Assembly (NCBI RefSeq): GCF_009910705.1
Contig: NZ_JAAAXJ010000016.1
Location: forward strand, 1 to 64,000
Length of the DNA: 64,000 bases
Source: Microvirga arsenatis
GTDB lineage: Bacteria; Pseudomonadota; Alphaproteobacteria; Rhizobiales; Beijerinckiaceae
Direction of reading: 5' to 3'
Below the pieces are notes generated by a model that worked only from the letters and a program-made list of their open reading frames with translations, was not told the DNA's origin and did not search any database. Both the position numbers and the translations under genes were made by a program. Below are positions 1 through 64,000 of the stretch, one piece after another; the stretch's first letter is position 1; every line of letters starts with the position of its first letter.

Positions 1-63
1 GACGGCTGGAAGACGCTGACACAAGCGTCAGCCCCGAAGGAGACGATTGACCTCGCCGCCTGA
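1..63 (+). other. 3' end of an unidentified open frame cut by the window edge
   Basis: Frame 1 is open from the first base to a TGA at 61-63, giving 20 residues that begin DGWKTL. The short stretch is too small to assign. Its start loosely recalls an Asp-box strand (D-x-G-x-x-W) of the beta-propeller proteins found elsewhere in this window, but that is a guess. It could also be a chance open frame. Confidence 0.25.
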
Positions 64-279
64 CCCAATACGATGTTCATGCCGGAGATCGCGCCACCCG
101 AATTTCAACACAGCTCGCGACGGCACCTCGAGCAGAACCTCGTCACTGTGGACGCTTTGATTCCTCCACTGTGACACAACAGACACCATTTATGGTCAGC
201 CGTCGCAATGGGAGACTGCCATCTTGTAGTGTCCATGGCACACACGCTGTAGTCGAATGCGCAGAGATCAAGCGGGCAT

Positions 280-305
280 GTAACCGGTCCCCCCGCAAGT
301 CCGAA
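280..305 (+). promoter_or_regulatory. NrsF-type ECF sigma promoter, GTAACC-N16-CGAA
   Basis: GTAACC lies at 280-285 and CGAA at 302-305, exactly 16 bases apart. This matches the consensus I recall for Caulobacter SigF, an ECF sigma controlled by NrsF, and both partners are encoded at 19436-20634. The sequence around the -10 (ccgaact-atggtcaga) also recurs at the 21143 promoter, so the two are probably copies of one promoter. Only small doubtful reading frames lie downstream, so this may be an orphaned promoter. Confidence 0.6.
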
Positions 306-354
306 CTCATGGTCAGACGATCCCTGAACTCTCTGGTTAGTCAGGAGTAGACCA

Positions 355-525
355 ATGAGAGCTTGTCGTCATCGCTGCCGCACTCGTTTGCCATCCGCAG
401 CTCGCCGAATCTCTTCGGCGGGATCGCTTCAGATCGGAGCTCGTGTACGAGGCACCGTGCACATTCCCTTGGCCTTCCGCCTCTCGTGCAAAAGTTCCCA
501 AGGTAGACAATTTTATGGAGATTGA
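355..525 (+). CDS. possible 56-aa Arg/Cys-rich small protein
   Basis: An ATG at 355 follows a good ribosome site (AGGAG, about 7 bases upstream) and opens a 56-codon frame. It stops two bases before the ATG of the next small frame, a spacing typical of translational coupling. The product has four Cys and many Arg, no signal peptide or membrane segment, and I recognise no family. The Arg-rich composition is also what a chance GC-rich frame gives. The support is its position under the 280 promoter and the ribosome site. Confidence 0.28.
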   Translation: MRACRHRCRTRLPSAARRISSAGSLQIGARVRGTVHIPLAFRLSCKSSQGRQFYGD

Positions 526-527
526 TC

Positions 528-692
528 ATGTCTGACGAGACCCCGGAAGAGCATAAGGAGGCTGCTCGCTTGGCTTGGAAAAGCCGCCACATCCCGTTCG
601 GCACTCTTGTCATCAGCGTGTTTCTACTGGCCAGTGTGCTATCCGCAATCTTTATGGTTTTCGCCCAAGGACCTTCGAACCCTATTCCTTGA
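528..692 (+). CDS. 54-aa small single-span membrane protein
   Basis: ATG at 528 is preceded by GGAG at 517-520. The 54-residue product begins with a charged, Glu/Lys-rich cytoplasmic segment of about 20 residues. It continues with one clear transmembrane helix (about residues 24-46, FGTLVISVFLLASVLSA) and ends in a short polar tail. The charge pattern predicts the N-terminus inside. I do not recognise the family. It sits just after the 56-codon frame and may belong to the transcript of the 280 promoter. Confidence 0.5.
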   Translation: MSDETPEEHKEAARLAWKSRHIPFGTLVISVFLLASVLSAIFMVFAQGPSNPIP

Positions 693-1047
693 CCCAATCC
701 TGCTACCAGCCCGGTACCTTGACCGCGCCCAAGATCCCCCGGCTCTTCTTGTGATGAACGCGCCTGCCCGAGAGTTCAGCGGACCGTGTTTGGCCTGCGA
801 CCGTTTGGATTGCACGGCGAACTTGTGAGCCACACATGGATTGCCTTTTATACGCCCCTTGTTCCACGGCACGACGTTAGCACGATTGTGAACTGCCCTC
901 ATGGGGTCGTCCGAACCGAAGCGGGCCTACGCTGATCGACAGGGAGGATCCGAATCGGTAGCCATGGTGGGCTTGCACTCAGCAAGTAGCTGACCGATCC
1001 ACCACAGAGACGAGAATAGAACGCTCTTACAGCAAGGATCTCCGTTC
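693..1047. other. 355-nt gene-free stretch holding the dsbA leader
   Basis: No convincing coding frame is seen on either strand. The only structured part is the conserved leader at 948-995, described separately. No GTAACC-type promoter is present here. Confidence 0.5.
948..995 (+). promoter_or_regulatory. conserved leader of the dsbA-like gene: hairpin plus 9-codon ORF
   Basis: This 48-nt stretch is repeated at 50147-50194 with a single substitution, in the same position ahead of the paralogous gene. It contains an inverted repeat (CTTGC at 972-976, ACTCA loop, GCAAG at 982-986) and a short frame, ATG at 964 to TGA at 991 (MVGLHSASS). The one substitution changes the last residue, S to G. 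It may be an operator, an attenuator-like leader peptide or an RNA structure. Which one cannot be decided here. Confidence 0.5.
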
Positions 1048-1803
1048 ATGCCCTTCAATTCCTCCGCCGTCCACCGCGTTGCGCTCTTGACCGCGCTCGT
1101 TCTGCCTTCGGCGGTATGGGCCCAGCCTACTCCGTTCACGCCCGAGCAGCGCGATGCCATCGGCGGGATCATTCGAGAGTATCTCGTCAAGAACCCGGAG
1201 GTGCTGCAGGAGGCTTTCACCGAACTCCAGCGGCGCATGCAGGAGGCTGAGCAGGCAGGCCGGGCGGAGGTGCTGACCTCCGAGCGCGCCAAGCTCGAGA
1301 ACTCGCCCCATGACTTCGTGCTCGGCAACCCGCAGGGCGACGTCACCATGGTCGAGTTCCTCGACTACAACTGTGGCTACTGCAAACGCGCCATGGCCGA
1401 TGTGAAGGCGCTCATCAAGTCTGACCCCAAGCTGCGGGTGGTGATCAAGGACTTTCCGGTGCTCGGCCCGGGGTCGGTCGAGGCCAGCCGGGTTGCACTA
1501 GCGGCCAAGGCCCAGCTCTCCGGCGACAAGCTCTACGAGTTCCACACCAATCTCATGGAGAGACGCGGCCAGGCCAATGGGGAATCCGCTAAGGCTGTCG
1601 CCAAGGAGATGGGGCTCGACATGGCGCGCCTGGAAAAGGATCTGCAAAGCAGCGATATCAATGCCACCCTCCAGGAGAACATGGAACTTGGGCAAAAGCT
1701 GGGGATCAACGGCACGCCGGGCTTCGTGATCGGGAATGAGGTTATCGCTGGCGCTGTCGGGGCCGAGCCACTGAAGCAGGTCATCGCGAACACGCGGAAC
1801 TGA
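1048..1803 (+). CDS. DsbA/Com1-like periplasmic thiol:disulfide oxidoreductase
   Basis: A 251-residue exported thioredoxin-fold protein. It has a signal peptide (residues 1-25, ending near AVWA-QP), then a helical N-terminal extension (about 30-85) typical of the Com1/DsbA-like group. The thioredoxin domain carries CGYC at Cys109-Cys112 and a cis-Pro loop (NGTPGF) near residue 220. Its likely role is disulfide exchange or isomerisation in the periplasm, perhaps keeping copper-site cysteines reduced or repaired. A close paralogue lies at 50243-51001 with the same upstream leader. The start follows an aaggatct ribosome site. Confidence 0.9.
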   Translation: MPFNSSAVHRVALLTALVLPSAVWAQPTPFTPEQRDAIGGIIREYLVKNPEVLQEAFTELQRRMQEAEQAGRAEVLTSERAKLENSPHDFVLGNPQGDVTMVEFLDYNCGYCKRAMADVKALIKSDPKLRVVIKDFPVLGPGSVEASRVALAAKAQLSGDKLYEFHTNLMERRGQANGESAKAVAKEMGLDMARLEKDLQSSDINATLQENMELGQKLGINGTPGFVIGNEVIAGAVGAEPLKQVIANTRN

Positions 1804-2176
1804 AGCAGAACCAGGATGTGAACAGCAGCTCCCGCGCCCGCTGACATCCGCTGCAGTGACTTGCCGCTCTAACCCGTATAGTTGGACTTAGGCCACTGCA
1901 ACCATCCGACTCCCGGCGCCCTGATTGATGCTATTAAACCTGCGCTCAAGACCGCATGACAATCATTGTACGGGCAGCCAAGTTAGGCATCTGGTCGGCA
2001 CAGGTTTTGTGTTCTGAGTGTCTGCAAGCATGGTAGAGCGGCATGGTGAGAATTAGGTCTAGTGACCTCCGTTCTTGAACCCAACGTGCCGCTTCCCTGC
2101 TGACAGTCGGCGGCACATGTTCAGTCAGTCCGGGGGGCGGGCGCACCCGGTCCAGGTCCGCCCGGACCGCCAAGTG
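1804..2176. other. 373-nt stretch with no recognised feature
   Basis: A 75-codon minus-strand frame exists here, but it has no ribosome site and an Arg-rich composition. I see no promoter motif or strong inverted repeat. Confidence 0.4.
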
Positions 2177-2458
2177 CTAGTTGTTGCGCTTGATCCAGCT
2201 GTTGTACTGCTGGGCGTCAACTGCCGCGGCTCCGTTCCGTGCCAACATCTCTTGCAGCGGCGTCGGCCTGTGCCCCGGGGGGAAGCTCCCCTCCGGGAAC
2301 TGCCCAGTCAGATTGCGGCTGGGTCTTTGCGCACCCGAGTAGGCTTGTCCGGGATCGTTGTAGCCAGAGACGGCAGGGTATCCGGACATGACGGGCTGGG
2401 CCTGGACGGCGCCTGAAATGCTCGCCGCAATGGCGAAGGCGAGGGGAAATTGTTTCAT
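2177..2458 (-). CDS. small exported protein, function unknown
   Basis: A 93-residue protein with a clear signal peptide (MKQFPLAFAIAASISGAVQA) and a polar mature part of about 73 residues rich in Gly, Pro, Tyr and Gln. There is no Cys. The start at 2458 is chosen because AGGAGG lies 9 bases upstream and the signal peptide begins there; a longer in-frame start at 2599 is rejected. An exact GTAACC-N16-CGAA promoter lies about 55 bases upstream on the same strand, so it is probably an ECF-regulon member. No family recognised. Confidence 0.7.
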   Translation of the reverse strand: MKQFPLAFAIAASISGAVQAQPVMSGYPAVSGYNDPGQAYSGAQRPSRNLTGQFPEGSFPPGHRPTPLQEMLARNGAAAVDAQQYNSWIKRNN

Positions 2459-2513
2459 GACAATGAGCCTCCTATCTTGTTGGGAGCGCAACCTTGGTGC
2501 TCCTGTACTTAAG

Positions 2514-2539
2514 TTCGGTGGGAACGGCGCTTTGGTTAC
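2514..2539 (-). promoter_or_regulatory. NrsF-type ECF sigma promoter for the 93-aa exported protein
   Basis: Read on the minus strand, GTAACC occupies 2539-2534 and CGAA 2517-2514 with 16 bases between. The exported-protein gene starts at 2458. Confidence 0.65.
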
Positions 2540-2656
2540 AGCGTCCCGCGCACGGCCCGCCAGACCTTCTAGCCCGTCCAATGATCGTGACACTGACACC
2601 CGTAAGGGCAGCCCGCGATCTCAGCCTCCGGGCACGGCAGCAGGCGCATATGGCGT

Positions 2657-2682
2657 GTAACCTTCGGCCCACCGACCCCGAA
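2657..2682 (+). promoter_or_regulatory. NrsF-type ECF sigma promoter ahead of the copper ATPase region
   Basis: GTAACC at 2657-2662 and CGAA at 2679-2682 with a 16-base spacer. It is 118 bases from, and divergent to, the promoter at 2514-2539. It reads toward the small frames at 2727 and 2943 and the Cu-ATPase gene at 3227. Confidence 0.65.
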
Positions 2683-2726
2683 TAATAAGAAGAATGCGCC
2701 GCCTACCGCGGCACGGAGACAAGGCA

Positions 2727-2864
2727 ATGTATCTCGTATCAGCACTGGGAGCCCTCCTGCTCCTCCTCGCGACCACCGCGTGGTTCCGCGCGCCGACCGT
2801 CGCGCTGGCTCCCGTCCGGGCCTGGCGTCCGGGATCCCGGCGGGGGCCCCGCTTGAACACCTGA
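2727..2864 (+). CDS. 45-aa small membrane or exported peptide
   Basis: ATG at 2727 lies about 45 bases after the promoter -10, with a GGAG about 10 bases upstream. The product starts with a strongly hydrophobic segment (about residues 2-19, with a run of five Leu) followed by an Arg-rich tail. It may be a signal-anchor peptide. No family recognised. Confidence 0.4.
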   Translation: MYLVSALGALLLLLATTAWFRAPTVALAPVRAWRPGSRRGPRLNT

Positions 2865-2942
2865 CGCGGTGTCCAGGTCCGGAGGATCCTCCGCAGGAAA
2901 AACCCTTCCATAAGCCCCGACATCCTGGACAAGGAACAGCCC

Positions 2943-3087
2943 ATGAATTCGAGCTCCGACGGCGAGCAGACCCGGCCCCGCTCCCCGTCATCACTCGATG
3001 GCCGGCAGCTCCCCCTGGTCAATGGCTCTCTGCCTGGGGGCTGGCCTGCTGATCGTGCTGTTCGCCGTTGCCCGGCTTTTCACGTGA
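2943..3087 (+). pseudogene. possible frameshifted small membrane protein
   Basis: An ATG at 2943 with an aaggaa ribosome site opens a polar frame. The neighbouring frame, from about 2998 to a TGA at 3085-3087, encodes a good transmembrane helix (MALCLGAGLLIVLFAVARLF). A single-base shift near 2990-3000 would join a polar N-terminus to this helix in a roughly 48-residue protein. That is a common design for small proteins beside copper ATPases. It could equally be two unrelated chance frames. Confidence 0.28.
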
Positions 3088-3226
3088 GGCTGACCCACCC
3101 CCACCACCGCTCGACTGTGCGCCTCCGCGGTACAGGGCCCGCGCCATTAGGGGATCGAAGCCCCACACCGGGCGTTTGTCCGCCGGGCGCAACGGTTCAC
3201 GCACCTGACCAGCAAGGAAACTTCAG

Positions 3227-5635
3227 ATGACCCACGACCGAGCCAAAGCGAACCCGCGTTGCCACCATGATGCTTCCACCCATGGCCATGTGGATGGCTC
3301 GGCCGACGCGCATATGCATCCGGCCGCTTCCGACGCGGAGCTCCACGTGAAGGACCCAGTCTGCGGCATGATGGTCGACCCGCACACCACGCCCCATCGG
3401 GCACAGCACGGCGGACGCCCGTTTTATTTCTGCTCGGCCGGATGCCAGGACAAGTTCGAAAAGGATCCGGCCCGCTACCTGTCCCCGCAGGCCGTCAAGC
3501 AGACCGACGAGCCCGTCCCGGAGGGCACGATCTACACCTGCCCGATGCATCCCGAGGTCAGGCAGGTCGGGCCAGGGTCCTGCCCCATCTGCGGCATGGC
3601 GCTCGAACCCGACATCATCACCGCGGATGCTGGTCCGAACCCGGAACTCGTCGACATGACGCGCCGGTTCTGGATCGGCACGGCCCTGACCGTTCCCGTC
3701 GTGCTCCTGTCCATGGGCGGCGATCTGACGGGGCTCACCCACGTGATCGGCCAGCAGGCCTCCAACTGGGTGCAACTCGCCCTCGCCACCCCGGTGGTGC
3801 TCTGGACCGGCTGGCCGTTCTTCGTGCGCGGCTGGCAATCCGTGGTGGCGCGCAGCCTCAACATGTTCACCCTGATCGCACTCGGGGTCGGCGCGGCCTG
3901 GGGCTACAGCACCGTCGCGACCCTCGCGCCCGGCCTGTTCCCGGCGGCCCTGCGGGGGCCCGACGGCGCCATCCCGGCTTACTTTGAGGCAGCGGCCGTG
4001 ATCACCGTCCTGGTTCTCCTCGGGCAGGTGCTGGAACTCAAGGCCCGCGACCAGACCTCCGGCGCCATCCGGGCCCTGCTTGACCTCACGCCCAAGACAG
4101 CACGGCGCCTCAGTGCGGATGGCGTCGACGAGGAGATCGCCCTTGACGCGGTCGGTGTCGGCGACCGGCTGCGGGTTCGTCCGGGCGAAAAGGTGCCGGT
4201 CGACGGCGAGGTCCTGGAAGGACGCTGCTCGGTCGACGAATCCATGGTCACGGGCGAGTCGATGCCCGTCACCAAGGAGCCCGGGTCCAAGGTGACGGCG
4301 GGCACCCTCAACCAGACCGGCAGCTTCGTCATGCGCGCCGAGAGGGTCGGGCGCGACACCATGCTCGCGCGCATCGTGCAGATGGTCGCCGACGCCCAGC
4401 GCTCCCGCGCCCCGATCCAACGGCTCGTCGATCAGGTCGCCGGATGGTTCGTGCCCGCGGTGATCGTGATCGCGGCGCTCGCCTTCCTCGCGTGGTTCTT
4501 CTTCGGCCCCGAGCCGCGGCTCTCCTTCGCCCTCATCGCGGCGGTCGCGGTGCTCATCATCGCGTGCCCGTGCGCGCTCGGCCTTGCAACGCCCATGTCG
4601 ATCATGGTCGGCGTCGGGCGGGGCGCCCAAGGCGGGGTTCTCATCAGGAACGCCGAGGCGCTGGAGCGGATGGAAAAGGTCGACACCCTCGTGGTCGACA
4701 AGACCGGCACCCTCACCGAGGGCAAGCCCGCCGTGACCGCGGTGGTGCCGGCGCCAGGGTTCGGCGAGGACGAGATCCTGCGCCTCGCCGCCAGCGTCGA
4801 GCGGGCCAGCGAGCACCCGCTCGCCACGGCCATCGTCGCCGCGGCGACGCAGCGGCGCCTCGCCCTGGCCGACCCGGAGGGGTTCGATTCGCCCACCGGC
4901 AAAGGCGCCCTCGGGACGGTGGACGGCAGGGCCGTGGTGCTGGGCAACGCCCGCTTCCTCGCGGAGCGGGGCATCGATGTCGCTCCCCTGTCGCAAGCCG
5001 CGGACGAGCTCCGGCGCGAGGGCGCCACGGCGATCTTCGTCGGCATCGACGGACGCGCCGCGGGCACCATCGCCATCGCCGACCCGGTGAAGGCCACGAC
5101 CCCCGAGGCGCTAGCCGGGCTCAAGGCCGAAGGCATCCGCGTCGTGATGCTCACCGGCGACAACCGGACCACCGCGCAGGCCGTCGCCCGCCGGCTCGGC
5201 ATCACCGAGGTCGAGGCGGAGGTGCTGCCGGAGGAGAAGAGTGCCGTGGTCAACCGCCACAAGGCCGCGGGCCGGGTGGTTGCCATGGCCGGCGACGGGG
5301 TCAACGACGCCCCGGCGCTTGCCGCCGCCGACGTCGGCATTGCCATGGGCACCGGCACCGACGTGGCCATTGAAAGCGCCGGCGTCACGCTGCTCAAGGG
5401 CGACCTCAATGGCATCGTGCGGGCACGGCGGCTGTCGCAGGCCACCATGCGCAACATCCGTCAGAACCTGTTCTGGGCCTTCATCTACAACGCCCTCGGG
5501 GTGCCCGTGGCGGCCGGCGTGCTCTTCCCGATCCTTGGCGTCCTGCTGTCGCCGATCATCGCCGCCGCGGCCATGGCGCTGTCGTCCGTCAGCGTGATCG
5601 CCAACGCGCTGCGGCTCCGCGTCGCCCGGATCTGA
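3227..5635 (+). CDS. copA: Cu(I)-exporting P-type ATPase with YHS and heavy-metal-binding domains
   Basis: An 802-residue inner-membrane P1B ATPase. The N-terminus is His-rich (about 1-35). A YHS domain follows (about 42-85, DPVCGMMV), then a small heavy-metal-binding domain (about 99-127, YTCPMHPEV with CPICGMAL). The core has the CPC motif (about 447-449), the phosphorylated Asp491 in [13 protein letters not shown] and [12 protein letters not shown]7 carries YN and TM8 MALSS, the residues marking the Cu(I) class P1B-1. There is no classical CxxC HMA domain; the YHS/HMBD pair replaces it. It expels cytoplasmic Cu(I) to the periplasm. It lies downstream of the 2657 ECF promoter and ahead of a SCO gene. 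Confidence 0.95.
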
Positions 5636-5649
5636 TGGCCCGGGCGCGG

Positions 5650-5695
5650 GCATCGGCAGGCGGGAGCCGGCCAGGTTTCACCCTGCTGCCGATGC
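5650..5695 (+). terminator. stem-loop after the copper ATPase gene
   Basis: GCATCGGCAG (5650-5659) pairs perfectly with CTGCCGATGC (5686-5695) across a 26-base loop, 14 bases after the stop codon. There is no U-run, so intrinsic termination is uncertain. It may instead protect the 3' end of the message. Confidence 0.35.
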
Positions 5696-5780
5696 CGCGG
5701 GTAGCGCAATGCGTCTGCCCTGACCTCGGCGCCACCTCAAGCGCGCCGGCCCAGAAAACTTCAAAGTGGAGATCCTAATC

Positions 5781-6476
5781 GTGAACATGCCTTCGCTCCT
5801 CGCTGTCGCCGCCGCTGTCGCGCTCGCCAGCCTGACAGCGGACCCTGGGTCGGCGCACTCGCTCGACAGCCTCCAGGGCGAGATGCACAAAAAGGAGAAG
5901 TACTTCGAGGTGAAGGACCGGCCCGCTCCGGAATTCACGCTGCGGGACGCCAAGGGAAACGATCATCGCCTCTCCGCGCTTCGCGGCAAGGTCGTCATCG
6001 TCAATTTCATTTACTTGGGCTGCACGGACGTGTGCCCGCTCCACACTGAAAAGATCGCCGAGATCCAGGGCATGGTGAACAGCACGCCGATGCGCGATCA
6101 GGTGCAGTTCCTGACCGTCACCACCGACCCGGACCGTGACAAGCCGGAGGTCTTGAGCGCCTTCGGTGCGGAGCGCGGGCTCGATTTGCGGAATTGGGTG
6201 TTCCTGACGACCACGCCCGGGATGCCCGAGGATGCGACCCGCAAGCTGGCGGAACAGTTCGGGCACAAATTCACCAAGACTGCCGACGGCCTGCAGATGC
6301 ATGGTATCGTCACCCACGTCATCGACCGCGAGGGACGCTGGCGCGCGAACTTCCACGGCCTCCAGTTCGAACCCACGAACCTGGTCGTCTACATCAACGC
6401 CCTGGTGAACGACCGCGACCGCCACGACGTGGAGCGAAGCCCTTCGTTGTGGGAGCGCCTCCGGTCCTTTTTCTGA
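5781..6476 (+). CDS. SCO1/SenC-family copper chaperone / thiol protein
   Basis: About 231 residues with an N-terminal hydrophobic export segment and a thioredoxin-like SCO domain. The Cu ligands are visible: CTDVC (about Cys81 and Cys85) and a distal His in the MHGIVTH segment (His174/179). SCO proteins deliver Cu to the CuA site of cytochrome oxidase or reduce its cysteines; in resistance clusters they may buffer periplasmic copper. A GGAG about 9 bases upstream of GTG 5781 supports that start; GTG 5766 and ATG 5787 are alternatives. A second SCO paralogue is at 46251. Confidence 0.85.
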   Translation: MNMPSLLAVAAAVALASLTADPGSAHSLDSLQGEMHKKEKYFEVKDRPAPEFTLRDAKGNDHRLSALRGKVVIVNFIYLGCTDVCPLHTEKIAEIQGMVNSTPMRDQVQFLTVTTDPDRDKPEVLSAFGAERGLDLRNWVFLTTTPGMPEDATRKLAEQFGHKFTKTADGLQMHGIVTHVIDREGRWRANFHGLQFEPTNLVVYINALVNDRDRHDVERSPSLWERLRSFF

Positions 6477-7131
6477 TCGCGGCTGCCGTGCCACGCCGCA
6501 CGTGCGGCTAGTGCTGCCGCACGTGGAGGCGCGACAATGCAGCCATCCCCCTCACGCCGAGTGGGCGGTTGCCGTCCCGCCGCACGAATCCTCAACCGGG
6601 TCCAAGTGCCGCTTTGCGCAGTCCTCGCAGGCGGGAAAGTCCAAGCCGCGGCACCGCCAGGTCGCCGACGGCCACGCCCGGCGAATAGGAAGCCTCGCTG
6701 CCTGGCGCGCGGGCTTACGCCTCCTCGCCTTCGTAGACCGGGACGGTGAAGCGCGAGATCCCTGGCGCTCACGGCACCTCGAAACATGCTGACCTGCTGC
6801 TCTAGGGGTTGAGAGGGGCGGCAACTCGGAGAACGCAAATGTCGGTCATGCGCCGCCCATGAGGATCGCCTGCGCAGCATGGCGCTGGTTTCCTGCGCAG
6901 TGAGCCCATGGGTCCGATCATACGAACGCTGTTCACGCACTCGTGCCGTTCGCGTTCCGCATTCAGCTGTGGGTTCGCCGCATTAGCATACGCGTGGGAT
7001 CCGGCCAGCGGGAGCCTTGCACCGCAGCAGGGAGAAGGTCTCCCCCGGGGAGAACAAGGCGCGGCCCTTGGCCGTCGCCGGTCAGGCCAGCGGAAGGGCC
7101 GGAGACGTTACTGCGCCTCCGGCGGGACGGC
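6477..7131. other. 655-nt stretch without a recognisable gene
   Basis: All frames here are Arg/Pro-rich and lack ribosome sites. A minus-strand frame around 6560-6640 includes a short CEDC segment, and another ends in a CusB-like tail (PVYEGEEA). These may be remnants of decayed genes, but neither is long enough to call. No GTAACC-type promoter is present. Confidence 0.4.
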
Positions 7132-7539
7132 TTATTGTGCCGGGCTGAGCGACTGAACGGTGTAGCTGCCGTCCGTGCCCTTGTTCAGGGTGAACTTCAC
7201 CTTGGCCCCGGGCTTTACTTGGGTGAGGTCGACGGACGGGGCTGCCGCGAACTCCATCGACATGGCCGGCCAGCCGATGGCCGGGATCGGTTCATGGTTG
7301 AGCTTGACCTTGCGCTGCTCGGTGTTGACTGACGCGACAGTGCCGGTTGCCATGGCGCTCGTCGCCGCCGTGGTGTTGCCACTGCCCATGCCAGGCATGT
7401 TCTGCATGTTGCCCATGCTGCCGCCGGAACTGCTCTGAGCGTGGGCCGGCAGGGCCAGGGCCGCGGCGGTGAGGCCGCCCAGGACCAAGGCCTTCAGGGC
7501 CGGGCCGCGCGTGCGCGGTAAGAGGATGAGGCTCGACAT
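7132..7539 (-). CDS. CusF-like periplasmic copper-binding chaperone
   Basis: 135 residues: a signal peptide (to about residue 34), a short Met/Gly/Ser-rich linker (about 41-63), then a CusF-type OB-fold domain. The Cu(I)/Ag(I) ligand pattern W-P-x-M-x-M is present (Trp90, Met93, Met95). CusF passes copper to the CusB adaptor of the CusCBA pump. It is the last gene of the leftward operon that begins at 14869 and includes cusB and cusA. The start at 7539 has AGGAGA 5 bases upstream; a much longer in-frame extension to 8280 overlaps the cyclase gene and is rejected. Confidence 0.88.
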   Translation of the reverse strand: MSSLILLPRTRGPALKALVLGGLTAAALALPAHAQSSSGGSMGNMQNMPGMGSGNTTAATSAMATGTVASVNTEQRKVKLNHEPIPAIGWPAMSMEFAAAPSVDLTQVKPGAKVKFTLNKGTDGSYTVQSLSPAQ

Positions 7540-7699
7540 CGGGATCTCCTGTTGTGGTCGAATGCAGCTCTTCACATTGCATGAAGGCTGTGTCGCGGGC
7601 GCGAAAAGGCTCGATGGCAAATGCAGCCGGCGCCCGCCCGCGGGTGCGCCAGCCCCGACCGTCGGATCGGGTCGAAACGGATTGAAAGGGCCACACTGC

Positions 7700-8980
7700 T
7701 CACGACGCCACCACGGTCGCATCCGGCTGGGCCCGGTGCGGTTCGGCGGGGGGCTTTTGCCGCAGCAGGCGAAGGGGCTGGCGCCGGCCGCGCAAGGACT
7801 GGTCCGGGACAGGGTCCCACAAGGCGCTGTCCACGACCGGCCTGGCTGCCTGCAGGGCGGGTTCGGACACGAGGAGGCGTACGCCGAGCTCACCGGCGAG
7901 CTCCTCGATCCGGTTGGCAACATTGACGGTGTCGCCGATGACCGTGAACTCCAGGCGCTCCTCGTCGCCGAGCGTCCCCGCGGTGACCTCGCCGTAGTGG
8001 ATGCCGATCCCCACCTCGATGGGGGCGAGCCCCGCCGCGGCACGCTCTTCGTTCCAGCGGTCTGTCGCCTCGTGGATCTCCAGGCCACATTGGACGGCGT
8101 TGCCGGCGTCCGCCTCGGTCGGATGCGGCACGCCGAACACGGCCATGATCCCATCACCAATGAACTTGTCGATGACCCCGCCCCGCCGCGCCACCGGTGC
8201 GGCCATCCGGCGCCGGTACTCAGTGAGGAACAGGGCGAGCTCGCCCGCCGCCATGCGCTCGGCCATCGGGGTGAAGCCACGCACGTCGATGAACATCACG
8301 GCGGCCCGCTGCGGCCGGAAGGACGAAGGTCCCGGCTCCGACCTCGCGAGCTGGTCAGCGATGCTCGCGCTGAAGAAGCGCGACAGGTTGGAGCGCAGCC
8401 GCGCCTCGCGGATGGCGTCCGCAAGCGCCCGGCGCGTCCGGCTTACCGCCACGAACAGCACGACGGCCGTGAGCGCCACGACAGAGAGGCGGGTGATCTC
8501 CCCCGGCAGGACGAAGGCGGCGTCGGGCGCCCACGCCCCGGCCGTGACCCACAGCACCGCCCAGCCCGCCGCGAACAGGCCGGCGGTGTAGAGGACCAGG
8601 TAGGGTCGGTGCCGGACTGCGGCAATCGCCAGGAGGAGGAAGATCAGAGAGGCCACTGGAGCGGCCGAGATGCCAGACGCCAGCGTTCCGAACGTGAGGG
8701 CCAGAGGACCGATGCAGTGTAGGAGGAGACCGACGTCGAGGGTCGCGAATACCCAGGGCAGCCAAGGCCGAAAAAAGCCGATCCAGGCCAGCACCAAGCT
8801 CACAGTCGCGAACACGCCCAGGGCAATGACGGAGAACATGGCCATGTGCGCATGCTCCAGCGCACCTCCCGCCCAGAATACGGCTGTGATGGCGGAGAAC
8901 ACCAGGAGGCGCAGGACGGCGAGGAGGGCCTCGGTCTCCCGCTCGACGCGCGCCAGGCCCCGGTCGATGTGCGACCTCAT
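7700..8980 (-). CDS. membrane-bound class III adenylate/guanylate cyclase
   Basis: 426 residues: about five or six transmembrane helices in the first 190 residues, a linker, then a class III cyclase domain. The catalytic pieces are intact: metal-binding Asp in MFIDVRGF, the K of KFIGDGIMAVFG with the second metal Asp, and the GDTVNVANRIE segment carrying the purine-site Asp and the transition-state Asn and Arg. The Lys/Asp pair predicts ATP as substrate, so cAMP as product. It lies between cusA and the cusF-like gene on the same strand. A longer start at 9124 would overlap cusA; ATG 8980 is preferred although its ribosome site is weak. Confidence 0.85.
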   Translation of the reverse strand: MRSHIDRGLARVERETEALLAVLRLLVFSAITAVFWAGGALEHAHMAMFSVIALGVFATVSLVLAWIGFFRPWLPWVFATLDVGLLLHCIGPLALTFGTLASGISAAPVASLIFLLLAIAAVRHRPYLVLYTAGLFAAGWAVLWVTAGAWAPDAAFVLPGEITRLSVVALTAVVLFVAVSRTRRALADAIREARLRSNLSRFFSASIADQLARSEPGPSSFRPQRAAVMFIDVRGFTPMAERMAAGELALFLTEYRRRMAAPVARRGGVIDKFIGDGIMAVFGVPHPTEADAGNAVQCGLEIHEATDRWNEERAAAGLAPIEVGIGIHYGEVTAGTLGDEERLEFTVIGDTVNVANRIEELAGELGVRLLVSEPALQAARPVVDSALWDPVPDQSLRGRRQPLRLLRQKPPAEPHRAQPDATVVAS

Positions 8981-9098
8981 CGCAGAACTCGCCCGGCCGC
9001 GAGGGCGCCGCGGATGGCGCACCGGCACCCGCGGGGCAGGAAACCCTGGCGACTTTGATCCATGACAGCCACTTGCAAGACAGGCACATTCATGGCGC

Positions 9099-12000
9099 TT
9101 ACTCGGCCGCCCGCGGCAGCGCATTCCCCAGGCGTGCGGACAGGGGCTCGTGGCTGCCGTCGCGGCTTGGGGCCACGTCCCCCCGCCGCGGCAGCCCGCG
9201 CCCCTTCACGAGGGCGTAAATGGCTGGGATGACCACCAGCGTCAGCACGGTCGACGAGACCATGCCGCCGATCATCGGCACGGCAATGCGCTGCATGATC
9301 TCGGAGCCGGCACCCGTGCTCCACAGGATCGGGATCAGGCCCGCCATGATCGCCACCACCGTCATCATCTTCGGCCGCACCCGCTCCACCGCGCCGACCA
9401 TGATCGACTCGTAGAGGTCCTCGCGGCTGAAGGCGCGGCCCTGGCCCGCACGCGCGGCCTGCACCTCCTTCATGGCATGATCCAGGTAGATCAGCATGAT
9501 GACGCCGGTTTCCGCCGCAACACCAGCAAGCGCGATGAAGCCCACCGCCACGGCCACCGACATGTTGAAGCCGAGCCACCACATCAGCCACAGCCCGCCG
9601 ACCAGCGCGAAGGGCAGTGACAGCATCACGATCAACGTCTCCGTGAGCCGCTTGAAGTTGAGGTAGAGCAGCAGAAAGATGATCAGCAGCGTGACCGGCA
9701 CCACGATCTTGAGGCGGGCCTCGGCGCGTTCCAGGTACTCGAACTGCCCGCTCCATTGGACGTAGTAGCCCGGCGGGAACTTGACCTCGTTCGCAACCGC
9801 CTGGCGCGCCTCGGCGACATAGCCGCCGAGATCGCGCCCGGTGATGTCGACGAAGATGTAGACCGCAAGCTGGCCGTTCTCCGTGCGGATCGAGGTCGCG
9901 CCCCGATTGAGCTTCACCTCCGCGACCTCGCCCAGTGGCACGGCGCCCCCGTTGGGCATCGGCACCTGCACCTCGGTGGCGATGGCCTGCGGGTTCGAGC
10001 GCAGCTCGCGCGGATAGCGGATGTTGACGCTGTAGCGCTCGCGGCCCTCGACGGTGTTGGTGATCATCTCGCCGCCGAGCGCCATGGCGATCACATCCTG
10101 CACGTCACCCACGGTCAGGCCATAGCGCCCAAGCGCCTCCCGGTTCGGTGTGATGTCAAGGTAGTAGCCGCCAATCACCCGCTCAGCAAATGCACTCGAT
10201 GTGCCGGGAACCGCCTTGACCACGGCCTCGACCTGGCGCGAGATCTTCTCCATCTCGGCAAGGTCGGTGCCGAACACCTTGATGCCGACAGGGGTGCGGA
10301 TGCCGGTCGAGAGCATGTCGATGCGCGCCCGGATCGGCATGGTCCAGGCGTTCGACACGCCGGGGAACTGCAGCGCCTTGTCCATCTCGGCCTTGAGGCT
10401 GTCGATGGTGACCCCCGGCCGCCACTCGCTCTTTGGCTTCAGGTTGATGATCGTCTCGAACATCTCCGTTGGCGCAGGGTCGGTGGCTGTCGAGGCGCGG
10501 CCCGCCTTGCCATAGACCGAGGCAACCTCAGGGAACGACTTGATGATCCGATCCTGGGTTGCCAGAAGCTCGGCCGCCTTGGTGATCGACAGTCCCGGCA
10601 AGGTGGTGGGCATGTACATCAGCGTGCCCTCGTTCAGGGTCGGCATGAACTCGGAGCCGATCTGGCGCGCAGGCCAGACGCTGGCGCCGAGCGCCACGAG
10701 GGCGACGAGGATCGTGAGCACCTTGGCCTTGAGCACGCCCCGGATGACCGGCCGGTAGATCCAGATCAGAAAGCGGTTCAGCGGGTTCTTGTGCTCCGGA
10801 ATGATCCGCCCGCGCACAAAGATCACCATCAGGGCCGGGACGAGCGTCACGGACAGGAAGGCGGCGGACGCCATGGCGAAGGTCTTGGTGAAGGCGAGCG
10901 GCCCGAAGAGGCGGCCTTCCTGGTTCTCCAGCGTGAAGATCGGCAGGAACGACACCGTGATGATCAGCAGGCTGAAGAACAGGGCCGGGCCAACCTCGCT
11001 TGCGGCCTCGATCAGGATCTCGACGCGTGGCTTGTCCTTTGGGGCCCGTTCCAGGTGCTTGTGGGCGTTCTCGATCATGACGATCGCCGCATCGATCATC
11101 GCCCCGACCGCAATCGCAATGCCGCCCAGGCTCATGATGTTGGACCCGAGCCCGATCATCTTCATGGCGACGAAGCTGATCAGGATACCAACCGGCAGCA
11201 TCAGGATGGCAACAAGCGCGCTGCGCAGGTGGAGCAGGAACACAATGCAGACCAGCGCGACGATGACGCTCTCCTCGATCAGCGTGTACTTGAGGGTCTC
11301 GATGGCGGCCTCGATCAGCTGCGAGCGGTCATAGACGGGAACAATCTCGGTGCCCGCAGGCAGGCTCGGCAGGACCTCCGCAAGGCGCTGCTTCACGCTC
11401 TCGATCACGTTGAGTGCGTTGGCCCCGAAGCGCTGCAGGATGATGCCGCTTGCGACCTCGCCTTCGCCGTTGAGCTCGGTGATGCCGCGCCGCTCGTCAG
11501 GCCCCAATTCGACACGGGCGATGTCGCCGAGACGCAGGGGCGTGCCGGCATCGGTCTTGAGCACGATGCTCTCGATGTCCTGAATGTTCTTCAAATAGCC
11601 GCGGCCGCGGACCATGAACTCGAACTCGGAGAGCTCGACCGTGCGCCCACCGACGTCCATGTTGCTCCCGCGGATGGCATCGCGGATCATGGTCATCGAG
11701 ACGCCCTGCGCGCGCAGGCGGCGCGGATCGACCACGACGTTGTACTGCTTGACGAAGCCGCCGACCGCGGCCACCTCGGCGACGCCCTCGGCCTTGGCGG
11801 CGGCAAAGCGCACCTTCCAGTCCTGCACCGAGCGCAGCTCCGCCAGGGTGAGGTCCTTAGCCAAGAGGGCATACTGGTAAACCCAACCCACGCCAGTGGC
11901 ATCGGGGCCGAGGGTCGGCGTCACACCCGCGGGGAGGCGACTTCCTGCGGCATTGAGGAATTCGAGCACCCGCGACCGTGCCCAGTACGGGTCCGTGCCG

Positions 12001-12296
12001 TCCTCGAAGATGATGTAGACGAACGAGACGCCGAAGAACGAGAAGCCCCGCACCACCTTCGATTGCGGCACCGTCAGCATCGCGGTGGTGAGCGGATAGG
12101 TCACCTGGTCCTCGACGACCTGCGGCGCCTGACCCGGGTAATCCGTGTAGACGATGACCTGCACGTCCGAGAGGTCGGGAATGGCATCGAGCGGCAGGCT
12201 GCGCAGGGCGTACAGACCCGCCGCGACGGCGAACACAGTCGCGATCAGGACGAGCATCAGGTTGCGGGACGACCAGGCGATGGTACCGGCGATCAT
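9099..12296 (-). CDS. cusA: CusA-type RND heavy-metal efflux pump, copy A
   Basis: A 1065-residue HME-RND inner-membrane transporter with 12 predicted helices and two large periplasmic loops. The segment around Met661 (RIDMLSTGI) matches the CusA methionine site, favouring Cu(I)/Ag(I) over divalent ions. Charged proton-relay residues lie in TM4 (IAVGAMIDAAIVMIEN). It forms a tripartite pump with CusB (upstream, ATGA overlap at 12293-12296). No outer-membrane CusC is seen in the window. The protein is identical to the copy at 52635-55832. The last codons differ only synonymously, and the stop is TAA here and TGA there. Confidence 0.96.
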   Translation of the reverse strand: MIAGTIAWSSRNLMLVLIATVFAVAAGLYALRSLPLDAIPDLSDVQVIVYTDYPGQAPQVVEDQVTYPLTTAMLTVPQSKVVRGFSFFGVSFVYIIFEDGTDPYWARSRVLEFLNAAGSRLPAGVTPTLGPDATGVGWVYQYALLAKDLTLAELRSVQDWKVRFAAAKAEGVAEVAAVGGFVKQYNVVVDPRRLRAQGVSMTMIRDAIRGSNMDVGGRTVELSEFEFMVRGRGYLKNIQDIESIVLKTDAGTPLRLGDIARVELGPDERRGITELNGEGEVASGIILQRFGANALNVIESVKQRLAEVLPSLPAGTEIVPVYDRSQLIEAAIETLKYTLIEESVIVALVCIVFLLHLRSALVAILMLPVGILISFVAMKMIGLGSNIMSLGGIAIAVGAMIDAAIVMIENAHKHLERAPKDKPRVEILIEAASEVGPALFFSLLIITVSFLPIFTLENQEGRLFGPLAFTKTFAMASAAFLSVTLVPALMVIFVRGRIIPEHKNPLNRFLIWIYRPVIRGVLKAKVLTILVALVALGASVWPARQIGSEFMPTLNEGTLMYMPTTLPGLSITKAAELLATQDRIIKSFPEVASVYGKAGRASTATDPAPTEMFETIINLKPKSEWRPGVTIDSLKAEMDKALQFPGVSNAWTMPIRARIDMLSTGIRTPVGIKVFGTDLAEMEKISRQVEAVVKAVPGTSSAFAERVIGGYYLDITPNREALGRYGLTVGDVQDVIAMALGGEMITNTVEGRERYSVNIRYPRELRSNPQAIATEVQVPMPNGGAVPLGEVAEVKLNRGATSIRTENGQLAVYIFVDITGRDLGGYVAEARQAVANEVKFPPGYYVQWSGQFEYLERAEARLKIVVPVTLLIIFLLLYLNFKRLTETLIVMLSLPFALVGGLWLMWWLGFNMSVAVAVGFIALAGVAAETGVIMLIYLDHAMKEVQAARAGQGRAFSREDLYESIMVGAVERVRPKMMTVVAIMAGLIPILWSTGAGSEIMQRIAVPMIGGMVSSTVLTLVVIPAIYALVKGRGLPRRGDVAPSRDGSHEPLSARLGNALPRAAE

Positions 12297-13529
12297 TGGG
12301 GCTTCTCTTCGGCAGGTGCCGTCATGCCCTGCAGGGCGGCTTTCAGGTTGCTTTCGGCATCAATGAGGAAGTTGGCGGACGTCACCACCTGATCCCCCGC
12401 GGCGACGCCCTCGCGGATCTCGACGAAGCCGTTCCCGCGAGCGCCGACCTTGACCTGGCGCGGCTCGAAGCGGCCTTCGCCCTTGTCGACGATCACGATC
12501 TGACGGGTACCGGTGTCGATGAGCGCGCTGTCGGGCACGGCCACGACGGGCTTGCCGGAGCCGGTGGCGAACTCCACGTCCGCGTACATGTCCGGCAGCA
12601 GGAGCCCGTCCCGGTTGGGGATCTCGATCCGCACCCGGGCCGTGCGGGTCTCTGGGTTCACCTGCGGGTAGATCAGGTCAACGCGGCCCGAGAACGTCTG
12701 TCCCGGCAGGCTGCGCACCCGGAGGGTCACAGCCTGGCCCGGCTGGACGGCGCCCAGGTCGTGTTCCGGCACGTCCGCGAGGATCCAGACGGTCGAGATG
12801 TCGGCCAGCCGGAACAGCACGTCACCGGGCATGGCCCGCATGCCCTCGATGGCATTGCGCTCCAGGATGATCCCGTCCCGCGGGGCTGACCACGTGATCG
12901 CGGTCGGCACCTTGCGGGTGCGTTCGATCTCGGCGATCACCTCCGGGGGCACGTTGAGGTTCTCAAGCCGGCGGCGGGCGCCCTCCAGCACCAGCGGCCG
13001 TCCGGCGCCACTGCCTTCGTTCACGACACTGAGGTACTGCGCGCTCGCCGCCGCGATGTCCGGGGAATACAGGCGCAACAGCGGATCGCCCTTGCGCACG
13101 CGCTCGCCGGTGGTCACGTCCTCGACCTTGTCGATGAAGCTCTCAGAGCGCAGGGAGATCACGGCGATGCGGCGCTCATCAAGCTTCACGGTGCCGGGGG
13201 CGCGGACCGGACGGGTCACAACCCGGCGCTCGACAGCCTCCGAGCGCACGCCGGTGCGCTGCAGCTTGCCTGGCGAGACCGTAACGGTCGAGCCGTCCTC
13301 CGCCTCGCCCTCGTAGACCGGGATGTAGTCCATGCCCATCGAGTCTTTCTTCGGCACCGGCGAGGTGTCGGGCAGGCCCATGGGGTTGCGGTAGTACAGG
13401 ATCTTCTTGCCGCTGGCCTGGTCAGCTGCGCTCTGTCCGGCTGACGCGTCCTTCGGCTTGTCGTCGAAGCTCACGTCCTCACCGACCCGAACAGCGACGT
13501 AATCCCGACCGTCCTCCGTCTTCTTCGGC
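9130..13529. repeat. 4.4-kb perfect direct repeat, copy A (cusB-cusA)
   Basis: From 9130 to 13529 the sequence matches 52666-57065 at a constant offset of 43536. I found no difference in any segment or reading frame compared. Outside the limits the two loci stay homologous but diverge at once, with synonymous changes in the last cusA codons on one side and different cusB N-termini on the other. This points to recent gene conversion between two older paralogous operons. Confidence 0.92.
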
Positions 13530-13852
13530 GAGATCGAGTAGGCTGGCTGGCCGTCGGGATGGCGGTAATAGGCGACTGGACCCGCTGCGGCCGGCGCGGG
13601 GCCGTTCAGGAACGCCACGGCCGGTGCCGGGAGCCAGCCCGGCAACGGCCAGTTCGTCCGGCCGCCGTGGTACCCCGCCGCGAACCCGCCCGCCAGCGCC
13701 GTGGCCGCCAGCGTGGTGAGCGCGAGCCGCTTCAGGGTTCGCCCGTGGCGCGGCGGCGGGGCCCTCTCAGGGGCCGTGTCCGGCTCGAAGTGGTCGCGGC
13801 TCGCGAAGGGATCCTGGCGTTCCAGAGAGTTAAGGGGGGAGATCTGGTCCAT
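12293..13852 (-). CDS. cusB: CusB-type RND periplasmic adaptor, copy A
   Basis: 519 residues: a cytoplasmic N-terminus, one membrane anchor (about 44-64), two degenerate heavy-metal-binding repeats (YYRHPDGQP and YYRNPMGLP with PKK and Met-rich turns), then lipoyl/hairpin and beta-barrel adaptor domains. It links CusA to an outer-membrane channel and accepts Cu(I)/Ag(I) from CusF. The stop overlaps the cusA start by four bases, and the start overlaps the stop of the FixH-like gene by one base, so the operon is tightly coupled. From about residue 108 it is identical to copy B; before that the two diverge strongly. Confidence 0.93.
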   Translation of the reverse strand: MDQISPLNSLERQDPFASRDHFEPDTAPERAPPPRHGRTLKRLALTTLAATALAGGFAAGYHGGRTNWPLPGWLPAPAVAFLNGPAPAAAGPVAYYRHPDGQPAYSISPKKTEDGRDYVAVRVGEDVSFDDKPKDASAGQSAADQASGKKILYYRNPMGLPDTSPVPKKDSMGMDYIPVYEGEAEDGSTVTVSPGKLQRTGVRSEAVERRVVTRPVRAPGTVKLDERRIAVISLRSESFIDKVEDVTTGERVRKGDPLLRLYSPDIAAASAQYLSVVNEGSGAGRPLVLEGARRRLENLNVPPEVIAEIERTRKVPTAITWSAPRDGIILERNAIEGMRAMPGDVLFRLADISTVWILADVPEHDLGAVQPGQAVTLRVRSLPGQTFSGRVDLIYPQVNPETRTARVRIEIPNRDGLLLPDMYADVEFATGSGKPVVAVPDSALIDTGTRQIVIVDKGEGRFEPRQVKVGARGNGFVEIREGVAAGDQVVTSANFLIDAESNLKAALQGMTAPAEEKPQ

Positions 13853-14346
13853 TACTGCACCGCCTTGAGAATAAGCTTGCCTTGCACGGTGCCGGCCTCG
13901 CCGGGCACCTTCGCGGCGAGCGACACTTGCCAGCCGCCCTCCATCGCGAGATTGGTCTTGAACAGGTAGGTGCCGGGCTTGTCGGCCGGCTGCGGCTCCA
14001 GAGGCGCCGTCATCATCGCCATGTCCTCGGGGGCCATGTCGATGCGGCGGGCGAAGATCACCGCATCAGGCACGGGCTTGCCGGTCGGCTTATGGACGAG
14101 CTCGACAGCGACCAGGGCCTCACCCGAGCGGGCCTGCGGACTAACCAGCCGAAATTCGTAGTCGTTCAGAGCCTCGGTCGAGACCGGGGTGACGGCACGG
14201 GCGGGGAGCAGGCCGGCGAGCGCTGCCGTGACCTGTGGCGGCACCCAGGCCGGCAGGGCGAGCTCGCCCCTGCCGACACGGTAGCCGGCCGCGGTGGCCG
14301 CGCCGAGCACGACGAGGAACAGGAGCGTGATGACAGCTTTCTTCAT
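13852..14346 (-). CDS. FixH/YtkA-like exported protein with Met motif (1)
   Basis: 164 residues: an N-terminal signal anchor (about 5-25) and a C-terminal beta-sandwich of the FixH/YtkA-like kind (about 60-164). A conserved RRIDMAPEDMAMMTAPLEP segment carries five Met and is shared with the genes at 14393 and 57349, a likely Cu(I)-binding surface. Its position directly before cusB suggests a periplasmic copper accessory to the CusBA pump. GAGG precedes the ATG. The specific function is unproven. Confidence 0.7.
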   Translation of the reverse strand: MKKAVITLLFLVVLGAATAAGYRVGRGELALPAWVPPQVTAALAGLLPARAVTPVSTEALNDYEFRLVSPQARSGEALVAVELVHKPTGKPVPDAVIFARRIDMAPEDMAMMTAPLEPQPADKPGTYLFKTNLAMEGGWQVSLAAKVPGEAGTVQGKLILKAVQ

Positions 14347-14392
14347 GGTTGCAGCCTCGTAGGTTCTCGTGTGGGAAGTCCGGCGCGAAGCA

Positions 14393-14869
14393 TCATGGCA
14401 CCGCCGTCACGATGAGCTTGCCGCGAACGTAGCCGTCAGCATCCGGCAACTTCGCCATGAGGACGAGCGACCAGTCGCCTTCCATGACGAGGTCGGTCTC
14501 GAAGCGGAAGTAGCCCGGCAGCACGTCGGGCACGGGCTCCAGCGGCGCCGTCATCTCACCCATGCTGTCCGGCGACATGTCCAACCGACTGATGAAAACC
14601 ACCGCGCCGGGGACCACTTTGCCGGTCGCCCGGTGCACCAGCCGCACGGTCAGCACGGCGCCGTAGCCCTGCTTGAGCTCCCGCTCGACGAGATCGAATT
14701 GGTAATCGGATGAACCGGCGCCCTGCGCCAGGCTCGGGCCGGCGAGAATAGAAACCGCCATCATGGCCGCGGCGGTGCCCTGGGCAACCGCACGAGCGGC
14801 CCGGCCCCAAACGGTACAGGCGGCGCGGCTATGCGGCAGATTTGGCCATGCGACCCTCAAAACTCTCAT
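14393..14869 (-). CDS. FixH/YtkA-like exported protein with Met motif (2)
   Basis: 158 residues: a long N-terminal region with a hydrophobic export helix (about 30-48, AAAMMAVSILAGPSLAQG) and the same beta-sandwich with SRLDMSPDSMGEMTAPLEP. It is the first gene of the leftward cus operon and begins about 25 bases after an exact GTAACC-N16-CGAA promoter. The start at 14869 (tgggggcttttcc-ATG) is chosen over 14956 because the longer form would run through the promoter. Probably a copper-binding periplasmic partner of the pump. Confidence 0.68.
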   Translation of the reverse strand: MRVLRVAWPNLPHSRAACTVWGRAARAVAQGTAAAMMAVSILAGPSLAQGAGSSDYQFDLVERELKQGYGAVLTVRLVHRATGKVVPGAVVFISRLDMSPDSMGEMTAPLEPVPDVLPGYFRFETDLVMEGDWSLVLMAKLPDADGYVRGKLIVTAVP

Positions 14870-14894
14870 GGAAAAGCCCCCATTTGCAGGTGAG

Positions 14895-14920
14895 TTCGCT
14901 GCCGCCGCCGAAACGGTTAC
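14895..14920 (-). promoter_or_regulatory. NrsF-type ECF sigma promoter of the cus operon
   Basis: On the minus strand GTAACC is at 14920-14915 and CGAA at 14898-14895, spacer 16. The first gene starts at 14869. This would place FixH-like genes, cusB, cusA, the cyclase and the cusF-like gene under the ECF sigma factor. Confidence 0.7.
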
Positions 14921-15198
14921 AGCCTCGAGGCAAAATGGCGGGAGCAGACCGAACAACCTCAGGCCTCACGCATTGGTCAGCGCCGCTCGCCCTCGGGACA
15001 GCTGAGCGACGCAAAGCTTTCGGTGGCCGGGCAGAGCCGACCGGATCATCAGAGGCATCGCACCATCTTCTAGGGCAGGGTTGTCGGACGGGGCGCGGGT
15101 CACAGCGGGTCGTGCCGGCGGGCAAGTGCGCGGTGTTGATGGTCAAGGCCTGCGCAGAGTTCTCGCGCGGCAGCCGCCGCATAAAATCGAGGCGGGAT

Positions 15199-15224
15199 GT
15201 AACCAAGTCGGCAGTTCCGGCGAA
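15199..15224 (+). promoter_or_regulatory. NrsF-type ECF sigma promoter of the Bax-inhibitor gene
   Basis: GTAACC at 15199-15204 and CGAA at 15221-15224 with 16 bases between; the Bax-inhibitor-1 family gene starts at 15309. The non-coding stretch between the two divergent promoters (14921-15198) shows no gene. Confidence 0.68.
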
Positions 15225-15308
15225 CTACCTGGGAGAATGGCGGTTGGTTTCCTATAAGCCCGCCGCGCTCGCGACAGGGCGAGTGGCCAACCAACGACGG
15301 AGAGTTCG

Positions 15309-16091
15309 ATGCAACCGTATGAGCAAAACCAACACGCCTATGGCACCGGCTTTGCCCGGACGGCGGCTCAGGTCGACCAGGGCCTGCGCGCCTTCATGCT
15401 CGGCGTCTACAACAACATGGTCCTGGGCCTTGCTATCTCGGCCCTGGTCGCACTTGGCATCAACATGCTGGCCACCACGAGCGATCCGTCTCTGGCGGTC
15501 GCCCGGATCGGCAGCATCGGCCTGACCCAGTTCGGCGCGACCCTGTACGGCTCGCCCCTGATGTGGGTGATTGCCCTGGCGCCTCTGGCCTTTATCTTCT
15601 TCTTCACGTTCCGAATGGACCGGATGTCGGCGGCGTCTGCCCGCGGCACCTTCTTCGCTTTTGCTGCGGTGATGGGTGCTTCGCTCTCGACGCTTCTCAT
15701 CCGCTACACCGGCGCGAGCGTCGTGCAGGTGTTCTTCATCACGGCCGCGGCCTTCGGCTCGCTGTCGCTCTGGGGCTACACCACGAACCGCAGCCTGTCC
15801 GGCATGGGCTCGTTCCTGATCATGGGCCTCGTCGGCCTGATGATCGCCTCGATCGTGAACATCTTCGTCGCGTCGAGCGCCCTGCAGTTCGGCATCTCGG
15901 TAATCGGCGTGCTGATCTTCGCAGGCCTCACCGCCTACGATACGCAGAAGCTGAAGGAGATGTACCTGTACGGCAACTTCGACTCTGAGGCTGCGGGCAA
16001 GGCCTCTGTGTTTGGCGCCCTGACGCTGTACCTGGACTTCATCAACATGTTCCAGTTCCTCCTGGCTCTCGTGGGCAACCGCAACGAGTAA
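15309..16091 (+). CDS. Bax inhibitor-1/YccA family membrane protein
   Basis: 260 residues with seven predicted transmembrane helices and the family features: an N-terminal polar segment, the VYNNMVLGLAISALVA first helix, and a C-terminal region ending in LYLDFINMFQFLL. Bacterial members act as membrane stress proteins or pH-sensitive leak channels and interact with membrane proteolysis. Here it has its own stress-sigma promoter within a copper cluster, so a role in membrane protection under metal stress is a reasonable inference. The ribosome site is GGAGAG, 6 to 7 bases upstream. Confidence 0.9.
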   Translation: MQPYEQNQHAYGTGFARTAAQVDQGLRAFMLGVYNNMVLGLAISALVALGINMLATTSDPSLAVARIGSIGLTQFGATLYGSPLMWVIALAPLAFIFFFTFRMDRMSAASARGTFFAFAAVMGASLSTLLIRYTGASVVQVFFITAAAFGSLSLWGYTTNRSLSGMGSFLIMGLVGLMIASIVNIFVASSALQFGISVIGVLIFAGLTAYDTQKLKEMYLYGNFDSEAAGKASVFGALTLYLDFINMFQFLLALVGNRNE

Positions 16092-16315
16092 GGGACAGCA
16101 TCATCGGAGACAGGATCGTGGCCGGTGCGGCAGATTTCGCCAACGCACGAATGCGGCACGGCGCGATGACGAGCGCCTCGGAAGGCAACTGGCGCCGCAG
16201 CAGAGTAAAGTTGGTGACGCGGCGTTTACTATGGACGCGGCAAGGATTTTGGCAGCGGCGGACATTCGGACACACCCGCTTTGCGTTGCGACGTGCGGTT
16301 GCTATCTTGGACTCG

Positions 16316-16657
16316 ATGGCCTGGGCTTCACTCCACCGCCTGTGCGCGCTCGTGCTGGCCCTCACCCTAGCGGTGGGGCTGGCGACGCATGGGGTCAAGG
16401 CGGCGCAGATGAGCGCCCAGATGGCCGCCGCGGCAATGAGCGCGCCGATGCCCGACGGCTGTGACGGATGCGATCAGGGCGGCGACACAATGCCGGCCTG
16501 CGCCGCCCTGTGCGCGGCCATGATCGCCGTCCTCCCGCTCCCGCCCGACCTCGTGTCGGTTGCGCAAGCGCCCGCGCATCCTGTTCTGGTCCTTCGGGCG
16601 ACGGGGCTAAGCGGGCCGCCCGATCCCTTTCCGCCGAAACCCAGCATCCTGAGCTGA
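16316..16657 (+). CDS. exported Cys-rich small protein (DUF2946-like)
   Basis: 113 residues: a signal peptide (about 1-28) then a Met/Ala-rich part and a cysteine cluster (CDGC, then C-x3-C about ten residues later), ending in a Pro-rich tail. Similar C-x(0-2)-C ... C-x(3-5)-C exported proteins occur at 45141, 58046 and 60327, each beside copper genes. It precedes the multicopper oxidase by about 100 bases. A longer in-frame start at 16118 lacks a signal-peptide rationale. It probably binds copper or acts as a regulatory or sensor peptide; unproven. Confidence 0.6.
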   Translation: MAWASLHRLCALVLALTLAVGLATHGVKAAQMSAQMAAAAMSAPMPDGCDGCDQGGDTMPACAALCAAMIAVLPLPPDLVSVAQAPAHPVLVLRATGLSGPPDPFPPKPSILS

Positions 16658-16761
16658 GGCGCGCCGCTCGCGGCCGCGCCTGAACCCGCGCGCCGGCGGT
16701 CGACGCCGTGCGCCGGGCGCCCGGCGCACGGGCCGCCCCCACACGTTTCAGGATGAAGACC

Positions 16762-18198
16762 ATGTCAGATCGCTCCGGGCCGGCGCTCAGCCGCCGCGCC
16801 CTTCTCGCCGGCGGTGCAGGCCTCGCGCTTGCCGCCAGCCTTCCGCCCAGCGCCCGGGCCCATGAGGGCTCCCGTGGCGCAGAGTTCCGGCTGCTCGCCG
16901 CACCCGGCGAGGCGGCGCTCGCCGGCGCCTCCCGTCCCGCAACCCCGGTTTGGGCCTATAACGGCGCGGTGCCCGGCCCCGGGATCCGGGTCCGCCAGGG
17001 CGAGCGCGTGCGCGTCCTCGTAGAAAATCGGCTGCCCGAGGAGACCACGGTGCACTGGCACGGGCTGCGGGTGCCGAACCCGATGGACGGCGTGCCCCAT
17101 CTCACCCAGGCGCCCATCCGCCCCGGCGAGAGCTTTACCTATGAGTTTGCCTGCGAGGACGCGGGCACGTTCTGGTACCACCCGCACCAGAGGAGCCATG
17201 CCCAGGTCGGGCAGGGGCTCTCCGGCCCGTTCATCGTGGAGGAGCGCGAGCCCTATCCGGTCGACCGCGATGTCACCTGGATGCTGGGCGACTGGCGCCT
17301 TCTCAAGGACGGGTCGATCAGCGACGACTTCGGCAACCTGCACGATGTCAGCCACGCCGGCCGCATCGGCAACACGGTAACGGTCAACGGGGCCGTGGCC
17401 CAAGCCTTCGAGGTCCGCCGCGGCGAACGCATCCGGCTCCGTCTCGTCAACGCCGCCAACGCCCGCATCTTCGGCCTGGAGTTCGAAGGGCACGCCCCCT
17501 GGATCGTGGCTCTCGACGGCCATCCGGTCGAGCCGCACGCGCCCGAAGGTGGGCGGGTGGTGATCGGGCCAGCCATGCGCGTCGACCTGGTGATCGACAT
17601 GACGGGCCTGCCCGGGGGCCGGTTCAAGATCACGGACGCCTTCTACAAGGGTCTCGAATACCGGCTGCTCGATCTTGCCTATGCCAGCGAGCGCCTGCGC
17701 GAGCCTCGGGAGACCGCTGTCCTGCCACTGCGCGCAAACCCGGTGCGGGAGCCGGACCTGTCCTCCGCCCAGCGCCATGACGTGGTTCTCGCTGGCGGCA
17801 TGATGGGGACGATGGCCGGGGCGATGGTGCACGGCGAGATGACCGACGTCCGCGCCATGCTGCGCCAGGGCCTGGTGTGGGCGATGAACGGCGTCGCCGC
17901 CACGGGGCACGTCCACGAGCCGATGGCCACGCTCGCCCACGGCAGCTCCCACATCCTCGCGATCAAAAACGAGACGGAGTGGTGGCACCCGATGCATCTG
18001 CATGGCCACACCTTCCGGGTGCTCGGCCGCGACAGCGTGCCCACCCGCCGTCGCGAATGGCAGGACACGGTGCTGGTCGCGCCTCGCGAGCGGGTCGAGA
18101 TTGCCTTCCTGGCCGACAACCCCGGCGACTGGATGTTCCACTGCCACGTCCTGGAGCACCAGGCGGGTGGAATGATGGGCTCCATCCGCGTCGCCTGA
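16762..18198 (+). CDS. Tat-exported multicopper oxidase (CueO/CopA-like)
   Basis: 478 residues. A twin-arginine signal (SRRALLAGGAG) sends it folded to the periplasm. Three cupredoxin domains carry the four copper motifs: HWHG, WYHPH, HPMHLHGH and HCHVLEH, the last with the type-1 Cys between two His. It oxidises Cu(I) to less toxic Cu(II) with O2. A Met-rich stretch (about residues 345-365, GGMMGTMAGAMVHGEM) fits the substrate Cu(I) region. ATG 16762 follows agga at a good distance; ATG 16753 is an alternative. Confidence 0.95.
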   Translation: MSDRSGPALSRRALLAGGAGLALAASLPPSARAHEGSRGAEFRLLAAPGEAALAGASRPATPVWAYNGAVPGPGIRVRQGERVRVLVENRLPEETTVHWHGLRVPNPMDGVPHLTQAPIRPGESFTYEFACEDAGTFWYHPHQRSHAQVGQGLSGPFIVEEREPYPVDRDVTWMLGDWRLLKDGSISDDFGNLHDVSHAGRIGNTVTVNGAVAQAFEVRRGERIRLRLVNAANARIFGLEFEGHAPWIVALDGHPVEPHAPEGGRVVIGPAMRVDLVIDMTGLPGGRFKITDAFYKGLEYRLLDLAYASERLREPRETAVLPLRANPVREPDLSSAQRHDVVLAGGMMGTMAGAMVHGEMTDVRAMLRQGLVWAMNGVAATGHVHEPMATLAHGSSHILAIKNETEWWHPMHLHGHTFRVLGRDSVPTRRREWQDTVLVAPRERVEIAFLADNPGDWMFHCHVLEHQAGGMMGSIRVA

Positions 18199-18224
18199 CA
18201 CCACGATCTTCAAGGAGTAATCAC

Positions 18225-18662
18225 ATGCGCATCCTCAACACCGCCGCTCTCGCCCTTGCCCTGACCCTCGCTGGTCCCGTCCTTGCGCAGAGCGCAAAGC
18301 AGGCCACCCTCTACAAGAACCCGCAATGCAGCTGCTGCGAGGAGTACGTGAAGTACCTTCGCGAGAGCGGCTTCGAGGTGAAGGTCGTAACCACCCACGA
18401 CCTGCCGCTGGTCAAGAAGGAGCACGGCGTCCCCACCGACCTTGAAGGCTGCCACACCACCCTCGTCGACGACTACGTCGTCGAGGGGCACGTGCCGCTG
18501 AAATCCCTCAACAAGCTCCTCACGGAGCGCCCGGCGATCAAGGGCATCTCGCTCCCGGGCATGCCGATGGGCTCCCCCGGGATGGCCGGGCGGAAGATGG
18601 AGCCGTTCACGATGTACGAGATCTCGGGTGATCCTACGCCCAAGATCTTCGCGGTCGAGTGA
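18225..18662 (+). CDS. DUF411 periplasmic metal-binding protein
   Basis: 145 residues: a signal peptide (about 1-20), then a DUF411 domain with YKNPQCSCCEEY near the N-terminus (a CxCC metal site), a third cysteine region (EGCHTTLVDDYVVEGHVP) and Met-rich C-terminal turns (GMPMGSPGM). DUF411 proteins are common in copper operons and thought to bind Cu in the periplasm. AAGGAG lies 7 bases upstream. It is 26 bases after the multicopper oxidase, so co-transcription is likely. Confidence 0.9.
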   Translation: MRILNTAALALALTLAGPVLAQSAKQATLYKNPQCSCCEEYVKYLRESGFEVKVVTTHDLPLVKKEHGVPTDLEGCHTTLVDDYVVEGHVPLKSLNKLLTERPAIKGISLPGMPMGSPGMAGRKMEPFTMYEISGDPTPKIFAVE

Positions 18663-18673
18663 AGGAGCGAACC

Positions 18674-18808
18674 ATGATGCATGACATGATGAGCGGCCCG
18701 ATGGGCTGGATGATGGAGGGCATGGGCCTCGTCGGGCTCCTGCTTGGCGTCGCACTGGTCCTCGCGATCATCGCACTGGTCAAGGTCATCGTCGGGAGCG
18801 GGCGATGA
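18674..18808 (+). CDS. 44-aa Met-rich single-span membrane protein
   Basis: Starts MMHDMMSGPMGWMMEGMG and continues as one transmembrane helix of about 24 residues ending in a basic tail. Eight of the first 17 residues are Met, suggesting Cu(I) binding on one face of the membrane. AAGGAG precedes it, and its TGA overlaps the next start in an ATGA. A counterpart of the same design is at 51514-51639, beside the second copy of the cus genes. Confidence 0.7.
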   Translation: MMHDMMSGPMGWMMEGMGLVGLLLGVALVLAIIALVKVIVGSGR

Positions 18809-19377
18809 TATCGTTTTTCCTCGCCCTCCTCGTCCTCGCGGCGGCGCCTGCCGCCGCGACGGAGCGGCCCGCCTCCTTCGTTCTCCATCGCGAGCCGCGC
18901 CCCGTGCCCGATTTGCGCTTCGTCGACGGCGAGGGGGGCACGCGGACCCTTGCGGACTTCCGCGGCAAGGTCGTGCTTCTGAACGTGTGGGCGACCTGGT
19001 GCCCGCCGTGCCGCCAGGAGATGCCGGCGCTGGACCGCCTGCAGGCGATGCTTGGCGGCCCGGGTTTCGAGGTGGTCGCCCTGTCCGTCGACCGTGCCGG
19101 GGCGGGGCCGGTGCGCCGGTTCTACGGCGAGACCGGGGTCGGCCGCATCGCGGTCTATCTCGACGCGTCGGGGCGGGCCCTGCGCGACCTCAACGCGGTC
19201 GGCCTGCCGACCACGCTCCTGCTCGACCGGGAGGGGCGGGAGATCGGCCGGCTGATCGGACCGACGATCTGGGATGCGCCCGAGATGGTCCAGATCCTGC
19301 GTGAACGCATAGGTCCCGCTTCGGATGGAGGGGCGCCACGAGAACGCCACCGATCCCGCGCGGGCGCCGTGCATTGA
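18805..19377 (+). CDS. TlpA-like thioredoxin-fold protein
   Basis: 190 residues: a signal peptide (about 1-18) then a TlpA/ResA-type thioredoxin domain with the WCPPC active site and a cis-Pro loop (VGLPTTLLL). Such proteins reduce periplasmic disulfides, including CuA-site and SCO cysteines. It has no CcdA partner beside it; the only ccdA is at 48836. Its paralogue at 48107 shares the N-terminal motif RPxPxLxF. It is coupled by a four-base overlap to the small Met-rich protein. Confidence 0.88.
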   Translation: MISFFLALLVLAAAPAAATERPASFVLHREPRPVPDLRFVDGEGGTRTLADFRGKVVLLNVWATWCPPCRQEMPALDRLQAMLGGPGFEVVALSVDRAGAGPVRRFYGETGVGRIAVYLDASGRALRDLNAVGLPTTLLLDREGREIGRLIGPTIWDAPEMVQILRERIGPASDGGAPRERHRSRAGAVH

Positions 19378-19392
19378 TGGATGCGCGGCGGT

Positions 19393-19418
19393 GTAACCGA
19401 ACACCCATGTGGCACGAA
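19393..19418 (+). promoter_or_regulatory. autoregulatory NrsF-type ECF sigma promoter
   Basis: GTAACC at 19393-19398 and CGAA at 19415-19418, 16 bases apart, directly upstream of the ECF sigma gene (ATG 19436). Self-promotion is the normal arrangement for ECF factors and anchors the identification of the motif elsewhere in the window. Confidence 0.75.
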
Positions 19419-19435
19419 CTAAGGGGTGAACGCTC

Positions 19436-19993
19436 ATGATTGCGAACGAAGCCGAGCTGCGGGCGCTCATGACGGCTGGTCTGAACGGCGATGCGGCGGC
19501 CCACCGCGTGCTCCTGGACAGGCTCAGTCGCCACCTGCGGGCTTACTATAAGAACAAGCTCGCGCGGATCGGGCGGAGCGCCGACGAGGCGGAGGATCTG
19601 GTGCAGGATGCGCTGATGGCGATCCATACCCGGCGGCACACCTACGACCCGGGCGAGCTCTTCACCCCGTGGGTGCATGCCATCGCGCGCTACAAGCTCA
19701 TCGACCACCTGCGCCACACGAAGGCCTCCATGGCGGATGGGCCCATCGAGGATGCCGCCGACTTCGAGGCGCAGGACGACCATGCTGGGGCGGAGAGCGC
19801 CCTCGACCTCGACCGCCTGCTCGCGCGGCTGCCCGAGAAGATGCGGCGCGCGATCCGGCACGTTAAGATCGATGGCCTGAGCGTCGCCGAGACCGCCGCT
19901 CGTTGCGGCATGTCGGAATCGGCGGTCAAGGTGAGCGTGCATCGGGGCCTCAAGGCCATGGCGGCGGCAATCGCCCAGGGAAGGACCACATGA
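19436..19993 (+). CDS. ECF RNA polymerase sigma factor (NrsF-partnered type)
   Basis: 185 residues: sigma region 2 (about 25-95, with DEAEDLVQDALMAIH and the TPWVHAIARYKLIDHLR -10 recognition part) and region 4 (about 125-180, with the helix-turn-helix GLSVAETAARCGMSESAVKVSVHRG). No region 3, as expected for ECF factors. AAGGGG precedes the ATG. Four bases of overlap link it to the NrsF gene, its likely anti-sigma. By analogy with Caulobacter SigF (metal stress, GTAACC/CGAA promoters) it should drive the promoters listed between 280 and 21168. Confidence 0.92.
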   Translation: MIANEAELRALMTAGLNGDAAAHRVLLDRLSRHLRAYYKNKLARIGRSADEAEDLVQDALMAIHTRRHTYDPGELFTPWVHAIARYKLIDHLRHTKASMADGPIEDAADFEAQDDHAGAESALDLDRLLARLPEKMRRAIRHVKIDGLSVAETAARCGMSESAVKVSVHRGLKAMAAAIAQGRTT

Positions 19994-20634
19994 AGACCGA
20001 CGACCTGATCAACATGCTCAGCACGAACGTCGAGCCGGTGGACCGCGGCCAGCTCAGGCGCAGCCTCGGCCTCGCGGTGGCGCTCGGGACCGGTGGGGCG
20101 CTCGTTGCGGCCCTGCTGACGCTCGGGGTCCGTCCGGACCTGCACGAGCCCGGCGCCCTGGCCTTTCTCGGCCTGAAGCTCGCCTTCTCGGCAGGCGTCG
20201 TCCTGGTGGCGTCGCTGCTGCTGACGCGCCTCGCCCGCCCGGGCGGAGAGCGCAGGACCCGTCCCGTCCTGGCGCTGCTGCCGTTCGCCGCCATCGTGCT
20301 GCTCGCGGGCCTGAGCCTCGCCTATGCACCGAGCACCCATTGGGAGGCGATGATCGTGGGCGACATGTGGCTAGAGTGCCTTGTGTCGATCCCAATCATC
20401 GCCATCGTGCCCTTTGCGGTGATTGTCTGGACCGTGCGCCGGCTCGCGGCGCCCACGGACCTGGCGCGGACCGGTGCCTTCGCCGGCCTGGCCGCCGGCG
20501 GTGTGAGCGCGATGGGCTATGCGCTGCACTGCATGGACGACTCCCTGCCGTTCATCGCGCTCTGGTATGGCGGCACCATCATCCTGTGCACAGTGGCCGG
20601 GGCGCTGCTCGGTCCGCGTCTGCTGCGCTGGTGA
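19990..20634 (+). CDS. nrsF: NrsF-family (DUF1109) membrane anti-sigma factor
   Basis: 214 residues, six predicted transmembrane helices after a short cytoplasmic N-terminus. Two cysteines, Cys130 (WLEC) and Cys181 (LHCMDD), fall almost exactly where I recall the two periplasmic cysteines needed for signal response in Caulobacter NrsF. The protein is thought to hold the ECF sigma at the membrane until metal stress modifies those cysteines. Translationally coupled to the sigma gene. A third Cys near residue 200 lies in the last helix. Confidence 0.9.
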   Translation: MKTDDLINMLSTNVEPVDRGQLRRSLGLAVALGTGGALVAALLTLGVRPDLHEPGALAFLGLKLAFSAGVVLVASLLLTRLARPGGERRTRPVLALLPFAAIVLLAGLSLAYAPSTHWEAMIVGDMWLECLVSIPIIAIVPFAVIVWTVRRLAAPTDLARTGAFAGLAAGGVSAMGYALHCMDDSLPFIALWYGGTIILCTVAGALLGPRLLRW

Positions 20635-20682
20635 CCGGAGACACCCGCGGCCAACTGCGCCGTCGGGGTGGTCAGTAGACCT

Positions 20683-20708
20683 GTAACCCGCCGGCCCAAT
20701 TGTGTGAA
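20683..20708 (+). promoter_or_regulatory. near-match NrsF-type ECF promoter (TGAA instead of CGAA)
   Basis: GTAACC at 20683-20688, 16-base spacer, then TGAA at 20705-20708, one change from the motif. It would read toward the small frame at 20884. Strength or use is doubtful. Confidence 0.4.
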
Positions 20709-20883
20709 GTCCTGATGACGAATACGCAACGTCCGGCTGGGCACGGGAGCCCTGATGCAAAGCGTTGGGCCGGAGGGCTCCATGGCACGACAATCTGCGG
20801 TTCGGTCGCGACGGTCCGACACCATCTGGCACAAGGGCCGGCGTCCGAGGCGGCGCATCCGGTCGAGCTAAGCCAAGGCCGGC

Positions 20884-21105
20884 GTGCGTGCCTTGCGCAG
20901 GCTCGTCTGGCTGATGCTGGGGGGAATGGCCGTGTTCATGGTGCTGTCATTTCAAGGCATCGGCCCCGGCACGCGTCCGGACCCATCCTCGCGGGCTTTC
21001 CTGGACCGTGCGCACTCCGTTTTCACGCCCTCAAGATCGCCTGCAGCCGCAGGAGCATCACAGGACCAAAGCTTAGCCGACATATCCGGGGCGCAGATGC
21101 CTTGA
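20884..21105 (+). CDS. possible 73-aa membrane-anchored small protein
   Basis: A GTG start at 20884 gives a product with a basic N-terminus, one transmembrane or signal helix (about 8-24, VWLMLGGMAVFMVLSFQG) and a polar Ser/Pro/Asp-rich tail. The ribosome site (caagg) is modest. It lies downstream of the near-match promoter at 20683. No family recognised; it may be an exported ECF-regulon protein or a chance frame. Confidence 0.42.
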   Translation: MRALRRLVWLMLGGMAVFMVLSFQGIGPGTRPDPSSRAFLDRAHSVFTPSRSPAAAGASQDQSLADISGAQMP

Positions 21106-21142
21106 CGATGCCGGGACCGGCCCTTCACGACCGCGTGAGCAT

Positions 21143-21168
21143 GTAACCGATCCGCGGCTGCCTCCGAA
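21143..21168 (+). promoter_or_regulatory. NrsF-type ECF sigma promoter
   Basis: GTAACC at 21143-21148 and CGAA at 21165-21168 with a 16-base spacer, 45 bases before the start at 21213. Bases around the -10 and start (ccgaact-atggtcaga) are shared with the promoter at 280-305. Confidence 0.7.
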
Positions 21169-21212
21169 CTTATGGTCAGAAGTGCATGGAGCACAGCAGC
21201 GGAGGTCTCCAC

Positions 21213-21524
21213 ATGAACGCAAGCAACGGTTCCGTCGTGACGAAGTCGAGCCGCCTGCCGCAGCCATTCAGCCGTCTTGGACGGGGCGGGCGGCGTACCT
21301 GGCTTGCCCTGGCGGCGATCCTGCTGGTCGGCGGCGCCGCATTGAACTGGGGCTGGCTCGTGGCCGCGGGTATTGCGCCGTTGCTGTTGGCCCTGGCGCC
21401 GTGCGCGGCCATGTGCGCGCTCGGCCTGTGCATGAAGGGCGGCAACGCCTGCAAGAGCGAGAGCAATGGCGCAGTCCCGGTGCGGGCGGCCAACGCTGGC
21501 CAAGGGGGCGCGGAACCGGCCTGA
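21213..21524 (+). CDS. 103-aa membrane protein with Cys-containing second helix
   Basis: Two hydrophobic segments (about 31-47 and 50-75) follow a basic N-terminus. The second contains Cys residues in the pattern APCAAMCALGLCMKG, then a polar tail with another Cys. The cysteines near the membrane suggest metal or thiol chemistry. The start at 21213 is chosen because GGAGG lies 7 bases upstream; an ATG at 21186 is in frame but has no such site. It is the first gene after the 21143 ECF promoter. Family not recognised. Confidence 0.62.
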   Translation: MNASNGSVVTKSSRLPQPFSRLGRGGRRTWLALAAILLVGGAALNWGWLVAAGIAPLLLALAPCAAMCALGLCMKGGNACKSESNGAVPVRAANAGQGGAEPA

Positions 21525-21577
21525 CCGCAACTGAACCTACTCACGACATACACTACGACATCCAAGGAGATGCAGAC

Positions 21578-21886
21578 ATGAACACCTTCACAAAGACAAC
21601 TCTCGCCCTCGCCGCGCTCGGTGCGACCGTGGCAATGGCTCCGGCGCTCCACGCCCAGGGTGCCCCCGCCCCAGGCGCATCGCAAGGCCAGGGCATGGGC
21701 AACATGGGTGGCATGGGGAACATGGGCGGCATGGGGAACATGGGTGGCAACATGAGCGGCGGTGACATGGGCGGTATGGCCGGCATGATGAAAATGATGG
21801 AGGACTGCAATCGCATGATGCAGTCGATGAACAATCAGAATCCGTCGCGCGAGACCCCGCCGGCCACCCCCGAACAGAAGGGGTAG
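21578..21886 (+). CDS. exported Met/Gly-rich copper-binding-like protein
   Basis: 102 residues: a signal peptide (about 1-26) followed by tandem GNMGGM units (about residues 40-62) and a Met-rich stretch (AGMMKMMEDCNRMMQSM), ending in a polar tail. Roughly one residue in four of the mature protein is Met. Repeated Met of this kind binds Cu(I)/Ag(I). AAGGAG precedes the ATG. It probably lies in the transcript of the 21143 promoter. A larger Met-rich protein with similar composition is at 61964. Confidence 0.7.
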   Translation: MNTFTKTTLALAALGATVAMAPALHAQGAPAPGASQGQGMGNMGGMGNMGGMGNMGGNMSGGDMGGMAGMMKMMEDCNRMMQSMNNQNPSRETPPATPEQKG

Positions 21887-22042
21887 GCGGCGCGACGGGC
21901 CGCCGCGTCATGACCTCCCCCTGCGGCGGCCGCATCCCCCATCACAGGCAGGGCCGGAGGCCGGCGAAATCCGTCTTCCGTGGACGGAGAAGGATCGGTC
22001 GCCGCCCCCTGCGAGGCGGCAGCAAGCCAAAGGAGTACCATC

Positions 22043-22261
22043 ATGCCCCGCAGTTTCGATGCACTTGAGCGCCAGGTGTTCCTGGCCTTCGAGCAGGCTG
22101 TCGCGGACAAGCGCTTGGACGTGGCAGACCATCTGCTTTACGCCCTTGAGGCGCTCGATCCGGAGTTCGAGGGACCCGCGATCCGTCGCGCCTGCCGTTC
22201 GATCCTGGAACCAGCCTTGGGGGCGGAGGACGCCGACACCGCTCCCCCGAGCCGACACTGA
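22043..22261 (+). CDS. 72-aa helical cytoplasmic protein, function unknown
   Basis: No signal or membrane segment. The sequence is mostly amphipathic helix (FDALERQVFLAFEQAVADKR, then DVADHLLYALEALD), with one Cys. AAGGAG lies 6 to 7 bases before ATG 22043, which decides the start over an upstream in-frame ATG at 21980. It sits between a Met-rich protein and the beta-propeller gene. Confidence 0.6.
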   Translation: MPRSFDALERQVFLAFEQAVADKRLDVADHLLYALEALDPEFEGPAIRRACRSILEPALGAEDADTAPPSRH

Positions 22262-22334
22262 CCCTAGCCGATCACGGGCCCTGGCGGAGCGGTGTCGCGC
22301 CGGCCGGGCCCATCAGAAATGAAAGAGCGCTGCG

Positions 22335-23219
22335 ATGAGATCTTCACGAGGACCCTGTTGGCTCGCCCTTGCCGTGATCGGCCCGTTGGCGGTCATCGGC
22401 GCGACTTCGTCGAAGGCATCGGAGACCGTGCGCGTGGCGGAGTTGCCGCGCCAGACGCATATCCACGGGCTTGCCGTGGACCGTCAGGACCCGTCGCGGC
22501 TCCTGATCGCGACCCATCACGGCCTTTTCCGGGCTGGCCCGGACGGACGCGCGGAGCGGATTTCGGAGGTCCAGGACTTCATGGGGTTCACCCCGCATCC
22601 GACAGACCCGAAGACGCTGTTCGCGAGCGGGCACCCCGCTCGCGGAGGCAACCTGGGTTTCATCGCCTCCACTGACGGCGGTGCCACCTGGCGGCAGGTC
22701 TCGCCGGGTGTGAAGGGACCCGTCGACTTCCACCAGATGAGCGTGAGCAGCGCGGACCCCGCGACGATCTATGGCGCGTATGGCGGGCTCCAGGTGAGCC
22801 GGGACGCCGGCAGGACCTGGACGGTCGTGGGCCCCACCCCGGACAAGCTGATCGACCTCGCCGCTTCCGCCAAGACATCCGACACGCTCTACGCCGCCAC
22901 GGAGAATGGCCTCCTTGTGAGCAGTGACGGCGGCAAGGGCTGGACGACCGTCCTCGCCGGGGCGCCCGTGAGCCTGGTTGAGGTGACCCCGGACGGTTCG
23001 CTCTACGCATACGTCGTCGGGCGTGGCCTCCTGCGCTCCGACGCCGAGTCGCTGGTGTTCGCAACCGTCGGCGACGACTTTGGCGGGGGCGTTCCTCTGC
23101 ATCTTACGGGAGATCCCGCCAATCCGGCTCGCCTCTTCGTCGCAACGGCGCGCGGCCGCGTGCTCACCAGCACGGACCGGGGACAGACATGGTCTGAGAT
23201 GGGAGCCGGTGGCTCTTAG
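22335..23219 (+). CDS. exported BNR/Asp-box beta-propeller protein (F510_1955-like), copy A
   Basis: 294 residues: a signal peptide (about 1-28), then a propeller with at least four Asp-boxes (STDGGATW, SRDAGRTW, SSDGGKGW, STDRGQTW). A conserved early segment TQTHIHGLAVDRQDPSRL (here RQTHIHGL...) carries the HIHG motif. The family is often named glycosylhydrolase-like, but there is no evidence here of sugar hydrolysis. It recurs beside copper and cytochrome genes. A close paralogue is at 51652-52551. Confidence 0.82.
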   Translation: MRSSRGPCWLALAVIGPLAVIGATSSKASETVRVAELPRQTHIHGLAVDRQDPSRLLIATHHGLFRAGPDGRAERISEVQDFMGFTPHPTDPKTLFASGHPARGGNLGFIASTDGGATWRQVSPGVKGPVDFHQMSVSSADPATIYGAYGGLQVSRDAGRTWTVVGPTPDKLIDLAASAKTSDTLYAATENGLLVSSDGGKGWTTVLAGAPVSLVEVTPDGSLYAYVVGRGLLRSDAESLVFATVGDDFGGGVPLHLTGDPANPARLFVATARGRVLTSTDRGQTWSEMGAGGS

Positions 23220-23341
23220 ATGGCTCCGGGCGCAGACCATCCCAAGGCGCAACGCGCCCTCATCCCGAGGAGCCGGTGCTCCGGCGGGGCTGTCTCGGCA
23301 CGGGCTTTGGAGAACGGGCACCAACAATCCGAGGAGGCGAA

Positions 23342-23863
23342 TTGACCACCGGCGCAACCCACACGGCCCCGGGCCGCCCTTCTGGGATCGCCCGATCCTG
23401 GCACGCGGCACTGCGCTGTTACTTGATTGTCGTAGCCCTGGGCAATCTCGCTTGGGAATTCGCCCACATGCCGCTCTACACGCTCTGGACGACCGGATCC
23501 TGGGCTGAAATCGTGTTTGCGGCCGTCCATTGCACGGGCGGGGACATCCTCATTGCCCTTTCCAGTCTGACCATCGCCTTGCTGACCGTCGGCACCGGCG
23601 CCTGGCCGGCCGAGCGGTTTCGCACCGTGGCTGCGCTGACCGTTGCCTTTGGGCTTGGCTATACGACCTTCAGCGAGTGGCTCAACATCGTGGTCCGGGC
23701 GGCGTGGGCCTATTCCGACCTAATGCCCGTGTTCCCGGTGTTCGGCTTCCACGTCGGGCTGTCCCCGCTGCTGCAGTGGATCGTCGTCCCGCTCGCCGCC
23801 TTCGCATGGGCCGCCCGGTCCGGGAATCAACGCCACCCTGTCGAGCCTCTCCGTGCGGTCTGA
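23342..23863 (+). CDS. multi-span membrane protein, function unknown
   Basis: 173 residues with about four or five transmembrane helices. Conserved-looking polar residues include NLAWEFAHMPLYTLW and HCTGGDILIA, and His/Glu in membrane segments suggest metal or haem contact. A TTG start at 23342 with GAGGAGG just upstream is preferred to an unsupported ATG at 23276. It overlaps the next gene (cytochrome c) by 11 bases and follows the propeller gene. I do not recognise the family by name. Confidence 0.65.
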   Translation: MTTGATHTAPGRPSGIARSWHAALRCYLIVVALGNLAWEFAHMPLYTLWTTGSWAEIVFAAVHCTGGDILIALSSLTIALLTVGTGAWPAERFRTVAALTVAFGLGYTTFSEWLNIVVRAAWAYSDLMPVFPVFGFHVGLSPLLQWIVVPLAAFAWAARSGNQRHPVEPLRAV

Positions 23864-24326
23864 CAGGACGGCCAGGCTGCGCCCCCACCGGTTCTGGCTC
23901 GCGGTGGGTGCCGTCACCGTCGCAGGAGCCGCGACGGCTTGGTTTGGTCTTCGTCTCTGGGCCGCGGACCCGAGGGTGGCCCGTGGTCGGCAGCTCTACG
24001 ACGCCCACTGCGCCTCCTGCCATGGCCTGAAGCTCGAAGGCCAGCCGGACTGGCAGACACCGAAGGTGAACGGCCGCCTGCCGGCACCTCCCCACGACGA
24101 GAGCGGGCACACCTGGCATCACAGCGACCGCGAGCTCTTCCTGATCACCAAGAAGGGCATGGGAGCGGTTGTGCCAGGGCACGAAAGCGACATGCCGGCG
24201 TTCGAGGGCACGCTGGCCGACCAGGAGATCGAGGCGGTGCTTGCCTACATCCGGAGCACATGGCCGGAGCGGGCTCGCCGCTACCAGGACGAACGCAGCC
24301 GGGCGGACGCCGCTCGCCAGAAGTAA
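23853..24326 (+). CDS. membrane-anchored monohaem cytochrome c
   Basis: 157 residues: an N-terminal signal anchor (about 14-34) and a class I cytochrome c domain with the haem site CASCH (about 52-56) and an axial Met in ESDMPAF. A His-rich stretch (DESGHTWHHSD) lies between. It overlaps the preceding membrane-protein gene, suggesting the pair works together. It may take electrons from copper oxidation or serve an alternative electron path. A damaged paralogue is at 51067-51512. GTG start. Confidence 0.85.
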   Translation: MRSDRTARLRPHRFWLAVGAVTVAGAATAWFGLRLWAADPRVARGRQLYDAHCASCHGLKLEGQPDWQTPKVNGRLPAPPHDESGHTWHHSDRELFLITKKGMGAVVPGHESDMPAFEGTLADQEIEAVLAYIRSTWPERARRYQDERSRADAARQK

Positions 24327-24373
24327 TGGCGGCATCGTAGAGGCCCGCCGCCACAAGGGAGAAAGGCGAGGAA

Positions 24374-24811
24374 TTATGCACGGCGCCTCGGCTCGGGCGA
24401 GAGGATGTCGAGCACCGGGCACTCGGGGGCGGTGCCGCCCTCGCACCGGTCAATGGTCTGCCCGAGCAGCCGCTCAAGTTTCCTGAGGTCGGCGATCTTC
24501 GCGCGGATATCGTCCAAGTGTCTTGCGGCAATCTCACGAACGTCGCCGCACGGGGCCCGCTCCGGCCCGCCCAGCGCCAGAAGCGCCTTGATCTCGTCCA
24601 GCGTGAACCCGAGCTCGCGGCCGCGTCGGATGAAGGCCAGTACACGTGTATGGTGGTGATCATAGACCCTTCGGCCCCCCTCACTTCGGGGTGGCGCGGG
24701 CAGCATCCCGATCCTCTCGTAGTAGCGGATGGTCTCGATGTTCACCCCTGTGAGCCGTGACAGCTCGCCGATGGGGAACGTGTCACCTCGCGAATGCGTG
24801 ATCGCCTCCAT
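24374..24811 (-). CDS. merR: MerR-family mercury-type transcriptional regulator
   Basis: 145 residues: an N-terminal winged helix (FPIGELSRLTGVNIETIRYYERIG), dimerisation helix and metal-binding loop. Three cysteines occur at the expected places: one in PCGDVREI and two in CEGGTAPEC, a spacing one residue shorter than classical Tn501 MerR. It is divergent from merT across a 7-3-7 operator. It should bend the 19-bp-spacer promoter open when Hg(II) binds. Start 24811 follows AGAGGA; longer in-frame starts reach into merT and are rejected. Confidence 0.9.
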   Translation of the reverse strand: MEAITHSRGDTFPIGELSRLTGVNIETIRYYERIGMLPAPPRSEGGRRVYDHHHTRVLAFIRRGRELGFTLDEIKALLALGGPERAPCGDVREIAARHLDDIRAKIADLRKLERLLGQTIDRCEGGTAPECPVLDILSPEPRRRA

Positions 24812-24822
24812 CAAAAATCCTC

Positions 24823-24853
24823 TTGCTCCTGTAGTCACTACAGGATGCACGGT
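24823..24853 (+). promoter_or_regulatory. mer promoter/operator with 19-bp spacer
   Basis: TTGCTC (24823-24828), a 19-base spacer and CACGGT (24848-24853). Within it lies the perfect dyad CCTGTAG-tca-CTACAGG (24828-24844). The over-long spacer with a central dyad is diagnostic of MerR-family activation. The same architecture is seen at 35070-35100. Confidence 0.75.
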
Positions 24854-24882
24854 GGCTCCATCGACGTAAAGGAGATTGTTTG

Positions 24883-25299
24883 ATGCGTTCATTGACCCGT
24901 GCAGAGGCACGTGACCTGGAGAGCCGGCCAGCGAGCGAGAGCGCTCCCCGTGACAGCCAAGGTCTGCTGGCGGTGGGAGGCCTTCTGGCCGCGCTCGGAG
25001 CCTCGTCCTGCTGCGTCCTGCCACTCGCGCTCTTTGGTTTCGGGGTGGGTGGAGCATGGATTGGCAACCTGACCGCGCTGGCGCCCTACCAGCCTGCCTT
25101 CGTGGCCGTGGCGGTGGCCTTCCTGACGTTTGGCTTCTGGCGGATCTATCGTCAGCCCAAGGCTGCCTGTGCGCCGGGAAGCTCCTGTGCGCGGCCGGGA
25201 TCGAGCCGCATCGCGAAAATCGGCCTCTGGATGGCTGCCGTGCTCGTCCTGGCGGCCGTCACCTTCCCCTACACCGCCCCGCTGTTGATCAACCTGTGA
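24883..25299 (+). CDS. merT: mercuric ion transport protein MerT
   Basis: 138 residues, three predicted transmembrane helices after a polar 27-residue N-terminus. The Hg-binding pair Cys43-Cys44 (SSCCVLPL) sits in the first helix, and a second pair, Cys96 and Cys102 (CAPGSSC), in the cytoplasmic loop. It receives Hg(II) from MerP and brings it to MerA. GGAG is 8 bases upstream of ATG 24883. First gene of the rightward mer operon. Confidence 0.93.
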   Translation: MRSLTRAEARDLESRPASESAPRDSQGLLAVGGLLAALGASSCCVLPLALFGFGVGGAWIGNLTALAPYQPAFVAVAVAFLTFGFWRIYRQPKAACAPGSSCARPGSSRIAKIGLWMAAVLVLAAVTFPYTAPLLINL

Positions 25300-25310
25300 G
25301 GAGACCTGAG

Positions 25311-25607
25311 ATGAAGACCCTGTTTCGTATCGCCCTGACCGCCTCCGCCCTGATGCTCGCGGGTGGAGCCATAGCCGCGCCACGGACCGTCACGCTTGAG
25401 GTTGAGAACGTGAGCTGCGTGAGCTGCGCCCCGATTGTGAAGAAGGCGCTCTCCCGCGTTCCGGGCGTCAGCCAGGTCACAGTCGTTGAAGCTGACGGCA
25501 TGGCGACGGCGACCGTCACCTTTGACGATGAAAAGGTCACGCCCGAGGCGCTGACCCAGGCAACGACCAATGCCGGTTTTCCCTCGACCGTGAAAGGCTC
25601 TTCGTGA
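25311..25607 (+). CDS. merP: periplasmic mercury-binding protein MerP
   Basis: 98 residues: signal peptide (about 1-22) and a ferredoxin-like HMA fold. The metal motif reads NVSCVSCAP, two Cys separated by two residues, where the usual form is GMTCAAC; the Gly-Met-Thr lead is lost. It captures Hg(II) in the periplasm for MerT. The gene starts 11 bases after merT with gaggag upstream. Confidence 0.92.
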   Translation: MKTLFRIALTASALMLAGGAIAAPRTVTLEVENVSCVSCAPIVKKALSRVPGVSQVTVVEADGMATATVTFDDEKVTPEALTQATTNAGFPSTVKGSS

Positions 25608-25643
25608 ACCACGTCCCGACCGAAACACACGAAAGTTGAGATC

Positions 25644-27077
25644 ATGAGTGACTGCTGCGCCACAGGCGCGAAGAACGGCAACGACCACTACGATCTGGTA
25701 GTGGTTGGGGCCGGGTCGGCCGGGTTTTCCGCCGCCATCACGGCTGCCGAGCAGGGAGCGCAGGTCGCCCTCGTCGGCCACGGCACGATGGGAGGCACCT
25801 GCGTCAACGTCGGCTGCGTGCCCTCCAAGGCCCTGATGCGGGCCACGGAGGCGGTGCACCACGCCAAGGCGGCCTCGCGCTTTGCCGGGATCGACGGAAC
25901 CGCGCGGGTCGCCGACTGGCAAGCCCTGGTCGCCCAGAAGGACGACCTCGTCGCGAGTCTGCGCCAGGCCAAGTACGCCGACCTCCTGCCGGCCTACAAC
26001 AACGTCGCCTACCATAAGGGCCAGGCCCGGCTCATCGAGGGCGGCGTGGAGGCCGGCGGCAAGCGCCTCGTCTCCGACCGCATCATCATCGCGACCGGGA
26101 CGCGGCCGGCCCTGCCGGCCATCCCGGGCATGGCCGACGTGTCCGCGCTCGACAGCACGGCGGCGCTGTCCCTGACCGAGCTGCCCCGCTCGATGATCGT
26201 GGTCGGCGGCGGCTATATCGGAGCCGAGCTCGCGCAGACCTTCGCCCGTGCCGGAGTGGAAGTAACGCTGGTCTTCCGCAGCCGCCTTCTGCCCGAGGCC
26301 GAGCCCGAGATCGGGACGGCCCTTGCCGGCTACCTGGCAAACGAGGGCATAACGGTCATGGGCGGCCTGACCTACGACTCAGTTCGCAGGACGGAGGACG
26401 GGGTCGCGCTCATCGTCGTCAGGGACGGACGTCCGCAGACGATCACCGCCGAGCGCATCCTGGTCGCGACCGGACGCGCGCCCAATACCGAAGGCCTCGG
26501 ACTGGCAGAGGCGGGCGTTGCCCAGACCCCTACGGGGGCCATTCTCGTCGACGACCGCATGCGCACCAGCAAGGCCGGCGTCTACGCGGCCGGTGATGTC
26601 ACGGGTAAAGACCAGTTCGTCTACATGGCGGCCTACGGCGCGAAGCTCGCGGCCAAGAACGCGCTCAATGGCAACAGCCTACGCTACGACAACTCGGCGA
26701 TGCCCGCGGTGGTCTTCACCGACCCGCAGGTCGGGAGCGTGGGCCTGACCGAGGCGCAGGCCCGCGCCGCCGGCCATGACGTGCGGACCTCGGTACTGTC
26801 GCTCGACAACGTGCCCCGGGCGCTGGCCGCCCGCGACACGCGGGGCTTGATCAAGCTCGTGGCGGACCGGGGCACCCGCAAGCTGCTCGGGGCCCACATC
26901 CTGGCGCCCGAAGGTGCGGACAGCATCCAGACGGCGGCCATGACGATCCGCGGCGGGCTCACGATTGATGATCTCGCGGAGGCGATCTTCCCGTACCTGA
27001 CCACCGTCGAAGGGCTCAAGCTCGCCGCCCAGACCTTCGACAAGGACGTCAAGAAGCTGTCCTGCTGCGCAGGATAG
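25644..27077 (+). CDS. merA: mercuric reductase MerA, short form without NmerA domain
   Basis: 477-residue cytoplasmic flavoenzyme: FAD-binding GAGSAGFSAA (about 22-31), redox pair Cys53/Cys58 (GTCVNVGCVPSK), NADPH-binding GGGYIGAELA, dimer domain, and the C-terminal vicinal pair Cys474-Cys475 that hands Hg(II) to the active site. It reduces Hg(II) to volatile Hg(0). The N-terminus has a short CC-containing tag (MSDCCATG) instead of the HMA-like NmerA domain of many MerA proteins. Confidence 0.96.
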   Translation: MSDCCATGAKNGNDHYDLVVVGAGSAGFSAAITAAEQGAQVALVGHGTMGGTCVNVGCVPSKALMRATEAVHHAKAASRFAGIDGTARVADWQALVAQKDDLVASLRQAKYADLLPAYNNVAYHKGQARLIEGGVEAGGKRLVSDRIIIATGTRPALPAIPGMADVSALDSTAALSLTELPRSMIVVGGGYIGAELAQTFARAGVEVTLVFRSRLLPEAEPEIGTALAGYLANEGITVMGGLTYDSVRRTEDGVALIVVRDGRPQTITAERILVATGRAPNTEGLGLAEAGVAQTPTGAILVDDRMRTSKAGVYAAGDVTGKDQFVYMAAYGAKLAAKNALNGNSLRYDNSAMPAVVFTDPQVGSVGLTEAQARAAGHDVRTSVLSLDNVPRALAARDTRGLIKLVADRGTRKLLGAHILAPEGADSIQTAAMTIRGGLTIDDLAEAIFPYLTTVEGLKLAAQTFDKDVKKLSCCAG

Positions 27078-27106
27078 CGCCGGCCAGCTCCATGGAGGAT
27101 TGAGCC

Positions 27107-27895
27107 ATGACCATCACCGTGAACCCCGCACGGGAGCGTGCAGCGGAGATCAGGCCGGGCGTGTTGCGCCCGGACTGGTCGGCCGCGACGACGCCGGCTG
27201 TCCTACAGGCCCTCGCCGGACGCGTGACGGCCCGTTCGGGCCTGCTCGACAAGTGGTCGCACGCGCTCGAAGCGAGCGAGGACATCGTCTGGCGGACCGT
27301 CCTGCGGCTCTACGCGGCCAAGGGGCGGCCTCCAAACGTCGACGAAATCGCCGTCGCGACGGGGATCGACGGAGGCCGCGTCGGCGCGCTCCTGCGCAAG
27401 CTGCAACTGCGGGATCTCGTTGGTCTCGATGCCGGGGCGGAGACCATCTGGCTGGCCTATCCCTTTACGGAGCGGGCGACCGGGCATCGGGTCGAGCTCG
27501 ACGGCCATGTCCTGAATGCCCTGTGCGCCATCGACGCCCTCGGAGTCGCCGCGATGTACGGCACCGATGTCACCGTCGAGTCGCAATGCCGTTCCTGCGG
27601 CGAGACGATCCGCGTCACGACCGCCGATGTAGGCCAGGCGCTGCGGAGCGTGTCCCATCCCGAGGCGGTCGTCTGGTACGACTTTGCGTACACCGACAAC
27701 GCGGCCTCATCGTGCTGTCCGGCCATCGCGTTCTTCTGCTCCGACGGGCACCTGCAACGCTGGCTCGGCAGCCAGGCAGGCCCGCGCACGGGAGCCCGCC
27801 TGAACATGAACGAGGCCCTGGAGGTCGGCCGCGCGATCTTTGGGCCTGTCCTCGCCGCCGCAAGGCAAGACGACGGGTCGGAGGATCTGCCGTGA
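27107..27895 (+). CDS. merB: organomercurial lyase MerB
   Basis: 262 residues, about 50 longer than classical MerB, with the extra length at the N-terminus. The catalytic triad is visible: Cys140 and Asp143 (NALCAIDAL) and Cys203 (ASSCCPAIAFF, with a neighbouring Cys204). It cleaves carbon-mercury bonds and passes Hg(II) to MerA. An additional CRSC pair (161-164) may bind a metal. GGAGG precedes the ATG. It overlaps the following gene by four bases. Confidence 0.93.
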   Translation: MTITVNPARERAAEIRPGVLRPDWSAATTPAVLQALAGRVTARSGLLDKWSHALEASEDIVWRTVLRLYAAKGRPPNVDEIAVATGIDGGRVGALLRKLQLRDLVGLDAGAETIWLAYPFTERATGHRVELDGHVLNALCAIDALGVAAMYGTDVTVESQCRSCGETIRVTTADVGQALRSVSHPEAVVWYDFAYTDNAASSCCPAIAFFCSDGHLQRWLGSQAGPRTGARLNMNEALEVGRAIFGPVLAAARQDDGSEDLP

Positions 27896-28236
27896 ATGAC
27901 AAACTGGTCGCGATGCTTGTCACCTTCGTCGTCGTGCTTCCCCTCTACGCCATGTGCTGCCTCGGGCCGGCTGCGGTTGTCGGCTCGGTCGGAGGCCTGC
28001 TTGGGTGGCTCAGCGGATCCGTTAGCCTGGGCGTTGTCAGCTTTGCCGCAACCACGGCTCTGCTGGTGTCCTGGCGGATGCACCAGAGAAAGGCTGCTTC
28101 CGCCGCCTCTCCGGGTACCTCGCGCGAATTGCCGGGCAGCCCATGTTGCACGACGGAATCCCGTGCCTTGCAGTTTCCCGACCGGGTTGTGGTGAAAGTC
28201 GGGATCAGGAGGCAGGATGTCGAAGCGAGACGTTGA
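27892..28236 (+). CDS. putative small mercury transporter (MerF/MerT-like)
   Basis: 114 residues, GTG start overlapping the merB stop. Two transmembrane helices lie in the first 65 residues, with a vicinal Cys pair in the first ([14 protein letters not shown]), as in MerF and MerT. The C-terminal tail has a second CC pair (PCCTTES) and overlaps the next gene by 20 bases. The tail after about residue 80 may be non-native. Position at the end of merB supports an Hg transport role; the exact family is unsure. Confidence 0.6.
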
Positions 28237-28621
28237 GGAGGGCTCCGTCCTGGCGGTGGCGTTCAACGGGGATGGCCTTGTCCCGGCAGTCGCTACGGAC
28301 GTGGTGACGGGGGAGGTCCTGATGCTGGCGTGGATGAACGCGGAGGCGCTGGCGCGGACCATCGCGACCGGCGAGGCCTGGTACTGGAGCCGGTCCCGCC
28401 GGGAGCTCTGGCACAAGGGCGCGACCAGCGGCCAGATCCAGCATGTCCAGGAGCTGCGGGTCGACTGCGACCAGGACACCGTTTGGCTCAAGGTCCGGGT
28501 CGACGGCGATGGCGGCTGTTGCCACACCGGACGGACAAGCTGCTTCTACCGCATGGTCGTGAACGGACCGGAGGGGCCAGTTCTCCGCCGGGCGAACCCG
28601 CAGCTCCCTCCGCATTCTTGA
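28217..28621 (+). CDS. hisI: phosphoribosyl-AMP cyclohydrolase inside the mer operon
   Basis: 134 residues covering the full HisI domain. The metal motifs are complete: [12 protein letters not shown], then GCCHTG and SCFYR, giving the Zn/Mg cysteine and Asp ligands. It performs the third step of histidine synthesis (opening of the PR-AMP ring). No other his gene is in the window, so it is out of pathway context. Its place between Hg genes suggests a replacement for a Hg-sensitive housekeeping enzyme, or a recruited function. AGGAGG lies 4 bases before the ATG, a short spacing. Confidence 0.9.
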
Positions 28622-28688
28622 GGAATCTCGGGCTGGCGCCGGGTCGGCGCAAAGCCATGCAACCGTCACACGCGACCGGGAGAGCCCC

Positions 28689-30047
28689 ATGACCAAGAAC
28701 TACGACCTCGTTGTCATCGGATCGGGAACCGCCGCGATGGTGGCCAGCCACCGGATGGCCTCCGCCGGCCGGAAGGTCGCGGTGGCCGACTACCGCCCGT
28801 TCGGCGGCACCTGCGCGCTGCGCGGCTGCGACCCCAAGAAGATGCTGGTGACGGGCGCGCAGGTGATCGACGACGTGCGGCGCATGACCGGACGCGGGGT
28901 GGTGGCCGAGGATGCCCAAATTCTTTGGCGCGACCTCATCGCCTTCAAGCGGACCTTCACCGGCCCGGTCCCGGGAAAGCAGGAACGGCGTTATGCCGAC
29001 CACGGCATCGATGCGTACCACGCCCAGGCCCGCTTCGTCGGCCCGAACGCGATCGAGCTGGATGGCGGGGACCGGCTCGAAGCGCAGCACATCCTGATTG
29101 CCGCCGGAGCGCGGCCGGCGCCGCTCGGCTTCCCGGGCGAGGAGTTCCTCATTACCAACGCGGAATTCCTCGAACTGGAGGAGCTGCCGGAGCGCATCGT
29201 CCTGGTCGGCGGCGGATACATCGCCGCCGAGTTCTCGCACATTGCCGCCCGCGCCGGCGCGAAGGTCACGATCCTCCAGCGTGGCGGACACATGCTGCCC
29301 CACTTCGACGCCGACCTCGTTGGTTGGCTGATGGAGAAGTTCCGGGAGATCGGCATCGACGTGCGCACCCGGACCTCGGTCGAGGGCGTGGAGAAGACCG
29401 ACCGAGGCTTCCTGGTCCGGGCGCGGGCGGACGGGGGCCAGCCCGTGACGGTCGAGGCCGACCTGGTGGTTCATGCCGCCGGGCGCATTCCGGATCTCGA
29501 CTCTCTCGACCTTCAGGCGGCGAGCGTCGAACGCGATGGGAACGGGCACCTAAAGCTCAACGAATTCCTCCAGAGCATCTCCAATCCGGCCGTCTATGCC
29601 GCCGGCGATGCCGCCCGAATGGGGCCGCCGCTCACCCCTGTGTCCAGCCACGATGCAAAGGTCGTCGTGCGCAACCTCCTCGACGGCAACCGGCATCGGC
29701 CGGACTACCGCGGTGTTCCGAGCGTTGCGTTCACGATCCCGCCGATCACCAGCGTCGGATTGAGCGAGCGGGAGGCACGCGAGAAGGGCCTGAAGTTCCG
29801 CATGCAGAGCCAACTCGTGCCGAACTGGTACACGGCGCGGCGGGTCGCCGAGAGAGTCTACGGCTTCAAGGTGCTGGTCGATGACGAGACGGACCTCATC
29901 ATTGGAGCCCATCTCGTGGGGCCTCACGTCGACGAGGTCATCAACCTCTTCGGCCTTGCAATCCGTCACGGGCTCACCGCCGAGGACCTGAAGATGACGA
30001 TGTTCGCATACCCGACCGGGGCATCCGACATCGGCTACATGCTGTAG
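28689..30047 (+). CDS. FAD-dependent disulfide oxidoreductase (MerA/glutathione-reductase-like)
   Basis: 452 residues: FAD motif GSGTAAMVAS, redox site GTCALRGCDPKK (two Cys, five residues apart), NAD(P)-binding GGGYIAAEFS, and the dimer domain. It lacks the C-terminal Cys pair of MerA and the classical HPxE His, so it is not a standard MerA. The RGCDPKK variant occurs in uncharacterised glutathione-reductase-like proteins. It may regenerate low-molecular-weight thiols under Hg stress. Last gene of the rightward mer group. Confidence 0.82.
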   Translation: MTKNYDLVVIGSGTAAMVASHRMASAGRKVAVADYRPFGGTCALRGCDPKKMLVTGAQVIDDVRRMTGRGVVAEDAQILWRDLIAFKRTFTGPVPGKQERRYADHGIDAYHAQARFVGPNAIELDGGDRLEAQHILIAAGARPAPLGFPGEEFLITNAEFLELEELPERIVLVGGGYIAAEFSHIAARAGAKVTILQRGGHMLPHFDADLVGWLMEKFREIGIDVRTRTSVEGVEKTDRGFLVRARADGGQPVTVEADLVVHAAGRIPDLDSLDLQAASVERDGNGHLKLNEFLQSISNPAVYAAGDAARMGPPLTPVSSHDAKVVVRNLLDGNRHRPDYRGVPSVAFTIPPITSVGLSEREAREKGLKFRMQSQLVPNWYTARRVAERVYGFKVLVDDETDLIIGAHLVGPHVDEVINLFGLAIRHGLTAEDLKMTMFAYPTGASDIGYML

Positions 30048-30091
30048 ATCCATCGCCCGGAAGCATCGGCCGGCTACTCGGCGGCCTTGAC

Positions 30092-30808
30092 CTAGTGGCT
30101 CATGGCTTCTGCCGCGAGGCGCTTGGCTTCCTTCTCGGCTATCTCCTTGCGCTCGCTGTAGCGGTCGGTGAGATAGTCGGAGCGGTCGCGGGTCAGGAGC
30201 GTGAACTTCACCAATTCTTCAATCACGTCCACGACCCTGTCGTAGTAGGAGGAGGGCTTCATCCGCCCGGCCTCGTCGAATTCCTGGAACGCCTTGGCTA
30301 CCGAGGACTGGTTCGGGATCGTCACCATCCGCATCCAGCGCCCGAGCACCCGCAGTTGGTTGACGGCGTTGAAGGATTGGGAGCCGCCGCAGACCTGCAT
30401 CAAAGCCAGCGTGCGCCCCTGCGTCGGCCGCACCGAACCCGTCGCGAGCGGGATCCAGTCGATCTGCGCCTTCATCACCGCGCTCATCGCCCCGTGCCGC
30501 TCCGGGCTGCACCAGACCTGTCCCTCGGACCAGAGCGACAGCTCCCGCAGTTCCTGCACCTTGGGATGGTCGCTGGCAGTCGCGTCCGGCAGCGGCAACC
30601 CATGCGGGTCGAACACGCGGGTCTCGGCGGCAAAGTGCCGGAGCAGGCGCTCCGCCTCGAGGGTGAGGAAACGGCTGTACGAGCGCTCCCGCAGGGAACC
30701 GTAGAGCAGGAGGATGCGGGGAGGGTGCGTGGACAGCTTCGCCGGCTCCAGCCTGCCGTGGTCGGGTACGTCGAGGACCGAGAAGTCGATGTTGGGAAGA
30801 TCACTCAC
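30092..30808 (-). CDS. arsH: ArsH NADPH-dependent flavoprotein
   Basis: About 238 residues with the flavodoxin-like FMN-binding fold: [13 protein letters not shown] phosphate loop (about 33-45) and the conserved [20 protein letters not shown] and [13 protein letters not shown] segments. ArsH oxidises trivalent organoarsenicals and reduces quinones or other oxidants. The GTG start at 30808 (gggag about 9 bases upstream) overlaps the acr3 stop and gives the usual family length; an ATG at 30862 would overlap acr3 further. Confidence 0.9.
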
Positions 30809-31880
30809 CGGGCTGGACTCCCCGCTTGGGGCCAGCCGCAGGCAGCCTGTGACGCACGGCACCGCGCTCGTACCAGCCCTGGCTGCGGTTCACGATCCAG
30901 ACGACGGACAGCATCACGGGCACCTCGATCAGCACGCCGACGACGGTCGCCAGCGCCGCTCCGGAGTTGAAGCCGAACAGGCTGATGGCCGCTGCCACCG
31001 CCAGCTCGAAGAAGTTGGATGCGCCGATCAGGGCGGAGGGGCCGGCAACGCAGTGCTGCTCCCCGGCGACCCGGTTGAGCAGGTAGGCCAGCCCCGAGTT
31101 GAAGTAGACCTGGATCAGGATCGGCACCGCCAGCATGGCGATGATGAGCGGTTGCGCCAGAATCTGCTCGCCCTGGAAGCCGAACAGCAACACGAGCGTG
31201 GCGAGCAGGGACACCAGCGACAGCGGCTGCAAGACGCGGAGCAATCCAGTCAGGGACGCCTCGCCACCGCTTGCTAACAGGCGCGAGCGCAGGAACTGGG
31301 CCAGCACCACGGGGATGACGATGTAGAGCACCACCGAGAGCAGGAGCGTGTCCCATGGCACCGTGATCGCGGACAGCCCGAGCAGCAGGCCGACGATGGG
31401 TGCGAAGGCCACCACCATGATCACGTCGTTGAGCGCCACCTGCGACAGGGTAAAGTGCGGCTCACCCTTGGTGAGATGGCTCCACACGAACACCATTGCC
31501 GTGCAGGGCGCGGCCGCCAGGATGATCAGGCCGGCGATATAGGAGTTGATCTGGTCGGCGGGCAGGTAGGGCTTGAACAGGTATCCAATGAACAGCCAGC
31601 CGAGCGCCGCCATCGAGAACGGCTTCACGGCCCAGTTGATGAACAGGGTCACGCCGATGCCGCGCCAGTGCTCGTGCACCCGCCCGAGCGAGGCGAAGTC
31701 GATCTTGATCAGCATCGGGATGATCATGAGCCAGATCAGGGCCGCAACGGGCAGGTTGACCTTGGCGACCTCCAGCGCACCCACGGCCTGGAAAAAGCCG
31801 GGGAGGAGATGGCCAAGGGCAATGCCGGCGACAATGCACAGGGCGACCCAGAGAGTCAGGTAGCGTTCGAAGATGGACAT
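30801..31880 (-). CDS. acr3: Acr3-type arsenite efflux permease
   Basis: 359 residues with ten predicted transmembrane helices. Family signatures are present: the essential Cys in [17 protein letters not shown] (helix 4) and the polar helix [24 protein letters not shown]. It exports As(III) using the membrane potential. It lies 11 bases after the glutaredoxin-type arsC and overlaps arsH. Confidence 0.95.
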
Positions 31881-31891
31881 GCGAGAATCCT

Positions 31892-32317
31892 TCAGGTGGT
31901 GGCCGCGCGGTGTCCGGAGGCGTCGACGACGATCCCGCCATCTTCCTTGCGGAACTCGCCGATCTGCGGCGGCAGGAGGTCGAGGACCGCCTCGGATGGA
32001 CGGCAGAGGCGCACGCCTTTGGGGGTGACCACGATGGGGCGGTTGATCAGGATCGGGTGGGCCATCATCGCATCGAGAAGCTGGTCGTCGGTCAGGTCCG
32101 GATCATCGAGGCCGAACTCATGGTAGGGGGTGCCCTTCTCGCGGATGATGGCGCGGACCGGAACACCCATCCGGTCGATGAGCTGGCGCAGCTGGAGCCG
32201 CGTCGGTGGCGTCTTCAGATACTCGATGACGTGCGGCTCGATGCCGGCATTGCGGGTCATGGCCAGCGTGTTGCGGGACGTGCCGCAGTCTGGGTTGTGG
32301 TAGATGACGACATCCAT
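31892..32317 (-). CDS. arsC: glutaredoxin-coupled arsenate reductase ArsC
   Basis: 141 residues with catalytic Cys11 in YHNPDCGTSR and the basic arsenate-binding residues further on (PILINRPIV). It reduces arsenate to arsenite using glutathione and glutaredoxin. It is the second of two unrelated arsenate reductases in this operon, giving both thioredoxin- and glutaredoxin-linked routes. Confidence 0.94.
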   Translation of the reverse strand: MDVVIYHNPDCGTSRNTLAMTRNAGIEPHVIEYLKTPPTRLQLRQLIDRMGVPVRAIIREKGTPYHEFGLDDPDLTDDQLLDAMMAHPILINRPIVVTPKGVRLCRPSEAVLDLLPPQIGEFRKEDGGIVVDASGHRAATT

Positions 32318-32329
32318 GGGAGGGATCTC

Positions 32330-32872
32330 TCAGGCCGAGCGGCGGTCGAAGGGGAGAACGGCCTCGGAGGTGGCGCCCTCGAGGCGGCCGATCTCCCGCA
32401 GGTGATGGGTCAGCGCAACCTGGTCGAGACTTGCCATCGGCAGAGCCAGGAAGGCGGAGATCCGGTTCTTGAGGTACTTGGCGGCCTGGACGAAGGCGCG
32501 TTCCTTCTCGATGTCCGGTCCCTGAACTGCCGCGGGGTCCTCGATGCCCCAGTGGGCGGAAGCCGGATGGCCGGGCCACACCGGGCAGGCCTCGCCCGAG
32601 GCGCTGTCGCAGACGGTGAAGATGAAGTCCATCACGGGCGCATCCGGCTTCGCGAACTCGTCCCAGCTCTTCGAGCGGAACCCGTCCGTGGGATAGCCGA
32701 GGCTGTCGAGAACCTTCAGGGCGAATGGATTGACGGTGCCCTTCAGCTGGCTGCCGGCCGAGAATGCGTTGAAGCGGCCGGCACCGTCCTTGCGGAGGAT
32801 GCCCTCGGCCAGGATGGAACGGGCAGTGTTACCCGTGCACAGGAACAGCACGTTGTAGGGACGGTCAGCCAT
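32330..32872 (-). CDS. low-molecular-weight phosphatase-type arsenate reductase
   Basis: 180 residues with the P-loop LCTGNTARS at residues 10-18 and further cysteines (VCDSASGEACPVWPG) for the redox relay. The C-terminal part is longer than in ArsC of pI258 type. It converts As(V) to As(III) with thioredoxin or a related donor. Start 32872 follows GGAGG and overlaps the arsR stop. Confidence 0.9.
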   Translation of the reverse strand: MADRPYNVLFLCTGNTARSILAEGILRKDGAGRFNAFSAGSQLKGTVNPFALKVLDSLGYPTDGFRSKSWDEFAKPDAPVMDFIFTVCDSASGEACPVWPGHPASAHWGIEDPAAVQGPDIEKERAFVQAAKYLKNRISAFLALPMASLDQVALTHHLREIGRLEGATSEAVLPFDRRSA

Positions 32873-33221
32873 CGAGGGCCTCCTTCGGGGCACAGCAGGG
32901 AGCGAGGGCATCGATCAGCGGAGCGCACACGCCGGGATGGCCACCGCAGCAATCCTTGAGCAGGAAAGTCACGACCTCGCGCAGGCGGTCGAGGTCGGCG
33001 CGGTAGATGATCGAGCGGCTCCGGCGCTCGGAGCGGACGAGAGCCGCCCGGGAGAGGATGCCGAGGTGCGAGGACATGGTGTTATGCGGGACCGCCAGCT
33101 CCCGGGCGATGTCGCCCGCCGGGAGACCCTCCGGCTCATGTTTCACCAGCAGCCGGAACACGTCGAGGCGCGTGGACTGGGCCAAAGCCGCAAGGGCGAG
33201 GAGTACGTCATGTGCTTCCAT
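32865..33221 (-). CDS. arsR: ArsR-family arsenic repressor
   Basis: 118 residues: winged helix-turn-helix (LPAGDIARELAVPHNTMSSHLGIL) and a Cys-rich C-terminus (DCCGGHPGVC and PCC). The usual N-terminal ELCVC sensor is absent, so As(III) must bind the C-terminal cysteines, as in some proteobacterial ArsR types. It should repress the operon from the AT-rich palindrome covering its own start. First gene of the leftward ars operon. Confidence 0.9.
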   Translation of the reverse strand: MEAHDVLLALAALAQSTRLDVFRLLVKHEPEGLPAGDIARELAVPHNTMSSHLGILSRAALVRSERRSRSIIYRADLDRLREVVTFLLKDCCGGHPGVCAPLIDALAPCCAPKEALDG

Positions 33222-33233
33222 ATGTCGAGATAT
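33220..33233 (-). promoter_or_regulatory. candidate ArsR operator
   Basis: The 14-base near-palindrome ATAT-c-TCGA-c-ATAT overlaps the arsR start region in an AT-rich patch (tatatatctcgacatatg), unusual in this GC-rich DNA. It fits an ArsR binding site over the promoter, with a very short leader. Confidence 0.45.
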
Positions 33234-33443
33234 ATAGACACGTTGGGCCCTTTGCAAGCCTGCCTCTGCGTCCGTCACATGCAACAGGCGAACGGTCCCC
33301 GCGTTCGGATCGCAGTGGGCCGGGCATTGCGGGTCGCCCGACCAACGGGCATGCTGAGCGGCAGAAGAGGATGACGTGCCCTGAGCCGAGGAACTCCGGC
33401 TGCCGGGGTGCGTTCGTCGAATGTCAGGTTTTCGGCGCACCCG

Positions 33444-33472
33444 TGGACATGACCATAAGCAGGGACTATATT
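33444..33472 (+). promoter_or_regulatory. sigma-70-like promoter for the AbiEii-type pair
   Basis: TGGACA (33444-33449), 17-base spacer, TATATT (33467-33472). Transcription would begin at about the ATG at 33479, suggesting a leaderless message. Confidence 0.5.
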
Positions 33473-33478
33473 TCGCGT

Positions 33479-33706
33479 ATGCCAGTCAGGAACGCCCATA
33501 AGGCCGTCGTGCCTGCCGAGTTCCCCGAGCTTGCGATGCTCGCCTGGAACCGCAACCCGGAACGTCCGATTCCGGGGGAGGAGGCGCTTGCCCTGTACGA
33601 GCGCAATTGGCGGCACGTCGACAAGGACCACCTGACGCTGCGGGAAGCCGAACTCATCCATGAACTCGCCGAGGAGTTCGGGAACGGCTACCTGCTGGCC
33701 TCCTGA
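33479..33706 (+). CDS. 75-aa putative antitoxin-like partner of the nucleotidyltransferase
   Basis: A mostly helical protein with no membrane segment; conserved-looking core ALYERNWRHVDKDHLTLREAELI. ATG 33479 lies right at the predicted transcription start; an upstream ATG at 33449 lies inside the promoter and lacks a ribosome site. It precedes the nucleotidyltransferase by 60 bases. Small proteins in this position are often the partner of AbiEii-like toxins. That assignment is inferred from position, not sequence. Confidence 0.6.
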   Translation: MPVRNAHKAVVPAEFPELAMLAWNRNPERPIPGEEALALYERNWRHVDKDHLTLREAELIHELAEEFGNGYLLAS

Positions 33707-33765
33707 ACTCCGGCACCTTCCCACACCTGATCGACTTCTTTCCAGGAGCCAGCGAGGAGGTTGCC

Positions 33766-34527
33766 GTGGCTTTCGTACGCCCCCAGCATAACGTGATCGC
33801 TGAGGCGCTCCGGTCGATGGATGCCCCGTTTCTCGAGCGGGCGCGGTGCTACTTCGGCGGCGGAACGGCAATCGTGCTCCAGAACGGCGAATACCGCCTC
33901 TCCTTGGACGTCGACTTCCTTTGCGCCGATCCCGATGGGTACCGCGAGCTTCGCATCGCCGCCCTCGAGCGGGGCGCCCAGGCGTTCTTCGGTCCGGATG
34001 TTGAGACGGTCAGGCCGTTCATCGCCGACCAGTACGGCATCCGCGGACGCTTCTCGCTTCGTGGCCAGCCCATCAAGTTCGAGGTCGTTCGCGAGGGGCG
34101 CGTCACGCTCGAAGGGGCAATCGACCCCGCGCTCGGGGTTCCCATCCTTGCGGTCGCGGATCAGTTCACCGAAAAGCTGCTGGCCAATGCAGACCGCTGT
34201 GCGGATCGGTCCGTTGCCTATCGTGATGCCATCGATCTCGGTTATCTCATCCTGTCGAACGGTTCGATCCCACCCGAGGCCGTGCAGAAGGCGGAAAGGG
34301 CCTATGGCTCCGACGTTCCCCGAAAAATCGCAGCCGTCCTGGGCTATCTCGCCAGCCCCGAGGAGGCTCGGCGGGCGGCGGAAACGCTTGAGATGTCCTT
34401 GGACGCGGTCCATCAGGCCGCCGCACGTCTCCATGGCGCAGCCACCGCGGCCTGGCCGGAGATGTCCTTCGGATCGTTCGTGACGGAAGAGACGACTTCG
34501 GCGGAGACGCGATTTCCCGAACCCTGA
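33766..34527 (+). CDS. AbiEii/AbiGii-like nucleotidyltransferase
   Basis: 253 residues with the DNA-polymerase-beta-type nucleotidyltransferase signature: FGGGTAIVLQNG then a second-Asp motif RLSLDVDFLC, a later Lys/Glu segment and a helical C-terminal half. AbiEii family toxins modify RNA 3' ends in phage-defence or type IV toxin-antitoxin systems. GTG start with GAGGAGG 5 bases upstream. It stands between the arsenic and cadmium/lead operons. Confidence 0.78.
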   Translation: MAFVRPQHNVIAEALRSMDAPFLERARCYFGGGTAIVLQNGEYRLSLDVDFLCADPDGYRELRIAALERGAQAFFGPDVETVRPFIADQYGIRGRFSLRGQPIKFEVVREGRVTLEGAIDPALGVPILAVADQFTEKLLANADRCADRSVAYRDAIDLGYLILSNGSIPPEAVQKAERAYGSDVPRKIAAVLGYLASPEEARRAAETLEMSLDAVHQAAARLHGAATAAWPEMSFGSFVTEETTSAETRFPEP

Positions 34528-34640
34528 CGCAAGTGGTCACGGCTTGCCCGTGGATTCCGGGAGGGGGTGCGACCGGACGCGAAGGCAGCAAGGATGCTTG
34601 CGGTGGAGGTGATCAATTCCATTCGACCCCGGCACTTGGT

Positions 34641-35057
34641 CTAGTGCTCAAGATGCTGGCACTGCCCGTGGTCCGCGAGGACCTCGATGATCCGGCACTC
34701 GGAAATCCGGCGGTGGTCGCAGGTGACCATGGTCTCGAGTTCGTTCCGCAAGGCCGTGAGCCGTGCGATCTTGTCCTTCACCTCGTCGAGATGAGCCTTG
34801 GTGATGTCATGCACCTCGCCGCAGGAACGGTCGGGGTCGCCTGCGAGCCCCAGGAGCTGCCGGATCGCCTCAACCTCGAAGCCGAGCTCGCGGGCATGAC
34901 GGATGAAGTTGAGCCTGCGAACGTCCTCCGGACGATACCGCCGCTGCTGCCCCTCGGTCCGGATCGGCTCGGCGAGAAGGCCGATCTGCTCGTAGTACCG
35001 GATGGTCGGGATCTTCACCTGGGTCTGCCGGGACAGCTCGCCGATCGTCAGGGACAT
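34641..35057 (-). CDS. MerR-family Cd/Pb/Zn-type regulator (CadR/PbrR-like)
   Basis: 138 residues: winged helix (LTIGELSRQTQVKIPTIRYYEQIG), dimer helix, and a metal loop with Cys in SCGEVHDI, a second and third in TCDHRRISEC, and a C-terminal C-x-H pair (GQCQHLEH). This Cys/His layout fits divalent soft-metal sensors rather than Hg or Cu sensors. It is divergent from the P-type ATPase gene across a 7-3-7 operator. Confidence 0.88.
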   Translation of the reverse strand: MSLTIGELSRQTQVKIPTIRYYEQIGLLAEPIRTEGQQRRYRPEDVRRLNFIRHARELGFEVEAIRQLLGLAGDPDRSCGEVHDITKAHLDEVKDKIARLTALRNELETMVTCDHRRISECRIIEVLADHGQCQHLEH

Positions 35058-35069
35058 CGAAAAAACCTC

Positions 35070-35100
35070 TTGAACCTCTAGCCACTAGAGGATGTAGGGT
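35070..35100 (+). promoter_or_regulatory. CadR/PbrR-type promoter with 19-bp spacer
   Basis: TTGAAC (35070-35075), 19-base spacer, TAGGGT (35095-35100). The perfect dyad CCTCTAG-cca-CTAGAGG fills 35075-35091. It controls the ATPase gene starting at 35131. A related element lies at 40682-40712 on the other strand. Confidence 0.78.
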
Positions 35101-35130
35101 CGCCGTGACTCAAAATGCAAGGACCGGACG

Positions 35131-37263
35131 ATGACGGCAAACGTCGCTCCCCAGAAGATCAGGTATCGCGTCCAGGGCATGGATTGCGGGAGCTGCGCCC
35201 GCAAGATTGAGACCGCGCTCACCCGCGTGCCCGGCGTCTCCGACATCAACATCACCACTGCCACCGAGACCCTGCGCCTGCGGGTCGACGGCGATGGCAC
35301 GGGCGAGCGGGTCGAGAAGGTGGTTCGCGACCTCGGCTACGGCATCACCCCGGTGACGGAGGAAACGCGGCACCACCATGATCATGGGGCCGAGGATGGT
35401 CCCTGGTGGCGCTCGGCCAAGGGGCGACTGACGCTCTTCTGCGGCATTGCCCTCGCCGCCGCGTGGGGTCTGGCTGCGCTCCTGCCGAGCTACGAGGCGT
35501 GGCTCTACACCGTCGCCATGGCCATCGGTCTGGTGCCGATCGCCCGCCGGGCCGCGTCCGCGGCCCTGGCCGGGGCGCCGTTCACCATCGAGACCCTGAT
35601 GAGCATCGCCGCCGTTGGCGCGGTGATCATCGGCGAGACCGAGGAGGCTGCCATCGTGGTGCTCCTGTTCCTCGTTGGCGAGCTCCTGGAGGGCGTCGCT
35701 GCCGGCCGGGCACGGGCCAGTATCCGCTCGCTAACCAGCCTAGTACCGAAGACCGCCTTTATCGAGCGCAACGGCACCCTGCAGGAGGTTCAGGCCGAGA
35801 TCCTGGCGGTCGGCGACGTGATCGCCGTCCGTCCTGGCGACCGGGTCCCAGCCGATGGTGTCATCGTCTCGGGCGAGAGCGCCATCGACGAGGCGCCCGT
35901 CACAGGCGAGAGCACGCCGAAGCGCAAGGGTAAGGGTGAGACCGTCTTCGCCGGCACCATCAACACGGACGGCACCTTACGGGTTCGCGTCACCGCCGAG
36001 GCCGAGGATAACACCATCGCCCGGATGGTCCGCCTCGTGGAGGAGGCGCAGGAGGCCAAGGCGCCGACCGAGCGCTTCATCGACCGCTTCTCGCGGTACT
36101 ACACGCCGGCCGTGCTTATTGTCGGCGCCCTCGTGGCCATCCTGCCGCCGCTGCTGGCGGGCGAGCCCTGGGGTGAGTGGGTCTACAAGGGACTGGCCGT
36201 GCTGCTGATCGGCTGCCCGTGCGCCCTCGTCATCTCGACTCCCGCCGCCATCGCAGCCGGCTTGGCGGCGGGCGCCCGCCGCGGGCTCCTGATCAAGGGT
36301 GGGGCAGTCCTAGAAACCCTCGGCAAGGTCACGGCGGTTGCCCTCGACAAGACCGGCACCCTGACCGAAGGTCGTCCCAAGGTTACCGACGTCGTTGCGT
36401 TGCAGGGCACCGAGCGTGAGATCCTGGAGGATGCGGCCGCCCTCGACGCCACATCGTCCCATCCCATCGCCAAGGCCATCGTGAGCCGGGCGCAGGCCGA
36501 AGGCATCGAGGTCGTCCCCGCCGTCGGCGTCATGGCGCTCGGCGGCAAGGGCGTGAAGGGCCGGTTCCGCCGCCGAGGCCTGTATCTGGGCTCGCCCAAG
36601 GCGGCGGCTGACATCGCACCTCTCCCGACCGAGGCCGAGGCCCGTATAAGCGCCTTGCAGGAGGAGGGTAAGACCGTGTCGGTCCTCCTCGTGAACGACA
36701 CGTCCGTCGGGCTGATCGCAGTTCGGGACGAGCCTCGGGAGGACGCCATCGCCGGCTTGCAGGCGCTCAAGGCGCGCGGGATCACGCCGATCATGCTCAC
36801 CGACGACAATGCCAAGACGGCGGCGGCCATCGCCCATACCTTGGGCGTGGAGGCACGGGCCGACCTGCTGCCGCAGGACAAGCTTCGGATCGTCAACGAG
36901 CTCAAGGCGCAGGGGCAGGTTGTCGCCAAGGTCGGCGACGGCATCAATGACGCCCCGGCTCTGGCCGCGGCGGATGTCGGCATCGCGATGGGCGGCGGCA
37001 CCGACGTGGCGCTGGAGACGGCGGACGGCGCCGTGCTGCATGGACGCGTGCTCGACATCGCTCGCATGATCGCGCTCTCCAAGGCCACGATGGGCAACAT
37101 CCGCCAGAACATCGTCGTGGCTCTCGGGCTCAAGGCGGTGTTCCTGGTCACCACCATCATCGGCATCACCGGGCTTTGGCCGGCCATCCTGGCCGACACC
37201 GGCGCGACGGTGCTGGTGACCGCGAACGCCATGCGCCTGCTCGGCTTCCGCGGCAATGCGTGA
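35131..37263 (+). CDS. Zn/Cd/Pb-exporting P-type ATPase (ZntA/CadA-like)
   Basis: 710 residues: one HMA domain (GMDCGSCARKIE, about 17-28), a His-rich linker, eight membrane helices, CPC motif (362-364), phosphorylated Asp406 in DKTGTLTEG, and GDGINDAPAL. The last helices carry the Lys (GLKAVFLV) and Asp (ADTGATVLVTANAMRLL) that mark divalent-ion class P1B-2. Odd point: the usual TGDN motif reads TDDN (557-560). It exports Zn, Cd and Pb to the periplasm. First gene of a rightward operon with methyltransferase, lspA and CDF genes. Confidence 0.94.
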   Translation: MTANVAPQKIRYRVQGMDCGSCARKIETALTRVPGVSDINITTATETLRLRVDGDGTGERVEKVVRDLGYGITPVTEETRHHHDHGAEDGPWWRSAKGRLTLFCGIALAAAWGLAALLPSYEAWLYTVAMAIGLVPIARRAASAALAGAPFTIETLMSIAAVGAVIIGETEEAAIVVLLFLVGELLEGVAAGRARASIRSLTSLVPKTAFIERNGTLQEVQAEILAVGDVIAVRPGDRVPADGVIVSGESAIDEAPVTGESTPKRKGKGETVFAGTINTDGTLRVRVTAEAEDNTIARMVRLVEEAQEAKAPTERFIDRFSRYYTPAVLIVGALVAILPPLLAGEPWGEWVYKGLAVLLIGCPCALVISTPAAIAAGLAAGARRGLLIKGGAVLETLGKVTAVALDKTGTLTEGRPKVTDVVALQGTEREILEDAAALDATSSHPIAKAIVSRAQAEGIEVVPAVGVMALGGKGVKGRFRRRGLYLGSPKAAADIAPLPTEAEARISALQEEGKTVSVLLVNDTSVGLIAVRDEPREDAIAGLQALKARGITPIMLTDDNAKTAAAIAHTLGVEARADLLPQDKLRIVNELKAQGQVVAKVGDGINDAPALAAADVGIAMGGGTDVALETADGAVLHGRVLDIARMIALSKATMGNIRQNIVVALGLKAVFLVTTIIGITGLWPAILADTGATVLVTANAMRLLGFRGNA

Positions 37264-37270
37264 GGATGAC

Positions 37271-37945
37271 ATGAAATCCACCCCACGCCCATTCGTGCCT
37301 GCGCTCGGACTCCACAGCCTGACAGGGTTCTACGATGGCCTGATCGCCCGCTTCCTGGCCGAGGACGCCTGGAAGGCCCGGCTTGTCGCCACCATCGCGC
37401 CAAAGCTCGACGACGTCATCGTCGACCTTGGATGCGGCACGGGCACGCTGGGGTTGCTGCTGAAGGCGGCTTGTCCCCAGACCACTGTCATCGGGATCGA
37501 TCCCGACCCGGCGATGCTGGGCCGTGCCAGGGCCAAGGCCGCCGAAGGAAACCTCGACATCCGGTTCGAGCAGGCTTTCGCAGACGCCCTGCAGCTGGAC
37601 AGCGGGTCCGCGACCGCAGTCGTATCAAGCCTCGTTCTCCACCACCTGGAGCAGCCCACCAAGCGGGCCGCGTTCGCGGAGGCCTTCAGAGTCCTGCGCC
37701 CGGGAGGCCGCATCGTGATCGCGGACTGGGCGAACCCGGACAACCTCCTAATGCGGCTGGCCTATGTCCCCGTGCAAGTCTTCGACGGCTTCCCGAACAC
37801 GCGCGACAACCTCCATGGGCTCCTGCCCATGCTGATGCGGCATGCGGGGTTCGAGGACGTCCGCGAGGTCTACCGACGCAGGACGATCTTCGGAAACCTA
37901 GCCTTCCTGCAAGGGACGAAGCCTGTCGGGAGGGATGCGCCATGA
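37271..37945 (+). CDS. class I SAM-dependent methyltransferase
   Basis: 224 residues with SAM motif I VDLGCGTGTLGLLL (about 54-67), acidic strand-2 end (IGIDPDPAML), and motif HHLEQPTKRAAFAEAFRVLRPGGRI. The best general match is a UbiE/Methyltransf_11-like enzyme; substrate unknown. It lies 7 bases after the ATPase gene and overlaps lspA by four bases, so it is part of the metal operon. ATG 37271 follows gagga; ATG 37256 overlaps the ATPase stop. Confidence 0.82.
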   Translation: MKSTPRPFVPALGLHSLTGFYDGLIARFLAEDAWKARLVATIAPKLDDVIVDLGCGTGTLGLLLKAACPQTTVIGIDPDPAMLGRARAKAAEGNLDIRFEQAFADALQLDSGSATAVVSSLVLHHLEQPTKRAAFAEAFRVLRPGGRIVIADWANPDNLLMRLAYVPVQVFDGFPNTRDNLHGLLPMLMRHAGFEDVREVYRRRTIFGNLAFLQGTKPVGRDAP

Positions 37946-38454
37946 AAACCCGACCGGCTGTCCTTGTCTTCGGGTTGATCGCGCTCACGGCCGCCGCCGA
38001 TCTCGCCACCAAGTTCCTCGCCTCCATCCACCTGACGGACGCGGTGGAGCCGCTTCTGCCCTTCCTGAGCCTCTCGCTGGCGTTCAACCGCGGCGTCAGC
38101 TTCAGCATGTTCTCTGCGGACACGGATACCGGGGTCGCGATCCTGCTCCTCGTGCAGGCGCTGGCGACCGCCGTCGTGACCTGGTTCGCGCTGCGGGCTC
38201 CGGATCCGGGCGAGCGCACCGGGTATGGCTTGATCGCCGGAGGCGCGCTGGGGAACCTGATCGACCGGGCGGCGGATGGGGCCGTGACCGATTTCCTCGA
38301 CCTCCATCCCATGGCCTGGCGGCTTTTCACATTCAACGTCGCCGACATCTTCATCTCCGCAGGTGTCGTCCTGCTCGTGATCGACGCCCTCCTGAAGTCC
38401 CGCGGACCGGCGGTCCGTCCCGATACGGCCGTGCACGAAAGGCGCTCCGGATGA
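37942..38454 (+). CDS. lspA: signal peptidase II (PbrC-like)
   Basis: 170 residues, four transmembrane helices, catalytic Asp108 (GALGNLID) and Asp135 (FNVADIFI). It cleaves lipoprotein signal peptides. In lead-resistance operons a signal-peptidase-II homologue (PbrC) accompanies the ATPase. Here it overlaps both the methyltransferase and the CDF gene by ATGA. A lipoprotein L,D-transpeptidase is encoded about 0.9 kb further on. Confidence 0.9.
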   Translation: MKTRPAVLVFGLIALTAAADLATKFLASIHLTDAVEPLLPFLSLSLAFNRGVSFSMFSADTDTGVAILLLVQALATAVVTWFALRAPDPGERTGYGLIAGGALGNLIDRAADGAVTDFLDLHPMAWRLFTFNVADIFISAGVVLLVIDALLKSRGPAVRPDTAVHERRSG

Positions 38455-39077
38455 GTGACGATGACGACGACAAGATCCAGGATTACTCCCACGTCACCCC
38501 AGCCTACCGGCGGGCCCTGTGGACCGTCGTGGTGCTCAACGTCGGCTATGGGTTGGCCGAGATCGTGGCCGGGTTCGTTTCCGGGTCGCAGGCCCTGAAG
38601 GCGGACGCCCTCGACTTCCTGGGTGACGGCACCATCACGCTGCTAGGCCTTCTCGCCATCGGGTGGAGCTTAGTCTGGCGGGCGCGGTCCGCGCTCCTGC
38701 AGGGCATTTTCCTCGGCCTCCTCGGCCTCGGCATCCTTGTCACGTCCGCGTACCGGGTGTTCGTCCTCCACCAGCCTGAGGCCGAGATCATGGGCCTGTT
38801 CGGGGTGATCGCACTGGTCGTCAACGTGGCATCGGCCTGGGTGCTGCTGCCGCATCGGTCAGGAGATGCGAACGTCAGGGCCGTGTGGCTGTTCAGCCGG
38901 AACGATGCCATCGGCAACGTGGCGGTGATCATCGCCGCAGGCCTCGTCGCGTGGACCGCGACGCCATGGCCAGACCTTGTCGTTGCCGTTGTCATCGCTG
39001 GGCTATTCCTCCAGTCGTCATGGGCCATCATCAAGGATGCCCGTCGCGACCTCAGAACCGTCCAAGCCTCGGCCTGA
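38451..39077 (+). CDS. short CDF-family cation exporter
   Basis: 208 residues with six membrane helices but almost no C-terminal cytoplasmic domain. The helix-2 site reads ADALDFLGD and the helix-5 site NDAIGNVAV, giving the Asp/Asn ligands of CDF transporters. It is shorter than the CDF at 41916 (311 residues). The N-terminus is strongly acidic (SDDDDDK). Likely a proton-coupled exporter of Zn, Cd or related ions. Confidence 0.85.
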   Translation: MSDDDDDKIQDYSHVTPAYRRALWTVVVLNVGYGLAEIVAGFVSGSQALKADALDFLGDGTITLLGLLAIGWSLVWRARSALLQGIFLGLLGLGILVTSAYRVFVLHQPEAEIMGLFGVIALVVNVASAWVLLPHRSGDANVRAVWLFSRNDAIGNVAVIIAAGLVAWTATPWPDLVVAVVIAGLFLQSSWAIIKDARRDLRTVQASA

Positions 39078-39310
39078 CCGCCGCGTCGTTCGGGCAAGGC
39101 GTCAGAGGGGCCTCAGGCATCCTGTGGATCATGGGTAACGGGAGCCGGACGCCTCAATCCTGCCGGACTTGAAGGCAACCTTTCATGCCGGTTGGCCGGC
39201 TTCCGCAGGTTCCTGTGCCTGCGGCAAGACAGCGTTAAAGCCAATCCCTTAGAAAAACGGGGAACCGTCCGGGATCAACCCCGGGCACACAGAATGCGGG
39301 GATTCCCACG

Positions 39311-40456
39311 ATGAAGCGTATCGCATTGGCTGCGGGCCTCGTGCTCGCGCTCGCCGCCTGCCAAGGCCAGGACATGTCCACGCGCCACCTGGCGCCGATC
39401 CCCGCCGCCACCATGGCGCTGATGGAAACGAAGGGCATGTCGAAGAACGACCCGATCCTGATGCGCTCCTACAAGAAGGAATCCGAGATCGAGGTCTGGA
39501 AGCGCGGCCGCGACGGCCGCTACGCGCTCCTCAAGACCTACCCGATGTGCCGCTGGTCGGGGCAGCTCGGGCCGAAGATCCGCGAGGGCGACCGCCAGGC
39601 CCCGGAGGGCTTCTACACGGTCACCCCGGCACAGATGAACCCGAACTCGCAGCTCTACCTCTCGTTCAACCTCGGCTACCCGAACGAGTACGACCGCGCG
39701 CATGGCCGGACGGGGTCGCACCTGATGGTGCACGGTTCGTGCTCGTCGCAAGGGTGCTTCGCCATGACCGACGAGGCCATCTCAGAGGTCTATGCACTCG
39801 CCCGCGAGGCCTTCGCCAGCGGCCAGCGCGGCTTCCAGTTCCAGTCCTATCCGTTCCGGATGACGGCCGAGAACCTGGCCAAGCACCGGCTGGACCCGAA
39901 CATCGCGTTTTGGCGGAACCTCAAGGAGGGCTCCGACTACTTCGAGATCGCCAGGGACGAGCCGCGCGTGTCCGTCGCCAATCAGCAGTATGCCTTCAGC
40001 GGCGACGCCTCGGTCATGACGTCCGTCGCGCAGAAGCGGCAGAGCGACGATCAGCAGGTGGGTGCGTTGGCCGCCAATGGCGTGCAGCCGGTCAAGGTGG
40101 TCTACGCCGACGGTGGGCAGCACGAGAGCTTCCGGCAGGCCTTGTACGGCGATGCAGGGCAGGGCGGATCGCTTGCCGTCGACGCCAACGCGCGCAAGCG
40201 CCTTGGGGACGTCAGCCGCCCTGAGGCGCTGGCCGCCGGGCCGCAGGAGGTCGTCCTCGCTGCCAACGGCAAGCCAAGGCAGGAGACGTCGTCCAGGCTT
40301 GCCTATGCCTCGCAGGGACCGGCGGGCCAGGGACGCGCCGCCGGGGCCGTCCAGCCGTCCGCACCGGCTCCGGTCGCGACGTCTGCGCCGACCGTCCAGG
40401 CGGGGAGCGAGGGACGCTCGGTGCTTGATCGCTTCCGGGGATTGTTCGGCGGCTGA
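39311..40456 (+). CDS. lipoprotein L,D-transpeptidase (YkuD/YafK-like)
   Basis: 381 residues. A lipobox (ALAAC, lipid Cys17) replaces a normal signal cleavage site. The YkuD-type catalytic segment contains His141 and Cys149 (MVHGSCSSQGCFAM). The C-terminal 170 residues are low-complexity, Gln/Ala/Pro-rich. It cross-links peptidoglycan or attaches proteins to it. It is separated by about 230 bases from the lspA operon, whose product would process it. Confidence 0.85.
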   Translation: MKRIALAAGLVLALAACQGQDMSTRHLAPIPAATMALMETKGMSKNDPILMRSYKKESEIEVWKRGRDGRYALLKTYPMCRWSGQLGPKIREGDRQAPEGFYTVTPAQMNPNSQLYLSFNLGYPNEYDRAHGRTGSHLMVHGSCSSQGCFAMTDEAISEVYALAREAFASGQRGFQFQSYPFRMTAENLAKHRLDPNIAFWRNLKEGSDYFEIARDEPRVSVANQQYAFSGDASVMTSVAQKRQSDDQQVGALAANGVQPVKVVYADGGQHESFRQALYGDAGQGGSLAVDANARKRLGDVSRPEALAAGPQEVVLAANGKPRQETSSRLAYASQGPAGQGRAAGAVQPSAPAPVATSAPTVQAGSEGRSVLDRFRGLFGG

Positions 40457-40473
40457 ACGTCGCCAGGATCGTC

Positions 40474-40650
40474 CTAGGGCGCTGTCTTGGAGGGCGCCAC
40501 GGCATGGGCTTGCGGGTCCTCCCTGTGGCGCAAATCCTCGCGCTCGCGGGTCTTCACGTAGGAGACGGCGTAGAGGATGATGGTCAGGGCCACGAGTGCG
40601 AGGGCCAGCGCAAGGTTCCTGCGGCCTCGCCGTTTCCGCCAATCATCCAT
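40474..40650 (-). CDS. 58-aa single-span membrane protein under a MerR-type promoter
   Basis: Basic N-terminus (MDDWRKRRGRR), one transmembrane helix (about 12-29) and a polar, His/Glu-containing C-terminal tail, predicting the tail outside. GGAGGG and AGGA lie just upstream. About 30 bases upstream is a promoter with TTGAAC, a 19-base spacer and TAGGTC, the architecture used by MerR-family metal regulators. Family not recognised. It probably responds to the CadR/PbrR-like regulator at 34641. Confidence 0.65.
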   Translation of the reverse strand: MDDWRKRRGRRNLALALALVALTIILYAVSYVKTREREDLRHREDPQAHAVAPSKTAP

Positions 40651-40681
40651 TCCTGCAGCCCTCCGCGAGATCGAGGCTGCC

Positions 40682-40712
40682 GACCTAGCACCTCAAGCTG
40701 CTAGAGGTTCAA
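40682..40712 (-). promoter_or_regulatory. MerR-type promoter with 19-bp spacer, second target site
   Basis: On the minus strand: TTGAAC (40712-40707), a 19-base spacer beginning CTCTAGCAG, and TAGGTC (40687-40682). The -35 and the first spacer bases are the same as at 35070. The dyad is imperfect (CCTCTAG ... TTGAGG). Confidence 0.6.
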
Positions 40713-40744
40713 GCCTAAATCTGCACTTAAGAGGAAGGATACGC

Positions 40745-41717
40745 TCACGAAGCCGAAGTCGAGGGCGCTCTATCCCTCGGCGCATGGCCGGATTCCGTGA
40801 TGAAGCGCGCCAGCACGGCGAGGGCTGCGGCGAAGTAGACGCCGCCCATCGGGATCCACATGATCAGCCCGGCGAGCCTCTGGTCATCGAGGGGCAGCAG
40901 GCCCCAGGCCGCGCCCCGGGCGGCCATCAGGGGGTACCAGACCTGTGGCGACAGGGCGAGCAGAAGGCCGAGCACCGCCGTGTGCAGGAAGGTGAAGAAG
41001 AGCAGCATCGCGGCCAGTCCGCTGGCTCCTCCCGGGGTGCGGTAGGTCTCCAGCACCGAATGCCAGAACATCAGGCTGACAAGCAGGAACAGCGCATACA
41101 TGACGAGGTGCAGACTGACGTCGAGGAGCGCCCCCTGGTAGAGCGCGGGGATATGCCAGAACCAGATGTTCAGGCCGTAGAGAACGAAGCTGACGAGCAG
41201 ATAGGCGTATGGCCGCGACGCTGGCGTTTCCGCTCGCCTCCAGCTACCAGCCGTCATGCGCAGACGGGCCGGCAGACCCGCCAGCAGGACGTTGCCCGGC
41301 CGGCTCAGGGCGAGGAACAACGGGGCTCCGGTGACGAGCAGGACGTGCTGAACCATGTGCGCCCAGGCCAGCGTCGATGCCATCCGGCACAGCGGTGAGA
41401 CCAGCGCCACGACCAGGCAGGCTATGCCGGCGGTGAAAAGAAGATGCTGGGCGAAGGTCGGACAGCGTGCTCCACCATCCTGGAACCACGAACGTAGAGG
41501 AAGCCGGCAACGATCAACGCAGCACGACCACGGGCGTGAGGCTCCAGGACGACCAGACCTGCCCGGGTGTCGTTTCCGGAAGGGACGCAAGGCAGAGAGT
41601 CAGAAGATCGGGAAGGACGGGTTCGGCGGCTGTGACCGAGCGCGCGGCCAGGAGGAACAGGGCGATGACCAGAGGAAGGCGGAAGCGCTTCTTCGTCGAG
41701 ACCGAGCTGCCGCACAT
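40745..41717 (-). pseudogene. frameshifted CtaG (caa3-type oxidase assembly) protein
   Basis: The C-terminal two thirds (from about 41440 down to 40745) is a clear caa3-type CtaG membrane protein: HMVQHVLLVTGAPLFLAL, then several helices with His. The N-terminal part lies in two other frames. A frame from ATG 41717 encodes a signal-like segment and ends with SSWSLTPVVVL at a premature TGA near 41514. Continuing one base over gives ALIVAGFLYVRGSRM, and a second shift near 41445-41465 is needed to reach FAQHLLFTAGIACL. Two shifts within 80 bases suggest a decayed gene, or sequencing errors. Confidence 0.75.
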
Positions 41718-41915
41718 GAGACCCTCCTCAACAAGCTCCGCAGCGTCAACACCGGGTAGGCGGCTTTGTTCGTACAAACGGCTCGTCACCGTACCAATGA
41801 CGGGACCAGGGATGCCGGAACAGTCTCCCGATCCTCCCGTTTCGATCAGAGGAATTCTGTCAGTGCAGCCAACATTTCCCAGAGCTCGCAGGTCGGCCAG
41901 CAGGTGAAGGAGACC

Positions 41916-42851
41916 ATGGGACACTCACACGGGCAGGCCCACTCTCACGGCAGCAAAGGCTCCGAAGATCGATCTCCCAAGCGCGGGCGGCGCCTGCTGA
42001 TCGCGCTCGCGCTCAACCTGGGCATCACCGCCGCCGAGGTTGTCGGAGGCGTGATCTCCGGTTCGCTCGCGCTCCTGGCCGATGCCGCGCACAACTTCTC
42101 CGATGCGGCCTCCGTGCTCGTGTCATACATCGCCTGGCGGATCTCCCAGCGCGAGGCAGACCGCCGCCGCACCTTCGGCTATGCCCGCGCCGAGACGATT
42201 GGTGCCCTGATCAATCTCACGACACTGTTCGTGATCGGACTATATCTCGTCTATGAGGCGGCGACCCGGCTCTTCAACCCGGTGGAGGTCGCCGGCACCA
42301 CGATGCTGGTCGTCGGCGTCATCGCGCTTGTCGAGGATCTCGCGGCGGCCTGGGTGCTGCGAAAGGAGATCGGCAGCCTCAACGTCAAAAGCACCTACCT
42401 GCACATGATCGCGGACGCCATGGCGACGGTCGGCGTCATCGTGGGCGCCGTCGCGATCATGACATGGGGCATCACCTGGATCGACCCGGTGATCACGGCG
42501 CTCATCGCCGTCTACATCTTCCGGCATGCCTACAAGGAGATCAGGGAGGCCATCGCCGTCCTCATGGACAGCGCCCCGAAGGACTTCGATTACGATGGGC
42601 TGTTGGCTGAGCTGAAGGCGATCCCGTCCGTCGAGGACGTGCATCACCTGCACGTGTGGCAGCCCGACGAGGGCAGGACCGCGCTGGAAGGGCATATCGC
42701 GGTGTCGGAGCAGGATCTCGCCGCCGTGACGGACCTCAAGGGACGCATCAAGGCGCGGCTCAAGGAGCGGTTCGGCATCGACCATGCCACCCTGGAGTTC
42801 GAGCTGGCGTCGCACGTCCGTCACAGCCGCGAACTCCTCCAGGACAGGTGA
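41916..42851 (+). CDS. CzcD-like CDF zinc/cadmium exporter
   Basis: 311 residues: a His-rich N-terminus (GHSHGQAHSHG), six membrane helices with the metal sites LADAAHNFSDA (helix 2) and HMIADAMATVG (helix 5), and a C-terminal cytoplasmic domain with metal-binding His (VHHLHVWQ). It exports Zn, Cd or Co in exchange for protons. ATG 41916 has AAGGAG upstream; an upstream in-frame start at 41766 gives a non-conserved tail. The ZIP gene follows 6 bases later. Confidence 0.93.
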   Translation: MGHSHGQAHSHGSKGSEDRSPKRGRRLLIALALNLGITAAEVVGGVISGSLALLADAAHNFSDAASVLVSYIAWRISQREADRRRTFGYARAETIGALINLTTLFVIGLYLVYEAATRLFNPVEVAGTTMLVVGVIALVEDLAAAWVLRKEIGSLNVKSTYLHMIADAMATVGVIVGAVAIMTWGITWIDPVITALIAVYIFRHAYKEIREAIAVLMDSAPKDFDYDGLLAELKAIPSVEDVHHLHVWQPDEGRTALEGHIAVSEQDLAAVTDLKGRIKARLKERFGIDHATLEFELASHVRHSRELLQDR

Positions 42852-42857
42852 GGGCCC

Positions 42858-43580
42858 ATGGATTTCCTCCAGGTCCTCGCCTTGGCCCTCCTGCCTGCCG
42901 CGGGCAATTTCGCGGGCGGCGTGCTTGCCGAACTCATCCCGACCTCACGGCGGACTCTGAGCCGCGCGTTGCACGTGGCGGCCGGGATCGTCGTCGCGGT
43001 CGTCGACGTCGAGCTGATGCCGGAGGCCCTGGAGGGAGCTGCCCCCTGGCTGGTGGTTCTCGGGTTCTGCCTGGGCGGCGGCACCTTCATCCTGCTGGAT
43101 GCCGCCATGGAGCGGTTCAGCGGCGGCGAGAAGGCCGCCGGCCCATGGCTGGTCTATGCCGCGGTGTTCATCGACCTCTTCAGCGACGGACTGATGATCG
43201 GGGTCGGCTCGGTCGTTTCCTTCAGCCTCGCCCTCGTGCTTGCCGTCGGCCAGGTCACCGCTGACGTCCCTGAGGGCTTTGCCGCCATTGCCAACTTCCG
43301 GGACAAGGGCGTGGCCCGCTTCAAGCGGCTCATGCTCTCGGCATCCTTCGTGGCCGCCACCCTCCTGGGGGCTAGCGTCGGCTACTGGCTATTGCGGGAC
43401 CAGGCCAGAGCGATCCAACTCACAGCCCTTGCGTTCACCGCGGGCCTTCTGATCCTCGCCGCGGTCGAGGAGATGCTGGGCGAGGCGCACGAGGCGGCCG
43501 AGGACAGCCGGGCCACGGCAGCGTTCTTCGTGGGCGGGTTCGCCCTGTTCACGCTCGTTGCGTCCTACTTCGAGGCATAG
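42858..43580 (+). CDS. ZIP-family metal permease
   Basis: 240 residues, seven or eight membrane helices. The ZIP helix-4 region reads DLFSDGLMIG where many members have HNxxDG, and helix 5 has ADVPEGFAAI in place of HEIPEG; the two His are replaced by Asp. These substitutions may change ion choice. ZIP proteins usually import Zn or other divalent ions, odd beside an exporter, though some bacterial ones work in either direction. Probably co-transcribed with the CDF gene. Confidence 0.85.
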   Translation: MDFLQVLALALLPAAGNFAGGVLAELIPTSRRTLSRALHVAAGIVVAVVDVELMPEALEGAAPWLVVLGFCLGGGTFILLDAAMERFSGGEKAAGPWLVYAAVFIDLFSDGLMIGVGSVVSFSLALVLAVGQVTADVPEGFAAIANFRDKGVARFKRLMLSASFVAATLLGASVGYWLLRDQARAIQLTALAFTAGLLILAAVEEMLGEAHEAAEDSRATAAFFVGGFALFTLVASYFEA

Positions 43581-43626
43581 GGTGCGAAGCAGGCTTGCTG
43601 GTCTGCTTCCGGTGTGCGGCTCCAGC

Positions 43627-44301
43627 TTACTGGTTGGCTGTCATGGTCGGCGACGTCCGACCACCGAGCGAGGCCCAGGTCGAGCCCTGGTCGCCTTCGC
43701 GCTTGATGTACACGTAGCCCGTCTTGTGCCAGGGCAGGATGGCGTTGCGCTTGTTGTCCAGGATGAGGTCGCCCCGGTTGGTGCGAACCATCATCACCGC
43801 GTGTCCCGCGCCTTCCTCGTCGATGACAACGGTCATGCGCAGTGCCCGGCGAGGGAAGCCGGCTTCGACCAGGCGCCTGCGCTTGACGAGCTGATAGTCC
43901 TCGCAGTCACCGTAACCGTCCTCGGCGAAGTCCCAGCGGTCCTCGACGCCCCAGTGATCCTTATCCGTTTTGGCCCTGATGTCAGCGTTGACCTGCTGGT
44001 TGATTCGGACAAGGGTCTGCCAGTCCTTGGCCGTGAGCTCGATGGTGGCAGGCTCGGAGGCATCGACTGCGCATTCGCCCGGGTTCTGCTCACAGAACCG
44101 GATCCAACCCAGGATCGGCTTCGCTGTGCCGATCATCCCAACGGGTTGGGAGGCAGTCGGCAACCCTGCAACAGTCTGCGCCTGCGCCCCACTGCCGATC
44201 ACGGTGAGTCCCATCGTGAAGGCTGCGAGACGAAGCGTGTTCCGGAGAGAAAGTCGAGTGCTCAAGGACTCGAGGAGAGACTGCCGCATTGCCCCCGCCA
44301 T
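43627..44301 (-). CDS. transglutaminase-like cysteine peptidase (BTLCP family)
   Basis: 224 residues: signal peptide (about 20-42) and a transglutaminase-like fold with the triad visible as Cys133 (YGDCEDYQ), His167 (GAGHAVMM) and Asp182 (LILDN). Members are periplasmic and often linked to adhesin or biofilm-protein processing (LapG-like). No target adhesin is in the window. Function relative to metals is unknown. Confidence 0.88.
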   Translation of the reverse strand: MAGAMRQSLLESLSTRLSLRNTLRLAAFTMGLTVIGSGAQAQTVAGLPTASQPVGMIGTAKPILGWIRFCEQNPGECAVDASEPATIELTAKDWQTLVRINQQVNADIRAKTDKDHWGVEDRWDFAEDGYGDCEDYQLVKRRRLVEAGFPRRALRMTVVIDEEGAGHAVMMVRTNRGDLILDNKRNAILPWHKTGYVYIKREGDQGSTWASLGGRTSPTMTANQ

Positions 44302-44409
44302 GCTGTTAAGGTTTTGTTCATCAAACCTGACACAGCGGGCCGGTGGCGCTCAAGGCAAAAGTTAAACGAGAGTTAACAGGTCGCACCCCATTTCGTTCCA
44401 AACATTTCG

Positions 44410-44925
44410 TTATCCATGTCCCGCGCGCAATGTCGCAGCCGTGATCTCCAGGCGCCCGCTCATGTCGTCGAACGAGAGGGCGTAGTGGACGTCCGCGCTG
44501 TCCCGGTGCGCCTCGCCCACGCTCAACGCGGCATCACCCAGTTCGAGCAGGAGTTCGCCACGGCGCTCCGCCGCCATTCTTGGATCGTAGACAACCATCG
44601 TCGCACCGAGCACGGTCAGCGTATCGTCGATGAGCTTCGTCGCCGCCGCATCGTCTCCTTGGCGGAACGTCGCCGCGATCCTGATCCGCTCGGTGACGGG
44701 ACGATCCGGCGGGCCAACCACTTCGATGTCGACCTGACGCGCGGCGTAACGACAGCGACTGCTGACCACACAGGAGGTTTGCCGGACGCGAAGATCAGCG
44801 CCGAACTGTCCCAGCACCGGATTGATCATTTCTGCATAATTCGGCGGCGGGGCATCAAACGGATCGGCCGTCGCCTGGGAGGCAAGGGCGAGCGTTCCTA
44901 TGAAAAAGGCAAAGACTGGTCGCAT
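44410..44925 (-). CDS. exported protein of unknown function
   Basis: 171 residues: signal peptide (about 1-20, ending ASQA-TA) and a mature domain of mixed strands and helices with two cysteines (TSCVVSSRC). GGAGGGG precedes ATG 44925, which fixes the start; the open frame extends upstream to 45150 without a ribosome site. Content recalls a small periplasmic domain with helices near the C-terminus (LLLELGDAALSVGEAHRD). No family recognised. Confidence 0.65.
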   Translation of the reverse strand: MRPVFAFFIGTLALASQATADPFDAPPPNYAEMINPVLGQFGADLRVRQTSCVVSSRCRYAARQVDIEVVGPPDRPVTERIRIAATFRQGDDAAATKLIDDTLTVLGATMVVYDPRMAAERRGELLLELGDAALSVGEAHRDSADVHYALSFDDMSGRLEITAATLRAGHG

Positions 44926-45140
44926 GGCCCCTCCGAATGTTGCCAATATGCCGCCTGAGCATCGTGGCACGCACATGACCCACCATTCATTTCCGATGTC
45001 GTTTTCCCCGTAAAAATGGAGCATGGCCGACAGGGCTGCCAACCTCCCGGTTGTAATGCGTCGCTTTACTTCTCCAGCGGACACAAGCTCTTGATTGTGC
45101 CGCGCTTCACACTTCAGGGGGCATGTGAGAGGTTCGCGGC

Positions 45141-45521
45141 ATGAAGCCATGGCTTGCCATCACGCGTCTGCTCCCGCTCCTTGCGGTCCTTGCACTCGTG
45201 CTTGCCCCGTTTGCCGCCCCCGCTGCGGCTCGCGGGATGATCGCGCCCGTGGCGGCCGACGCCGGAATGGCTCGGGCCTCCGCAGCCTATGCCATGGTGA
45301 TGGCCGAGGTGCAGTGCTGCGCGCCCGCCCGCTCATCCAAGCCCGAAGCGCCCAAGGCCTGCCCGCTTGCGGCCTTGTGCCATGCGAAAGTTCTCCAGGA
45401 CGGTTCGACCGCCAGAGCGGTGGTGCGCTGGTTCAGCCCCGCACAGGCTCTGGTGCCCCGGGATGACGCCACACCGGAGACGCTGGCCCAGGCTCCACCT
45501 GCTCGGCCTCCCCAAGCCTGA
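45141..45521 (+). CDS. exported Cys-rich small protein (DUF2946-like)
   Basis: 126 residues: signal peptide (about 1-34), a short linker, then CC (EVQCCAPA) and ACPLAALCHAK, followed by a polar Pro-rich tail. The same CC ... ACPxAxLC pattern is seen at 58046. It opens the rightward operon leading to PCuAC and SCO genes. A role in copper binding or in sensing is inferred from position. Confidence 0.65.
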   Translation: MKPWLAITRLLPLLAVLALVLAPFAAPAAARGMIAPVAADAGMARASAAYAMVMAEVQCCAPARSSKPEAPKACPLAALCHAKVLQDGSTARAVVRWFSPAQALVPRDDATPETLAQAPPARPPQA

Positions 45522-45737
45522 GGATCTTGCCGGCGCAAGCGCCGGACGCCGCGTGGTCCTCACCGCGCCAAGGCCGACCCGTTGGGTCATGACTGCCGTC
45601 GATCCTGGGATAATCCAGTAAAGCCGTCTCTCTGGGCACGCCCTCTCGGCGGCGCTCCTCCGCGCAATTCCAGGACGGACCCGACACCTAAGCACAGATG
45701 TGATGATGCACCCCGTCGAGGGGCGAAAGACACCAAA

Positions 45738-46241
45738 ATGACGAAGCGATCTCTCGTTGCTCTCCTATCGACCCTGGCCATCGGCGGCATGCCGTCTGCG
45801 ATGGCCCAGGCCCCTGGAACCTTCCGCGCCGGCGCCATCGTGGTGGAGGCGCCCTGGTCCCGCGCCACGCCCGGCGGCGCCAAGGTGGGCAGCGGCTACA
45901 TGCGGATCAAGAACACCGGGTCGGAGCCCGACCGTCTGGTCGGCGGCTCCACCGTGGTCGCGGAACGCTTCGAGGTGCACCGCTCCACGGTTGTCGAGGG
46001 CGTCGCCCGCATGGAGCCCGTCGCCGGAGGCCTGGAGATCGGCCCGGGTCAGACCGTGGAGCTGAAGCCGGGCGCGCTGCATGCCATGCTCGTCAACCTG
46101 CGGCAGGGATTGAACCCAGGCGACACGGTGAAGGGCATGCTCGTGTTCGAGAAGGCGGGCGTGCTCAAGATCGAATACCGGGTCGGCGGCATCGGGGCAC
46201 AGGCCGCCCCGGCGGCTGCCAACGTCCACCAGGGCCACTAA
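45738..46241 (+). CDS. PCuAC-type periplasmic copper chaperone
   Basis: 167 residues: signal peptide (about 1-24) and the PCuAC cupredoxin-like domain. The Cu(I) ligands follow the H/M pattern: His in FEVHRS, Met in ARMEPV, then H-x-M in ALHAMLV. A short His-containing tail (NVHQGH) extends the site. It carries Cu(I) to SCO or directly to the CuA site of cytochrome oxidase. The SCO gene begins 10 bases downstream. Confidence 0.93.
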   Translation: MTKRSLVALLSTLAIGGMPSAMAQAPGTFRAGAIVVEAPWSRATPGGAKVGSGYMRIKNTGSEPDRLVGGSTVVAERFEVHRSTVVEGVARMEPVAGGLEIGPGQTVELKPGALHAMLVNLRQGLNPGDTVKGMLVFEKAGVLKIEYRVGGIGAQAAPAAANVHQGH

Positions 46242-46250
46242 GGCGGTGCA

Positions 46251-46883
46251 ATGTCATCCACTCTCAAGATCATTCGCTGGGTCGCATTTGCGCTCATCGC
46301 GGTCCTGCTGCTCCAGATCGGTTTCTTCGCTTGGCACTGGTACCGCGGGGAGACGTCCGGCTCTCGGTTCGCTCAACCCGTCATCACGACGACCGGAGTT
46401 GCAGACGTTGGTGGTCCATTCTCGCTGGTGAACCATCGGGGTGAGCGGGTCACGCAGGACACCTTCAAGGGCAAGCCGACGGTGTATTTCTTCGGCTTCA
46501 CCCACTGCCCGGAGGTGTGCCCGACGACACTTTTCGAAATGAGCCAGCACCTCAAGGACCTCGGCCCCGACGCCGACCGCCTCAACGTCGTCTTCGTAAC
46601 GGTCGACCCCGAGCGGGACACCCCCGAGTTGCTGAAGACCTACATGGAAAGCTTCGATCCCCGGATCGTCGCGCTCACCGGCTCGCCGGAGGAAGTGACG
46701 GCGGCGGCGAAGGCCTTCCGCGTCGCCTACCGCAAGGTGCCGACGGAGGGCGGCAACTACACGATGGAACACTCCGCGTCGGTGACCGTGACCGATGCAC
46801 AGGGCGGCTTCGTCAGCCTGATCGACTACCACGAGGACAAGGCAACGGCGCTCGCGAAACTCAAACGGGCGATCCGGGGATAG
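46251..46883 (+). CDS. SCO1/SenC-family copper chaperone
   Basis: 210 residues: N-terminal membrane anchor (about 8-28), then the SCO thioredoxin fold with CPEVC (Cu ligands) and distal His in MEHSASV. Closer to canonical SCO proteins than the one at 5781. With PCuAC upstream it forms the standard Cu delivery pair for oxidase CuA assembly or for buffering. Confidence 0.94.
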   Translation: MSSTLKIIRWVAFALIAVLLLQIGFFAWHWYRGETSGSRFAQPVITTTGVADVGGPFSLVNHRGERVTQDTFKGKPTVYFFGFTHCPEVCPTTLFEMSQHLKDLGPDADRLNVVFVTVDPERDTPELLKTYMESFDPRIVALTGSPEEVTAAAKAFRVAYRKVPTEGGNYTMEHSASVTVTDAQGGFVSLIDYHEDKATALAKLKRAIRG

Positions 46884-46886
46884 GAC

Positions 46887-47363
46887 ATGAGCCAACCCGC
46901 CACCACTCGTCACGTGACCATGCCCGATGGGCTGCTCACAACCGCAGGCCGTCACACGTGGGCGTACCTGTTCACCGCCTGGATCATAGCGCTCGCCGCG
47001 ACCGCCGGAGCCCTGTTCATCGGGGAGGTCATGGGGCAGACGCCCTGTAACCTATGTTGGCACCAGCGGGTCTTCATGTTCCCGCTTGCCGTCATCCTGG
47101 CCGTGGCGACCTTCCGCGAGGATACCGGCATCTGGCGCTACGCCTTGCCTATCGCAGGGCTCGGGTGGCTCATCGCCGCCTTCCACTCGCTGCTCTACGC
47201 CGGGATCACCCCCGAGGCGATCAAGCCCTGCGGACAGGGGCCGTCCTGCTCCAGCGCCGACATGACCGTTCTTGGCCTGCCGCTCCCCTACCTGTCGCTC
47301 GCGGCCTTCACCGCCATCGCCGTTCTTCTCATTCCTGCCAGTCGAAAGAAATCCAATGTCTAA
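46887..47363 (+). CDS. DsbB-like disulfide-generating membrane protein
   Basis: 158 residues, four membrane helices. Two redox pairs: CNLCWHQR in the first periplasmic segment and the pair in KPCGQGPSC in the second. It re-oxidises a DsbA partner and passes electrons to quinone. It begins 3 bases after the SCO gene and overlaps the partner DsbA gene, which identifies the pair. Confidence 0.92.
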   Translation: MSQPATTRHVTMPDGLLTTAGRHTWAYLFTAWIIALAATAGALFIGEVMGQTPCNLCWHQRVFMFPLAVILAVATFREDTGIWRYALPIAGLGWLIAAFHSLLYAGITPEAIKPCGQGPSCSSADMTVLGLPLPYLSLAAFTAIAVLLIPASRKKSNV

Positions 47364-48018
47364 GCGCCTCCTTGTCATCCTGACCGCCCTGATCGTGGTC
47401 GCCGCCTTCGCCGGTGGTGCCTTCCTGTATGACCGCTCCGGCAAGGGCGCCGAGCCTGCTTCCGCGGCTACCGCCGCCAACGGCACCCTGGTCCGGCCGC
47501 ACTCGCCGGTCATCGGCCCACCGGAGGCCCCAGTCACCATCGTGGAGTTCTTCGATCCGATGTGCGAGGCCTGCCGGGCCTTCTATCCCATCGTCAAGCA
47601 GATCATGGCGGACTTCCCGAAGGACGTGCGCCTGGTCCTGCGGTACACCCCCTTTCACGAGGGGGCCGACACCGCGGTTCGGATCCTGGAGACGGCGCGC
47701 GCCCAGGGACGGTTCGAGCCGGTTCTCGAAGCTCTGATGGCCACCCAGCCGGAGTGGGCCGCTCATGGCGCCCCCGATCTGGACAAGGCCTGGGGTTATG
47801 CCAAGGTCGCCGGCCTCCTGGTGCAACGCGCCCAGTCCGAGGCTTCCTCGCCCGAGATCACCCGCGTCCTGGAGCAGGATATTGCCGACGTGAAGGCCAA
47901 CAATGTGCAGCAGACGCCGACCTTCTTCGTCAACGGCAAGGCGCTGACCAATTTCGGCCCGCAGCAGCTCCGCGACCTGGTGCAACGCGAGGTCGACCAA
48001 GTGCGGAAGGGGTCATAA
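47356..48018 (+). CDS. DsbA-family thiol:disulfide oxidoreductase (BdbD-like)
   Basis: 220 residues: N-terminal membrane anchor (about 5-25), then a DsbA domain with active site CEAC (FFDPMCEAC) and cis-Pro (TPTFFVNG). The acidic CEAC active-site dipeptide is unlike the CGYC of the two Com1-like proteins. It is the likely oxidase partner of the DsbB-like protein with which its gene overlaps by eight bases. Confidence 0.93.
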   Translation: MSKRLLVILTALIVVAAFAGGAFLYDRSGKGAEPASAATAANGTLVRPHSPVIGPPEAPVTIVEFFDPMCEACRAFYPIVKQIMADFPKDVRLVLRYTPFHEGADTAVRILETARAQGRFEPVLEALMATQPEWAAHGAPDLDKAWGYAKVAGLLVQRAQSEASSPEITRVLEQDIADVKANNVQQTPTFFVNGKALTNFGPQQLRDLVQREVDQVRKGS

Positions 48019-48106
48019 TCGCCCCGACTGGTCTTCGGTCCCAATGGGATCCGGCCAAAGGTCGGATCCCCGGCAGCCTGAACTGTGGTAGTTCTCGGAG
48101 GCTCCC

Positions 48107-48748
48107 TTGAAACCCTGGCCATCCGCTGATCTCATGCCCGCCCGAGTCAAACGATCCTCCCGACGTCCGCTCACGAAGTCGGGGGGCACCCCTTGGGTCA
48201 GGGTCCTCACCGTCGCCTTCGGCCTTGCCCTTGGACTTTCGGCCGCCGGCGCCGCGGAGGCGCCGCCGCGTCTGATCGTGCATGAGACGCCGCGCCCCAT
48301 TCCGGAGCTTTCCTTCAAGGACGACGGCGGGCGGCAAGTTTCCCTCGCCGATCTGTGCGGCAGGATCGTCGTTCTGAACATTTGGGCGACCTGGTGTTCC
48401 CCATGTCGTGAGGAAATGCCCGCCCTTGATCGCCTCCAGGCCCAGTTCGACCGAAAGGATGTCGAGGTCGTCGCCTTGTCGATTGACCGGAAGGGGCTCG
48501 ATCCGGTGCGAAAGTTCCTCACCTCGGTCGATGTCAGGCATCTGGCGCAGTACATCGACGAGAGCGGCGGTGCGTCGCGCAAGCTTGGCCTTGTCGGCCT
48601 GCCGGGCACCCTGGTGATCGACCGGGACGGGCGGGAGATCGGCCGCTTGCTCGGCGCCGCGGAGTGGGACAGCCCGGAAACCGTGGAATTCCTGAAGGCA
48701 CGCGTCGAGCAGGGGAAGACCGCCCCAGCCCGGGAGCCAGCATTGTGA
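48107..48748 (+). CDS. TlpA-like thioredoxin-fold protein
   Basis: 213 residues: N-terminal signal anchor (about 30-50), then a TlpA domain with the active site WCSPC and cis-Pro (VGLPGTLVI). It is a reductive counterpart to the DsbA/DsbB pair, probably powered by the CcdA encoded next. TTG start at 48107 with GGAGG 6 bases upstream. Paralogue of 18805. Confidence 0.88.
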   Translation: MKPWPSADLMPARVKRSSRRPLTKSGGTPWVRVLTVAFGLALGLSAAGAAEAPPRLIVHETPRPIPELSFKDDGGRQVSLADLCGRIVVLNIWATWCSPCREEMPALDRLQAQFDRKDVEVVALSIDRKGLDPVRKFLTSVDVRHLAQYIDESGGASRKLGLVGLPGTLVIDRDGREIGRLLGAAEWDSPETVEFLKARVEQGKTAPAREPAL

Positions 48749-48835
48749 TGCTGGCCCGGTACCGGCACGTGCCTTGGACGAACATTTTGGCCGCCCGGGC
48801 CTCGTGCCGCGCCGGCAGGATGGAGTGAAGAACCC

Positions 48836-49564
48836 ATGCTCAGCGTCTCCCTCCCTGCCGCCATGCTCGGCGGGCTCATCAGTTTCTTGAGCCCCTGCGT
48901 CCTGCCGCTGGTGCCGCCGTATCTGTCCTTCTTGGCGGGCACGACGTTTGATCGCCTGAGCGCGGGCGACGATCGCGCTGTCCGACAGCGGGCCGTCCTG
49001 GCGGCGCTGCTGTTCGTGGCGGGCTTCTCCACCGTCTTCGTGCTGCTGGGGGCTACCGCTTCGGCCCTTGGCCAGGTGATCCGACAGTACCTCGATGTGC
49101 TGAGCACCCTCGCTGGAGTCTCTATCATCGTAATGGGGCTGCATTTCCTCGGCGTGTTCCGCATCGGGCTGTTCTACCGCGAGGCGCGATTCAGTGTGCC
49201 CAAACCCACTGGGCTCTGGGGCGCCTATGTGATGGGTCTGGCCTTCGCGTTTGGTTGGACGCCCTGCATCGGGCCAGTGTTGGCCGCGATCCTCACCGTG
49301 GCGGGCTCGGAGGACAGCGTGTCTCAGGGTGCGCTGCTGCTTGCCGCCTATTCGGCGGGTCTTGGCGTTCCCTTCTTGCTCGCCGCCTTCGCCATGAAGC
49401 CGTTCGCGGCTCTCCTCAAACGCATGCGCTCCCGCTTCGTGCTGATCGAGAAGGCCATGGGCGGCCTCCTCGTGCTGACCGGCATCGCCTTTCTGACTGG
49501 TTGGATCACCAACATGTCCTTCTGGCTCCTTGAGACGTTTCCCGCTCTGGCGACGCTCGGCTGA
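48836..49564 (+). CDS. ccdA: CcdA-type thiol-transfer membrane protein
   Basis: 242 residues, six membrane helices, two redox cysteines in SPCVLPLVP (helix 1) and TPCIGPVLA (helix 4). It moves reducing power from cytoplasmic thioredoxin to periplasmic TlpA-like proteins. Last gene of the 45141-49564 operon, supplying the reductive branch that balances the DsbA/B oxidative branch. Confidence 0.94.
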   Translation: MLSVSLPAAMLGGLISFLSPCVLPLVPPYLSFLAGTTFDRLSAGDDRAVRQRAVLAALLFVAGFSTVFVLLGATASALGQVIRQYLDVLSTLAGVSIIVMGLHFLGVFRIGLFYREARFSVPKPTGLWGAYVMGLAFAFGWTPCIGPVLAAILTVAGSEDSVSQGALLLAAYSAGLGVPFLLAAFAMKPFAALLKRMRSRFVLIEKAMGGLLVLTGIAFLTGWITNMSFWLLETFPALATLG

Positions 49565-49637
49565 CGTCCGGTGGAGACCATCTGATGGTCGACAGCCCCG
49601 CTCAAGTTTGCCAAAAAGGGTGCCGGTTTCCCAATGG

Positions 49638-50045
49638 TCAGGAACCCATTCCCCCAGCCGTTGCCTGATCGATTGATCTTGTGACCTGGTCCCGCGCCGA
49701 CCCGATGCAGGACACCACGCCGTTGACGATCATCTCGGGCGTGTAGATCTGACCCGCCTTGCGGGCTTTCGCATATCCCTTCTGCCGTAGGGTGAAGAGC
49801 GTGGCCGCCAGCGTATCCTTCCAGCCGAGATAATCCCAGTAGTTCACGGGCAGGGTCAGCACGACGAGGCTGGGATCCCGTTGCCACTCCATCATGAGCT
49901 CGTCCGCGGGCCGGCAGGCCGAGCAGCTTTGGCTGACGAAGAGTTCGAGAACCGTGCGCGGCTCCGGCGAGGCGGCAGCCTGGCCCACAACGAGGGTGGA
50001 GACAGCAGACAGAAGGCCAGTCCAGGTTCTCAAAGGGTATCGCAT
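49638..50045 (-). CDS. DUF1223 protein, C-terminally truncated
   Basis: 135 residues; intact DUF1223 proteins are around 230-260. The N-terminal thioredoxin-like half is present: signal peptide (about 1-25), FVSQSCSACRPAD (C-x2-C) and NYWDYLGWKD. After VVSCIGSARDQV the family sequence breaks off and the frame ends at 49638 with a short unrelated tail. The loss of the second half suggests a recombination joint at about 49640-49680, near the boundary between the thiol operon and copper region B. Confidence 0.72.
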   Translation of the reverse strand: MRYPLRTWTGLLSAVSTLVVGQAAASPEPRTVLELFVSQSCSACRPADELMMEWQRDPSLVVLTLPVNYWDYLGWKDTLAATLFTLRQKGYAKARKAGQIYTPEMIVNGVVSCIGSARDQVTRSIDQATAGGMGS

Positions 50046-50146
50046 GCCTCTAACTCAGCACGCCGTCCGGATGGCATGGAAGTCACGTTCCCTTGATCTC
50101 GGCCCGCCCGGGGACGTTAGGCCGGCTGCCGTGATCGACAGCGGGA

Positions 50147-50194
50147 ATCCGAATCGGTAGCCATGGTGGGCTTGCACTCAGCAAGTGGCTGACC
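50147..50194 (+). promoter_or_regulatory. conserved leader of the second dsbA-like gene
   Basis: Matches 948-995 with one substitution. The same hairpin (CTTGC at 50171-50175, GCAAG at 50181-50185) and 9-codon frame (ATG 50163 to TGA 50190) are kept, while sequence on either side has diverged. Confidence 0.5.
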
Positions 50195-50242
50195 CGTCCG
50201 GCGCGGAGCCGCGAACAGGACGGTCTGAACGCAAGGATCTCT

Positions 50243-51001
50243 GTGATGCCCTTCAACGCCCCCGCCGTGCGCCGTGTCGCGCTCCTCGCCGCGCTCGTCC
50301 TGCCGTCGGTGGTGCTGGCCCAGCCCGCTTCGTTCACGCCGGAGCAGCGCGAGGCCATCGGCGGGATCGTCCGGGAGTATCTCGTCAAGAACCCCGAGGT
50401 GCTGCAGGAGGCGTTCACCGAGCTCCAGCGGCGGCAGCAGGTGGCCGAGCAGGCGGGCCGGGCGGAGGTCCTGACCGCTGAGCGCGGCAAGCTCGAGAAC
50501 TCGCCCCATGACTTCGTGCTCGGCAACCCGCAGGGCGACGTCACCATGGTCGAGTTCCTCGATTACAACTGCGGCTACTGCAAACGCGCCGTGGCCGACG
50601 TGAAGGCGCTCATCAAGTCCGACCCCAAGCTGTGGGTGGTGATCAAGGATTTTCCGGTGCTTGGGCCAGGGTCCATCGAGGCCAGCCGCGTCGCGCTGGC
50701 AGCCAAGTCCCAGCTCACCGGCGACAAGCTCTACGAGTTCCACACCAAGCTCATGGAGAGACGCGGCCCGGCCAACGGGGAGTCCGCCAAGGCTGTGGCC
50801 AAGGAGATGGGGCTCGACATGGCCCGCCTGGAAAAGGATCTGCACAGCGATGGGATCGACGCCACGCTCAAGGAGAACATGAAGCCTGGCGAAAGGTTGG
50901 GCATCAACGGCACGCCCGGGTTCGTCATCGGGAATGAGGTTATTGCTGGAGCAGTCGGAGCCGAGCCGCTGAGACAGGTCATCGCGAACACGCGAAAGTA
51001 A
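50243..51001 (+). CDS. DsbA/Com1-like periplasmic thiol:disulfide oxidoreductase, copy B
   Basis: 252 residues, same architecture as 1048-1803: signal peptide, N-terminal helical extension, CGYC active site near residue 110, cis-Pro loop NGTPGF. Differences are scattered and conservative, so both copies look functional. It lies convergent with the region B cluster on the minus strand. ATG 50246 immediately follows the annotated GTG/ATG and could be the true start. Confidence 0.9.
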   Translation: MMPFNAPAVRRVALLAALVLPSVVLAQPASFTPEQREAIGGIVREYLVKNPEVLQEAFTELQRRQQVAEQAGRAEVLTAERGKLENSPHDFVLGNPQGDVTMVEFLDYNCGYCKRAVADVKALIKSDPKLWVVIKDFPVLGPGSIEASRVALAAKSQLTGDKLYEFHTKLMERRGPANGESAKAVAKEMGLDMARLEKDLHSDGIDATLKENMKPGERLGINGTPGFVIGNEVIAGAVGAEPLRQVIANTRK

Positions 51002-51066
51002 GGCACGAGCAGGATGTGAAGCAGCATCCGGAACTCCACTTCCGCCTCAGATCTTCGGCCAACGCT

Positions 51067-51512
51067 CTACGTTCCCGGTCTGCCGCGGGCCTGCTGGTAT
51101 TCGCGCTCGGTTTTTGGCCAAATGCTTTTGCCGAAGGCGAGGATCGCCCGGATTTCGGCGTCCGATAGTGAGCTCTCAAACGCGGGCATGTCACTTTCAT
51201 ACCCGGGCACGACCGCGGCCAAACCTTCTTCGTGATCGTGAACAGCTCCTCGTCGCTGTGATGCCATGTGTGCCCGCTGGCATCATGCGGTGGTGCTGGC
51301 ATGCGGCCGCTCGACAAGGCCTCCTGCCAGTTGGGCTGGCCTTCAAGCCTTGCTCCGTGGCACGAGGCACAGCGCTCGGCATAGAGTTTGGCGCCGAGCG
51401 TAACTTAGGCCGCGTTGCCTTGGCCCAGGGAGCGTTCGAGACCAAGCCACCCAATGGTGGCCGCAGCACCGAAGATTGCCAGGAGGGCACCCCAAGCTAG
51501 CACCCTGCCCAT
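51067..51512 (-). pseudogene. broken cytochrome c, paralogue of 23853
   Basis: Starting at ATG 51512 the frame encodes a membrane anchor (VLAWGALLAIFGAAATIGW), then meets an in-frame TAA at 51405-51407. Beyond it the same frame reads on through the haem site CASCH and DASGHTWHHSDEELFTITKK. Near 51222-51230 one base is missing relative to the intact gene, and the continuation (VPGYESDMPAF) is in another frame. One nonsense codon and one frameshift mark a pseudogene, although the residual sequence is still well conserved. Confidence 0.82.
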
Positions 51513-51513
51513 G

Positions 51514-51639
51514 TCACGACCTGCCGCGGAGATACTTGAGCAGCGCCGCCGCTGCGAGCACGAGGACGATGACGGTCAGGAGCCACGCCACCCCCATTCC
51601 CGCCATCATCCAGCCCATCCCGTCCATCATGCCTGCCAT
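51514..51639 (-). CDS. 41-aa Met-rich single-span membrane protein
   Basis: Starts MAGMMDGMGWMMAGMG, followed by one transmembrane helix and a basic tail (KYLRGRS). Same design as 18674-18808: an outer Met cluster with a Trp, then a helix. Its TGA is one base from the start of the broken cytochrome gene, so they shared a message. Likely Cu(I)-binding; function unproven. Confidence 0.65.
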   Translation of the reverse strand: MAGMMDGMGWMMAGMGVAWLLTVIVLVLAAAALLKYLRGRS

Positions 51640-51651
51640 CGGAGCCTCGCC

Positions 51652-52551
51652 TCATGAGTGGGGCTGACCAAGCGCGGTCCAGGTGCGTCCCTGGTCTGCG
51701 CTGCTCAGAAGCTTCCCGCCGTTTGTGACGGCGAACACCCGTTGCGGGTTCGTGGGATCCGCAGCGAGATGAAGGAGGTAGCCTTCCCCGAATCCGCTAC
51801 TGATGGTTGCGAGCCCGACCGGCGGCTCACCCGCCCTCACCAGACCCCGCCCGAGCACGAAGGCGTAGAGGGTGCCCTCGGGCGTCACCTCGACCAGGCT
51901 CACCGGCCCTCCCTGCACGAGAGGTTGCCAAGACCTGCCCGCATCCGTGCTGACCAGCAGGCCCGACTGGGTCGCCGCATAGAGCGTGTCCGGGCTTTTT
52001 GCCGAGGCGGCGAGATCGATCAGTCCCTCAGGCCCCGGGCCGATAATCGTCCACGTCTTGCCCGCATCCCGGCTGATCTGGAGCCCCCGGTGGGTGCCAT
52101 AGATCGTCTGCGGGTCGGCTGGGCTCACGGTCATCTGGTGGAAGTCCACCGGACCGTTCGCGCCTGGGGAAACCTGGGACCAGGTTCGGCCGCGGTCGTC
52201 CGAGGCAACGAAGCCGAGATTGCCACCCTGCGCCGGGTGTCCGCTCGCATAAAGCCTGTTTGGGTCGGATGGGTGCGGGGTGAAGCCCATAAAGTCCTGA
52301 ACCGGAGAGATCCGCTCTGCCTTCCCGTCCGCACCGGTCCTGAAGAGACCATGGTGGGTCGCGATCAGGAGGCGCGAAGGATCCTGGCGGTCGACGGCCA
52401 AGCCGTGGATGTGGGTTTGTGTCGTCAGGTGCGAAACAGCAACGGTCTCAGCTGCATTCGTGCGGATCGCAAAGGTGGCCAGTGTGATCGCCAGTGCTGC
52501 CGCTCCGGCGGGGAGAAGCTTGCCGCGCATTTTCTTGTTCATCTCTTTCAT
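51652..52551 (-). CDS. exported BNR/Asp-box beta-propeller protein, copy B
   Basis: 299 residues: signal peptide (about 8-33), HIHGLAVDRQDPSRL, and four Asp-boxes (SDDRGRTW, SRDAGKTW, STDAGRSW, SADQGRTW). Strongly similar to 22335-23219. ATG 52551 has AGGA about 9 bases upstream; the open frame continues into cusA in another register and longer starts are not credible. It follows cusA copy B by 83 bases on the same strand. Confidence 0.83.
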   Translation of the reverse strand: MKEMNKKMRGKLLPAGAAALAITLATFAIRTNAAETVAVSHLTTQTHIHGLAVDRQDPSRLLIATHHGLFRTGADGKAERISPVQDFMGFTPHPSDPNRLYASGHPAQGGNLGFVASDDRGRTWSQVSPGANGPVDFHQMTVSPADPQTIYGTHRGLQISRDAGKTWTIIGPGPEGLIDLAASAKSPDTLYAATQSGLLVSTDAGRSWQPLVQGGPVSLVEVTPEGTLYAFVLGRGLVRAGEPPVGLATISSGFGEGYLLHLAADPTNPQRVFAVTNGGKLLSSADQGRTWTALGQPHS

Positions 52552-52634
52552 TGTGGAAATTCCTGCTGGGTTGTTGCCTTGGAAATCGAGGGGAGCTGGA
52601 AGGGAGATCACATCGGCAGCATCGTTCCTGCCTT

Positions 52635-55600
52635 TCATTCTGCCGCCCGCGGCAGCGCGTTTCCGAGGCGTGCGGACAGGGGCTCGTGGCTGCCGTCGCG
52701 GCTTGGGGCCACGTCCCCCCGCCGCGGCAGCCCGCGCCCCTTCACGAGGGCGTAAATGGCTGGGATGACCACCAGCGTCAGCACGGTCGACGAGACCATG
52801 CCGCCGATCATCGGCACGGCAATGCGCTGCATGATCTCGGAGCCGGCACCCGTGCTCCACAGGATCGGGATCAGGCCCGCCATGATCGCCACCACCGTCA
52901 TCATCTTCGGCCGCACCCGCTCCACCGCGCCGACCATGATCGACTCGTAGAGGTCCTCGCGGCTGAAGGCGCGGCCCTGGCCCGCACGCGCGGCCTGCAC
53001 CTCCTTCATGGCATGATCCAGGTAGATCAGCATGATGACGCCGGTTTCCGCCGCAACACCAGCAAGCGCGATGAAGCCCACCGCCACGGCCACCGACATG
53101 TTGAAGCCGAGCCACCACATCAGCCACAGCCCGCCGACCAGCGCGAAGGGCAGTGACAGCATCACGATCAACGTCTCCGTGAGCCGCTTGAAGTTGAGGT
53201 AGAGCAGCAGAAAGATGATCAGCAGCGTGACCGGCACCACGATCTTGAGGCGGGCCTCGGCGCGTTCCAGGTACTCGAACTGCCCGCTCCATTGGACGTA
53301 GTAGCCCGGCGGGAACTTGACCTCGTTCGCAACCGCCTGGCGCGCCTCGGCGACATAGCCGCCGAGATCGCGCCCGGTGATGTCGACGAAGATGTAGACC
53401 GCAAGCTGGCCGTTCTCCGTGCGGATCGAGGTCGCGCCCCGATTGAGCTTCACCTCCGCGACCTCGCCCAGTGGCACGGCGCCCCCGTTGGGCATCGGCA
53501 CCTGCACCTCGGTGGCGATGGCCTGCGGGTTCGAGCGCAGCTCGCGCGGATAGCGGATGTTGACGCTGTAGCGCTCGCGGCCCTCGACGGTGTTGGTGAT
53601 CATCTCGCCGCCGAGCGCCATGGCGATCACATCCTGCACGTCACCCACGGTCAGGCCATAGCGCCCAAGCGCCTCCCGGTTCGGTGTGATGTCAAGGTAG
53701 TAGCCGCCAATCACCCGCTCAGCAAATGCACTCGATGTGCCGGGAACCGCCTTGACCACGGCCTCGACCTGGCGCGAGATCTTCTCCATCTCGGCAAGGT
53801 CGGTGCCGAACACCTTGATGCCGACAGGGGTGCGGATGCCGGTCGAGAGCATGTCGATGCGCGCCCGGATCGGCATGGTCCAGGCGTTCGACACGCCGGG
53901 GAACTGCAGCGCCTTGTCCATCTCGGCCTTGAGGCTGTCGATGGTGACCCCCGGCCGCCACTCGCTCTTTGGCTTCAGGTTGATGATCGTCTCGAACATC
54001 TCCGTTGGCGCAGGGTCGGTGGCTGTCGAGGCGCGGCCCGCCTTGCCATAGACCGAGGCAACCTCAGGGAACGACTTGATGATCCGATCCTGGGTTGCCA
54101 GAAGCTCGGCCGCCTTGGTGATCGACAGTCCCGGCAAGGTGGTGGGCATGTACATCAGCGTGCCCTCGTTCAGGGTCGGCATGAACTCGGAGCCGATCTG
54201 GCGCGCAGGCCAGACGCTGGCGCCGAGCGCCACGAGGGCGACGAGGATCGTGAGCACCTTGGCCTTGAGCACGCCCCGGATGACCGGCCGGTAGATCCAG
54301 ATCAGAAAGCGGTTCAGCGGGTTCTTGTGCTCCGGAATGATCCGCCCGCGCACAAAGATCACCATCAGGGCCGGGACGAGCGTCACGGACAGGAAGGCGG
54401 CGGACGCCATGGCGAAGGTCTTGGTGAAGGCGAGCGGCCCGAAGAGGCGGCCTTCCTGGTTCTCCAGCGTGAAGATCGGCAGGAACGACACCGTGATGAT
54501 CAGCAGGCTGAAGAACAGGGCCGGGCCAACCTCGCTTGCGGCCTCGATCAGGATCTCGACGCGTGGCTTGTCCTTTGGGGCCCGTTCCAGGTGCTTGTGG
54601 GCGTTCTCGATCATGACGATCGCCGCATCGATCATCGCCCCGACCGCAATCGCAATGCCGCCCAGGCTCATGATGTTGGACCCGAGCCCGATCATCTTCA
54701 TGGCGACGAAGCTGATCAGGATACCAACCGGCAGCATCAGGATGGCAACAAGCGCGCTGCGCAGGTGGAGCAGGAACACAATGCAGACCAGCGCGACGAT
54801 GACGCTCTCCTCGATCAGCGTGTACTTGAGGGTCTCGATGGCGGCCTCGATCAGCTGCGAGCGGTCATAGACGGGAACAATCTCGGTGCCCGCAGGCAGG
54901 CTCGGCAGGACCTCCGCAAGGCGCTGCTTCACGCTCTCGATCACGTTGAGTGCGTTGGCCCCGAAGCGCTGCAGGATGATGCCGCTTGCGACCTCGCCTT
55001 CGCCGTTGAGCTCGGTGATGCCGCGCCGCTCGTCAGGCCCCAATTCGACACGGGCGATGTCGCCGAGACGCAGGGGCGTGCCGGCATCGGTCTTGAGCAC
55101 GATGCTCTCGATGTCCTGAATGTTCTTCAAATAGCCGCGGCCGCGGACCATGAACTCGAACTCGGAGAGCTCGACCGTGCGCCCACCGACGTCCATGTTG
55201 CTCCCGCGGATGGCATCGCGGATCATGGTCATCGAGACGCCCTGCGCGCGCAGGCGGCGCGGATCGACCACGACGTTGTACTGCTTGACGAAGCCGCCGA
55301 CCGCGGCCACCTCGGCGACGCCCTCGGCCTTGGCGGCGGCAAAGCGCACCTTCCAGTCCTGCACCGAGCGCAGCTCCGCCAGGGTGAGGTCCTTAGCCAA
55401 GAGGGCATACTGGTAAACCCAACCCACGCCAGTGGCATCGGGGCCGAGGGTCGGCGTCACACCCGCGGGGAGGCGACTTCCTGCGGCATTGAGGAATTCG
55501 AGCACCCGCGACCGTGCCCAGTACGGGTCCGTGCCGTCCTCGAAGATGATGTAGACGAACGAGACGCCGAAGAACGAGAAGCCCCGCACCACCTTCGATT

Positions 55601-55832
55601 GCGGCACCGTCAGCATCGCGGTGGTGAGCGGATAGGTCACCTGGTCCTCGACGACCTGCGGCGCCTGACCCGGGTAATCCGTGTAGACGATGACCTGCAC
55701 GTCCGAGAGGTCGGGAATGGCATCGAGCGGCAGGCTGCGCAGGGCGTACAGACCCGCCGCGACGGCGAACACAGTCGCGATCAGGACGAGCATCAGGTTG
55801 CGGGACGACCAGGCGATGGTACCGGCGATCAT
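52635..55832 (-). CDS. cusA: CusA-type RND heavy-metal efflux pump, copy B
   Basis: 1065 residues, protein identical to copy A. Same Met site (RIDMLSTGI) and domains. Only the last dozen codons differ, all silently, apart from the stop (TGA here). Expression is probably controlled differently from copy A because no GTAACC-type promoter lies upstream of this operon. Confidence 0.96.
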   Translation of the reverse strand: MIAGTIAWSSRNLMLVLIATVFAVAAGLYALRSLPLDAIPDLSDVQVIVYTDYPGQAPQVVEDQVTYPLTTAMLTVPQSKVVRGFSFFGVSFVYIIFEDGTDPYWARSRVLEFLNAAGSRLPAGVTPTLGPDATGVGWVYQYALLAKDLTLAELRSVQDWKVRFAAAKAEGVAEVAAVGGFVKQYNVVVDPRRLRAQGVSMTMIRDAIRGSNMDVGGRTVELSEFEFMVRGRGYLKNIQDIESIVLKTDAGTPLRLGDIARVELGPDERRGITELNGEGEVASGIILQRFGANALNVIESVKQRLAEVLPSLPAGTEIVPVYDRSQLIEAAIETLKYTLIEESVIVALVCIVFLLHLRSALVAILMLPVGILISFVAMKMIGLGSNIMSLGGIAIAVGAMIDAAIVMIENAHKHLERAPKDKPRVEILIEAASEVGPALFFSLLIITVSFLPIFTLENQEGRLFGPLAFTKTFAMASAAFLSVTLVPALMVIFVRGRIIPEHKNPLNRFLIWIYRPVIRGVLKAKVLTILVALVALGASVWPARQIGSEFMPTLNEGTLMYMPTTLPGLSITKAAELLATQDRIIKSFPEVASVYGKAGRASTATDPAPTEMFETIINLKPKSEWRPGVTIDSLKAEMDKALQFPGVSNAWTMPIRARIDMLSTGIRTPVGIKVFGTDLAEMEKISRQVEAVVKAVPGTSSAFAERVIGGYYLDITPNREALGRYGLTVGDVQDVIAMALGGEMITNTVEGRERYSVNIRYPRELRSNPQAIATEVQVPMPNGGAVPLGEVAEVKLNRGATSIRTENGQLAVYIFVDITGRDLGGYVAEARQAVANEVKFPPGYYVQWSGQFEYLERAEARLKIVVPVTLLIIFLLLYLNFKRLTETLIVMLSLPFALVGGLWLMWWLGFNMSVAVAVGFIALAGVAAETGVIMLIYLDHAMKEVQAARAGQGRAFSREDLYESIMVGAVERVRPKMMTVVAIMAGLIPILWSTGAGSEIMQRIAVPMIGGMVSSTVLTLVVIPAIYALVKGRGLPRRGDVAPSRDGSHEPLSARLGNALPRAAE

Positions 55833-57065
55833 TGGGGCTTCTCTTCGGCAGGTGCCGTCATGCCCTGCAGGGCGGCTTTCAGGTTGCTTTCGGCATCAAT
55901 GAGGAAGTTGGCGGACGTCACCACCTGATCCCCCGCGGCGACGCCCTCGCGGATCTCGACGAAGCCGTTCCCGCGAGCGCCGACCTTGACCTGGCGCGGC
56001 TCGAAGCGGCCTTCGCCCTTGTCGACGATCACGATCTGACGGGTACCGGTGTCGATGAGCGCGCTGTCGGGCACGGCCACGACGGGCTTGCCGGAGCCGG
56101 TGGCGAACTCCACGTCCGCGTACATGTCCGGCAGCAGGAGCCCGTCCCGGTTGGGGATCTCGATCCGCACCCGGGCCGTGCGGGTCTCTGGGTTCACCTG
56201 CGGGTAGATCAGGTCAACGCGGCCCGAGAACGTCTGTCCCGGCAGGCTGCGCACCCGGAGGGTCACAGCCTGGCCCGGCTGGACGGCGCCCAGGTCGTGT
56301 TCCGGCACGTCCGCGAGGATCCAGACGGTCGAGATGTCGGCCAGCCGGAACAGCACGTCACCGGGCATGGCCCGCATGCCCTCGATGGCATTGCGCTCCA
56401 GGATGATCCCGTCCCGCGGGGCTGACCACGTGATCGCGGTCGGCACCTTGCGGGTGCGTTCGATCTCGGCGATCACCTCCGGGGGCACGTTGAGGTTCTC
56501 AAGCCGGCGGCGGGCGCCCTCCAGCACCAGCGGCCGTCCGGCGCCACTGCCTTCGTTCACGACACTGAGGTACTGCGCGCTCGCCGCCGCGATGTCCGGG
56601 GAATACAGGCGCAACAGCGGATCGCCCTTGCGCACGCGCTCGCCGGTGGTCACGTCCTCGACCTTGTCGATGAAGCTCTCAGAGCGCAGGGAGATCACGG
56701 CGATGCGGCGCTCATCAAGCTTCACGGTGCCGGGGGCGCGGACCGGACGGGTCACAACCCGGCGCTCGACAGCCTCCGAGCGCACGCCGGTGCGCTGCAG
56801 CTTGCCTGGCGAGACCGTAACGGTCGAGCCGTCCTCCGCCTCGCCCTCGTAGACCGGGATGTAGTCCATGCCCATCGAGTCTTTCTTCGGCACCGGCGAG
56901 GTGTCGGGCAGGCCCATGGGGTTGCGGTAGTACAGGATCTTCTTGCCGCTGGCCTGGTCAGCTGCGCTCTGTCCGGCTGACGCGTCCTTCGGCTTGTCGT
57001 CGAAGCTCACGTCCTCACCGACCCGAACAGCGACGTAATCCCGACCGTCCTCCGTCTTCTTCGGC
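52666..57065. repeat. 4.4-kb perfect direct repeat, copy B (cusB-cusA)
   Basis: Partner of 9130-13529. The right limit falls within codons for cusB residues near 108, where the two proteins change abruptly from identical to about half similar. Confidence 0.92.
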
Positions 57066-57349
57066 ACGGCGGAATAGAAAGGCTGGCCATCGGGATGGCG
57101 GTAATAGGCAATCGGGCCGGTCGCCGGAGGAGAGCCATTGCCTTCCGGGGCGAAGCCCAGCCATCTCGGCAGCGCAATCCCGCCAGGCAGGGCGAGACCG
57201 CCTTGGCCCGCACGGAAGCCGAGCCACATGCCAGCTGCAAGGGCCAGCAACACCAACACAGCAACGAACATGCGCCTGAGGGCCCGCTTGCCATCTGAGG
57301 GTCGTTGCTCCCCCAGTTCGGGCGCATGAAAACGCGTCATCTGATCCAT
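55829..57349 (-). CDS. cusB: CusB-type RND periplasmic adaptor, copy B
   Basis: 506 residues from ATG 57349. The N-terminal 95 residues differ from copy A but keep the plan: acidic/polar start MDQM, membrane anchor (about 28-45) and a Gly-rich linker. Thereafter identical, including the second YYRNPMGLP metal-binding repeat and the adaptor domains. The start overlaps the FixH-like stop by one base. A longer frame to 57430 overlaps that gene and is rejected. Confidence 0.92.
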   Translation of the reverse strand: MDQMTRFHAPELGEQRPSDGKRALRRMFVAVLVLLALAAGMWLGFRAGQGGLALPGGIALPRWLGFAPEGNGSPPATGPIAYYRHPDGQPFYSAVPKKTEDGRDYVAVRVGEDVSFDDKPKDASAGQSAADQASGKKILYYRNPMGLPDTSPVPKKDSMGMDYIPVYEGEAEDGSTVTVSPGKLQRTGVRSEAVERRVVTRPVRAPGTVKLDERRIAVISLRSESFIDKVEDVTTGERVRKGDPLLRLYSPDIAAASAQYLSVVNEGSGAGRPLVLEGARRRLENLNVPPEVIAEIERTRKVPTAITWSAPRDGIILERNAIEGMRAMPGDVLFRLADISTVWILADVPEHDLGAVQPGQAVTLRVRSLPGQTFSGRVDLIYPQVNPETRTARVRIEIPNRDGLLLPDMYADVEFATGSGKPVVAVPDSALIDTGTRQIVIVDKGEGRFEPRQVKVGARGNGFVEIREGVAAGDQVVTSANFLIDAESNLKAALQGMTAPAEEKPQ

Positions 57350-57915
57350 CACGGCACCGCCTTGAGCACGAGTCGGTTTTGAACGGTACCGATCTCGCCC
57401 TGCACCTTCGCGGCGAGCGAGAGCTGCCATCCACCTTCCATCGCGAGGTTGGTCTTGAACTGGTAGATCCCAGGCTCTGGTGACGGCATCGGCTCGATGG
57501 GAGCCGTCATCGTCGGCATGCCGTCGGGAGCCATGTCGATCCGCCGCGCGAAAACCACTGCGTCCGCAACAGACGTTCCGGAGCGCCTGTCGACGAGGCG
57601 CACATCCACCGTGGCTTCACCCTGCTTCACCTCGCCTTGGACAAGCTCGAAGGCATGATCCTTGAGCTCCGCGGTCGAGACAGGAGGTAGCGTGCCGGCG
57701 CTAGCGAGCCCAAACCGCGCCTTCGCCTGTGCCCAGGAGGGCGGGACCCAATCTGGGAGGGTTGAACGGTCGGGCAACGCCTGGATTGCCGACGAGGGGA
57801 TCCAGGCCGGCAAGGCCGATCGGTCCATCAGCATGAGGCCGAGGATGGCGGAGCCAACTAGGGCGAGCCCCAGGAGCACGGCCGCAATGGCGCGTCCTTT
57901 GGTGAGGAAAATCAT
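57349..57915 (-). CDS. FixH/YtkA-like exported protein with Met motif (3)
   Basis: 188 residues: signal anchor (about 9-30), a linker, then the beta-sandwich with RRIDMAPDGMPTMTAPIEP and NLAMEGGWQ. It is the counterpart of 13852-14346 and first gene of the region B cus operon. Its sequence is clearly diverged from copy A, in contrast to the identical cusBA next to it. Confidence 0.7.
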   Translation of the reverse strand: MIFLTKGRAIAAVLLGLALVGSAILGLMLMDRSALPAWIPSSAIQALPDRSTLPDWVPPSWAQAKARFGLASAGTLPPVSTAELKDHAFELVQGEVKQGEATVDVRLVDRRSGTSVADAVVFARRIDMAPDGMPTMTAPIEPMPSPEPGIYQFKTNLAMEGGWQLSLAAKVQGEIGTVQNRLVLKAVP

Positions 57916-58045
57916 CTGTCTGTAACCTAGTCATGCATATCGAGGGCATTGCAGGCACCACGGAGGGACGCTTTACAATGCGCGGTCATACCCCGTGACG
58001 CATGGTCACGAGGCGACACCATCCGGCGCGGACGCCGGTGCAGGG

Positions 58046-58402
58046 CTAGGCTTTAGGAGGATGATCCGGAGGCAGTGCGGGCAGACTGTCGCCACGTTGC
58101 GCGAAATAGGGGGCGAGCTCCGCCGCGAGCGCAGAGCGAACCAGCGCCGAGCCAGCCGTCGGCATGTTCTGGGGACACTTGGCGATACAGAGCACCGCGA
58201 AGGGGCAGGCTTTCATGTCGCTGCAGTCAGGCGGCGTCTGGTCGCAGCAGGACATATCATCCGCCGTCGTCACAATGGGCGCATTGAACCCAGCCGCTGC
58301 CGACGCGGCGGACGAACCACCGACGACAACAAGGCTCACGACCGCCATGATCGTCAGCAACCGGGAAAGGGCCACCCAAAGTGCCATACCTAACACTTTC
58401 AC
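58046..58402 (-). CDS. exported Cys-rich small protein (DUF2946-like)
   Basis: 118 residues, GTG start: signal or membrane segment (about 8-35), then MSCCDQTPPDC and KACPFAVLCIAKC, six cysteines in about 28 residues, and a Pro-rich tail. Same pattern as 45141. It lies just upstream of the region B cus operon on the same strand, about 130 bases from it. Confidence 0.65.
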   Translation of the reverse strand: MKVLGMALWVALSRLLTIMAVVSLVVVGGSSAASAAAGFNAPIVTTADDMSCCDQTPPDCSDMKACPFAVLCIAKCPQNMPTAGSALVRSALAAELAPYFAQRGDSLPALPPDHPPKA

Positions 58403-58643
58403 ATCAGGGCCGCTCAGAAAAGCCGCCTCCGATCACATGATCGATACCGCTCCGGGTTTCAAGGTCCGTTACGGGATAATGGCAAAGCTACTCGTTCCAC
58501 GAGAGTTCACATTGGTCATGCTAACGGCTGCCTGACATGGTCCCGCGCCCCTTTGGTTGACGAGCGCCGAACCTGGGAACGTCTGGCTATGTTTGTCAGG
58601 CCGGCGCCGTGGCTGCAACGCCATCCGAAAGCCTGCCACGCCA

Positions 58644-59501
58644 CTAAGGCTTCCGTCCCAGCGGAACTGTCGGTTTCCGTCCAATGTCCACCTCACCAGC
58701 CTTGGACAGCGTCGCTGTCCGCTTGACGGCCTCGGCCTTGCTTTGTGAGCCAACGTTAGAGACCGAAACGATGAACCGTTTGACAAGCTCACGCTGGAAA
58801 GCTGCCCTGCGCTGCTCCTGTATCGTCAAGCGAGGCTCGTGCTCCAATGGAAGAGGCTGAGCGGAGGCAACCTGCACCGGTTGAGCTGGAAGTCCTACGG
58901 GATCCGCAGCCCCTTGGTTGGCCATGGGCGAACCTATGGCGGCGAGATGAACCCGGGCCCTCCGGCAATACTCAATCGAGCGGGGCGTCATCCGCTCCTC
59001 TCCATGACCTGCCCGATATTTCATAAGCGCTCGGCATAGATCGCCGCCTGTGAGGCGCCAGGCCTTGGCTAGGTACTCGATCCCGTAGCGGATGTTCACC
59101 TGAGGGTCGGCCAAAGCCTCGCTTGGCCCAGTAAAGCCAAGCATCGCTGCCGTGCCAGGACGGACCTGCATCAGTCCAAGCTCCCCGACCGTCCCGATGA
59201 CGGATGGATTATAGGAGCTTTCAACCATAACGACGGCATCCGCAACAGCTGTCGGCAACCCGCGGCGCTCAGCCTCCTGGGCGACCAGCGGCAGATAATA
59301 GCCACGCCCTTTCGGTTGGACGGGCGGCAAGCCGACCAAGGTCTCCACCACAGGCGGCTTCGGCAGCGAGAGAATGATCTGCTCGATGCGGTCGGCTTCG
59401 GACCGATCCTCGCTCCGGTGGGGCGAAGCGAGGGCAGGCTGTGCGGCGGCGGTCATCACCACGGCGGCAAGGCAAGCGGCAGTGTGTAGCAGACGACCCA
59501 C
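58644..59501 (-). CDS. lytic transglycosylase (SLT domain)
   Basis: 285 residues: signal peptide (about 1-24), an SLT domain with the catalytic Glu in MVESSYNPSVIGTVGELGLMQVRP (motif pieces AVVMVESSYNP and GELGLMQV), and a C-terminal tail with a basic, helical end. It cleaves peptidoglycan glycan strands. GTG 59501 with GGAGG 7 bases upstream is chosen because it starts a normal signal peptide; an upstream in-frame ATG gives an Arg/Cys-rich non-native extension. Confidence 0.85.
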   Translation of the reverse strand: MGRLLHTAACLAAVVMTAAAQPALASPHRSEDRSEADRIEQIILSLPKPPVVETLVGLPPVQPKGRGYYLPLVAQEAERRGLPTAVADAVVMVESSYNPSVIGTVGELGLMQVRPGTAAMLGFTGPSEALADPQVNIRYGIEYLAKAWRLTGGDLCRALMKYRAGHGEERMTPRSIEYCRRARVHLAAIGSPMANQGAADPVGLPAQPVQVASAQPLPLEHEPRLTIQEQRRAAFQRELVKRFIVSVSNVGSQSKAEAVKRTATLSKAGEVDIGRKPTVPLGRKP

Positions 59502-59744
59502 GGCATCCTCCGGCGGGGGTGTACAAGACGGACATGCTGACCACGGAAGGCCATGTTCGGCCAAGACGGCAACGCCTAGGCACGCGCATTCTCCGCGAAG
59601 AGCAGGTGTCGCACCGTTCAAGCGCGACCGGGCGCACCGACACCACGCCGCATGCGGCCTTCCGTGCGACGCATCTGTGATGGTCCGTCCGCTTTTGCAA
59701 GACCGTGCGGAACACCACTCCTGCCACACGGACGGCATTGGCGT

Positions 59745-59999
59745 TCAGGCTTCGTCCACAGCAGCCACGAAGAAGTAGCAGCCCTCGCGCCGGACGGCGG
59801 CCCGCGCGGCTGGCACGTTGAAGCCGCCTGGGCTGTCCCCGTGCTTGCCCAGCGTGCCGCGGAACTTCCAGCCTGCGCCAATGAGGAAGTCCGGGATCGC
59901 GCCGCTCTTTGGAATCGCGCAGAACAGTCCACGCGCAAAGCGGCACTCGAAGTAGATGTAGGCTTGAGCTGCGGTCGGGCGTCTTGGCCTGTTGGGCAT
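59745..59999 (-). CDS. 84-aa conserved-looking hypothetical protein
   Basis: After a short basic start the sequence has strand-rich, balanced composition (YIYFECRFARGLFCAIPKSG, AGWKFRGTL) unlike the Arg/Pro-rich chance frames around it. Two cysteines and several Phe/Tyr suggest a small folded domain. No signal peptide. ATG 59999 is the first Met before the good segment; the ribosome site is poor. Confidence 0.5.
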   Translation of the reverse strand: MPNRPRRPTAAQAYIYFECRFARGLFCAIPKSGAIPDFLIGAGWKFRGTLGKHGDSPGGFNVPAARAAVRREGCYFFVAAVDEA

Positions 60000-60326
60000 G
60001 CAGGGTCGGCCGGGGGGCCTCCCCAATCCAATCTTGTTACGCCCATCACGGCCGGCCGCTGTTTTGGCGCGAACGCGGGGGGTTGCCGGCTTATCTGTGC
60101 GGCGGTCATCGGTCTTGTCCGGCAATGCAGAGCTCCGGAGAACAGGCACGAATTCATGGGCAAGGAACAATGGTCGTGACTGGGGCCACGCAGGCCCCAC
60201 GCTCCCGCCCTCACTAGCACAGGTGCCGGTGAGGGCTGACGCGCTGACGGGTCGTGCAAGGGTTAGGCGTAAACCCGGCTCATGAGCACGTCGTCGGGAG
60301 CGACACGGCCCGGATCGGTCGCACGA
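60000..60326. other. 327-nt stretch with no recognised feature
   Basis: All frames are Arg/Pro-rich and lack ribosome sites. I see no promoter motif or strong inverted repeat. Confidence 0.4.
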
Positions 60327-60749
60327 TCAGATGATGCCGAAGGTTCGGGGAGGACGCTTCAGGCCATCCGGATTGGCGCCAGAGCCCTGTTGGCTCACCA
60401 TGGCCAGCCTGGTGGCTGTGGCCGTGGCCGTCGCGGCGCCAGGACCAAAGGGAGGCAGGGCCATGCCGCAGACGGTGCCACAATGAGAGAGATGGTTGGG
60501 ACCGGTCCCGTCATGATCAGGCACAAGGAGTGCGCAGGCGCAGATGTCCGACGTCCTGACACCCGCCGCGCCGTGGCCATCTCTGCCATCCGGCTGGGGC
60601 GACCCGTTGATGCGGGCGGCCGCCTCCCAGCTCTCAACGGAGACTGCACTATGGGCGTGCAGGCCTGCCATGACCCCGCCGTGCAGCACGAACGCGGTCA
60701 CGGTCGTAAGCATGAGGCTTGCGACAAGTCGGCGTAAGTGGGTCCACAC
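60327..60749 (-). CDS. exported Cys/His-containing protein (DUF2946-like)
   Basis: 140 residues, GTG start: N-terminal signal or membrane segment (about 7-28, SLMLTTVTAFVLHGGVMAGL), then C-x-C (DICACALL) and HCGTVCGMA, with His near the signal end (GLHAHS). This is the most divergent of the four Cys-rich exported proteins in the window. No copper gene adjoins it directly; the Crp/Fnr gene follows upstream on the same strand. Confidence 0.55.
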   Translation of the reverse strand: MWTHLRRLVASLMLTTVTAFVLHGGVMAGLHAHSAVSVESWEAAARINGSPQPDGRDGHGAAGVRTSDICACALLVPDHDGTGPNHLSHCGTVCGMALPPFGPGAATATATATRLAMVSQQGSGANPDGLKRPPRTFGII

Positions 60750-60963
60750 AGGGTCCAGTGACTTGCTCCTATAACCGCCATCAACTGGCCGGCAATCAAC
60801 AGCATAGGGCTCTTGGCGGCCATCGCAAGCGCCTGTTCAGGGCCACGCGGGGGCTGGTGAACGGATCCAACCTTTAGAACCGCATCTCCTCAACCCGTGT
60901 TCTTTGCGACCGCTCCAAAGCGGGCTGACCTGGCGCCGCGGTGCAGGGGCATCGCCAGCCTGA

Positions 60964-61686
60964 TCAGCCCTCGCCATCGATCAGCAGGTCGAGGCCCACC
61001 AGGTCCAGGCGAAGCACCCCGCGGCCGACATCGTCGATCAAGTGGCGCCGACGCAGGTAACCGAATGCCCGGCTAACGGTCTCAATCTTGAGGCCCACGA
61101 AGTCGGCGATGTCCGATCTGGACATGGGCACACTCACAATGTCCCCGAGCCCAATGTTCTGGTGCAGGAACCGCAGGAACAAGGCCAAGCGCTTCCGGGC
61201 ATCCTTTCGCCCAAGAAGGCCGACATGGTCGAGCGCCTCGCTCGCGCTGGCACGCAGGACATTCGCCAGCTGGCGCCCGAGGAGCGGATTGCATTCGCCC
61301 AGACGCTGCAGCTTGCCGGCGTCGAACTCGAGCAGGACCACGGGCGAAACCGCCTCGGCCGTCAGGAGCCGCTCGGCATGGGTAAGTCCGAAATAGTCCC
61401 CCGGAAACGCGAACCGGACGATCTGGCGGGCGCCGTCGGGGAAGAACGTGACGAGCCGCACCACACCCTCAAGGACGCGGAAGCAGCGGCTCTCAGTTGG
61501 ACCACCCGCGAAGATGGCCTCATTCGGACCGACCGTCCGCCGGCCTCCCTGACGGATGAGGAAGGACCGGGACTCGTCCTCGGTCTCCAGGGTGCAGGGG
61601 AGATCCTCCAGGCGCCATGCCCTGGGATCCGGGCACAGGCACCCGACCGGTTCGGCCAGGGCGGTGTTGTTCAGTTCGGGACTCAT
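60964..61686 (-). CDS. Crp/Fnr-family regulator
   Basis: About 240 residues: cyclic-nucleotide-type beta-roll domain (about 25-140), long dimer helix, and C-terminal helix-turn-helix (MSRSDIADFVGLKIETVSRAFGYL). The recognition helix has E-x-x-S-R, as in FNR and FixK proteins that read TTGAT half sites, and two TTGAT-N4-ATCAA boxes lie next to the gene. The N-terminal cysteines (CLCPDP, then C) do not match the 4Fe-4S spacing of classical Fnr. ATG 61686 is favoured; 61734 is possible. Confidence 0.88.
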   Translation of the reverse strand: MSPELNNTALAEPVGCLCPDPRAWRLEDLPCTLETEDESRSFLIRQGGRRTVGPNEAIFAGGPTESRCFRVLEGVVRLVTFFPDGARQIVRFAFPGDYFGLTHAERLLTAEAVSPVVLLEFDAGKLQRLGECNPLLGRQLANVLRASASEALDHVGLLGRKDARKRLALFLRFLHQNIGLGDIVSVPMSRSDIADFVGLKIETVSRAFGYLRRRHLIDDVGRGVLRLDLVGLDLLIDGEG

Positions 61687-61761
61687 AGCGGCGGCCCAGG
61701 ACAGCGGAACGGCCGAAAGTGGCCAGCTCCTCATGCATGAACCGAATTGGCCGCGATGGCA

Positions 61762-61775
61762 TTGATCCGGATCAA
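61762..61775. promoter_or_regulatory. FNR/FixK-type box 1
   Basis: TTGATCCGGATCAA, a perfect TTGAT-N4-ATCAA palindrome, 76 bases upstream of the Crp/Fnr start at 61686. Suggests autoregulation. Confidence 0.75.
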
Positions 61776-61862
61776 GCGCCCGGCCGCCGTGCCGGCGGCT
61801 ACTGCCTTGACCAGCCGACGTGGTGCATTTCGCCGTGGCCAAGCGCGGATGGGACCTGGTGA

Positions 61863-61876
61863 TTGATCAGGATCAA
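61863..61876. promoter_or_regulatory. FNR/FixK-type box 2
   Basis: TTGATCAGGATCAA, a perfect TTGAT-N4-ATCAA palindrome, 88 bases upstream of the Met-rich gene at 61964. Confidence 0.75.
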
Positions 61877-61963
61877 TGACGCCATACGGCTCAGCTGCGA
61901 TGGTGCGACCGTAGCAGAGAGCCTCTGACGCCGCAGCGCGGCCATTTCATAGGAGAAACGATC

Positions 61964-62887
61964 ATGCGCACTTCCTTCGCCCTCGCGGCCGCCGTGTCGG
62001 TGCTTGCTTTGGTGACCGTCCAACAGGTCGCGCACGCCGCCGAGCAGCGCGACCCCTCCCCGGTTCGTATCGTCGTTGCCATGGACAACATGGGCAATAT
62101 GCAGCAGAGCCCGGCGGGAGGTGGCACGCCGGCCGGCCAAAGCTCTGGCGGCATGAGCATGTGCTGCGGCATGGGCGGAATGTCTGCGTCCGGGCAATCC
62201 ACGATGGCGCCAAGCGGCCAGGCAGGGTCTGGCGCAATGCCGTCAGGGCAGGCTGGTCAGATGGGCTCCGGCATGATGAACGACAACATGCGATCCATGC
62301 CGCAGGGCCAGATGGGCGGCATGCCACAGGGTGGGTCGGGGCAAGGCGGCGGCACGGGCATGATGGATGACAACATGATGCGCATGCAGCAAGGCCAGAC
62401 CGGCATGGCTCCCATGGGTCAGGGCGGCATGATGATGGACAACATGCGCCGCATGCAGCCCAACCAGCAGGGCGGGATGGGCATGATGAACAACGACGCG
62501 ATGCGCATGCCGCCGGCGCCGATGGGCGGTACGATGCCGGGAATGACCGCAGGCGGTGCGGACATGACGGACCGCATCGAGGGTCGGATTGCCTTTCTGA
62601 AGGCGGAGCTGAAGATCACTGACGCGCAAGCACCGGCCTGGAACCAGTTTGCCGAAGCCCTGCGCTCAAGCCGACAGCATCTGATCGAGGCCCGGCAGCT
62701 GCTGGCAGCCCCGGCAGCCGATGCGACCGCAACCATGCGGCTGGAGCAGTACGAGCGCCATCTTGGCGCCCGGCTGGAGGCCCTCAAGGCAGCGCGGAGC
62801 TCCTTTGCCCAGCTCCATGCCGGACTTGACGAGCACCAGAAGCACGTGGCGGAAGAATTGGTCGTGCCGCTCCTGGCCACCTTCTGA
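61964..62887 (+). CDS. exported Met-rich protein with C-terminal Spy/CpxP-like (LTXXQ) helical domain
   Basis: 307 residues: signal peptide (about 1-25); a Met/Gly/Gln-rich region (about 40-200) of loosely repeated units such as MMNDNMRSMPQGQ, MMDDNMMRMQQGQ and MMDNMRRMQPNQ; then a helical domain (about 203-300) beginning RIEGRIAFLKAELKITDAQ, close to the LTxxQ periplasmic chaperone type. The Met region could bind many Cu(I) or Ag(I) ions. FNR box 2 lies upstream, hinting at control by low oxygen, where Cu(I) dominates. Confidence 0.78.
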   Translation: MRTSFALAAAVSVLALVTVQQVAHAAEQRDPSPVRIVVAMDNMGNMQQSPAGGGTPAGQSSGGMSMCCGMGGMSASGQSTMAPSGQAGSGAMPSGQAGQMGSGMMNDNMRSMPQGQMGGMPQGGSGQGGGTGMMDDNMMRMQQGQTGMAPMGQGGMMMDNMRRMQPNQQGGMGMMNNDAMRMPPAPMGGTMPGMTAGGADMTDRIEGRIAFLKAELKITDAQAPAWNQFAEALRSSRQHLIEARQLLAAPAADATATMRLEQYERHLGARLEALKAARSSFAQLHAGLDEHQKHVAEELVVPLLATF

Positions 62888-63082
62888 GCGGCCTGTGTGG
62901 GTCCAGGCCTTGGTTCCCCGAGTTGAACCGGAGTGACGCGGCAGCGGCGGCGCCCCCTGGCGCCGCGGCGCTGTCGGTTTTGCTCCCGACCCAAATGCCT
63001 GCCGTGGCCAGCCGCGATGACTCCTCCGACGACCCGGGACAGCTCTCCGAAAGGACAATCAAGATCAGCTGGCAGTGACTTC

Positions 63083-64000
63083 ATGACACAGAGTTCTTCC
63101 TCCCACCACATGCACCAACGCCCCCTCACTGCACCTCTCGTCCTGATTGTCGCGGCAACCGCCTTCGTTGGCCTGTCCGCCCTTCAGGCGTCTGGCCAGT
63201 CGGCAGACAGCCATGCCGGGCACCACCCTGATGCTATGCCCGCCCCGAGCATGTCCGCCCCAGCCAGCCCGGCTGCCCCGCCGGGCAATCCGCCCACAGG
63301 CGTTCCGGGCAGCCCATCCGCCATGCCTGGAATGCCGTCCCAAGGCGGTGCCATGGGCGGGATGATGGGCGGCATGGGCGAGATGATGGGTGGGAGCCCG
63401 CAGAAGGAGTTCTATCCCTCCCTCATGGATCTGCCCACCCTGTCCCCCGAGCAGCGACACACCATCGAAGCTCAAGCGCGGGCACGGATAAGCGCAGGCA
63501 CCGACGAGATCGCAATCGCCGGGAACGCCCTCCGCCATGCGAATGCCTCAGGAGATGCTGCCGGAGCGGAACAAGCCGCCCGGCGCCTGCGGGACGGCCT
63601 TAATCAAGTGGACAGCGGCACGGCGGCGCTCCGGGCGCTTATGGAGGGAAAGGCCCCGTCACAGATTGCCCAGGATTGGTTCAAAGGACAGCTTAATCTC
63701 TCCACCGCAATGCCTGTCCACGCGTCCGAGGGCCCCTTCGGCCTGTCCTGGCTCCACGTGATGACCATGGGCCTGGGATCGGCCTTTGCCATCGCCATGC
63801 TGGCGATCTATTTCGCGCGAATGCGCCGGGCGAACGCCCTCGTCGACCGCTTGTCGAGCGCCACCCTGGCTCCGATGATCCCTGCGACGCCTCCGTCCGC
63901 GGCGACCACCGCACCGCAGCCCTCCCTTCCTGGAGCAGCGCCAGCCGCAGTGGTCACATCGCCGGCGGCCACTCCCTCCGGTTCCTTGACCGCTGCGGCA
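63083..64000 (+). CDS. partial: exported or membrane Met/His-rich protein running off the window
   Basis: The frame is open from ATG 63083 to the last base (306 codons, no stop). It has a His/Met N-terminus (SHHMHQ), a signal-anchor helix (about 17-35), a Met/Gly/Pro-rich part (MGGMMGGMGEMMGG), a helical domain (about 115-205) with LSPEQRHTIE near its start, then a second membrane helix (about 222-240) and a Pro/Ala linker. The last part resembles the linker ahead of an RND adaptor or other exported domain, which cannot be seen. Probably copper-related. Confidence 0.7.
   Translation, partial: MTQSSSSHHMHQRPLTAPLVLIVAATAFVGLSALQASGQSADSHAGHHPDAMPAPSMSAPASPAAPPGNPPTGVPGSPSAMPGMPSQGGAMGGMMGGMGEMMGGSPQKEFYPSLMDLPTLSPEQRHTIEAQARARISAGTDEIAIAGNALRHANASGDAAGAEQAARRLRDGLNQVDSGTAALRALMEGKAPSQIAQDWFKGQLNLSTAMPVHASEGPFGLSWLHVMTMGLGSAFAIAMLAIYFARMRRANALVDRLSSATLAPMIPATPPSAATTAPQPSLPGAAPAAVVTSPAATPSGSLTAAA

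Follow-up and report, generated by a model that had tools for sequence, protein, structure and literature searches.

The window analysed here, a stretch of 64,000 nucleotides from Microvirga arsenatis, carries a copper gene island that also encodes an ECF sigma factor and an NrsF anti-sigma factor. Does this pair control the island, and to what signal would it respond?

Seven predicted promoters in the copper gene island

The motif GTAACC-N16-CGAA had been predicted at seven positions, and a scan of the window recovered all seven exact sites with the same coordinates and strands. GTAACC-N15..17-CGAA has exactly seven matches in the window, each with a 16-base spacer; dinucleotide shuffles of the 64 kb gave a mean of 0.06 matches and a maximum of 1. 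In line with the original prediction, no exact GTAACC-N15..17-CGAA match occurs from 21.2 kb to 64 kb. The predicted features are the following.

280..305 (+), ECF16 (SigF-type) promoter, exact motif, before a small membrane protein gene and possibly ScsC/DsbA
528..692 (+), protein of 54 residues, one likely membrane helix; ORF, first likely gene behind the 280 site, homologues in L302 and L303
1048..1803 (+), ScsC-type DsbA-family thioredoxin (PF18312 ScsC_N and PF01323 above cut-off)
2177..2458 (−), small exported protein of 93 aa, no family (no Pfam hit with the longer ORF, no NCBIfam hit)
2514..2539 (−), ECF16 promoter of the 93-aa protein, exact motif, recurring in relatives
2657..2682 (+), ECF16 promoter, exact motif, ahead of the small ORF–Cu-ATPase–SCO1 unit, recurring in relatives
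2694..2864 (+), ORF of 56 codons lying between the promoter and the Cu-ATPase gene, likely membrane helix; homologues in relatives
3227..5635 (+), Cu(I) P1B-type ATPase (TIGR01511, 602.7 bits, cut-off 397)
5766..6476 (+), SCO1-like protein, named by eye; ORF on the same strand 3′ of the Cu-ATPase, weak thioredoxin-type NCBIfam hits
7132..7539 (−), CusF-type periplasmic copper chaperone (PF11604 CusF_Ec, 89.7 bits; frame checked)
7700..9124 (−), adenylate/guanylate cyclase in the Cus run (PF00211; longest ORF, start approximate)
9099..12296 (−), CusA RND pump (TIGR00914, 1222.7 bits, cut-off 701)
12293..13852 (−), CusB adaptor (TIGR01730 above cut-off; CusB model PRK09783, 215 bits, below its cut-off)
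13852..14346 (−), YtkA-like exported protein 2 (PF13115)
14393..14869 (−), YtkA-like exported protein 1, first of the Cus run (PF13115)
14895..14920 (−), ECF16 promoter of YtkA1-YtkA2-CusB-CusA-cyclase-CusF, exact motif
15199..15224 (+), ECF16 promoter of the Bax-inhibitor-1 family gene, exact motif, recurring in relatives
15309..16091 (+), Bax inhibitor-1/YccA family membrane protein (PF01027)
16708..18198 (+), multicopper oxidase of the same island (best NCBIfam TIGR01480, below cut-off); no exact site directly 5′
21143..21168 (+), ECF16 promoter of two small exported/membrane proteins, exact motif, recurring in relatives
21186..21524 (+), protein of 112 aa that contains Cys and likely membrane helices; no family (no hit in family searches, including NCBIfam)
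21578..21886 (+), 102-aa Met/Gly-rich exported protein, no family (no hit in the same searches)

The seventh site precedes the sigma factor gene and is listed below. With likely start codons, such as the ATG at 14869 for the YtkA gene, the sites lie between genes as predicted, but longer mechanically listed ORFs overlap some of them. The multicopper oxidase, DUF411 and TlpA genes of the island have no exact site of their own. Another Cus copy of the window lacks a site and was counted separately as a negative.

All seven site–gene links were found again in at least one other Microvirga genome, among them the predicted links to the Cu-ATPase, the YtkA-CusBA-cyclase-CusF run, the Bax-inhibitor protein and small exported proteins. 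The 280-type site of Microvirga sp. Mcv34 (L303) has the same two genes behind it (77% and 88% identity). Homologues of the 93-aa protein (50–77% identity) follow a site in L295, L298, L300, and L301. In the last three, homologues of the 56-codon ORF (60–71% identical) hold the same location and the SCO1-like gene adjoins the Cu-ATPase gene; a site also lies ~300–750 nt 5′ of the Cu-ATPase ORF in L103, L105, and L107. On the VF16 plasmid pMVF16-3, a site is followed by the same YtkA-Cus gene run, with the cyclase in the same position, and another stands ahead of a 90%-identical Bax-inhibitor-1 family gene. Homologues of the 112-aa protein lie behind a site in L295, L154, L297, and L299. The 280 and 21143 promoters are alike in sequence, so some copying may have occurred.

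Across the 5.05 Mb genome, exact GTAACC-N16-CGAA occurs 10 times, seven of them inside the 20.9 kb stretch (contig C8, 280–21168); a reversed-pattern control gave 6 matches. The clustering of 7 of the 10 sites has a Poisson P of ~1e-15 (3e-13 corrected for 242 windows). Two of the three outside sites (contigs C13 and C31) fall within longer ORFs, and the third (C49) overlaps no ORF of at least 70 aa and is near a transposase-like ORF.

The SigF/NrsF pair

The sigma factor gene and its surroundings contain the following features.

19393..19418 (+), predicted ECF16 autoregulatory promoter of sigF-nrsF, exact motif
19436..19993 (+), ECF16 sigma factor (SigF type) with Lys165 in the region-4 helix (Sigma70_r2, r4_2, and NF009191 above cut-off)
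19990..20634 (+), NrsF anti-sigma factor (PF06532, 213.5 bits, cut-off 26.8)
20683..20708 (+), one-change near-match, judged not to be a promoter; unconserved, no convincing gene behind

A site was expected before the ECF sigma gene itself, next to an NrsF with Cys130 and Cys181. The site at 19393 (+) does precede the gene at 19436–19993, and both cysteines are present in NrsF, the sole copy in the genome. SigF has 185 residues, the size of an ECF factor, and by Pfam consists of sigma-70 regions 2 and 4 only. Against the narrower NCBIfam equivalog NF042994, NrsF scores 102.8 of 300, below the cut-off. The consensus of Caulobacter SigF/NrsF, named in the original prediction, is indeed printed as GTAACC-N16-CGAA in PMC3511200. 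The two proteins form a pair of the same ECF16 type as Caulobacter SigF/NrsF, and the motif is the ECF16 promoter as published (PMC3511200, PMC3420878, PMC8315932).

The AlphaFold2 model of NrsF has a mean pLDDT of 90.2 and contains six long helices, 19–44 through 186–211, which are predicted to span the membrane. No solved structure related to NrsF was found by sequence, and a PDB fold search gave no match better than E = 1. Residues of note are C130, H180, and C181, together with H117, M121, M182, and C200.

The one-change site predicted at 20683 (+) exists as a sequence but does not hold up as a promoter. In L097–L099, the three near relatives in which the stretch is retained, the sequence is GTGACC or GTGAAC, and no convincing gene lies 3′ of the site, so it is probably not a promoter and was rejected. 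The only other one-change match in the window, at 39620, is inside ORF 39311–40456.

A copper-linked clade of ECF16

Of 129 NrsF proteins placed in a tree, 27 have nearby copper genes, and 26 of these fall in a single clade (SH-aLRT 97). Copper genes are near all 26 clade members versus 1 of 103 outside. The copper label changes twice on the tree, against 24.9 times in shuffles, and none of 500 shuffles was as low. A site lies within 1.5 kb upstream of CusB in 11 of 16 clade loci versus 0 of 29 other family genomes (Fisher 4e-7), the 11 representing fewer independent cases because near relatives are included. The five clade loci without such a site are L102, L104, L107, L117, and L187. The count used a 45% identity cut, which left out L116, just below it, with a site ~500 bases 5′ of its CusB. 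Close Microvirga loci are near copies.

The NrsF clade and the CusB counts point to a copper-efflux branch of ECF16, with the Cus pump, the Cu-ATPase, and small exported proteins as predicted outputs. It includes Microvirga, Methylorubrum/Methylobacterium, Bosea, Afipia, Nitrobacter, Bradyrhizobium, Rhodoplanes, and others. This subclade, seen by comparing sequences across genomes, is what the first reading of one sequence could not see. Titles and abstract openings on ECF16/DUF1109 with copper and on ECF sigma factors with cusA or copper efflux, from a set with most subscription journals outside it, contained no ECF16 pair controlling Cus or a Cu-ATPase.

Among 57 NrsF loci and spacings of 8–24, N16 is the sole enriched spacing, with 122 hits versus at most 6 for any other; with 12 near-copies removed, N16 has 83 versus at most 6. 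Spacer sequences vary across diverged genomes, with boxes and spacing kept. Whole-genome scans of 14 clade members gave 138 exact sites, 76 of them no more than 60 kb from an NrsF of the clade; at the rate of the reversed pattern, ~2 would be expected there. Of 149 family genomes, most have no more exact motifs than reversed-control matches, because the majority of the NrsF examined in them fall in a large GTAACA/G-using clade. The bare string was thus rejected as a genome-by-genome regulon marker.

An exact site lies upstream of sigF in 20 of the 26 clade members and is absent in six. C130 is found in 26 of 26 clade NrsF and 101 of 102 others, and C181 in 25 of 26 and 94 of 102. Clade NrsF also has extra His, Met, and Cys residues, mostly in periplasmic loops. 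These residue types occupy 4 of 16 clade-specific columns versus 13 of 213 overall (hypergeometric P = 0.01), and 5 of 61 clade-specific columns in total in eight other NrsF clades. In the best 120 of 2538 homologues from the database, H117 is conserved 111 times and M121 and C200 119 times each; at position 182, Thr (73) is commoner than Met (40). Position 6 of the −35 box tracks residue 165 of the sigma factor, in 46 of 46 cases for Lys and 65 of 65 for Arg. The His/Met/Cys and Lys/Arg165 correlations are not independent tests, because one clade is one evolutionary event.

Proposed mechanism and alternatives

By analogy with published relatives, NrsF (19990–20634) would hold SigF (19436–19993) inactive at the inner membrane. 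Excess periplasmic copper, which we infer to be the inducer in this clade, would change the state of NrsF through its periplasmic Cys130/Cys181 loops and release SigF, and SigF would take RNA polymerase to the seven GTAACC-N16-CGAA promoters. Raised outputs would be SigF/NrsF, the Cu-ATPase, the YtkA-CusBA-cyclase-CusF run, the Bax-inhibitor membrane protein, several small exported proteins, and probably the ScsC-type redox protein. We consider this explanation as a whole, for the ECF16 copper subclade, very probable. The recurring site–gene links support the single metal-stress regulon that had been proposed, less the 20683 site; "metal stress" is an interpretation, strong for copper. In Caulobacter, the SigF regulon belongs to the core response to copper, and a sigF::Tn5 insertion confers copper sensitivity (PMC8224329).

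More tentatively, the clade NrsF may itself be a membrane-embedded copper sensor, a copper-tuned version of a general thiol-stress anti-sigma factor. H117, M121, and C130 in one periplasmic loop and H180 and C181 (and M182) in the next could form a Cu(I) site, with C200 helping. This change would go together with a sigma factor in which Lys165 reads GTAACC, the Arg165 of sister sigma factors reading GTAACA/G.

The regulon could instead be real but answer to oxidative or chlorine envelope stress, with copper genes included since thiol oxidation coincides with copper stress. In Bradyrhizobium and Brucella, ECF16 pairs are described as responding to H2O2/singlet oxygen and HOCl (PMC3420878, PMC8315932), and ScsC and TlpA of the island are redox proteins. 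In addition, NrsF loci L122, L131, and L135, Burkholderiales among them, adjoin genes that by eye resemble cytochrome b561 and a Met-rich exported protein, matching the published sigF/nrsF-yedYZ-mrpX set (PMC4623255). This reading is nevertheless unlikely, given the near-exclusive copper neighbourhood of the clade and its gain of His, Met, and Cys near the sensor cysteines.

Equally improbable is that the copper genes are governed chiefly by CueR or a different copper regulator, with SigF as a minor or late layer. Two CueR genes score above the curated cut-off in the genome (contigs C1 and C11), and cueR genes accompany the sites on the VF16 plasmid. The window, however, has no match above the CueR cut-off, its MerR-type hits at 24.4 and 34.7 kb being below it, and the ECF sites stand directly 5′ of the gene runs.

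It is very unlikely that these sites are read by a different ECF sigma factor encoded in the genome, since NrsF is single, the same site precedes sigF in most clade members, and −35 position 6 tracks residue 165. Chance clustering or functionless copying, for which the likeness of the 280 and 21143 promoters and the near-copy Microvirga loci could speak, has a negligible probability in view of the Poisson and Fisher values, the N16 excess without near-copies, and the boxes and spacing kept while spacers differ in diverged genomes.

The preferred reading, copper-induced release of SigF, would give soil- and plant-associated bacteria a further route of copper control next to CueR, CusRS, and CorE, with one anti-sigma scaffold reused with different regulons.

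Comparison with known systems

Cupriavidus CnrYXH likewise has a membrane anti-sigma factor and an ECF sigma factor controlling a metal RND pump, but responds to cobalt/nickel and has an unrelated anti-sigma factor and a separate periplasmic sensor, CnrX. SigF ends in MAAAIAQGRTT and lacks a Cys-rich tail. The Myxococcus ECF sigma factor CorE, which also turns on a Cu-ATPase and a multicopper oxidase, differs in this respect: it is described as using a Cys-rich C-terminal extension of its own to sense copper, with no NrsF involved (PMC10141476).

Caulobacter crescentus SigF/NrsF shares the sigma–NrsF pair, the GTAACC-N16-CGAA promoter, and autoregulation (PMC3511200, PMC8224329), as well as two periplasmic cysteines (C131/C181, C130/C181 in M. 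arsenatis) and copper responsiveness, if copper is the Microvirga inducer. The Caulobacter regulon is reported as DUF2282/DUF692/DoxX genes and a sulfoxide reductase pair (PMC3511200, PMC8224329), whereas the M. arsenatis sites precede Cus, Cu-ATPase, YtkA, and small exported protein genes. A search of the M. arsenatis genome for DUF2282 (bufferin) gave no match, and a bufferin output was rejected as far as DUF2282 shows.

Reported ECF16/NrsF triggers vary and comprise chromate, cadmium, copper, peroxide, singlet oxygen, and hypochlorite (PMC8224329, PMC3420878, PMC8315932, PMC3511200). S. meliloti RpoE7 promoters are reported not to respond to H2O2, Cd, or chromate (PMC6180224). A clade with copper-efflux output and a sensor with gained metal-type ligands is a natural comparison on the question of the trigger.

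Bradyrhizobium EcfF/OsrA resembles the present pair in its DUF1109 anti-sigma factor (C129/C179), autoregulation, and a start site 6 bases 3′ of the −10. It differs in its promoter, GTAAC(g,a)-N14-15-(c,t)CG(t,a), in the methionine sulfoxide reductases of its regulon, and in its H2O2/singlet oxygen response (PMC3420878). Brucella BcrS/AbcS and the sigF/nrsF-yedYZ-mrpX set of perchlorate reducers are also ECF16-type pairs, but with a hypochlorite response, a Met-rich peptide, and a sulfoxide reductase; the descriptions consulted name no copper export genes (PMC8315932, PMC4623255). The promoter quoted in PMC8315932, (T/C)GTAAC-N17-CGAA, is a further likeness.

Copper block and SigF-type promoter sites

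The window forms the first 64 kb of a 71.8-kb contig (C8) in a genome of 5.05 Mb that stands close to Microvirga. The copper block and second Cus set of the window are composed, in order, as follows.

0–22 kb, copper block, first part: ScsC-type DsbA, Cu-ATPase, SCO1-like protein, CusF, nucleotide cyclase, CusA, CusB
Copper block, second part: two YtkA-like proteins, Bax-inhibitor family protein, multicopper oxidase, DUF411 protein, TlpA
Copper block, end: ECF sigma gene sigF (19436–19993), nrsF (19990–20634), small exported proteins
52635–57915, second Cus set: CusA (52635–55832), CusB (55829–57430), another YtkA-like gene

The pattern scan recovered the seven exact GTAACC-N16-CGAA sites of the original prediction, all below 21.2 kb and each with a 16-base spacer; shuffled window sequence contains a mean of 0.06. 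A T precedes GTAACC in all seven, and CT follows CGAA in six. An eighth, one-change site proposed at 20683 (+) was dropped, as its sequence is not conserved in three loci from other genomes (L097–L099). The genome-wide scan proposed with the prediction returned 10 exact sites, seven of them in the copper block stretch, and six matches to a reversed control pattern. The clustering has a Poisson P of ~1e-15, or 3e-13 when corrected for 242 windows. The remaining three sites lie within longer ORFs (contigs C13 and C31) or near a transposase-like ORF (C49).

The Caulobacter SigF promoter, correctly named in the prediction as a match, is given as GTAACC-N16-CGAA and is backed by 5′-RACE and reporters (PMC3511200). 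The ECF16 group consensus is tGTAACc-N16-CGAA, with the start 6 bases after the −10 element (PMC3420878); (T/C)GTAAC-N17-CGAA is quoted in PMC8315932. The GTAACC-N16-CGAA of the window is the ECF16 promoter; this identity and regulon membership are both strongly supported. Transcription of sigF would start near 19424, 12 bases ahead of the ATG.

Conservation of spacing, clustering and gene links

In 57 NrsF loci from named genomes, each with up to 10 kb per side, spacing 16 gives 122 matches and any other spacing from 8 to 24 at most six. Removal of 12 near-copies leaves 83 and at most six, respectively. Fourteen genomes with loci of the copper clade (described below) contain 138 exact sites, 76 of which are no more than 60 kb from a clade NrsF, with NrsF positions approximate and site positions taken from the genome scans; the reversed control expects ~2. 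On pMVF16-3, a plasmid of Microvirga sp. VF16, 16 of the 23 exact sites of that genome fall within 88.6 kb; two of these 16, 86 kb from NrsF, were excluded from the 76.

All seven site–gene links of the window are found again in at least one other genome, including each link originally predicted (Cu-ATPase, CusBA/CusF, cyclase, Bax-inhibitor and small exported proteins). Sites on pMVF16-3 precede, among others, the Bax-inhibitor gene, a YtkA-YtkA-CusB-CusA-cyclase-CusF run, a TlpA-SCO-DsbA-CcdA run, an isoprenylcysteine methyltransferase-like gene, Cu-ATPase, SigF-NrsF and small proteins. Site-preceded homologues there include the Bax-inhibitor (90% identity), SigF (78%), YtkA1 (59%), a 112-residue protein (55%) and a 93-residue exported protein (50%). 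The 56-codon ORF ahead of Cu-ATPase keeps its site at 60–71% in M. arabica, BT688 and M. splendida, and the 54-residue protein (77%) with ScsC (88%) does so in Microvirga sp. Mcv34, one NrsF of which is 100% identical to that of the window. Outside Microvirga, Cu-ATPase is site-preceded in Bosea and Beijerinckiaceae MAGs. CusBA follows a site in Nitrobacter, Bradyrhizobium and Afipia, as does YtkA-CusBA in Rhodoplanes and Rhodovulum PH10, where SigF-NrsF stands directly behind CusA.

In Afipia Root123D2 (L113, 4263–5800), a site lies ahead of the gene for an OpgC-type membrane acyltransferase (PF10129), which may also belong to the regulon; the layout is similar in Bradyrhizobium (L111). Afipia OHSU_II-C1 (L304, 2297–9433) has a second exact-site cluster, with sites beginning GTAACCTT, on a different contig from its copper NrsF. 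This cluster may belong to another ECF16 pair.

A copper clade of NrsF

The NrsF tree was built from the 57 loci, the window and 79 of 99 other NrsF matches from 149 family genomes; the other 20, left out, matched only in part or weakly (E no better than 1e-19). From 143 NrsF rows, 14 were removed (seven split or short, three second copies, four identical to a kept protein), leaving 129. A locus was labeled copper if any of eight copper genes, at identity cutoffs of our choosing, lay within 10.5 kb. Of 27 labeled loci, 26 fall in one clade (SH-aLRT 97), the exception being L244; the tree is a quick one in which several branches are long, and some contigs stop short of 10.5 kb. The label changes twice on the tree, versus 24.9 times in shuffles (0/500 as low). 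Every examined NrsF at least 56.9% identical to that of the window has a copper gene nearby.

In 11 of 16 distinct clade loci, the 1.5 kb upstream of the CusB homologue (≥45% identity) contains an exact site. CusB was matched in 41 of the 149 family genomes, our own included; of the other 40, loci were available for 29, and none of these has an exact site in the 1.5 kb ahead of CusB. Three of them (G075, G079 and G147) contain a clade NrsF, so even clade members can lack the site.

In the sister clade of the copper clade (L190, L191, L195, L203 and L205), gene order or autoregulation differs, because an exact site sits ~25–45 bases ahead of the matched nrsF start and none was found at the usual place ahead of sigF. 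On pMVF16-3, another DUF1109/NrsF gene (L154, 4599–5240; plasmid 438598–439239) lies ~10 kb ahead of the sigF-nrsF pair, with no annotated sigma gene adjoining; it shares 52% identity with the NrsF of the window. In three Burkholderia/Caballeronia loci (L125–L127), both NrsF and the sigma gene are broken, each across two reading frames.

Promoter specificity and the putative sensor

Position 6 of the −35 element before sigF is C in 20 of 21 copper-clade spacing-16 matches and in 15/15 of a Burkholderiales-rich group. It is A or G in 48/49 of a large alphaproteobacterial group, in which none of 62 loci has the exact site. Sigma residue 165, in a region-4 helix, is Lys in all 46 sequences of the first two groups and Arg in all 65 of the third. 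Residue 165 is a predicted specificity residue for this position.

The predicted NrsF model (mean pLDDT 90.2, pTM 0.86) contains an N-terminal helix in addition to six long ones. With the N terminus placed inside, H117, M121, M126, H180, C181 and M182 would face the periplasm, C130 would sit close to where helix 4 begins and C200 within helix 6. Clade and other NrsF proteins differ at H117 (81% versus 3%), M121 (77% versus 1%), C200 (100% versus 2%) and M182 (85% versus 1%, with weak conservation in a wider sample of homologues). The periplasmic loops are likely the switch, because serine mutants of the two NrsF cysteines de-repress the Caulobacter regulon (PMC3511200).

In Caulobacter, the SigF regulon is induced under every copper condition tested, and mutation of sigF makes the cells sensitive to copper (PMC8224329). 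Given this response and the gene content of the regulon, copper is likely the signal in the window, and NrsF may bind it directly. That the family has a link to copper is already known, since genes for sigma and NrsF also occur in Buf1-type bufferin clusters (PMC12452194). Our literature search found no description of a dedicated ECF16 clade controlling Cus and Cu-ATPase.

Second Cus set and the rest of the window

The second CusA is identical in protein to the first, with six base changes, and the second CusB is 91% identical. ECF16 sites were looked for at 52635–57915 and none was found; the set is a recent copy under different control.

The cyclase gene (7700–9124) lies between CusA and CusF, an order repeated on pMVF16-3, which suggests that cyclic-nucleotide signaling is tied to copper export. 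Beyond the copper block, 24374–46000 contains MerR-, MerP- and MerA-like genes, ArsH/ACR3/ArsC/ArsR-like genes, a Zn/Cd-type P-ATPase and a CDF-type protein, mostly by visual ORF reading. The contig thus resembles a multi-metal island.
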